Shown here: positions 1-29,986 of the stretch, one piece after another
Layout: each line of letters begins with the position of its first letter
Position numbering within the stretch: position 1 is the stretch's first letter
Assembly: GCA_028293725.1 (NCBI GenBank)
Contig: JAQGOE010000367.1
Span: forward strand, 1 to 29,986
Length of the DNA stretch: 29,986 nucleotides
Direction of reading: 5' to 3'
DNA from: Gammaproteobacteria bacterium
Lineage (GTDB): Bacteria; Pseudomonadota; Gammaproteobacteria; Steroidobacterales; Steroidobacteraceae
Program-made: the position numbers and the translations under genes
The notes under the pieces: generated by a model
Database searches by the model: none
What the model saw: only the letters and a program-made list of their open reading frames with translations
What the model was told of the DNA's origin: nothing

Positions 1-1
1 C

Positions 2-1936
2 CAACCCGCGGCCGAACCACTACCCCTGGCAACCGGACATGACATCATCCTGGCCCCAGAAGACCCGACTACGCGCGTCAGCATTGCCTCCGATACAGGC
101 CCCGTCATGCTCTTCGACGCCCGTAACAGGGCGCAGAACGGCTGGTTTGTCGTACGGTCGCTGATCCCCGCCAACCGGACCGAGAACGCGCTGGTCTGGC
201 ACGTTCATCCCAATGTCATTCCCGGTTGGGTCCGGCCTCCAGTGGTTTCGTACAACCAGGTCGGCTATACGCCGGAGCGCTCGAAAGTGGCCGTGCTGGA
301 GTTCGATGCCCGCTACGATCCGCCACCGACGGCGCGGGTCTTGAGTCTGAGTGCCACGGGGGCGTACGAAAAAGTCTTCGAGGGAGCCATCAAGTCCTGG
401 GGTCCCTGGTTGCGTTACCACTACGCGACCTTCGATTTCTCCGAGGTCCGCAAGCCTGGCGTCTACGCCATCGAATACGCCGGATACACCACAACGCCAT
501 TCCGAATCGGCGCGGACGTCTACCAGAAAGGTGTCTGGCAGCCTTCCCTGGACACCTATCTTGCCGTCCAGATGGATCACATCAAGGTGCGTGAGAATTA
601 CCGTGTCTGGCACGGTGTCTCACATATGGATGACGCGCGCCAGGCGCCGATGAACTACACCCACTTCGACGGCTATTCGATGGGAGCAACTTCCGACTCG
701 CCGTTCGCCTCCGGTGAGCACATTCCTAACCTGAATGTGGGAGGTTGGTACGACGCGGGTGACTATGACATCCGCACCCAAACTCAGGTGCGCGTCATCA
801 CCGACCTCGTCCTGGCTCGCGAAGCGTTTCACATCGACTGGGATGAGACCACCGTGGACGAGGATACGCGTCTCGTGCAGATTCGCCGGCCCGATGGCGT
901 TCCAGACGTGGTTCAGCAAGTAAAGCATGGCGTTCTGGCCCTGCTCGCCCAGTACCACGCCTTCGGCCATGCCATTCCCGGCATCATCGAGCCGACGCTC
1001 GAGGAGTACACCCATCTCGGCGACGCCGCCTCGAAAACCGATGGGAAGATCTATGACTCCCACCTCGGCGGCCTGGATAGCGACGGGATTCATTCCGGAG
1101 TGCCGGATGACCGATGGGCCTTCACGACCCACATCACGCCCCTGAATTACGATGCGGCGTCGGCTCTCGCGGCTGCAAGTCGGATTTTACGCGGGTATGA
1201 CGACGAGCTCGCCAAGGAGTGCCTGCTCATCGCGACCCAGGTATGGCAGGACGAGCATAGTCACCCGCCCCTGATGTTCCACTCATTCAACACTACGGGC
1301 GGCGAGCTCGATGACGAGGAGGTCAAAGCCGCAGTCGAGCTGTTGATCGCCACCAAGGGGGAGGGACCCTACAAAGTCAGGTTGAAGGCGCTCCTGCCCG
1401 CGATCCAGAAGAATTTTGCCTCCCTGGGTTGGCTGGCCGCGCGCGCGCTGCCTTTCATGGACGCGTCCTTCAAGAAGTCTCTTGCCACGGCACTGTCACA
1501 ATTCGAGGGGCGCGCCGCGCTGGAACTCGCCAAAAACCCGTTTGGTGTGCCGATCAGCACGGGAACGTGGGGAGGGTCGGAAACGGCCGCGGGTTTTGCC
1601 GTGCAGATGTACTACCTCCACCAGGCGTTTCCCAACATAGTCGGAATCGATGCCACTTTGCGGGGATTCGACTATGTTCTCGGGCGTCACCCGGTGAACA
1701 GTGTCTCTTACGTTTCTTCGGTGGGGACGGCCTCGAAGCTCGTCGGCTACGGCAACAACCGCGCTGACTACACTTTCATACCGGGCGGCATGATTCCCGG
1801 CGTGGTCATCATCCAGCCGGATTTTCCGGAGCTCAAGGACAACTGGCCGTTCCTATGGTACGAAAACGAGTATGTCGTCGACGCCGCCACGACCTTCATC
1901 CTGCTGGCCAACGCGGCGGAATCGATCTCGCACTAA
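2..1936 (+). CDS. Glycoside hydrolase family 9 (endoglucanase-like), 5' end outside window
   Basis: The reading frame is open from the first bases of the window, so the gene starts upstream and the first in-frame ATG (107) is probably internal. Counting from that ATG, an N-terminal Ig-like cellulase domain (CelD_N type) begins around residue 46 with VSYNQVGYTP. The GH9 catalytic domain follows, with the family's DAGD motif at residues 216-219 (GGWYDAGDYD), where the conserved aspartates activate water in this inverting family. Near the C terminus YVLGRHPVNS matches the usual GH9 'YVLGRNP' block, and YENEY supplies the expected general-acid glutamate. The family hydrolyses beta-1,4-glucans and related beta-glycans; the actual substrate cannot be read here. 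No dockerin or carbohydrate-binding domain is seen at the C terminus. It ends 124 bp before the Rieske gene and has no evident functional link to it. Confidence 0.88.
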   Translation, partial: QPAAEPLPLATGHDIILAPEDPTTRVSIASDTGPVMLFDARNRAQNGWFVVRSLIPANRTENALVWHVHPNVIPGWVRPPVVSYNQVGYTPERSKVAVLEFDARYDPPPTARVLSLSATGAYEKVFEGAIKSWGPWLRYHYATFDFSEVRKPGVYAIEYAGYTTTPFRIGADVYQKGVWQPSLDTYLAVQMDHIKVRENYRVWHGVSHMDDARQAPMNYTHFDGYSMGATSDSPFASGEHIPNLNVGGWYDAGDYDIRTQTQVRVITDLVLAREAFHIDWDETTVDEDTRLVQIRRPDGVPDVVQQVKHGVLALLAQYHAFGHAIPGIIEPTLEEYTHLGDAASKTDGKIYDSHLGGLDSDGIHSGVPDDRWAFTTHITPLNYDAASALAAASRILRGYDDELAKECLLIATQVWQDEHSHPPLMFHSFNTTGGELDDEEVKAAVELLIATKGEGPYKVRLKALLPAIQKNFASLGWLAARALPFMDASFKKSLATALSQFEGRAALELAKNPFGVPISTGTWGGSETAAGFAVQMYYLHQAFPNIVGIDATLRGFDYVLGRHPVNSVSYVSSVGTASKLVGYGNNRADYTFIPGGMIPGVVIIQPDFPELKDNWPFLWYENEYVVDAATTFILLANAAESISH

Positions 1937-2060
1937 CGTAAAAACAATGACTTACGTAATTTATCTAAGGTGAAAAATAGGCAGGGTCGATGTTAGCTTG
2001 ACCGCAGGGCCACCCGACGCGTTACTCTGCCGCATTGAGTCGCAGTCTGGAGCGAGCGCG

Positions 2061-3158
2061 ATGTCGGAAGAGAGCCCCAACCTGATCCCCCTGCGTACGG
2101 CGAATTCGCCCAACGCGTTCGACCTGCGCAGCTTGGGTGCGCATCCGGATCATTGGTACGCGGTGGCATGGGCCGATGAGTTGCAGGTGGGCAAGACACT
2201 CGGCCGCCGCTTCGCCGGGGAGCCGGTCGTGCTCTACCGTGGCAAGAGCGGGCGGGTGTTTGCACTGGAGGATCGCTGCGCTCATCGCCAGGTGCCACTA
2301 CATCTCGGCGTGGTGAACGGCGACGACCTGAAGTGCCACTACCACGGCTGGAGCTACGACTGCAGCGGGAAGTGTGTGGATGTGCCCTACCTCGGTAAGG
2401 AGCGCCTGCCGAACGGTGTGAAAAGTTATCCCGCCCGCGAGATCGACGGCCTCATTTTTATCTTCCCTGGCAATCCGGCCCTGGCGGAAAGCCGTGTGCC
2501 GCAGTCACTGGGCTTCTCGCAGCGCAAGGATTACAAGACACGCCGGCTGAATCGCGAGGTCGCCTGCCATTACACCTTCATGCACGAGAACCTGTTCGAC
2601 ATGAACCACCAGTTCATGCATCGAAAGAACATGGGCTCCATCAAGGCCCAGTGCATCGGGCGTGACCATGGCGACAACTGGGCACAGGTTGAGTACAGCT
2701 TCAGCCGTACCAGCGGCAAGGCCTCGATGGGCGAGAAGGTCATCGTGGACCTGGTGCGCAAGCGGGGAGTGCCGAAGAAGGACTTCTCCGACCACATGCG
2801 CATTCGTACGGACTACCCGACACAAAGCCTCAAAGTCTGGGTAGGCCGAGACATCAAGACGAGCGAAGATCCGGTCCTCAACGTTTGGTTGAACTACACG
2901 CCGCTGGATGCTGAGCAGCGTACCAACCGGACCTACGGATACTTGTCTGTAAAAAAGCCACCGATTCCCGGCCTCATCCATGCGGTATGGCCGTTCGTCA
3001 CCTGGTTCACGGAGCGGATCTTCGCGGAGGATAAGGAGATCGTGGAGTACGAGCAGATGGCTTACGACGCACAGGGCGGCGACTGGAATAACGAGGTGTT
3101 TCCCGCCATCCGCGACCTGCGCGGTGTGCTGGCGCGTTGCGGCCAGCCCCCCAAGTAG
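2061..3158 (+). CDS. Rieske [2Fe-2S] non-haem iron oxygenase, alpha-subunit type
   Basis: This is a 365-residue protein of the aromatic-ring/sterol-type Rieske oxygenase superfamily. The Rieske ligands are C73-x-H75 (CAHR) and C92-x2-H95 (CHYHGW). The mononuclear iron site follows as NLFDMNHQFMH, giving D180, H183 and H187. Length fits single-component terminal oxygenases of the vanillate demethylase or steroid-oxygenase kind, which need a separate reductase; none is present here. I chose ATG 2061 because GGAG lies at 2049-2052, 8 nt upstream; the frame is open further 5' without a better site. It lies directly upstream of the isoprenoid/hopanoid genes on the same strand, separated by 227 bp that carries a candidate promoter. 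A role in modifying a polycyclic triterpenoid is therefore conceivable but unproven. Substrate is unknown. Confidence 0.88.
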   Translation: MSEESPNLIPLRTANSPNAFDLRSLGAHPDHWYAVAWADELQVGKTLGRRFAGEPVVLYRGKSGRVFALEDRCAHRQVPLHLGVVNGDDLKCHYHGWSYDCSGKCVDVPYLGKERLPNGVKSYPAREIDGLIFIFPGNPALAESRVPQSLGFSQRKDYKTRRLNREVACHYTFMHENLFDMNHQFMHRKNMGSIKAQCIGRDHGDNWAQVEYSFSRTSGKASMGEKVIVDLVRKRGVPKKDFSDHMRIRTDYPTQSLKVWVGRDIKTSEDPVLNVWLNYTPLDAEQRTNRTYGYLSVKKPPIPGLIHAVWPFVTWFTERIFAEDKEIVEYEQMAYDAQGGDWNNEVFPAIRDLRGVLARCGQPPK

Positions 3159-3285
3159 GAAAGCCGCGCGAAAGGCCGGGGCGCATAGCCGGGGCACGCA
3201 GCCTCGTGGCGCGGAGGGGACACTCCGGGCCAAAAGACAGCACATTGCGCCTATTCGGCTGTCGCCCCTACCTCTTAAGATTACT

Positions 3286-3314
3286 TTGGCGAACCCCTAC
3301 CACGCAGTTATCAT
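3286..3314 (+). promoter_or_regulatory. Candidate sigma-70 promoter for idi-hpnH-ispA
   Basis: TTGGCG (3286-3291, 4/6 match to the -35 consensus) and TATCAT (3309-3314, 5/6 to the -10) are separated by exactly 17 bp. They lie about 70 bp before the idi start codon in a locally less GC-rich stretch. This is the best promoter-like pair I found by eye in the window; it is not experimentally supported. Confidence 0.45.
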
Positions 3315-3385
3315 GTGCGAATGAATGCTCATGGCACAGCCTGCGACAACGCGCCCCCGCGCGAGGGTACGGAGCTGCCTGCGTG

Positions 3386-3946
3386 ATGGATGATGTGGCT
3401 GCGCTCGATTCTGAAGCGCTCATTCTGGTCGACGAAGCGGACCGCGAAGTCGGCCACCTGAGCAAGGCCAAGTGCCATGACGGGCAGGGCGTGCTGCATC
3501 GTGCTTTCTCGCTGCTGATTTTCAACGGCGCGGGCGAGCTGCTGCTGCAGCAACGGGCTGCCTCGAAGCGCCTCTGGCCGCGGTACTGGTCGAACAGTTG
3601 CTGCAGCCATCCGCGCCGGGCTGAGAGCATGGAGACGGCGATCCACCGGCGCCTATACGAGGAGCTGGGGCTGCGCTGTCCGTTGCAGTTCCTGTTCAAG
3701 TTTCAGTACCAGGCGCAGTTCGAGACGGCGGGCTCCGAGCAGGAACTGTGCTCGGTGTTCATCGGCCGGAGCCGCGACCTGGTGAAGACCGATCCGAACG
3801 AGATTCTCGCGTGGCGCTGGGTCGATCCCGAGGCGCTGCAGGCTGAGCTGAGCGGCGTGGGCGCCGAGCAGTTCACGCCGTGGTTCAAACTTGAGTGGGC
3901 ACGAATCTGGCGGGATCACCGCGCAGCCGTGTTGGCTCTGAGATAA
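3386..3946 (+). CDS. idi: Isopentenyl-diphosphate delta-isomerase, type 1 (Nudix)
   Basis: This enzyme interconverts isopentenyl and dimethylallyl diphosphate in the cytoplasm, balancing the two C5 units for prenyl synthesis. The protein is 186 residues, close to the 182 of E. coli Idi. The catalytic cysteine is in NSCCSHP (C73, equivalent to C67 of the E. coli NSVCGHP motif), and the metal-binding/catalytic glutamates are in SEQELCSVF (E118, E120). The Nudix-type helix RRLYEELG is at about residues 88-95. The frame is open far upstream, but homology begins only at about residue 8 of the chosen start. GTG 3383 is an equally placed alternative, 8 nt after GGAG at 3371-3374. The hpnH Shine-Dalgarno overlaps the end of this gene, so the two are co-transcribed. 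Type 1 Idi is not essential in bacteria that use the DXP pathway, so its position here suggests high isoprenoid demand. Confidence 0.93.
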   Translation: MDDVAALDSEALILVDEADREVGHLSKAKCHDGQGVLHRAFSLLIFNGAGELLLQQRAASKRLWPRYWSNSCCSHPRRAESMETAIHRRLYEELGLRCPLQFLFKFQYQAQFETAGSEQELCSVFIGRSRDLVKTDPNEILAWRWVDPEALQAELSGVGAEQFTPWFKLEWARIWRDHRAAVLALR

Positions 3947-3957
3947 GGAGTTAAGAG

Positions 3958-5112
3958 TTGGGCGTACCGCTGATTCAAGCGTATCGTGTTGGGCGTTACA
4001 TCGCCGGACGCAAACTGCGCGGTGTGAAACGTTATCCCCTGGTGCTCATGCTGGAGCCGTTGTTCCAGTGCAACCTGGCCTGCGCCGGGTGCGGCAAGAT
4101 CGATTACCCCAAGGAGACTCTGCAGAAGCGGGTGAGTGTTGCCGACGCGCTCAAAGCCGTGGACGAATGCGGTGCGCCGATGGTCTCGATCCCCGGTGGC
4201 GAGCCCCTCATCCACAAAGAGATGCCGGAGATCGTCGCCGGCATCGTAGCGCGCAAGAAATTCGTGTACCTATGCACGAACGCGATACTCCTGCCGAAGC
4301 ACATCGACGATTACCAGCCGTCGCCGTACCTGACCTTCTCGATCCACCTCGACGGCAGCCGCGAGCGGCACGACGAGTCCGTGTGCCAGGAAGGGGTGTT
4401 TGACAAGGCCGTCGCGGCCATCAAGCTCGCCCGCAGCAAGGGCTTCCGGGTCACGATCAACTGCACGCTGTTCAGTGGCGAGGACCCGGACCACGTGGCT
4501 GCGTTCTTCGACGAGGCCATGGCGCTCGGCATCGAAGGCATCATGGTCTCGCCGGGCTTCAGTTATAACCATGCTCCGCGGCAGGATGTGTTCCTCGGCC
4601 GCAGCGCCAGCAAGCGTTTGTTCCGCGAAATCTTCAAGCGGGGCCGCAAGAAGGAAGGCAAGTCGGGCCTGCGCTGGTCTTTCAATCATTCCGGCCTGTT
4701 CCTGGACTTCCTCGCGGGTAACCAGGCTTACGAATGCACGCCCTGGAGCATGCCGACCTATAACCTCTTCGGCTGGCAGCGCCCCTGCTACCTGCTGACC
4801 GACGAAGGTTACGCGCCGACCTTCAAGTCCCTCATGGAAGACACCGCCTGGGAAAACTACGGCGTCGGACGCAACCCGGCCTGCGACAACTGCATGGCCC
4901 ACTGCGGATTCGAAGGCACGGCAGTGGACGATGCCTTTGCCCATCCGTTGCGAGCGCTGAAGGCGGCGTTGTGGGGACCGAAGCTCACCGGGCCGATGGC
5001 GGCTGATCCGCCGATCCTTTACGGAGATCGTTCGCGCCAGACCGTCGCCACGGTGGCGGTGGCTGACATCAAGCGCTCGAACCGCGAGCCCGACGCCCCT
5101 TCGAGGTTGTAA
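3958..5112 (+). CDS. hpnH: Hopanoid radical SAM protein HpnH (adenosylhopane synthase)
   Basis: HpnH is a radical SAM enzyme that joins an adenosyl radical to diploptene, giving adenosylhopane, the first step in side-chain extension of bacteriohopanepolyols. The 384-residue protein has the radical SAM cluster motif C38-x3-C42-x2-C45 (CNLACAGC), followed by GGEPL at about residues 80-84. A C-terminal region holds three further cysteines (C309, C312, C316, in CDNCMAHC), typical of the HpnH-associated C-terminal domain. The start is TTG 3958, supported by AAGGAG at 3945-3950 only 7 nt upstream; there is no earlier in-frame option after idi stops. It sits between idi (11 bp gap) and ispA, apart from its usual partners hpnG and hpnA, which lie 6 kb downstream. 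The call is strong because length, motif and neighbours all agree. Confidence 0.95.
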   Translation: MGVPLIQAYRVGRYIAGRKLRGVKRYPLVLMLEPLFQCNLACAGCGKIDYPKETLQKRVSVADALKAVDECGAPMVSIPGGEPLIHKEMPEIVAGIVARKKFVYLCTNAILLPKHIDDYQPSPYLTFSIHLDGSRERHDESVCQEGVFDKAVAAIKLARSKGFRVTINCTLFSGEDPDHVAAFFDEAMALGIEGIMVSPGFSYNHAPRQDVFLGRSASKRLFREIFKRGRKKEGKSGLRWSFNHSGLFLDFLAGNQAYECTPWSMPTYNLFGWQRPCYLLTDEGYAPTFKSLMEDTAWENYGVGRNPACDNCMAHCGFEGTAVDDAFAHPLRALKAALWGPKLTGPMAADPPILYGDRSRQTVATVAVADIKRSNREPDAPSRL

Positions 5113-5149
5113 TGATCGAAAAGCTTAGGCTGGCGGCGGAAGCTCGGGC

Positions 5150-6094
5150 GTGAATACAGCACTTTCCGCACGACAAGACACCCTGGGCGAGTCGGGCAAG
5201 CGGGAGGCATTTCGCGCCCAACTCGAGTCATGGCAGACGCGGATGGAGCGGGCGCTGGCCGCGCGCCTTCCCGAGGCGAGCGTGGTGCCCGCGCGCCTGC
5301 ACGAGGCAATGCGGTACAGCGTGTTGGGTGGCGGAAAACGCATCCGACCGGCGCTCGTATTCGCGACCGCGCATGCTCTCGGGCTGACGGAAGACGAAGT
5401 CGAAGCGGCCGCCTGTGCGATCGAGTTGATTCACGTCTACTCGCTGGTGCATGACGACCTGCCCGCGATGGATGACGATGATCTGCGTCGTGGTCGCCCC
5501 ACGTGCCATAAAGCCTTTGACGAGGCGACGGCGGTTCTGGTGGGCGACGCCCTGCAGACGCTGGCATTCCAGGTGTTGACTCGCGACCCGGCGCTACCTG
5601 CATCACCGGCCATCCGTCTGCGGTTGGTGGAGTTGCTGGCCGAAGCGAGCGGTACATTCGGCATGGCCGGTGGCCAGGCGATCGATCTCGGCGTGCAGGG
5701 CAAGAAACTCGATCTGGCCCAGGTCGAGGAAATGCACGCGCGCAAGACCGGCGCGTTGATTCGCGTCAGTGTGATGATGGCGGCGGCGTGCTCGCCGTCA
5801 CTCGAGCCTCGCTGGCACCATGCGCTGTTGGGATTCGTGAATCCGATCGGGCTGGCGTTCCAGATCCAGGACGATCTGTTGGACGTGCTTGGCGACGTGA
5901 CCACGCTCGGCAAGGCGACCGGAGCGGATAGCGAGCGGGGCAAGCCCACCCATCCGTCGGTGATTGGGATCGAAGCCTCGCAGGAACGGGTGCGCCTGCT
6001 TCACGCGCAGGCGTTGGACTCACTTGCGCCGTTCGGGATGCGTGCCGACCTGTTACGCGCGCTCGCGGATTGGCTCCTCGCCCGCCGTTACTGA
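5150..6094 (+). CDS. ispA: Farnesyl diphosphate synthase (short-chain trans-prenyltransferase)
   Basis: The 314-residue protein condenses IPP with allylic diphosphates to make farnesyl diphosphate, the substrate of the squalene synthase encoded downstream. The first aspartate-rich motif is [10 protein letters not shown] starting at D102 (DDx4D form, typical of bacterial type II FPP synthases). The second is QDDLLD in the C-terminal half. GGGKRIRP at about residues 60-67 binds diphosphate. The start is GTG 5150; only weak purine-rich sequence lies upstream, so the exact start is less certain. It follows hpnH by 37 bp. The last 42 bp overlap the end of dxs on the other strand. Chain length is inferred from family and context; a geranyl or geranylgeranyl product cannot be excluded from sequence alone. 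Confidence 0.93.
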
Positions 6095-7957
6095 GACCCA
6101 CCAGCGCTCGATACTGGAGCTCAAGCCGGCCGCGTCGAGACCCGCCGCGGCCAGGCAACTTTCGCGCGACCCATGCTCGATAAAACGGTCGGGGATACCC
6201 AGCCGCAGGTGGGGCAGGGAGCAGCCGCGGAACGCCAGCACCTCGCCCACGGCATTTCCCGCACCGCCCGCGATGGCGTTTTCCTCGATAGTCACAATGG
6301 CCCGATGCCGCGCGGCAAGCTCGATGACGAGATTCTCATCCAGCGGTTTCACGAATCGCATGTTGACGAGGGTCGCATCCAGGCGGTCCGCGATCTTTTG
6401 CGCGGACTCGAGGAGCGTGCCGAACACCAGCAATGCCAGCCCGCTACGTCCCTCGCGGCGCACTTGCCCACGGCCGACGGGGAGGGCGGTCATCTGTGTC
6501 ACAACCGATGCGCCCGAGCCGGTGCCACGCGGATAGCGTACGACCGATGGCGTGTTGAGAGTCGTCCCGGTGTAGAGCATCTGGCGGCACTCGTTCTCGT
6601 CAGACGGCGCCATGATCACCATGTTCGGAATGCAACGCAGGTAACTCAGGTCGTAACTGCCCTGGTGCGTGGCCCCATCGCTGCCGACGAGTCCGGCTCT
6701 ATCGACGGCGAACACGACCGGCAACTGCTGCAGGGCAACGTCGTGAATCAACTGGTCGTAAGCGCGCTGCAGGAAAGTTGAGTAGATCGCGACAACCGGC
6801 TTCATCCCCTCGGTCGCAAGTCCTGCGGCGAAGGTCACGGCGTGTTGTTCGGCGATGGCCACGTCGAAGTAGCGGTCGGGGAAGCGTTTCGAGAACTCAA
6901 CGAGTCCCGAGCCCTCGCGCATGGCAGGCGTCACGCCGACGATCTTCGGATCGGCCGCAGCCATGTTACAGAGCCATTGGCCAAACACCTGCGAATAGGT
7001 CGGGCCGCTGCTCTTTTCCTTGAAGAGGGTGCCGCTGGCGGGATCGAACGGGCCCGGACCGTGCCACTTGATTGGATCGGCCTCCGCGGGCGCGTAGCCC
7101 TTACCCTTGCGGGTGACCACATGAAGAAGCTGCGGGCCGCACAATTTCCTAACGTTCTGCAGCGTCTTTACGAGCGCATTTACGTCATGGCCATCCACCG
7201 GGCCGATGTAGTTGAACCCCAGCTCCTCGAACAAGGTCCCGGGCAACACCATTCCTTTCAAATGCCTTTCAGAACGGCGCGCCAACTCCCGGACGGTGGG
7301 CATCTGACGCAGGATCCGCTTGCCGCGCTCGCGCAGATGCGCATACATGGGTCCCGAAAGCGCCTGGGCAAACCGGTTCGACAGAGCGCCCACGTTCTCC
7401 GAAATGGACATGTTGTTGTCGTTCAGGACGACGAGCAGGTCCGTTGGCAGGGAACCGGCGTGATTGAGAGCCTCGAAAGCCATCCCGGCTGTCAGGGCTC
7501 CGTCGCCGATCACGGCGACGACCCGCCGGTTCTCGCCTTTGCGCGCGGCGGCGACGGCCATCCCGAGGGCGGCGCTGATCGAGGTGCTCGAGTGCCCAAC
7601 CCCAAAGGTGTCGTATTCGCTCTCCTCGCGGCTCGGGAAAGGCGCCAATCCTCCGGGCTGCTTAATCGATGGCAGGCGCTCGCGCCGGCCCGTGAGGACC
7701 TTATGCGGGTAGGCCTGGTGCCCAACGTCCCAGACCAGCCGGTCGTGTGGCGTATCGAACACATAGTGTAAGGCGATCGTGAGCTCGACCGTGCCCAAGC
7801 CGGCCGCCAGGTGTCCCCCTCGGGCGCTGACGCTGTGAACGAGGAACTCGCGCAACTCGGTCGCGAGCGCGGGTAACGCGGTTATCGGGAGGCCGCGCAG
7901 GTCCGCGGGGGAATTGAGGCTGCCTAGCAGCGGAGGGGTTGCCGACGATCCTGTCAT
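6053..7957 (-). CDS. dxs: 1-deoxy-D-xylulose-5-phosphate synthase
   Basis: DXS condenses pyruvate and glyceraldehyde-3-phosphate with thiamine diphosphate, the entry step of the methylerythritol phosphate route to IPP and DMAPP. The protein is about 634 residues. Long stretches match E. coli Dxs, including [27 protein letters not shown], the ThDP motif [13 protein letters not shown] ending in [28 protein letters not shown], and [16 protein letters not shown] chose ATG 7957; GTG 7975 would add six residues (MGILLR) and cannot be excluded. The C terminus runs about 14 residues past the usual end and overlaps ispA by 42 bp tail to tail. It is the only gene of this block on the minus strand and is divergent from squalene synthase across about 200 bp. 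Confidence 0.95.
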
Positions 7958-8154
7958 CCGTAGCAGTATACCCACAACCCGGTCCGGCGGCGGCGTTACA
8001 AAAGCTCCAGAGGCCCCGGATGCGGGGGGGCCCTTATGCTAAAGTGCGCACCGGCGTCGGGCGGCGCCCCCTGTCTTCAGGGCGCAACACGATCCCGAGG
8101 CCGTCCCCGGGTTTCAAGGCAAAGGTACTGTGTTTGAGTGGTGTTATTCGTACG

Positions 8155-9330
8155 ATGTCGCGCGACACTGTCCAAATGGATGCGAGCATTGCCGATGAGG
8201 ACTATCAGAATGGAATCCTGCCGCATGTCTCGCGCACCTTCGCGCTGACGATCCCACAGCTGCCTCCGGCTCTGCGGACGCCGGTCACCAACGCGTACCT
8301 GTTGTGCAGGATCGCGGACACGATCGAGGATGAGATCGATCCGTCGGTCGCTGCAACCCTGGTGTTGCAGCAGCGCTTCGTCGACGTCGTGTGTGGCCGG
8401 GAGGATGCGGATCTGCTGGTCCGGGATGTTGTGCCGCAGCTTTCCGAGCGGACGCTGCCGGCTGAACGCGACCTGGTGCTCAATATGAAGCGGGTGGTGG
8501 GTATCACCGCGGGCTTCGAGGACCAACAGCGCATCGCCATCCAGCGCTGCCTGGACATCATGTGCCACGGAATGCATAAATTTCAGCTGACCGCGAGCGT
8601 GCGCGGCCTGCCGCGCTCGACCGATCTCGATGACTACTGCTACTACGTGGCGGGCGTGGTGGGCCAGATGCTCACCGAGTTGTTCTGCAGCTACTCGCCG
8701 GAAATACGCCAGCATCGCAGCGAGCTGCACGACCTGGCCGTATCCTTCGCGCAGGGCCTGCAGATGACCAACATCCTCAAGGATGTCTGGGAAGACCGCA
8801 CCCGGGGCGCCTGTTGGCTGCCGCAGGAAGTGTTCACACGCTACGGCATCGACCTGGAACAACTGGTTCCGGGACAACCCGACACGCGCTTCGACGCCGG
8901 CATGCGCGAGTTGGTCGGCGTCGCCCACGTCCATCTGCGTAACGCCCTGGGTTACACCCTGTTGATTCCCGGCAAGGAGACGGGCATCCGCCGCTTCTGT
9001 CTCTGGGCGATCGGGCTGGCCGTGCTCACGCTGCGCAAAATTGCACAGACCCCGGGCTTCGCCAGCGGCACGCAGGTGAAGGTCTCACATGCCGCCGTAG
9101 GACTGACCCAGGTATCGACGAACGTCGCGGTGCGCAGCAACTGGATGCTGCAACGGCTATTCGACTGGGCCGCCATCGGCGTGCCTCTCGCCGCGCCCGC
9201 CGTGGCGCGACGTTCACCCCGACCGGCCCTGCATCTCGCAGGACCCACCACCGCGGAAAAAAACCATAGCGCCCGGCCCGTGCCGCTGGAGCGCACCGCT
9301 CGCCGTTCTGAAGGGAGATCCGGCCTTTGA
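8155..9330 (+). CDS. sqs: Squalene synthase (farnesyl-diphosphate farnesyltransferase)
   Basis: This 391-residue protein belongs to the squalene/phytoene synthase family and most resembles the one-enzyme, eukaryote-like type that turns two farnesyl diphosphates into squalene with NADPH. The first Asp-rich motif is DTIED (D55-D59) after SRTFAL and LLCRIAD. The second is DVWED (D210-D214) followed by RTRGACWLPQE, a hallmark block of squalene synthases. YCYYVAGVVGQ and a C-terminal hydrophobic region also fit. The start is uncertain: the frame is open upstream, homology starts near residue 15, and ATG 8155 lacks a strong Shine-Dalgarno. ATG 8176 is the alternative. Its stop overlaps the shc start (TTGA), so it is translationally coupled to the cyclase. 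Dehydrosqualene synthase is a less likely alternative. Confidence 0.9.
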   Translation: MSRDTVQMDASIADEDYQNGILPHVSRTFALTIPQLPPALRTPVTNAYLLCRIADTIEDEIDPSVAATLVLQQRFVDVVCGREDADLLVRDVVPQLSERTLPAERDLVLNMKRVVGITAGFEDQQRIAIQRCLDIMCHGMHKFQLTASVRGLPRSTDLDDYCYYVAGVVGQMLTELFCSYSPEIRQHRSELHDLAVSFAQGLQMTNILKDVWEDRTRGACWLPQEVFTRYGIDLEQLVPGQPDTRFDAGMRELVGVAHVHLRNALGYTLLIPGKETGIRRFCLWAIGLAVLTLRKIAQTPGFASGTQVKVSHAAVGLTQVSTNVAVRSNWMLQRLFDWAAIGVPLAAPAVARRSPRPALHLAGPTTAEKNHSARPVPLERTARRSEGRSGL

Positions 9331-11330
9331 ATCGTCAGTCCCACGCTCGTGATGCAGCCCTGTCCGAAGGGGCCGAGGCACCCGACCTGCGCCCCCTGAA
9401 ATTCGACCGTCTCGCCACGCAATCGACGTTGGATCGAACCATCGAGACCGCGCACGACGCGATGTTGAATGCGCAGCATGCGGACGGCTACTGGCTGTTC
9501 GAGCTCGAGGCGGATTGCACGATTCCGTCCGAATACATCCTGATGATGCATTACCTGGACGAGATCGATCCCGCACTGGAAGCGAAGATCGCCGTCTACC
9601 TGCGGGCGAACCAGGCCGATCACGGCGGCTGGCCGCTGTATTACGGCGGCGAGTTGGATATCAGCGCCACCGTCAAGGCGTATTACGCGCTGAAGCTCGC
9701 GGGTGACAGCCCCGACGCGCCTCACATGCAACGGGCTCGGAAAGCGATCCTCGAGCGCGGTGGCGCGGCGCGATCCAACGTCTTCACGCGCATCGCGCTC
9801 GCATTGTTCGGCGAGGTGCCGTGGCGCGCCGTCCCGTACATCCCCGTGGAAATCATGCTCCTGCCGAGTTGGTTTCCGTTCCATCTCGACAAGGTGTCTT
9901 ACTGGTCGCGTACGGTGATGGTGCCGCTGTTCATTCTGTGCACCTACAAGCCGCGCGCGCGAAATCCGCGCAACGTGCACATTCGCGAGTTGTTCACGAC
10001 GCCGCCGGATGAAGAGCATCACTACTTCAGGTTGCCCGCCACCGGGCGCGGCGCGCGCCGGCTTGCCCGGGCGTTCTTTCTGCTCGATCGTTGTTTCCGG
10101 ATCATCGATCCGCTCATTCCGAAGGCCATGCGCAGGGCGGCGACGCGGCGCGCGGAGTCCTGGTTCATAGAGCGCCTGAACGGCGAGGACGGGCTGGGCG
10201 CGATTTTCCCGGCGATGGTGAACTCGCTGGAGGCGATGGTGTTGCTCGGCTATCCGCGCGATAACCCACACCGGGTGATCGCGAAGCGTGCCATCGAGAA
10301 GCTCCTGGTGATCGAGGGCAACAGCGCGTACTGCCAGCCGTGCGTCTCGCCTGTGTGGGATTCGGCTCTGGCCGCTCTGGCCATGCAGGAGACCGGTGGT
10401 GCGTCCGCCGAGACTGCCGCCAACCGCGCGCTCGACTGGCTGAAGGGTAAGCAGTTGCTCGATGAGCCGGGCGACTGGCAGGTCAAACGGCCGGGTCTTC
10501 CCGGCGGCGGTTGGCCCTTTCAGTTCGCCAACCCTCACTATCCGGACCTCGATGACACCGCGGTGATCGCCTGGTCCATGCACCGGTCCAACGAGTCCGA
10601 GCGCTACCGGGAATCGCTGACCCGGGCGTTGGACTGGCTGGTGGGGATGCAGAGCACGAACGGCGGGTTCGCCGCGTTCGACGTCGACAACACACATTAC
10701 AATCTCAACTACATTCCCTTCGCCGATCACGGCGCCCTGTTGGATCCGCCGACGAGCGACGTGACCGCCCGGACCGTCACCGCGCTCGCTCTCGTGGGTC
10801 GCCCACAAGACCAGCCCGCGATGGCGCGCGCTATCGATTTCCTGCGCGCGGAACAGATGCCCGACGGCTCGTGGTTCGGCCGCTGGGGCACGAATTACAT
10901 CTATGGCACCTGGTCGGTGTTGATGGCCTTTGCGCAGGCCGGCATCGGGCCCGACGATGCAAGCGTGAAGCGTGCGGTCGAGTGGCTCGCGAAGCATCAG
11001 AACGCCGATGGCGGCTGGGGCGAAAGCAACGACAGCTACGGCTGGCAATCACGGCCTGCCGAGGTCAACACCCCGAGCAATCCCTACCAGACGGCCTGGG
11101 CACTGCTCGGATTGTTGTCGTCAGGCCAGGTGGATTCGAGCCCCGTTCGTAACGGTATCGAATACCTGGTGCGGACCCAGCAACAGCACGGGCTGTGGAG
11201 CGATCCGACCTTCACCGCGCCGGGCTTTCCGCGCGTGTTCTATCTCAAGTATCACGGCTACTGCGCCTATTTCCCGCTCTGGGCCTTGGCGGCGTATCGG
11301 AATCTCTCCCGCGCCGGGGCGGCTCATTGA
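9327..11330 (+). CDS. shc: Squalene-hopene cyclase
   Basis: The enzyme is a monotopic membrane cyclase that turns squalene into hopene (diploptene) and hopanol, the core of all hopanoids. The protein has 667 residues, a full-length size for the family. The protonating motif is DLDDTA, D407-A412, with D409 equivalent to the catalytic middle aspartate of the DxDD signature. Several QW-type repeats are visible, for example QADHGGWPLYYGG, QMPDGSWFGRWG and QNADGGWGES. The start is TTG 9327, overlapping the squalene synthase stop as TTGA, with AAGGGAG at 9311-9317 giving 9 nt spacing. The next gene hpnG begins in the same way, so sqs-shc-hpnG-hpnA is one coupled operon. The DxDDTA motif and the squalene synthase next to it exclude an oxidosqualene cyclase. 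Confidence 0.96.
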   Translation: MNRQSHARDAALSEGAEAPDLRPLKFDRLATQSTLDRTIETAHDAMLNAQHADGYWLFELEADCTIPSEYILMMHYLDEIDPALEAKIAVYLRANQADHGGWPLYYGGELDISATVKAYYALKLAGDSPDAPHMQRARKAILERGGAARSNVFTRIALALFGEVPWRAVPYIPVEIMLLPSWFPFHLDKVSYWSRTVMVPLFILCTYKPRARNPRNVHIRELFTTPPDEEHHYFRLPATGRGARRLARAFFLLDRCFRIIDPLIPKAMRRAATRRAESWFIERLNGEDGLGAIFPAMVNSLEAMVLLGYPRDNPHRVIAKRAIEKLLVIEGNSAYCQPCVSPVWDSALAALAMQETGGASAETAANRALDWLKGKQLLDEPGDWQVKRPGLPGGGWPFQFANPHYPDLDDTAVIAWSMHRSNESERYRESLTRALDWLVGMQSTNGGFAAFDVDNTHYNLNYIPFADHGALLDPPTSDVTARTVTALALVGRPQDQPAMARAIDFLRAEQMPDGSWFGRWGTNYIYGTWSVLMAFAQAGIGPDDASVKRAVEWLAKHQNADGGWGESNDSYGWQSRPAEVNTPSNPYQTAWALLGLLSSGQVDSSPVRNGIEYLVRTQQQHGLWSDPTFTAPGFPRVFYLKYHGYCAYFPLWALAAYRNLSRAGAAH

Positions 11331-12028
11331 CACTGAATGTCGTTGGCGTGGTCTGCGCACTGGCGGCCGAAGCGCGCCATCTGGGACCCTCAACACGCCG
11401 ACTTGATTCCTTGCGGCCGCTGTCCGATGGCACTCTGCTGGCCGTAAGCGGCATGGGCGCATCGGCCGCCGCGCGCAGCGCAACCGCGCTCGTCGGCGCG
11501 GGGGCCACAGCCCTCGCGAGTTGGGGCATGGCCGGGGGGTTGGATCCTGCCCTGACGGCCGGGACCATATTTCTGCCGGATGAAGTGATTTCGCCGGACG
11601 GTGCGACGGTTGCTACCGCTCGAGATTGGCGTGAGCGACTCGCCTCCGCACTGGCCACTCAGCGCCCGGTGACCCAGGGCAGGCTCCTTACGAGCCGGAC
11701 AGCCATCGGATCGCCCGCCGAGAAGGCGACCTTGTTCCGCGCGACCGGCGCGGTAGCCGTGGACATGGAAAGTCTCGCGGTTGCCGAAGTTGCCAGCGCT
11801 CACAAATTGCCCTTCATCGCGGTGCGAGTCATTGTCGACAGTGCGGCTGATGCGCTTCCGCAGGCCGTGACGGCCGCGGCGGATAACGAAGGGCATCTAC
11901 AGATCTGGCGCTTGATCGGGGCACTGGCACGCACGCCTGCGGATCTGGCACCCCTGTTGCGCCTGGCGCGCCGCTATCGGGCGGCGAACCGCTCGCTGGC
12001 CGCCGTGGCCCGTGTGGGCCTCTCGTGA
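11327..12028 (+). CDS. hpnG: Hopanoid phosphorylase/nucleosidase HpnG
   Basis: HpnG removes adenine from adenosylhopane, the HpnH product, to leave a ribosyl or phosphoribosyl hopane on the way to bacteriohopanetetrol. The 233-residue protein is a member of the purine nucleoside phosphorylase/MTA-SAH nucleosidase fold. It opens with the HpnG-type GVVCALAAEARHLG, contains SGMGASAAARSA, and carries the ribose-binding VDMES motif followed by VAEVA. The start is TTG 11327, overlapping the shc stop (TTGA); the open frame inside shc is not a credible N-terminal extension because family homology begins within five residues of this TTG. The stop overlaps the hpnA start as GTGA. A generic nucleosidase is unlikely in this position. 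Confidence 0.92.
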   Translation: MTLNVVGVVCALAAEARHLGPSTRRLDSLRPLSDGTLLAVSGMGASAAARSATALVGAGATALASWGMAGGLDPALTAGTIFLPDEVISPDGATVATARDWRERLASALATQRPVTQGRLLTSRTAIGSPAEKATLFRATGAVAVDMESLAVAEVASAHKLPFIAVRVIVDSAADALPQAVTAAADNEGHLQIWRLIGALARTPADLAPLLRLARRYRAANRSLAAVARVGLS

Positions 12029-13035
12029 GGGCACTCGTCACCGGCGCGACGGGTTTCGTCGGCGCGGCGGTCGCCAGAGCCTTGCTGAAGGAGGGCTGGG
12101 AGGTGCGTGCCTTGGCGCGCAAGGGCTCCGATCGCCGCAACCTCCAGCGTATTGCAGTCGAAGTTATCGAGGGAGACCTGGCCGACCCGGCGTCGCTAAC
12201 ACGCGCGCTGACCGGGTGCGAGGCGCTTTTCCACGTCGCGGCGGATTACCGGCTGGGTGCGTTCGACCCCGAGCAACTCTACCGAACCAATGTCGAAGGC
12301 ACACGCAACATCCTGAACGCAGCCCGGGAGGCCGGTGTGCGTCGTGTTGTTTACACGAGCAGTGTTGCGACGATCGGCATACCCAAGGATGGCTCGCCAG
12401 GGTCGGAGGACACGCCGTCGACGCTCGCGGACATGATCGGCCACTATAAGCGCTCGAAATACCTCGCGGAGGAGGTGGCGCGGGATGCGGTACGCGCCGG
12501 CAGCGCGGTCGTCATCGTCAACCCCTCGACGCCGATCGGGCCGGGCGACGTCAAGCCGACCCCGACGGGACAGATGGTGTTTGACGCCGCGGCGGGCCGT
12601 ATGCCGGCTTATGTCGACACCGGACTCAACATCGTACATGTCGACGACGTGGCCGCCGGACATCTACTGGCGTTTCATCGCGGCCGGGTCGGCGAGCGTT
12701 ACATCCTGGGCGGCCAGGACATGTCCCTGCGCGAGATCCTCATCGAGATCGCGCAACTCGTTGGCCGGAAACCTCCGAGCGTGCGCCTGCCGAGTGGCGT
12801 CGTGATGCCTATAGCCTACGTGGCGGAGGCAGTGGCACGCGTGACAGGGCGCTCTACCCGTATTACGGTCGAAGGCGTGCGCATGGCCCGCAAGCGCATG
12901 TTTTTTTCGAGCGCGAAAGCGGCTCGCGAGCTCGGTTACCAGTGGCGCCCGCCGACCCAGGCCTTTGCGGACGCAATCGGGTGGTTCCGGCACGAGGGAT
13001 TGTTACAGCCACAAGCGCGGCGCATTTCATCTTGA
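12025..13035 (+). CDS. hpnA: Hopanoid-associated NAD-dependent sugar epimerase/reductase HpnA
   Basis: HpnA is an extended short-chain dehydrogenase routinely clustered with hopanoid genes; its reaction is not firmly established. The 336-residue protein has the Rossmann motif GATGFVG (G7, G10, G13) and the catalytic Y141-x3-K145 (YKRSK), with the SSV block at about residues 112-114 supplying the catalytic serine region. The start is GTG 12025 in a GTGA overlap with hpnG. It is the last gene of the coupled sqs-shc-hpnG-hpnA run. A 67-bp gap then precedes the CDP-alcohol phosphatidyltransferase. Action on the polyol side chain or on an attached sugar is inference from context. Confidence 0.92.
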   Translation: MRALVTGATGFVGAAVARALLKEGWEVRALARKGSDRRNLQRIAVEVIEGDLADPASLTRALTGCEALFHVAADYRLGAFDPEQLYRTNVEGTRNILNAAREAGVRRVVYTSSVATIGIPKDGSPGSEDTPSTLADMIGHYKRSKYLAEEVARDAVRAGSAVVIVNPSTPIGPGDVKPTPTGQMVFDAAAGRMPAYVDTGLNIVHVDDVAAGHLLAFHRGRVGERYILGGQDMSLREILIEIAQLVGRKPPSVRLPSGVVMPIAYVAEAVARVTGRSTRITVEGVRMARKRMFFSSAKAARELGYQWRPPTQAFADAIGWFRHEGLLQPQARRISS

Positions 13036-13055
13036 TGTAAGAAAAAGGTTAGAAT
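13026..13055 (+). promoter_or_regulatory. Weak candidate promoter ahead of the phosphonolipid block
   Basis: TTCATC (13026-13031) and TAGAAT (13050-13055, 5/6 match to the -10) are 18 bp apart in the only AT-rich, non-overlapping gap between hpnA and the next gene. The -35 match is poor. If real, it would let the downstream block be transcribed apart from the hopanoid operon; read-through is equally possible. Confidence 0.25.
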
Positions 13056-13102
13056 GGGGCGATGCGTGCTTGCACCTGAAATGGTTTTTCGCATCGTCGC
13101 CA

Positions 13103-13783
13103 ATGCCCGAGTCTCATCCTTCCCCGTACGCCGGCGCCGCCGTCCCGCGTCCCTGGGACGCTCGCCTGGCCCGCAGGCTGATCACCCCGCTCAAGAATAG
13201 CTGGGTCACTCCGAATACCCTGACGACCGTGCGCCTGGGCGTAGGCTTGGCTGCGGCCGCCGCCTTTCTGCCGGGCACCTACGGCTGGTCGAATCTGGCG
13301 GCGTTGCTGCTGATTGTGTCGAATTTTCTCGACCACACCGATGGTGAGCTGGCACGGATCAGCGGGAAATCGAGCCGGATCGGGCATCTGTACGACCTCG
13401 CGAGCGACGCCGTGGTGACGGTTCTGCTGTTCGTGGCCATGGGCGCGGGCCTTGCCGCCGGGCGCGGCCTGCTGCTGGGCCTGCCGCCGATCGTGCTGGG
13501 CACGGCCGCGGGCGTGGCCATCGCCCTGATTTTCTGGTTGCGGATGCAGATCGAGGATCTCGCGGGCAAGGCGGCCAGCCGGCAGGCTTCAATGGGCGGC
13601 TTCGAGACAGAGGATGTCCTCTACCTCCTGCCGCTGGTGACTTTGTGCAACGGGGTCGTCCCCTTCCTGGTCGCCGCCTCCATCGGTGCCCCGCTATTCG
13701 CCTTCTGGGTGATTTTCGACTATCGCCGCCAAGTGCGCCGGACGCGGCCGGTGGCGGAGCAGCCTACGGTGGGGGCTGCCTGA
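13103..13783 (+). CDS. CDP-alcohol phosphatidyltransferase family membrane enzyme
   Basis: Members of this integral membrane family swap the nucleotide of a CMP-activated head group or lipid for a hydroxyl partner. The complete signature D-x2-DG-x2-AR-x8-G-x3-D-x3-D is present in the 226-residue protein: D77, D80, G81, A84, R85, G94, D98, D102. Several hydrophobic segments follow (about residues 46-57, 66-76, 103-120, 125-148, 178-206). The PNTLTT segment just before the first helix resembles choline/ethanolamine phosphotransferases and related enzymes. The start is ATG 13103; no other in-frame start lies near the first conserved block. The gene just precedes others for AEP synthesis and CTP-dependent activation, so transfer of AEP from CMP-AEP to a lipid alcohol is the natural guess. 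The acceptor is unknown. Phosphatidylglycerol- or phosphatidylinositol-type synthesis is an alternative. Confidence 0.9.
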   Translation: MPESHPSPYAGAAVPRPWDARLARRLITPLKNSWVTPNTLTTVRLGVGLAAAAAFLPGTYGWSNLAALLLIVSNFLDHTDGELARISGKSSRIGHLYDLASDAVVTVLLFVAMGAGLAAGRGLLLGLPPIVLGTAAGVAIALIFWLRMQIEDLAGKAASRQASMGGFETEDVLYLLPLVTLCNGVVPFLVAASIGAPLFAFWVIFDYRRQVRRTRPVAEQPTVGAA

Positions 13784-14532
13784 GCAGCGTCGCCGCGAGT
13801 CTGGGGGCCATCCCCGCTCCGCCGCTGCGCCAGCAGTTCGTGGAGCAGGGGGCTTTCCTCTATCTCAGCGAGTTTTTGCCGCCCGAGGCCACTGCGCAAC
13901 TCGTCGCGGCGGCGGTTGCGGTCAAAGAGTCGGTGAACCGCAATTATCTCCCCGGCCATAAACAGGGCGGCAGTGTCAGCCGGTACACGCTCGATGAGCT
14001 GGCGCCGTTCGTCGGCGACCTGTATCGCTCGCCAGCGCTCATCGAGTGGCTGGGACTGCTTGCGGGTGAGCGCCTGCAGGTGTCGCCGCCGAATGACCCA
14101 CACGCTTACGCTCTGTATTTCTATACCCGCCCCGGCGATCACATCGGCTGGCATTACGACACGTCCTATTACGCCGGCCGGCGCTACACGCTGCTCATCG
14201 GCGTGATCGACGAATCGTCCTGCCGCCTCGACTACGAGTTACACACCCGGGAGGAGGGGGCGCGCGTCGTACCTGGCTCGGTGCAGATACCGCCGGGCGG
14301 ACTGGTCTTCTTTGATGGCGACAAGCTTCGCCACCGGATCTCGCCTCTGGGCGAGAACGAGGTCCGTGTATCGCTGACGTTCGAGTACGTCACCAACCCG
14401 AAGATGCATGTCGGGTGGCGCGTCATCTCCAATATGAAGGACGCGTTTGGCTACTTCGGCTTTCGGCAGGTATTCCGCCGGCGGCGGCGTGGCTCGGAGC
14501 CCAGGCCGGCGGGCGCACCCGAGCCGCTATGA
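13780..14532 (+). CDS. 2-oxoglutarate/Fe(II)-dependent oxygenase
   Basis: This is a soluble double-stranded beta-helix dioxygenase of about 250 residues. With the chosen start, the iron ligands are H125-x-D127 (GWHYDTS) and H185 (DKLRHRIS), and the 2-oxoglutarate-binding arginine is R196, 11 residues after the distal histidine. The layout is that of a working enzyme. The start is doubtful: the only start overlapping the previous stop is CTG 13780 (CTGA overlap), with GGTGGGGG at 13769-13776 as a possible Shine-Dalgarno, and GTG 13840 is the next in-frame choice. The stop overlaps the next gene as ATGA. The family includes hydroxylases and halogenases; D127 in the HxD motif argues against a halogenase. 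Its place in an AEP cluster suggests hydroxylation of a phosphonate or lipid, which is inference. Confidence 0.83.
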   Translation: MSSVAASLGAIPAPPLRQQFVEQGAFLYLSEFLPPEATAQLVAAAVAVKESVNRNYLPGHKQGGSVSRYTLDELAPFVGDLYRSPALIEWLGLLAGERLQVSPPNDPHAYALYFYTRPGDHIGWHYDTSYYAGRRYTLLIGVIDESSCRLDYELHTREEGARVVPGSVQIPPGGLVFFDGDKLRHRISPLGENEVRVSLTFEYVTNPKMHVGWRVISNMKDAFGYFGFRQVFRRRRRGSEPRPAGAPEPL

Positions 14533-15524
14533 CAAAGGCGGCCACCTGGCTCCTGACGGCGGGAGCGTTATTGTTCATTGGCGTGCTGGCCTCACAGGGG
14601 CTGCCGGCGGTCCTGTCGGCGTTGGCCGCGGCCGGTTGGGGCCTGGTGCTGGTGGCCTTGTTTCATCTTCTGCCGCTGGTACTCGATGCCGCGGCGATTC
14701 GCGTGTTGTTCGTTCCGGGCGCCGCGCCTGTCGCCCTGCGCGACTCGATCCTGACACGTTGGGTCGGAGAGTCAGCGAATAGTTTTCTGCCGGCGGGACA
14801 ACTCGGCGGTCCCGTGCTCATGGCCCGGCACCTGGCGCATCGGGGCATGCCCATGCGGGACGCCGCCGCCGTGATCACGGTCAGCACCACTCTCGGAACG
14901 TTCGCGCAGATTGTCTTTGCCTTGTGTGGTGTAGCTCTCCTGGGGGCGCACGCCGGGCGTATCTCCGAGCATGCCCTGCGGATGTCAGCGCTGGTGGCGA
15001 GCGGCTTCCTCGCGGTCCAGATCGGCGGCTTCTATCTTCTGCAGCGGCGCGGTTTCTTCAGCAAGCTCATGCGGGGCGCGACCCGCTTCGCCGGGAAGCG
15101 CGACTGGTCACAGTGGGTGAGCCGCGCCGAGGCTATCGACCTGTCGATACAGGAGATCTATCGCCGTGGGGGCGGGGTGGCCGCCAGTTTCCTGCTCAGC
15201 CTCGTAGGCTGGCTCGTCGGCACCGGTGAAGTCTTCCTCGTCCTGCAGCTTCTCGGTCATCCGGCGAGTTGGCTCGATTCACTGTTGCTCGAAAGCCTCG
15301 GGCAGGCCATTCGCGGCGCTGCCTTCGCCGTGCCCGGCGCCCTCGGGGTGCAGGAGGGCGGCTACCTGCTGTTGGCACCGTTGGCCGGGCTGCCGCCGGA
15401 TGCGGCCCTGGCCCTCTCGCTCGCAAAGCGCGCGAGGGAGATCCTATTGGGCCTGCCTGGTCTGTTGTACCTTCACCTCGCGGAACGGGCCGGCGCAGCC
15501 GCTACACGCCCCGTTCCACCTTGA
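14529..15524 (+). CDS. hpnL: HpnL-type polytopic membrane protein (lysylphosphatidylglycerol synthase TM-region family)
   Basis: The 331-residue protein is almost entirely hydrophobic, with about seven or eight membrane spans (for example residues 4-22, 34-48, around 107-135 and 150-175). It contains GQLGGPVLMARHL, characteristic of the UPF0104/LPG-synthase transmembrane family to which HpnL belongs. HpnL proteins are found near hopanoid genes, but their activity is not settled; the wider family is linked to lipid movement across membranes. The start is ATG 14529 in an ATGA overlap with the oxygenase. The frame extends into the oxygenase gene but without membrane-like sequence. The position between a head-group transferase and AEP synthesis genes suggests translocation of the finished lipid. 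No catalytic domain is attached. Confidence 0.8.
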   Translation: MTKAATWLLTAGALLFIGVLASQGLPAVLSALAAAGWGLVLVALFHLLPLVLDAAAIRVLFVPGAAPVALRDSILTRWVGESANSFLPAGQLGGPVLMARHLAHRGMPMRDAAAVITVSTTLGTFAQIVFALCGVALLGAHAGRISEHALRMSALVASGFLAVQIGGFYLLQRRGFFSKLMRGATRFAGKRDWSQWVSRAEAIDLSIQEIYRRGGGVAASFLLSLVGWLVGTGEVFLVLQLLGHPASWLDSLLLESLGQAIRGAAFAVPGALGVQEGGYLLLAPLAGLPPDAALALSLAKRAREILLGLPGLLYLHLAERAGAAATRPVPP

Positions 15525-15544
15525 GTTTATTGTTAGGGAGTTTC

Positions 15545-16297
15545 ATGCGAGCGATTATTCTTGCCGCCGGACGCGGTATGCGTCTGAGGGAGGCCGCCGA
15601 CGTGCCGAAGTGTCTGCTGAGCTTCGATGGCATGACCTTGCTCGAGCGCCACTTGCGCCTGCTGCGGCAGGCCGGGGTCGACGAGGTCGTGCTGGCGCTC
15701 GGTTGGCGCCACGAGTTGGTGTCGGCCGAGCTCGATCGCCTGGAATGGCGGCCGCGGCCCGAAATTGTCCTCAATCCGCGCTTCGAGCTCGGCAGCGTCC
15801 TTACCGTGCACACGGTTGCCGAGGCTATGACACGCGGCGGCGACGTTCTGCTCATGGACGCCGACGTGCTTTATCACGACCGCATCATGGCGGCCTTGGT
15901 GGCCGGAGCGAAGCCGGTAAACCGTGTACTCCTCGATCGTGACTTCGAAGCCGGTGATGAGCCTGTGAAGCTGTGCGTGCGTGACGGCGTGCCGGTGGAG
16001 TTGCGCAAGCAACTCGCTCCCGACCTGAAGTACGACACTATCGGTGAGTCGGTTGGGTTCTTCCGCTTCGACAACGCGGGGGCACGGCGGCTCGCGGCTA
16101 TTGTCTCCGACTATGTCGGCAGCGATCGCGCCCACTTGCCCCACGAGGAAGCCGTTCGCGACCTGTTCCGCGAAGGCAGCCAGGCCGTGGAGGTCGCCGA
16201 TGTGACGGGCGCGCCCTGGATCGAGATCGATTTTCCGAACGATGTATCGCGGGCAGAACACGAAGTGCTGCCGCAACTGCGGCCCATTGCCAATTAA
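15545..16297 (+). CDS. Stand-alone nucleotidyltransferase, LicC/PntC-like
   Basis: The 250-residue protein is a nucleotidyltransferase of the sugar-phosphate/phosphocholine type. It starts with LAAGRGMRL (residues 6-14), followed by PKCLL with the conserved lysine K22, and has a metal-binding DAD (D105, D107, in LLMDADVLYH). The segment NPRFELGSVLTVHTVAEA resembles the substrate-binding region of LicC-type cytidylyltransferases. The start is ATG 15545, just after AGGGAG at 15535-15540. It lies 7 bp before the PEP mutase-PntC fusion, so the operon has two nucleotidyltransferases. It may activate a modified AEP (for example after the oxygenase step) or another head group such as a polyol phosphate. 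The nucleotide, presumed CTP, is not proven by sequence. Confidence 0.82.
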   Translation: MRAIILAAGRGMRLREAADVPKCLLSFDGMTLLERHLRLLRQAGVDEVVLALGWRHELVSAELDRLEWRPRPEIVLNPRFELGSVLTVHTVAEAMTRGGDVLLMDADVLYHDRIMAALVAGAKPVNRVLLDRDFEAGDEPVKLCVRDGVPVELRKQLAPDLKYDTIGESVGFFRFDNAGARRLAAIVSDYVGSDRAHLPHEEAVRDLFREGSQAVEVADVTGAPWIEIDFPNDVSRAEHEVLPQLRPIAN

Positions 16298-16303
16298 GGA
16301 CAC

Positions 16304-18061
16304 ATGCCGACAATGAATGCTTCATTAGCTTCAGCACGCGCGCCCGGCACCCCGGGGGCGAAAGAGAGCGCCGGCGCGACCCGCAGCGCCAAACTGCGTC
16401 AGATGTTGTTGAGCGAGCAGCTCGAATTTCTGATGGAAGCGCACAACGGCTTATCAGCCCGCATTGTGCGCGAGGCGGGGTTCAGCGGCATCTGGGCCTC
16501 CGGCCTGTCGATTTCGGCCCAGCTCGGTGTCCGCGACAACAACGAGGCGAGCTGGACCCAGGTGGTCGACGTCCTCGAGTTCATGGCCGACGCCAGCGAT
16601 CTACCGATTCTTCTCGATGGCGACACCGGCTACGGCAACTTCAACAACATGCGCCGCCTGGTGCGCAAGCTCGAGCAGCGCGGCATCGCCGGGGTGTGTA
16701 TCGAGGACAAGCAGTTCCCGAAAACCAACAGCTTCCTGAACGGCGAGCGTCAGCCGCTGGCCGACATCGCCGAATTCGCCGGCAAGATCGCGGCCGGCAA
16801 GGACACGCAGCACGACCCGAATTTCTCCATCGTCGCGCGGGTCGAGGCGCTCATCGCCGGCTGGGGGATGGAGGAAGCCCTGCGGCGCGCGGAGGCCTAT
16901 CGCCTCGCCGGCGCCGATGCCATTCTGATTCACAGCAAACTGTCGAAGCCCGACGAGATCCTGACTTTCGCGCGGGAATGGGCCGGGCGCGGGCCGCTCG
17001 TGATCGTGCCGACCAAGTACTACAGCACCCCGACGAACGTTTTCCGCCTCGCGGGCATCAGCCTCGTCATCTGGGCGAACCACATGGTGCGCTCGGCGAC
17101 GAGTGCCATGCAGAGCGTCGCGAAGGAGGTGTTCGCCAGCCAGACGCTGGTGAACATCGAGGACCGAATCGTGTCGGTCGATGAGATCTTCCGCCTCCAG
17201 GATGCCGACGAGTACTCCGCGGCGGAGCGGCTCTACCTGTCCGCTTCCACGACCTCGCGTTCCGCCGTCGTATTGGCGGCAAGTCGTGGCAAGGGGCTCG
17301 AGGCCGTCACCACCGACCGGCCCAAAGTCATGTTGCCGATTGCGGGCAAACCGCTGTTGCGCTGGCTCGTCGACAGTTTCAAGAAAGAGAGCATCAACGA
17401 CATTACCGTCGTCGGCGGCTATCGCGCCGATTCGATCGATCCGGCGGGCATCCGCCTGGTCGTGAACGAGCGCTACGCACAGACCGACGAGCTCGCCTCG
17501 CTGGCCTGCGCCATCGAGAAGCTCGAATCGGACACGGTGATTTCCTACGGCGATCTGCTATTCCGCAGTTATGTGTTGCGCGACCTCGTCGAGAACAAGG
17601 CCGATTTCTCGGTCGTGGTCGACTCGTCACCGACCGACGCCAGCAATCGTACGGTACGCGATTTCGCGTATTGCAGCCGCGGCGATGATCGAGGTTTGTT
17701 CGGCACCCAGGTGCTGCTGAAACGCGTGGTGAGCCGGGCGGACACGCGGCCGGAGGGCACGGCCGATGCGGAGCCGCAGGGCCGTTGGATCGGAATGTTG
17801 AATGTCAGTCGCCAGGGCCTGGTGAAGTTGAAGACGGTGCTGACGGCTCTGCGCGCGCGCCCCGATTTCGATGCGCTCGATATGCCCGCGTTGCTGAACG
17901 CGCTGATTGCCGATGGCGCGGCCATCGAAGTGTTGTACGTGCATGGCCACTGGCGCGGAGTGAATGATCTCGAGGATTTCCGCCGCGCCGTCGATTTCGC
18001 GCATGGACAGACACCCTTCGGCAGCACGCCGGACACGGCGCCGACCGAAAGCAACACGTGA
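16304..18061 (+). CDS. pepM: Phosphoenolpyruvate mutase fused to PntC-type cytidylyltransferase
   Basis: The 585-residue protein joins two enzymes. Residues about 30-310 are PEP phosphomutase, which makes the C-P bond of phosphonopyruvate; [11 protein letters not shown] (105-115) and the diagnostic [10 protein letters not shown] (134-143) are intact. Residues about 318-575 form a nucleotidyltransferase with the PntC-like opening LAASRGKGL and [17 protein letters not shown], then [13 protein letters not shown]. PntC enzymes activate AEP with CTP to CMP-AEP, and PepM-PntC fusions are known from the phosphonate literature. The start is ATG 16304 after TAAGGA at tight spacing; ATG 16313 is an alternative. 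The stop overlaps the decarboxylase start (GTGA). The fusion places the first and last steps of CMP-AEP synthesis on one chain. Substrate preference of the second domain is inferred. Confidence 0.94.
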
Positions 18062-19248
18062 TCGAAGCGCGTCACTTCGTGGAAGCCGCGCGGGAGCGCG
18101 GCTTCGAATGGTACGCGGGTGTGCCGTGCTCCTATCTCACGCCATTCATCAACTATGTGCTGCAGGATCCCTCCTTGCACTACGTGTCGATGGCGAACGA
18201 GGGCGATGCGGTCGCCTTGATCGCGGGAGTCGCGCTCGCCGGGGTTCCGGGTGGCGGTCATCGGCGCGGGATCGCGATGATGCAGAACTCGGGACTGGGC
18301 AATGCCGTCAGCCCGCTCACGTCTTTGACCTGGACGTTCCGTTTACCGCAGTTGTTGATCGTCACCTGGCGGGGGCAGCCGGGCGTTCCCGACGAGCCAC
18401 AACACGCCTTGATGGGACCCATCACGCCAGCGATGTTGGACACCATGGAGATCCGCTGGGAGCTGTTTCCGACGGATGCCGCGGCGATCGGCCCGGCCCT
18501 CGATCGTGCCATCGCCCATATGGACGCCACCGGCCGGCCGTACGCCCTGGTGATGCAAAAGGGAAGTGTGGCCACCTATCCGCTACAGCCTGGCGCCGAC
18601 GCGATCGGGGTACGGGCTTCGCGGGCCGCCGCCACAGTGGAGTCGTCACAGCCGGCGCCTGCGAAACGCGTTTCCCGGCAGGAAGCCTTGCGGGAAGTCG
18701 TGGCTCGGACTGCTCCCGGTTCCACTGCCGTGTTAGCGTCGACCGGGTTCTGTGGCCGCGAGTTGTATGCGGTTGAAGACCGGCCCAATCACCTCTACAT
18801 GGTGGGCTCGATGGGTTGCGTAGTGCCGCTTGCGCTGGGTCTGGCGCTGGCTCGGCCGGACCTCCGCGTGGTCGCGCTCGACGGTGACGGAGCCGCTTTG
18901 ATGCGAATGAGCGCCTTCGCGACCGTCGGAGCGTATGGCCCACCCAACCTGCGGCACCTGCTGCTCGATAACGGTGCCCATGATTCCACCGGTGGCCAGG
19001 CGACCGTGTCGCCCAATGTTTCGTTCGCGCAGGTTGCCGCCGCCTGTGGTTACGCATCGTCGCTCGAAACCGCTGTTTTGAGCTCTATTTCAGCTTGGCT
19101 AGACCTCCCGCCGCTCGACGGGCCACGCTTCGCACGCCTGCTGACGCGCCCCGGGAGTCCGGCGGATCTGCCCCGACCGTCAATAACTCCAGTCGACGTC
19201 AAGACACGTCTGATGCAACACTTCGCTCCCCAAACCGGAGCGCCGTAA
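18058..19248 (+). CDS. ppd: Phosphonopyruvate decarboxylase (ThDP-dependent)
   Basis: The enzyme decarboxylates phosphonopyruvate to phosphonoacetaldehyde, the exergonic step that pulls the unfavourable PEP mutase reaction forward. The 396-residue protein starts with a ThDP pyrimidine-binding half: [15 protein letters not shown] and the catalytic glutamate in [10 protein letters not shown]. The C-terminal half has the diphosphate-binding [16 protein letters not shown] and the decarboxylase-typical [13 protein letters not shown]. The start is GTG 18058 in a GTGA overlap. The stop codon shares a base with the transaminase start (TAATG). Sulfopyruvate decarboxylase is a related family, but PEP mutase and the transaminase on either side settle the call. 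Residues about 188-215, between the two halves, look like a linker. Confidence 0.95.
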
Positions 19249-20321
19249 TGCTGTTGCTGAATCCCGGGCCTGTCACGCTGAGTGAGCGTGTACGCCGCAG
19301 TTTGCTGCAACCTGACCTGTGTCATCGCGAGAGCGAGTTCTTCGACTTGCAGGACGAGGCGCGCACCCGCCTGCTGGCGGTGTATGGGCTGGATCCGGCC
19401 GAGTGGACCGCGGTTCTCATGACCGGCTCGGGCACGGCCGCCGTCGAGAGCATGATCGCCTCCGTGGTCCCCGAAGGGGGCCGAGTCCTGATTGTGGAGA
19501 ACGGCGTGTACGGGGAGCGGATTGCGCAGATATGCGCGCAATACCGGATTTCTCATGAGCGCATCATCGGCTCCTGGATGGAGGCGCCGGACGTTGCCGC
19601 GATTACCGCGCGACTCGACGCGGCCTCGGGCGAGGCCCCTTTCACACACCTTTCAGTCGTTCATCACGAGACCACGACGGGGCGACTGAATGATCTGCGG
19701 CCGCTGGCCGAGCTGTGTCGCTCGCGGGACCTTGGCTTGCTGCTCGACGGCGTCAGCAGTTTCGGGGCGGAAGAACTCGATTTTACGCACGGTGGTCTGT
19801 CGGCTGTGGCCGCGACGGCGAACAAGTGCCTGCATGGAGTGCCGGGTGTTTCGTTCGTGATCGTGCGACGAGCTGCGCTTGCCCGCGCTGCGAGTCGTGC
19901 CTACTACCTGGACCTCGGCCGGCTGGCGAGATTACAGGATCAGCGCAACACGCCGTTCACGCCGGCCGTGCATGCTTACTATGCTCTCGTCGAGGCTCTG
20001 CGTGAGTTTGCCGAAGAGGGCGGCCGGCCGACGCGCTATAGACATTACAAGGCGCTGGCGGAGCAGGCGCGGGATGGGTTGGCGGCTTTGGGGATCCCGA
20101 CGGTCATTCCACCACAGGAATCGTCGGTTGTTCTTCGTTCGTACCGTTTACCGCCCGGACTGACATACTTGCAGCTGCATGATGAGCTAAAGAGCGGTGG
20201 TTTTGTGATATATGCGGGGCAGGGGGATTTGTCGAAGACGCTGTTTCGCATTTCGACAATGGGTAATCTGACCAAGGGCGATATTGATCGACTACTGACG
20301 TGTTTCGCGAAGCTGCGTTAA
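19248..20321 (+). CDS. phnW: 2-aminoethylphosphonate aminotransferase (PhnW/AepZ type)
   Basis: The 357-residue PLP enzyme is a class V aminotransferase interconverting phosphonoacetaldehyde and AEP, with alanine/pyruvate or a similar amino pair. The N terminus LLLNPGPVTLS is typical. The PLP-binding lysine is K193 in TANKCLHGVPG, and the pyridine-nitrogen aspartate is D167 in LLLDGVSSFG. The start is ATG 19248 with GGAG 7 nt upstream; the longer frame inside ppd is a shadow. PhnW is best known from AEP breakdown, but downstream of PEP mutase and decarboxylase the biosynthetic (AepZ) direction is implied. No phosphonoacetaldehyde hydrolase or C-P lyase gene is present, which argues against catabolism. 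The last 22 bp overlap the outer-membrane protein gene. Confidence 0.93.
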   Translation: MLLLNPGPVTLSERVRRSLLQPDLCHRESEFFDLQDEARTRLLAVYGLDPAEWTAVLMTGSGTAAVESMIASVVPEGGRVLIVENGVYGERIAQICAQYRISHERIIGSWMEAPDVAAITARLDAASGEAPFTHLSVVHHETTTGRLNDLRPLAELCRSRDLGLLLDGVSSFGAEELDFTHGGLSAVAATANKCLHGVPGVSFVIVRRAALARAASRAYYLDLGRLARLQDQRNTPFTPAVHAYYALVEALREFAEEGGRPTRYRHYKALAEQARDGLAALGIPTVIPPQESSVVLRSYRLPPGLTYLQLHDELKSGGFVIYAGQGDLSKTLFRISTMGNLTKGDIDRLLTCFAKLR

Positions 20322-21607
20322 AAATCTCCCGAGGGAGTCTGCTTGCCCTCCTGCTCGTGACAGCGTCCTGGTCGTGCTTCGCCGACCCCGGAGATGTACC
20401 GGCCCCTGACGCGGCCGGTCCAAAGCCGACGGTTCCGCCCGCCGACCTGCAGCACTGGTACGACTTGTCGAATCTGCCGTTCATTCCGGTGCCATCGATC
20501 GGCGCGGACCCAAATAGCGGCACGACGGTGGGTTTGCTGCCGGTCTGGCTGCATACCGACGAAAATCACGACATCACCCGGATCATCGCGCCCGACGTCA
20601 CCCACAACCCCTATTTCGGCTGGGGCTTCCACGGGCGTCTGTATTCATACAATTCGACCGACGAGCAGTGGTCGATCGTTGCCGGAGCGAGGGAGAAGGT
20701 CGAGCGCGGAATCGATGCTCAATACCAGCTGGGCCGGCTGCACCAGGGGAATTTCACTTCGACTACGGATGCGGATTTCGATCGCGACGGCACGCCGCGC
20801 TTCTTTGGCATCGGCAACGACACGCGGCTCAGCAACCAGTCGAACTACACCGCCCAGACGACGCTGCTGCAGGAACAACTCGGCTGGAATCTGACACCTC
20901 ACTGGCAATTGCTGTACACCCTTCGTAAGCGCATCGTAAAGGTGCTTCCCGGCACGCTGTCGAGCATTCCGTCAATCCAGACTGTGTTCGGAACCACCCG
21001 CCTGGGAACCAACAGCGAGTTGCTCAATCGATACTCTGTCGTCTACGACACGCGCGACGATCTGACCGCGCCGCGTACGGGGATGCGGGTCGTCATTTAT
21101 GGAGGAGCGGCCAGCCGCGGCGGCATCTTCAACGAGTCCCTCTACAGCGAAGCCGGCGGCGATGCGCGCGGCTATTGGTCGATCCGGCCGGACACGGTCG
21201 TAGCGGCGCACGTGTCGATACGTTACATGCCCCACACGGATCAAGTTCCGTTCTGGGCTCTCAGCAGCATCGGCGGTGACACGAGCGATGTGGGGGGCGA
21301 GCAGCCGTTGCGTGGCTTCGGCGCGGGGCGGTTTTACGACCGGAATGAGTTCTCCACCAGCGCCGAAGTGCGGCACACCTTCTGGGGATTCAATGCGGAG
21401 TCGACGCACGTCGACCTCGAGATCGCCCCCTTCGTGGACCTCGGCCAGGTTTTTGGCCGGACCAGCACCTTTCCCATCCAGCGCCTGCATACCGTGGGTG
21501 GCGTAGCGTTTCGCGGCATCGCCCGGCCCTCGGTTGTCGGTTATGTCGATGTCGGTTACGGCAGTGAAGGCGCGGCCGTATTCACCGGACTCAATTATCC
21601 TTTTTAG
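20300..21607 (+). CDS. Outer-membrane beta-barrel protein, Omp85/surface-antigen-like
   Basis: The 435-residue protein has a signal peptide with a hydrophobic core (LLALLLVTAS) and a likely cleavage after SCFA. The mature part is full of alternating aromatic/polar strands and ends in phenylalanine (GLNYPF), the usual C-terminal barrel signature. The segments GTNSELLNRYSVVYDTRDD, PRTGMRVVIYGG and GGEQPLRGFGAGRFYD fit the C-terminal barrel of Omp85/BamA-TamA type surface antigens. POTRA domains are missing, since only about 60 residues precede the barrel. The start is GTG 20300, overlapping phnW by 22 bp; no other start would keep the signal peptide. Coupling to the phosphonate genes suggests a role at the outer membrane for the operon's product, which is inference. 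Confidence 0.8.
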   Translation: MFREAALKISRGSLLALLLVTASWSCFADPGDVPAPDAAGPKPTVPPADLQHWYDLSNLPFIPVPSIGADPNSGTTVGLLPVWLHTDENHDITRIIAPDVTHNPYFGWGFHGRLYSYNSTDEQWSIVAGAREKVERGIDAQYQLGRLHQGNFTSTTDADFDRDGTPRFFGIGNDTRLSNQSNYTAQTTLLQEQLGWNLTPHWQLLYTLRKRIVKVLPGTLSSIPSIQTVFGTTRLGTNSELLNRYSVVYDTRDDLTAPRTGMRVVIYGGAASRGGIFNESLYSEAGGDARGYWSIRPDTVVAAHVSIRYMPHTDQVPFWALSSIGGDTSDVGGEQPLRGFGAGRFYDRNEFSTSAEVRHTFWGFNAESTHVDLEIAPFVDLGQVFGRTSTFPIQRLHTVGGVAFRGIARPSVVGYVDVGYGSEGAAVFTGLNYPF

Positions 21608-21616
21608 GGGCTCCTC

Positions 21617-22321
21617 ATGAGCGACCTGAGCACTTTTCTCAGCACGAAGAAGTGGCCTCCGCAGCATCCGGACCGGATCCAGCTCTACTCGCTGCCAACG
21701 CCCAACGGCGTCAAGGTATCGATCATGCTGGAGGAGACTGGCCTGCCTTACGAGCCGCACCTGGTGCGTTTCGATAGCAACGACCAGCTCTCGCCGGAAT
21801 TCCTGGCCGTCAATCCCAACAACAAGATTCCCGCCATCCTCGATCCCAACGGGCCGGGCGGCAAGCCGCTGCCGCTGTTCGAATCCGGCGCGATTCTTCT
21901 GTATCTCGCGGACAAGGCGCAGCGCTTCATGCCGCAGGAGGCGGCCGGCCGCTACCAGACCATCCAGTGGCTCATGTTCCAGATGGGGGGCGTGGGTCCG
22001 ATGTTCGGCCAGGTGGGTTTCTTCCACAAGTTCGCGGGCAAGGACTTCGAGGACAAGCGGCCGCGCGATCGTTATGTCGGGGAGGCAAAGCGGCTGCTCG
22101 GCGTGCTCGATCGCCACCTCGTGGGGCGTGACTGGATGATGGGAGCGGACTACACCGTCGCTGACATCGCCATTTTTCCGTGGGTTAATGTACTCAACAC
22201 GTTCTATGGCGCCGCTGAGTTGGTGGGGATGAAGGACTTTACCCAGGTGAATCGCGTGCTCGAGGTGTTTCTGGCGCGACCTGCGGTGGTGCGCGGGCTC
22301 AATATTCCGCAACGGCCATGA
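21617..22321 (+). CDS. Glutathione S-transferase, Nu-class-like (YfcG/YghU type)
   Basis: This 234-residue cytosolic protein has an N-terminal thioredoxin-like domain (about residues 18-105) and a helical C-terminal domain. Recognisable blocks are LYSLPTPNGVKVSIMLEE, the glutathione-loop NPNNKIPAI and the ESGAILLYLA helix. In the C-terminal domain the N-capping motif is GADYTVADIAIFPW. Nu-class members reduce disulfides and peroxides with glutathione rather than only conjugating it. The start is ATG 21617 with AGGGG at 21606-21610. It lies 9 bp after the barrel gene, and its stop overlaps the peptidase start (ATGA), so it probably rides on the same transcript. No link to phosphonolipid synthesis is evident. 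Confidence 0.9.
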   Translation: MSDLSTFLSTKKWPPQHPDRIQLYSLPTPNGVKVSIMLEETGLPYEPHLVRFDSNDQLSPEFLAVNPNNKIPAILDPNGPGGKPLPLFESGAILLYLADKAQRFMPQEAAGRYQTIQWLMFQMGGVGPMFGQVGFFHKFAGKDFEDKRPRDRYVGEAKRLLGVLDRHLVGRDWMMGADYTVADIAIFPWVNVLNTFYGAAELVGMKDFTQVNRVLEVFLARPAVVRGLNIPQRP

Positions 22322-23739
22322 GTGGCGCCCGCGCGCCGTGGTGCGCGTTGGTGGTCTGTTGCATAGCTTGCGCGGCTAGGGCGGCTGCACCGCCCGGGCC
22401 ACTGCCGCCCGACGCTGATAAAGAGCTGGGACGGGTCATATTGAAGGAGCTGGTGGAAATCAACACCACTCATGCCGTCGGCTCGACGGTGGCCGCGCAC
22501 GCCATCGAGCAACATCTGTTGAAAGCCGGCTTAGCAGCCGACGACGTCGTGTTCGTCGCGCCCGCCGATCATCCGACGAAAGGGAACGTCGTCGTCAGGT
22601 ATCGGGGCAAAGGGCGCGCAAAACCGCTGCTGTTTCTCGGGCACCTGGATGTCGTCGAGGCGAAACCCGAGGACTGGTCGGTCGATCCGTTCAAACTCAC
22701 GGAGAAAGACGGCTGGTACTATGGGCGTGGCACGATCGACATGAAGGATGGCGACGCCGCCATGCTCGAGGCACTCATCCGTTTGAAGCGTGAGCACTTC
22801 AAACCCGAGCGCGACATCATTGTGGCGTTTACCGCCGACGAGGAGGCGGGCGGTGAATCCAACGGCCCGGCTTTCCTTTTGAAGGAGCACCGCGATCTCA
22901 TCGATGCCGAGTTTGTGATCAATCTCGATGGTGGCGGTGGCGACTACAAGAACGGTGAACGCCTCAACTTCCAGCTCGGCACGAGCGAGAAAACCTACGT
23001 CACCTACACGTTGGAGACGACGAGCCCCGGCGGTCACGGCTCGCTGCCCGGCCCCGACAATGCGATTTACCGTTTGGCGAACGGTCTCGGGCGGCTCGAG
23101 AATTATCACTTCCCCGTGGTGTTGACGGCGACCACGCGGGCGAACTTCGCGAAGGTCGCCGATCTCAACCCCAGTGCGGACAGTCCTGACATGCGTGCCG
23201 TGTCGCAGACTCCGCCGGACCTGGCTGCCGCGGAGCGGCTCAGTCGCAATGTTAAGCTCAATGCGCTGTTGCGGACCACCTGTGTCGCGACGCTCATCTC
23301 CGGCGGTCACGCCGAGAATGCCCTGCCGCAGCGGGCGAAGGCGACGATTCAATGTCGGATGATGCCGGGCGATACGGCGGCTAACGTGCAGACCGCATTG
23401 ACGGCGACATTGAACGATCCCGGGATCAGCGTGGTCCTGGATGCGCCGCCGGTCGTGAGCCCCGAATCAGAGCCGACTCCCCGGATTGTTGCGAAAGTAA
23501 CAGCCGTGGTGGGTTCCATGTGGCCGCATGTGCCGGTCGTTCCTACCATGGCGACGGGATTCAGCGATGATCGTCAGACTCGCAATGCCGGGATGCCTAG
23601 CTACGATCTGTCGGGCGTATGGATCGACGTCGACGAGAACCGTGCCCACGGTCGTGACGAGCGCGTGGGAGTACGGGAGTTCGACGAGAGCGTCGAATAT
23701 ACCTATCGCCTGATGAAGGCGATGAGCGGAGCGCGGTAA
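22318..23739 (+). CDS. Exported M20-family metallopeptidase
   Basis: The 473-residue protein has an N-terminal signal peptide (about residues 1-23, ending RAAAP) and is expected in the periplasm. The two-zinc M20 site is complete: H109-x-D111 (GHLDVV), D141 (GTIDMKD), the catalytic and zinc-binding pair E175-E176 (DEEAGG), and a C-terminal histidine in AHGRDERV. A dimerisation 'lid' domain occupies roughly residues 225-340, including SPGGHGSLPG. M20 enzymes cleave dipeptides or N-acyl amino acids; the substrate is not readable here. The start is ATG 22318, overlapping the GST stop. It is the last gene of the long coupled series; a 234-bp gap without recognised signals follows. Confidence 0.9.
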   Translation: MSGARAPWCALVVCCIACAARAAAPPGPLPPDADKELGRVILKELVEINTTHAVGSTVAAHAIEQHLLKAGLAADDVVFVAPADHPTKGNVVVRYRGKGRAKPLLFLGHLDVVEAKPEDWSVDPFKLTEKDGWYYGRGTIDMKDGDAAMLEALIRLKREHFKPERDIIVAFTADEEAGGESNGPAFLLKEHRDLIDAEFVINLDGGGGDYKNGERLNFQLGTSEKTYVTYTLETTSPGGHGSLPGPDNAIYRLANGLGRLENYHFPVVLTATTRANFAKVADLNPSADSPDMRAVSQTPPDLAAAERLSRNVKLNALLRTTCVATLISGGHAENALPQRAKATIQCRMMPGDTAANVQTALTATLNDPGISVVLDAPPVVSPESEPTPRIVAKVTAVVGSMWPHVPVVPTMATGFSDDRQTRNAGMPSYDLSGVWIDVDENRAHGRDERVGVREFDESVEYTYRLMKAMSGAR

Positions 23740-23973
23740 GACTCGCGCCCGGCGAAGCTCGAGGTTTGATTTAAAGCTAGCGTATCCAGACGGCGACCCT
23801 CTTTTCGCCGCGCGCGACACATATTAGGATCGCGGGTGCCAGGAGCCTGCGCATCCCTTTACTCGGACAGGATTCTGGGACGATTCTCGACGGTGCCGGT
23901 CTTTTATAAGGCGCCGCGCTGACCGCCAGACGGGGAACTGACAGAACCACAAGAAGTGAGGAACCCGTCTTCC

Positions 23974-25566
23974 ATGGGAGTTTATTGCGCGCGTTCGGCG
24001 GCCGCACCGTTCGACCCATTGTGGTCCGCCGCCGGCCCAACTCGGGCCTATTTCAGCTTGGTGCGCGCCGCTGCGGCGCTCGCTTGCGTACTGGCGGTGC
24101 TGATTCTGCTGGGCTGGGCCTTGGATCTGGAAATCCTCAAATCCGGCTTGCCCGGGCAGCGGGCCACGCAACCGCTGACCGCCGTATGCTTCGGACTCGC
24201 GGCGATCTCACTTGCCCTGAGTACCGAGCGTTGCATCCTGTGTCGCGTTTTCACGCGGCTCTGCGCGAGCCTGGTGCTGCTCGTTGCGGTGGTTACCGTG
24301 TGGCAGAACGCCCTGGATGTCGACTGGGGCCTCGACCAACTCCTGTTCTCCGACGCGGTCGTCCACGAGCAGCCGGGTCAGTACCTGCGCCCGGGCCGTC
24401 CCGCTGCTGGGACTTTGGTCGCGCTTGGGTTGGTGTGTCTGTGCCTGTTGCTCATCGGGGCACGGAGCGCGGCCGCGCGCAGTCTGTATGTTTGGCTCGC
24501 TACGACCGCGACACTCTTGGCCGCAACCGTGCTGCTGGCCTACGCCTATAGCCTGCATGCGGTTTATACGATGGGGTTCTACGCGCATGTCGGATTCAAT
24601 TCGGGCATAGAGCTGGCCGTTCTCTCGTATGGCGTGTTGCTGCGGCGGCCGGACCTGGGGTGGGTACGTCTACTCGCAGGGGACACCGCTGGCGCGGTCA
24701 GTGCGCGTCGGCTGCTGCTGTGGACGGGATCGCTGCTCATCGTTCTGGCGGCCATCGTGAGGCTTGGTACGTCCGCCGCGCCGTATGAGGCCGGATTCGA
24801 GGTGACCTTACTGACGGTGGGTGGGTTCGGTGTGTTGCTTGCGACATTGCTGGCTCATGCCCGCCGTCTCGATGCACTCGAGACAATCCGTAATAATGTG
24901 ACCAGCGATCTTCGCGAAGCCGAAACCCAACTCGTGCGCATCGCGCACGACAAGGAGGAGCGACTCGCGTTGCTCGCTCATGAATTGCGCAATCCACTCA
25001 CCCCACTACGCAATGGGATCGAGATCGTCCGGCAGATGTCGAGTGGCAATCCCGCTCTGGCACGCACCACGGAAATGATGAGCCGGCAGATCGTACAGTT
25101 GGTGCGGCTGGTGGATGACCTGGTCGGGACGGAGTCGACGCGAACGGCCCCGGAAGCTCCGGTAAAGCTGGCCGAATCGGCACAGCCTGTTGAGACGGAC
25201 AATCCGGTGCGCCTGAGAATTCTGGTCGCGGATGACAATGCCGATGGGGCCGATTCGCTCGCGATGTTATTACAAGCGGACGGGCACGTTGTACTGACGG
25301 CCCCCGATGGGCGTCGCGCGGTCGAAGTCGCCGAGGGGTTCCGGCCGGATGTAATCCTGATGGATGTCGCCATGCCCAATCTCGATGGCCTCGAAGCTAC
25401 GCGCGAGATACGTGGCCGTCCTTGGGGCCAGGGAATTCGTATCATCGCATTGACGGCCTGGGGACAGGACGCGGAGCGGCGACGAACTCGTGAGGCGGGC
25501 ATGGACGCTCACCTCGTGAAACCCGTTGATCTACAGGCGCTCGCGGCGGTCTTGCGAGACCGATGA
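23974..25566 (+). CDS. Membrane hybrid histidine kinase-like protein lacking the ATPase domain
   Basis: The 530-residue protein begins with six to eight membrane spans (about residues 30-48, 68-84, 94-112, 145-162, 170-192, 212-224, 247-263, 276-295). A HisKA dimerisation domain follows, with the H-box histidine H336 in LLAHELRNPLTPLRNG. After LVRLVDDLV the HATPase_c domain would be expected; instead only about 35 linker residues lead into a complete receiver domain (about 414-530). The receiver has the acidic pair in VADDN, phospho-acceptor D464 in ILMDVAMP, T494 in ALTAWG and the lysine in LVKPVD. It therefore cannot phosphorylate itself and may act as a phospho-accepting partner. GTG 23956 is an alternative start six codons upstream. 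The stimulus is unknown. Confidence 0.85.
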   Translation: MGVYCARSAAAPFDPLWSAAGPTRAYFSLVRAAAALACVLAVLILLGWALDLEILKSGLPGQRATQPLTAVCFGLAAISLALSTERCILCRVFTRLCASLVLLVAVVTVWQNALDVDWGLDQLLFSDAVVHEQPGQYLRPGRPAAGTLVALGLVCLCLLLIGARSAAARSLYVWLATTATLLAATVLLAYAYSLHAVYTMGFYAHVGFNSGIELAVLSYGVLLRRPDLGWVRLLAGDTAGAVSARRLLLWTGSLLIVLAAIVRLGTSAAPYEAGFEVTLLTVGGFGVLLATLLAHARRLDALETIRNNVTSDLREAETQLVRIAHDKEERLALLAHELRNPLTPLRNGIEIVRQMSSGNPALARTTEMMSRQIVQLVRLVDDLVGTESTRTAPEAPVKLAESAQPVETDNPVRLRILVADDNADGADSLAMLLQADGHVVLTAPDGRRAVEVAEGFRPDVILMDVAMPNLDGLEATREIRGRPWGQGIRIIALTAWGQDAERRRTREAGMDAHLVKPVDLQALAAVLRDR

Positions 25567-25573
25567 GTAAAAA

Positions 25574-25600
25574 CTTCCTTTCATGAAGCTGACAAGGAAG
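25574..25600 (+). repeat. Inverted repeat after the hybrid kinase gene
   Basis: CTTCCTT (25574-25580) and AAGGAAG (25594-25600) form a perfect 7-bp stem with a 13-nt loop, 8 bp after the stop codon. No T-tract follows, so it is at best a weak or Rho-assisted terminator; chance is also possible. Confidence 0.25.
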
Positions 25601-25703
25601 AGATGGCGGTCTGCCGGGCCGGAAGAGGGGCTGAGTCACGCGGCACGTTTTATGCAGACTGGACGGGAAGCTTGGCAAAAAGAACCGCTACCCCGTCATC
25701 GAC

Positions 25704-27848
25704 ATGCCCGAGACAGCTCACGGACCGCTGCCCGCTCTGACGAAGGGTGAGGCGTTGCGCGCGGGCGCCCTATCTGCGGGGCCGCAAACGCAGGGTCGGC
25801 GCAAGTTCCTCATCGCCGCGATGCTCATCCTGGCGTGCGCGGTGATCGCGATCGTAGTTCCCGGGATCCGCTGGCGGTTGCAGATCGTCTACTTGGATTT
25901 ACTGGGCCGGATACCGGACCTGGAGGTCAGAGAGCTCCCGTCGCTACTGCTACCGGGCTCGGGGCAACCGAAGATCGCGCGACTCGTGGTAACTCATAAC
26001 CCCTACGCGGTCGTTCACGTTCCCAGCTACGCGTCGGCGAACATCGAAGCCGGTGCGACAATCTTTCGAGAGCAATGCGCCGCCTGTCATTCGCCGGATG
26101 GCAGTGGCAGCCCCGGTGCACCGGCGCTGTTTGGACGTGAATTTCGTCATGGAGACACCGAATGGGCGGTGTATCGGACGATTCGCGATGGTGTGCCGAA
26201 CACCGGGATGGCGCCGCATCCGTTGGGTCACCGCCGGCTGTGGCTGCTGGTGGCCTACATCCGCTCCCTCGGAGTGCCGGCCGACAGCGTCGCCGTCGCC
26301 GCCGAAGAGAGTTCCCGGATGCAACAGATTCAGGTCTCTTATGACGAGTTGGCCGCGGTGGAGCAGCCCGGAAACGACTGGCTCACGTACTCTGGTGCGT
26401 ATGGCTCGAATCGCCACAGCTCATTGGCACAGGTCGACTCGCGCAATGTCGGTACGCTCAGCATGCGCTGGATGCACCAACTCGTCGGGGGCCACGACAA
26501 AATAGAAAGCAGTCCTATAGTTCGCGACGGCGTCATGTACTTCACGGTGCCTCCCGGTCGCGTGCTGGCAGTCGATGCCGCGACGGGGCACCAGATCTGG
26601 GCGCACGATCACCCGTATGAGTTCCTGGGAGGTGGTGAAGGACCCCTGGGACAGAATCGAGGTGTTGCGTTGCTCGGCGACCGGCTGTTCGTCGGTACCT
26701 GGGATTCGAACCTCACGGCGCTGTCGGCCGCCACGGGCAAAGTGCTGTGGGAAGTGAAGGTTGGTGAGTATCCCGGCACCTATATCAGTGGCGCGCCGCT
26801 GGTATTCCGGGACGTCGTCGTTACGGGAGTTGGCAGTCCTCCGGGGTTCGGCCGCGGTTTCATCGTTGCTTATGATGTCAACACCGGTAAGGAGCGCTGG
26901 CGTTTCACGACGATCCCTGGTCCGGGTGCCGCGGGTAACGAGACGTGGGCGGGGGATTCGTGGGGCAAGGGAGGGGCGGGGACCTGGCTGACCGGCTCCT
27001 ATGATCCGCAGTCGGACGTGCTTTATTGGGGAGTGGGCAATCCGCGTCCGGACTTCGACGCCAGCACCCGGCGTGGCGACAATCTCTATTCCGATTCCGT
27101 GGTGGCGTTACGCGGTGCCACCGGGGAACTGTTATGGCACTTTCAGTTTACGCCCGGGGACACGCACGACTGGGATTCGAATCAGACGCCGCTGATCGCC
27201 GATCGCAACACGGCGCAAGGGTTGCAGAGGCGGCTGCTCTGGGCCAACCGCAACGGTTTCTACTATGTGTTGGATCGGAACAGCGGGGCTTTTCAGCTGG
27301 GCGTGCCGTTCGCAAAACAGAATTGGACCGAGGGTCTCGATGACAAAGGGCGGCCCATGGCGCTCTCCGGCAGCCACGCCAGCGTGAAGGGTGTGTCAGT
27401 TTATCCCGGCGCGAAAGGCGCCACGAACTGGTGGTCGCCGAGTTATGACCGTGACCTCGATCTCGTGTTTATTCCGGTGCTCGAGGAGGGAATGATTTTC
27501 TTTCCGTCGGCGCAGACGCTGCCGAGCACCGGGGGGCGCTCTTTCTATACGGCGATACGGGCGCTCGACGCGTCGACCGGGAAACTCGTCTGGGAGCGGC
27601 GTCAGGAGACGCGCTCGGACGATGACAACACCTCCGGGCTTCTGAGTACCAGGGGCGGGGTGGTTTTCGGCGCCGATCACGGGTCGTTTTTCGCGCTCGA
27701 CTCGCGTACCGGCAAGCCCCTGTGGTCTGTAGAGACCGGGGGAGTGATTTACGCAGCGCCCGTGACCTATACGGTTAGCGGCGAGCAGTTTGTCTCAATC
27801 ATCAGCGGGCGCAACCTCATGACGTTTGCGCTTCCAAAGGCACCTTAG
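25704..27848 (+). CDS. Membrane-anchored PQQ-dependent dehydrogenase with N-terminal cytochrome c domain
   Basis: The 714-residue protein has a membrane anchor at about residues 34-53 and then a periplasmic cytochrome c domain, with haem motif CAACH (C125, C128, H129) and a likely distal ligand M169 in NTGMAPH. From about residue 225 to the end lies a quinoprotein beta-propeller: NDWLTYSGAYGSNRHSSL, DAATGHQIW, WAGDSWGKGGAGTWLTGSYD and HDWDSN (488-493), where the aspartates include the expected catalytic base. Such enzymes oxidise alcohols or related substrates and pass electrons to haem. No vicinal Cys-Cys pair of the methanol dehydrogenase type is visible. The haem domain is N-terminal, whereas quinohaemoprotein alcohol dehydrogenases usually carry it at the C terminus. 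The ATG 25704 start has no clear Shine-Dalgarno. Substrate is unknown. Confidence 0.9.
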   Translation: MPETAHGPLPALTKGEALRAGALSAGPQTQGRRKFLIAAMLILACAVIAIVVPGIRWRLQIVYLDLLGRIPDLEVRELPSLLLPGSGQPKIARLVVTHNPYAVVHVPSYASANIEAGATIFREQCAACHSPDGSGSPGAPALFGREFRHGDTEWAVYRTIRDGVPNTGMAPHPLGHRRLWLLVAYIRSLGVPADSVAVAAEESSRMQQIQVSYDELAAVEQPGNDWLTYSGAYGSNRHSSLAQVDSRNVGTLSMRWMHQLVGGHDKIESSPIVRDGVMYFTVPPGRVLAVDAATGHQIWAHDHPYEFLGGGEGPLGQNRGVALLGDRLFVGTWDSNLTALSAATGKVLWEVKVGEYPGTYISGAPLVFRDVVVTGVGSPPGFGRGFIVAYDVNTGKERWRFTTIPGPGAAGNETWAGDSWGKGGAGTWLTGSYDPQSDVLYWGVGNPRPDFDASTRRGDNLYSDSVVALRGATGELLWHFQFTPGDTHDWDSNQTPLIADRNTAQGLQRRLLWANRNGFYYVLDRNSGAFQLGVPFAKQNWTEGLDDKGRPMALSGSHASVKGVSVYPGAKGATNWWSPSYDRDLDLVFIPVLEEGMIFFPSAQTLPSTGGRSFYTAIRALDASTGKLVWERRQETRSDDDNTSGLLSTRGGVVFGADHGSFFALDSRTGKPLWSVETGGVIYAAPVTYTVSGEQFVSIISGRNLMTFALPKAP

Positions 27849-27935
27849 TGGCCGAAATCGAAGCGACAATGTCCCGCGGAGCGAGCACGAGAGCCGCTAA
27901 CGTGGACCCTTCGGCTTTAGTTGGTGGAGGATGTA

Positions 27936-28601
27936 ATGAGACTGATGACATTGGCAATGTTGCTTGCGACTACCTGCGCCGCAGCCGCCCCAGAAGAAAA
28001 GCACCTGACACTTCCTCGATCCGGGCCCGTGCGAGTGGCGGTCGTCGTCTCGGACGGGACGACATTGATCGACATAGCGGGGCCCATGCAGGTATTCGAC
28101 CAGATCCAGGCCCCGCCGGGGTCGACCGAGTTTCAGACCTTTACCGTGTCTGAGACGCGTAAACCCATCAAGGCCGGTACGCTGACTATTGTTCCCGACT
28201 ATACCTTCGCTGACGTGCCGGAGGCCGACATCGTGATCGAGGGAGCGCAGTCGGGCAAGTCGCCACCGTATCTCGACTATTTGCGACGGATGGCGAGTCG
28301 CGGGCGCCTCATGCTATCCGTGTGTACGGGGGTATCGAAATTCGCTCAGGCCGGAATCCTCGACGGACTTCAGGCGACGACCCACCACAACTTTATCGAA
28401 AGTTTTGGTAGTCGCTATCCTAAGGTTCATTTTTCCCCTGACGAGGTTTGGATCCATAGCGCGCCGACGATCTACACGGCCGGTGGCGAGACGTCCGGTA
28501 TTGAGCTGGCGTTGCACATCGTGGAGCTCTATTTTGATCATGATGTCGCCGTCAAGACAGCGCGGGAAATGGAATATCGTGGGCCCAATTGGCAGAGCTG
28601 A
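27936..28601 (+). CDS. Exported DJ-1/PfpI-family protein
   Basis: The 221-residue protein has a signal peptide (about residues 1-18, ATTCAAAA) followed by a class I glutamine amidotransferase-like DJ-1/PfpI domain. The nucleophile-elbow cysteine is C130 in LSVCTGVSKFAQAG, and H150 in ATTHHNF is a candidate partner. The layout resembles isonitrile hydratase and the ligand domains of GlxA regulators more than the PfpI protease. The start is ATG 27936 with GGAGG at 27926-27930, 5 nt upstream. The next gene encodes a regulator with a related domain, so the pair may share a ligand or one may have arisen from the other by duplication. Enzymatic activity is not established. Confidence 0.87.
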   Translation: MRLMTLAMLLATTCAAAAPEEKHLTLPRSGPVRVAVVVSDGTTLIDIAGPMQVFDQIQAPPGSTEFQTFTVSETRKPIKAGTLTIVPDYTFADVPEADIVIEGAQSGKSPPYLDYLRRMASRGRLMLSVCTGVSKFAQAGILDGLQATTHHNFIESFGSRYPKVHFSPDEVWIHSAPTIYTAGGETSGIELALHIVELYFDHDVAVKTAREMEYRGPNWQS

Positions 28602-28672
28602 CAGGACCTGGACGCGACATCAGTTGACCCGTGACCCTGGTGCCAGGCGGGCCGGTGGCCGAAAATGACGCT

Positions 28673-29695
28673 ATGGCCAAAAACGCGCTCTCTCACTCCG
28701 AACGCCAACGCTCACGCCCCCACCGTGTGGCTATGCTTGTGTACCCGAATGTGCAGATTCTCGATGTCACCGGACCGCTCGAAGTTTTCGCACGTACGGC
28801 GCGATGGTTACAAGAGCACGGTCGCGTGCGCCAGTCGGCCTATGAAATTAGCCTAATTGCGCCTACCGCTGGTTTGGTGGTGTCCTCAGGTGGGTTGGCG
28901 CTGAATGTTGAGTCGAGTTACCGGCAGGCCCGGTCCGCCGATACACTTCTGATAAGTGGCGGTCTCGGCTACGTCAACGTCATGAAGGATGAGGCGCTGC
29001 TCGATTGGATTCGCGGGCAGGCGCGGCGGGTCGATCGGATCGGCTCCATCTGCACGGGGGCGATGCTGCTTGCCGCGGCTGGACTCCTGGATGGCAAGCG
29101 CGCTACCACGCACTGGGCCTACTGCTCTCGGCTAGCCGCCCTCGCGCCGCGGGCACAAATTGAGCCCGATGCGCTGTATGTCCGCACGGGGCACCTCTAT
29201 ACTTCGGCGGGAGTCACAGCGGGAATGGATATGGCCTTGGCCATGGTCGAGGAAGACTGGGGCAAGTCTGTATCGCTGGCTGTTGCCCAAGAATTGGTGA
29301 TGTACCTTCGCCGGCCCGGTGGGCAATCACAGTTCAGTCGACACCTTCAGGCCGAAGCTCGAGAAGATCGCTTTGGGCGGCTCCAGCTGTGGATGCTTGA
29401 ACACATCGACAAAAATCTCTCCGTCGATCAACTCGCGGCTCACGCCAATCTCAGTGTCCGACACTTCGCGCGCGAATTCACCGCACACTCGGGCGTGGCA
29501 CCCGCGGCCTTCGTCATGCGAATCCGCGTGGAGGAAGCGCGTCGATTGATCGAAGCTGGCACCGTCCAATTGAAAGGTGTCGCCCGTCGGTGTGGCTTCC
29601 GGGACGAACAAGGATTGCGCCGAGCCTTTCTCCGGTTGCTCGGAGTCACGCCGCACGACTATCGTTTGCGATTCACGCGCGAGTCCATACATTAG
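28673..29695 (+). CDS. GlxA-type AraC-family transcriptional regulator
   Basis: The 340-residue protein combines an N-terminal DJ-1/PfpI-like domain (about residues 17-190; elbow cysteine C127 in SICTGAMLLAAAG, H147 in ATTHWAY) with a C-terminal AraC double helix-turn-helix (about 240-338). The DNA-binding part shows LSVDQLAAHANLSVRHFARE and the second-helix block VARRCGFRDEQGLRRAF ending GVTPHDYR. The start is uncertain: ATG 28673 lies before the conserved HRVAMLVYPN block, and the frame is open back to GTG 28631. The neighbouring gene 71 bp upstream encodes an exported protein with the same ligand-domain fold, a likely regulatory target. The effector is unknown. Confidence 0.9.
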   Translation: MAKNALSHSERQRSRPHRVAMLVYPNVQILDVTGPLEVFARTARWLQEHGRVRQSAYEISLIAPTAGLVVSSGGLALNVESSYRQARSADTLLISGGLGYVNVMKDEALLDWIRGQARRVDRIGSICTGAMLLAAAGLLDGKRATTHWAYCSRLAALAPRAQIEPDALYVRTGHLYTSAGVTAGMDMALAMVEEDWGKSVSLAVAQELVMYLRRPGGQSQFSRHLQAEAREDRFGRLQLWMLEHIDKNLSVDQLAAHANLSVRHFAREFTAHSGVAPAAFVMRIRVEEARRLIEAGTVQLKGVARRCGFRDEQGLRRAFLRLLGVTPHDYRLRFTRESIH

Positions 29696-29760
29696 TCGCT
29701 TGATGCGGGCCCCGCTCCAGCGACAAAAGTCACATGTAGAGTCGGCGGTGGCGTCATCTG

Positions 29761-29986
29761 TCACTGAATTCTTGTGAACCTCATGACCCAATTCGTTTCC
29801 CAAGTGACGCCAGCGTCCGACGAATAGGCTTGCTCCCATTGACACGATGTCGGCGTAACGTGCGACCAGACAAAGCGCACACGAATGGGTTTTCCGTTCA
29901 GAGTGTCCTCCGCGTAAAACGTTCCGACGCCGTCGTGAAAGACTCCTCGCACCGGTGGGTCGAGCGGTCCTTTGGGGGAGCGGCTG
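29761..29986 (-). CDS. Conserved hypothetical protein, C-terminal part only (5' end beyond window)
   Basis: The minus-strand frame is open from the window edge to the TGA at 29761-29763, about 74 codons. The readable C-terminal part contains KGPLDPPVRGVFHDGVG, GKPIRVRFVW and a Trp-rich stretch with WEQAYSSDAGVTWETNW. This looks like a compact beta-barrel end seen in uncharacterised bacterial proteins, possibly DUF1579-like. I do not assign a function. It is convergent with the GlxA-type regulator, leaving a 65-bp gap with no convincing terminator. Confidence 0.65.
   Translation of the reverse strand, partial: SRSPKGPLDPPVRGVFHDGVGTFYAEDTLNGKPIRVRFVWSHVTPTSCQWEQAYSSDAGVTWETNWVMRFTRIQ

Follow-up and report, generated by a model that had tools for sequence, protein, structure and literature searches.

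Hopanoids are sterol-like lipids of bacteria with a long fossil record. In a contig assigned to the Steroidobacteraceae (JAQGOE010000367.1 of assembly GCA_028293725.1), genes for hopanoid synthesis continue directly into genes for phosphonate synthesis, which raises the question of whether the two sets serve separate products or a single lipid. The window referred to below is the whole stretch of 29,986 nucleotides that was analysed. The junction is confirmed as a real locus, in which a run from IDI to hpnA passes into one from CDPOH to Omp85, with gene identities taken from Pfam and NCBIfam profile matches:

1998..3158, plus strand: Rieske oxygenase (VanA_C), SdmA-like, a possible locus member (PF00355/PF19112)
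3386..3946, plus strand: isopentenyl-diphosphate isomerase (IDI, Nudix; TIGR02150, 149.5 bits, above cut-off)
3958..5112, plus strand: HpnH, adenosyl-hopene transferase (TIGR03470, 533.8 bits, above cut-off)
5150..6094, plus strand: polyprenyl (farnesyl) diphosphate synthase, ispA (PF00348)
6053..7975, minus strand: DXS, 1-deoxyxylulose-5-phosphate synthase (TIGR00204, 910.9 bits)
8155..9330, plus strand: squalene synthase (SQS), start uncertain (PF00494, 191 bits; TIGR01559, 99 bits, below curated cut-off)
9327..11330, plus strand: SHC, squalene-hopene cyclase (TIGR01507, 832 bits, above cut-off)
11327..12028, plus strand: HpnG, hopanoid-associated phosphorylase (TIGR03468, 192.5 bits, cut-off 187.1)
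12025..13035, plus strand: HpnA, hopanoid-associated sugar epimerase/SDR (TIGR03466, 502.5 bits)
13103..13783, plus strand: CDP-alcohol phosphotransferase (CDPOH), 226 aa, the proposed AEP-to-hopanoid transferase (PF01066)
13780..14532, plus strand: 2-oxoglutarate/Fe(II) (2OG) oxygenase, start uncertain, perhaps CTG (PF23169; HalD/BesD fold)
14529..15524, plus strand: HpnL, flippase-like membrane protein (TIGR03476, 312 bits, cut-off 195.65)
15545..16297, plus strand: stand-alone nucleotidyltransferase (NTPt), candidate PntC-like AEP cytidylyltransferase (PF12804)
16304..18061, plus strand: PEP mutase (PepM) fused to an atypical nucleotidyltransferase domain (TIGR02320, 392 bits, above cut-off)
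18058..19248, plus strand: Ppd, phosphonopyruvate decarboxylase (TIGR03297, 431 bits, above cut-off)
19248..20321, plus strand: PhnW/AepZ, 2-aminoethylphosphonate aminotransferase (TIGR03301, 379 bits, above cut-off)
20300..21607, plus strand: Omp85-superfamily outer-membrane barrel (PF01103)

Curated NCBIfam cut-offs are exceeded by IDI, HpnH, DXS, SHC, HpnG, HpnA, HpnL, PEP mutase, Ppd and PhnW-AepZ, and Pfam cut-offs by SQS, CDPOH, the oxygenase, NTPt and the PepM-fused nucleotidyltransferase domain (both PF12804), and the Omp85 barrel. Inspection of starts and stops bore out the tight packing reported in a first-pass annotation of this DNA, with 4-bp overlaps at SQS/SHC, SHC/HpnG, HpnG/HpnA, oxygenase/HpnL and PepM/Ppd, a 1-bp overlap at Ppd/PhnW, and spacers of 6 bp (NTPt-PepM), 20 bp (HpnL-NTPt) and, between the two halves, 67 bp (hpnA-CDPOH). 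The gene run that it had described at 3286..21607 stands in its gene identities, but dxs lies within that range on the minus strand, and the oxygenase has no ATG, GTG or TTG start in 13740-13839 that would preserve its conserved N-terminus; our guess is that translation begins from the CTG at position 13780, which overlaps the stop codon of CDPOH. The upstream Rieske oxygenase may belong to the locus: its top NCBIfam model is the 4beta-methylsterol monooxygenase SdmA (154 bits, below the cut-off of 600), and homologues lie immediately before CDPOH in related loci L004, L008, L010 and L013 and after it in L093 and L094. Homologues of the Omp85 gene lie downstream of the phosphonate block in L005-L011, L013 and L015.

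We propose that the locus probably makes a phosphonate hopanoid, in which CMP-activated 2-aminoethylphosphonate (AEP), or a derivative of it, is esterified to bacteriohopanepolyol. The roles of SQS, SHC, HpnH and HpnG in making the hopanoid polyol, and of PepM, Ppd and PhnW in making AEP, are established. Both sets are present, the first with SHC, HpnH and HpnG above curated cut-offs (TIGR01507, TIGR03470, TIGR03468) and the second with PEP mutase, Ppd and AEP aminotransferase likewise (TIGR02320, TIGR03297, TIGR03301), the PEP mutase motif EDKxxxxxNS being kept in 80/80 rows. The former would supply a C35 hopanoid polyol and the latter AEP, which a cytidylyltransferase, most likely NTPt, would convert to CMP-AEP; CDPOH may then transfer the AEP group to a hydroxyl on the side chain of the hopanoid, or on a ribose-derived precursor, and the resulting hopanoid would be zwitterionic and contain a C-P bond. 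Acceptor site, donor and the place of the oxygenase are what we infer from the locus, and for the oxygenase, in those lineages that have it, our guess is hydroxylation of AEP or of the side chain. HpnL, elsewhere HpnN, might move the lipid to the outer membrane, here perhaps together with the Omp85 barrel. For BHT plus AEP we compute C37H68NO6P, [M+H]+ 654.486, one extra oxygen giving 670.481. An AEP-bearing hopanoid had already been suggested in the first-pass annotation; the suggestion gains from the wide tracking of hopanoid genes by the block and from CDPOH-HpnN fusions (below), but its choice of the PepM-fused domain as PntC was not borne out.

Candidates for PntC were judged by the GXG(T/S)R...PK signature and by the acidic residues facing the AEP amine (Glu104 and Glu196 of Tde-PntC). 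The PepM-fused domain retains the Pro-Lys pair in 80/80 fusions, but the signature arginine is absent from all 80 and the first glycine is Ser, Thr or Ala in 79/80, and by this signature the domain does not look like PntC. NTPt matches Tde-PntC 6pd1 over residues 2-244 (E 8.5e-6), and its G9, G11, R13, P21 and K22 are invariant in 24 rows, with Met at the (T/S) position in the window. In a weak 28-bit alignment to Tde-PntC, Glu196 corresponds to the invariant Glu201 and Glu104 to Asp105, a LicC-like Asp. Since NTPt keeps the arginine that the fused domain lacks, it is the better PntC candidate of the two.

CDP-alcohol phosphotransferases are marked by the motif D-x2-D-G-x2-A-R-x8-G-x3-D-x3-D. 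Both this catalytic CDP-AP motif and the CDP-AP fold are intact in CDPOH, which in fold comes closer to AF2299 and PIP synthases than to CEPT1, although fold matches cannot tell the acceptor. In the oxygenase, H124-x-D126, H184 and R195 are invariant (30 rows). The 2OG/Fe(II) halogenases HalD and BesD have Gly or Ala in place of the Asp of the HxD triad; with D126 invariant, we rejected a halogenase role and a hydroxylase is expected.

If CDPOH acts on hopanoids it should be found with SHC, and this was examined in two class samples, one of 321 genomes (the class of G003) and one of 177 (the class of G043, titled Rhodospirillaceae), with CDPOH scored at E<=1e-20 and SHC at E<1e-50 in the first. 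SHC occurs in 47/321 genomes of the first sample but in 19/19 with CDPOH (Fisher p 3.5e-18, uncorrected for kinship) and in 19/21 with PepM above cut-off (p 6e-16, likewise uncorrected); in the second it occurs in 47/177 overall but in 21/21 with CDPOH and 19/19 with PepM above cut-off. The tables remain significant without the ascertained genomes (G003, G036, G038; G043). Routine carriage of the phosphonate block without hopanoid genes, which the first-pass annotation had named as evidence against its reading, was thus not seen, SHC being present in 40/40 CDPOH-positive and 38/40 PepM-positive genomes of the two samples. The genomes with PepM and no SHC are G126 and G290, with G175, G292, G390 and G576 below the PepM cut-off. 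The SHC threshold is strict: 63 genomes of the 321 match at E<=0.001 and 60 exceed the Pfam cut-off, but matches outside the 47 counted are weak (e.g. G126, E 1e-5). CDPOH matches in G295 and G394, which lack SHC, are also weak (E ~6e-11) and fall outside the 1e-20 limit. Those of G608, G657 and G691 in the second sample lie at 1e-23 to 1e-28, and dropping them leaves SHC in 18/18. HpnH was not decisive as a discriminator, occurring in 18/19 CDPOH-positive genomes (missing in G274) against 24/28 other SHC-positive genomes of the 321 sample (42/49 handles searched).

The association extends beyond these classes. SHC is present in 77/80 genomes carrying CDPOH loci (46/48 non-cyanobacterial, 31/32 cyanobacterial). 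Among 146 cyanobacterial genomes both CDPOH-positive ones fall within the 41 with SHC, one of the two being the centre genome picked via CDPOH. A set of 72,556 plasmid records contains 15 with CDPOH, which come from four genera, and 14 of the 15 fall among the 46 SHC-bearing records. Outside cyanobacteria hpnA, hpnG or hpnN often adjoin CDPOH: 36/48 loci have a hopanoid gene within the fetched stretch, with HpnA at most 300 bp away in 32, as do 12/19 and 11/21 of the short (~3.6 kb) CDPOH stretches of the 321- and 177-genome samples; in cyanobacteria only 1/32 loci has one close by. Paired CDPOH genes surround HpnA in L046, L151, L218 and L230. PepM shares a fetched stretch with SHC, HpnG, HpnH or HpnA in 11/19 and 7/19 genomes with both PepM and SHC (321 and 177 samples; the latter count is 11 if HpnA-like matches of 26-34% identity in L217, L223, L224 and L227 are included). 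For example, in Roseomonas marmotae the block adjoins hpnH, hpnG, shc, hpnEDC and hpnA, while Mycetohabitans has the block, dxs, HpnN, ispH, hpnH and hpnA together, with shc ~15 kb from pepM. The block is also carried by Nostoc punctiforme NIES-2108 (L019) and Nitrococcus mobilis Nb-231 (L075). Given its presence in distant bacteria, we rejected the view that the block is peculiar to Burkholderia or to peat MAGs.

The main rival is that CDPOH makes a diacylglycerol phosphonolipid, with AEP replacing phosphoethanolamine, and lies beside hopanoid genes through a shared outer-membrane destination or co-regulation. We consider this unlikely. Such an enzyme should not need SHC, yet every CDPOH-positive genome of the two class samples has it, and CDPOH is fused to the hopanoid transporter HpnN: in L220 the two form a single reading frame (TIGR03480 above cut-off), and among 7,996 candidates scored the fusion appears in at least three protein clusters with at least 13 member sequences, one being L220's own protein, to which the remaining two show 72 and 60% identity across the CDPOH part. 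Furthermore, the Mesorhizobium AR10 phosphonate cluster, whose stretch lacks hopanoid genes, has a very distant CDP-alcohol transferase; the distance of CDPOH from the CEPT1 fold is a weak point in the same direction.

A second rival keeps the hopanoid acceptor but has NTPt supply a head group other than AEP (phosphoethanolamine, phosphocholine or a sugar phosphate), with AEP used elsewhere, e.g. on a glycan via the PepM-fused domain. We regard this as somewhat less likely again. The presence of two distinct nucleotidyltransferases may point to two substrates, the Asp105 of NTPt is shared with LicC, and L008, L010 and L013 (G005, G007, G010) retain an unbroken CDPOH-oxygenase-HpnL-NTPt-Omp85 run without PepM, so in some cases the donor may be something other than AEP made by the cell itself. 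CDPOH occurs with hopanoid and AEP genes, with exceptions for PepM. In the 48 non-cyanobacterial CDPOH genomes PepM is above cut-off in 38, in pieces or broken in G001, G009, G019 and G031, and absent from G005, G007, G010, G024, G036 and G047; 19/32 cyanobacterial loci have it within the fetched stretches. However, in a CDPOH tree of 105 rows (102 of 126 family sequences, the window and two outgroups, 24 same-genome copies or sequences <190 aa being omitted) the PepM-less group lies close to L004 and L082, whose blocks are broken or incomplete, and so looks like a case of secondary loss. The two genes also track each other within SHC-positive genomes, 19/47 of which carry PepM in each sample: CDPOH with PepM, CDPOH alone, PepM alone and neither number 18, 1, 1 and 27 in the first and 17, 4, 2 and 24 in the second. 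Such pairing is expected if a single enzyme has AEP as its donor group and a hopanoid as its acceptor.

Phylogenetic or ecological hitch-hiking without a shared product is very improbable given the CDPOH-HpnN fusions, block gene orders that differ among Alpha-, Beta- and Gammaproteobacteria, and at least 9 and at least 10 PepM changes on two SHC trees, few of them on well-supported branches, even though the independent-pairs test of PepM against CDPOH on these trees is underpowered (3 and 4 pairs on well-supported branches; sign test p 0.25). These were quick trees of 45/47 SHC-positive genomes per class (G195, G258 and G588, G706 left out). Co-occurrence is upheld as a pairing reaching far outside the window, but not as one independent of phylogeny in the strict sense.

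Parts of the proposed phosphonate hopanoid pathway resemble known systems. The locus shares with Hpn clusters (SHC-HpnH-HpnG) enzymes above curated cut-offs, as well as hpnA and hpnL, with hpnN in relatives. The CDP-alcohol phosphotransferases IPCT-DIPPS and AF2299 have the fold and CDP-AP motif common to CDPOH but differ in substrates, at 20-21% identity. In IPCT-DIPPS, too, a nucleotidyltransferase is combined with a CDP-alcohol transferase. The Pnt phosphonyl-tailoring pathway (PMC6697681) likewise combines PEP mutase with PF12804 cytidylyltransferases, some clusters carrying a fused plus a nearby nucleotidyltransferase; our proposal differs in its hopanoid acceptor, 'hopan' and 'squalene' being absent from the main text of that paper. 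A Nostoc/Burkholderia cluster has the same gene content as the locus, and a figure legend even names hpnL, but it is interpreted as phosphonolipid and 'hopan' is absent from the main text (PMC5987646).

Sugar-bearing hopanoid derivatives have been described. Others, in the portions of PMC12583986 covered, are nucleosides, cyclitol ethers, and carbamoyl and amino compounds, none found with the C-P bond proposed here; that survey spans 63 hopanoid structures from 52 alphaproteobacterial strains, and the word phosphonate is absent from it, which would weigh against the proposal only so far as those strains carry the block. The part of a Burkholderia cenocepacia metabolome study covered (PMC8560942) annotates cyclitol-ether hopanoids and no phosphonate, annotation having started from known hopanoids. 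The phosphonate hopanoid had been put forward as undescribed, and none was found among the matches listed in the literature searched; the idea is less new, in that PMC8776678 (2021) linked shc to PEP mutase in a Roseomonas hybrid cluster and suggested an undiscovered terpene-phosphonate, though the portions covered name no transferase, mechanism, fusion or distribution beyond the family.

On balance we lean towards phosphonate hopanoids being a widespread, overlooked class, with the pathway in about two fifths of the hopanoid makers among Alpha- and Gammaproteobacteria, most AEP biosynthesis in these classes serving to cap hopanoids, and a role for hpnL and perhaps hpnA, whose functions are described as not yet established in the covered text of PMC12583986. 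If this is true, a zwitterionic C-P head group would alter views of the role of hopanoids in membranes, lipid surveys may miss polar hopanoids, and the purpose of environmental AEP would need to be reconsidered. It would also offer a direct functional test for hpnL and hpnA.

Family scans and inspection of the gene junctions bear out the run of hopanoid genes into a phosphonate block described in the first-pass annotation, which proposed from it a hopanoid bearing 2-aminoethylphosphonate (AEP). The upstream half encodes, in order, a Rieske oxygenase, IDI, HpnH, a prenyl synthase, DXS (minus strand), squalene synthase, squalene-hopene cyclase (SHC), HpnG and HpnA; the downstream half encodes a CDP-alcohol phosphotransferase (CDPOH; 13103..13783, + strand), a 2OG oxygenase, HpnL, a stand-alone nucleotidyltransferase, PEP mutase (PepM) with a fused nucleotidyltransferase domain, Ppd, PhnW and an Omp85 barrel. 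Adjacent genes overlap slightly or are separated by short gaps, 67 bp in the case of hpnA and the CDPOH gene. The 120 CDPOH relatives listed include a Steroidobacteraceae MAG protein (P0101). The Rieske protein (1998-3158), whose homologues adjoin CDPOH at several loci, resembles SdmA, and HpnA (12025-13035) resembles SdmB, both below the cut-offs of those models; SdmA and SdmB are the bacterial sterol C-4 demethylation pair. The canonical signature arginine is absent from the PepM-fused domain (17255-18061) in all 80 of the family members examined, and its activity is therefore doubtful or different.

A CDPOH scan of genome contigs matched 83 loci, of which 80 were kept (48 non-cyanobacterial, 32 cyanobacterial). 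A hopanoid gene lies within the examined stretch at 36 of the 48 non-cyanobacterial loci, and HpnA lies within 300 bp of CDPOH at 32; at the cyanobacterial loci such linkage was found at 1/32 and is absent at 31/32. Gene order varies by lineage, that of L056 (SQS-HpnG-HpnN-CDPOH-HpnA-oxygenase-PepM-Ppd-PhnW-dxs-HpnH) differing from the window's. Roseomonas marmotae carries the entire hopanoid-phosphonate hybrid on one plasmid, and in Mycetohabitans the phosphonate block, dxs, HpnN, ispH, hpnH and hpnA fall inside ~18 kb. At four loci (L046, L151, L218, L230) HpnA lies between two CDPOH paralogues, an arrangement that would suit two acceptors or two head groups. Hopanoid genes are present on three contigs titled Klebsiella pneumoniae MAG (L036, L051, L074), which group with other Gammaproteobacteria; these titles look wrong. 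The labelling of a Mycetohabitans ABC permease gene (L002:2572-3288) as a predicted AAC(3) resistance gene, at 100% identity, is probably an artefact of annotation.

A tie between CDPOH and hopanoids that is independent of co-occurrence is provided by gene fusion. At locus L220 a single open frame (13995-17306) joins CDPOH to a downstream HpnN, the transporter moving hopanoids to the outer membrane, and the HpnN part reaches 959.5 bits (cut-off 751.85). Database proteins of this size, matched on the CDPOH part, numbered five among the matches listed, including three clusters of 6, 3 and 4 sequences with CDP-OH and MMPL domains (P0121-P0123; respectively 100, 72 and 60% identical to the L220 query), all of which pass the HpnN cut-off; the first, which shares its longest contig (36,660 bases) with L220, is L220's own protein. 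In the fourth match (P0124, 690 aa) a class-III aminotransferase (PF00202) that could be HpnO-like or AEP-related is fused in front of a CDPOH-type domain, and the fifth has sensor-kinase domains. Hopanoid shuttling to the outer membrane is spoken of in a portion of PMC12583986.

Whole-genome searches found SHC in 46/48 non-cyanobacterial and 31/32 cyanobacterial CDPOH genomes; among these 80 it was not found in G009, G032 and G073. The G032 locus (L064) contains hpnH and hpnA. Since these genomes were selected via CDPOH, class samples were drawn. The class of G003 supplied 321 genomes (relatives mostly titled Gammaproteobacteria), of which 19 have CDPOH at E<=1e-20, 47 SHC at E<1e-50 and 21 PepM over cut-off. 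SHC accompanied CDPOH in 19/19 genomes (Fisher 3.5e-18) and PepM in 19/21 (Fisher 6e-16); the two PepM genomes lacking SHC (G126, G290) also lack CDPOH, and sub-cut-off PepM matches without SHC occur in G175, G292 and G390. G242 has PepM and SHC without CDPOH, its pepM sitting inside a hopanoid cluster (L137). The class of G043, a genome titled Rhodospirillaceae, supplied 177 genomes; PepM over cut-off was present in 19, SHC in 47 and CDPOH, by profile, in 21, with SHC in all 19 and all 21; sub-cut-off PepM matches at E<1e-60 are SHC-positive in G550, G599 and G609 and without SHC in G576. Among 146 cyanobacteria, SHC was present in 41 and CDPOH in 2, one of them the centre genome of the sample, both SHC-positive.

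Of 72,556 plasmid records, 15 from four genera carry CDPOH, and 14 of these are among the 46 SHC records; the other is Cupriavidus sp. P-10 (40 of the 46 are listed, including all four Cupriavidus, which are strains other than P-10). The pepM gene shares its examined stretch with SHC, HpnG, HpnH or HpnA in 11/19 and 7/19 PepM- and SHC-positive genomes of the classes of G003 and G043, respectively, some of the remainder having pepM on short contigs. The proposed co-occurrence with shc stands as an association. A phylogeny-aware test of PepM against CDPOH on SHC trees was underpowered, giving only 3 and 4 supported pairs in the two class samples (p 0.25), with at least 9 and at least 10 PepM state changes among SHC-positive genomes on the best trees.

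PepM over cut-off occurs in 38 of the 48 non-cyanobacterial CDPOH genomes. Genome searches at that cut-off did not find it in the genomes of L008, L010 and L013, which keep CDPOH, the oxygenase, HpnL, the stand-alone nucleotidyltransferase and Omp85, nor in G024, G047 and G036, the last a CDPOH genome in the class of G003. In PepM-less genomes CDPOH may therefore use imported AEP or a different head group; alternatively, these MAGs may be incomplete. Such genomes, the missing linkage in cyanobacteria and the few supported pairs of the phylogeny-aware test count against an AEP hopanoid. L004, L008, L010, L013 and L082 are related loci with PepM, Ppd or PhnW broken or gone.

The block of Nostoc and Burkholderia is described as a phosphonolipid block in part of PMC5987646. 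A section of PMC8776678 notes linkage of shc to PEP mutase in Roseomonas and suggests an undiscovered terpene-phosphonate. No phosphonate hopanoid was found in the open-access literature among the matches listed; subscription journals were mostly outside this scope, and an unseen prior report is therefore possible. We consider an AEP-type hopanoid to be the probable product of this locus; that the AEP would sit on the terminal (C35) hydroxyl is a more tentative proposal, with slightly less than an even chance of being right.
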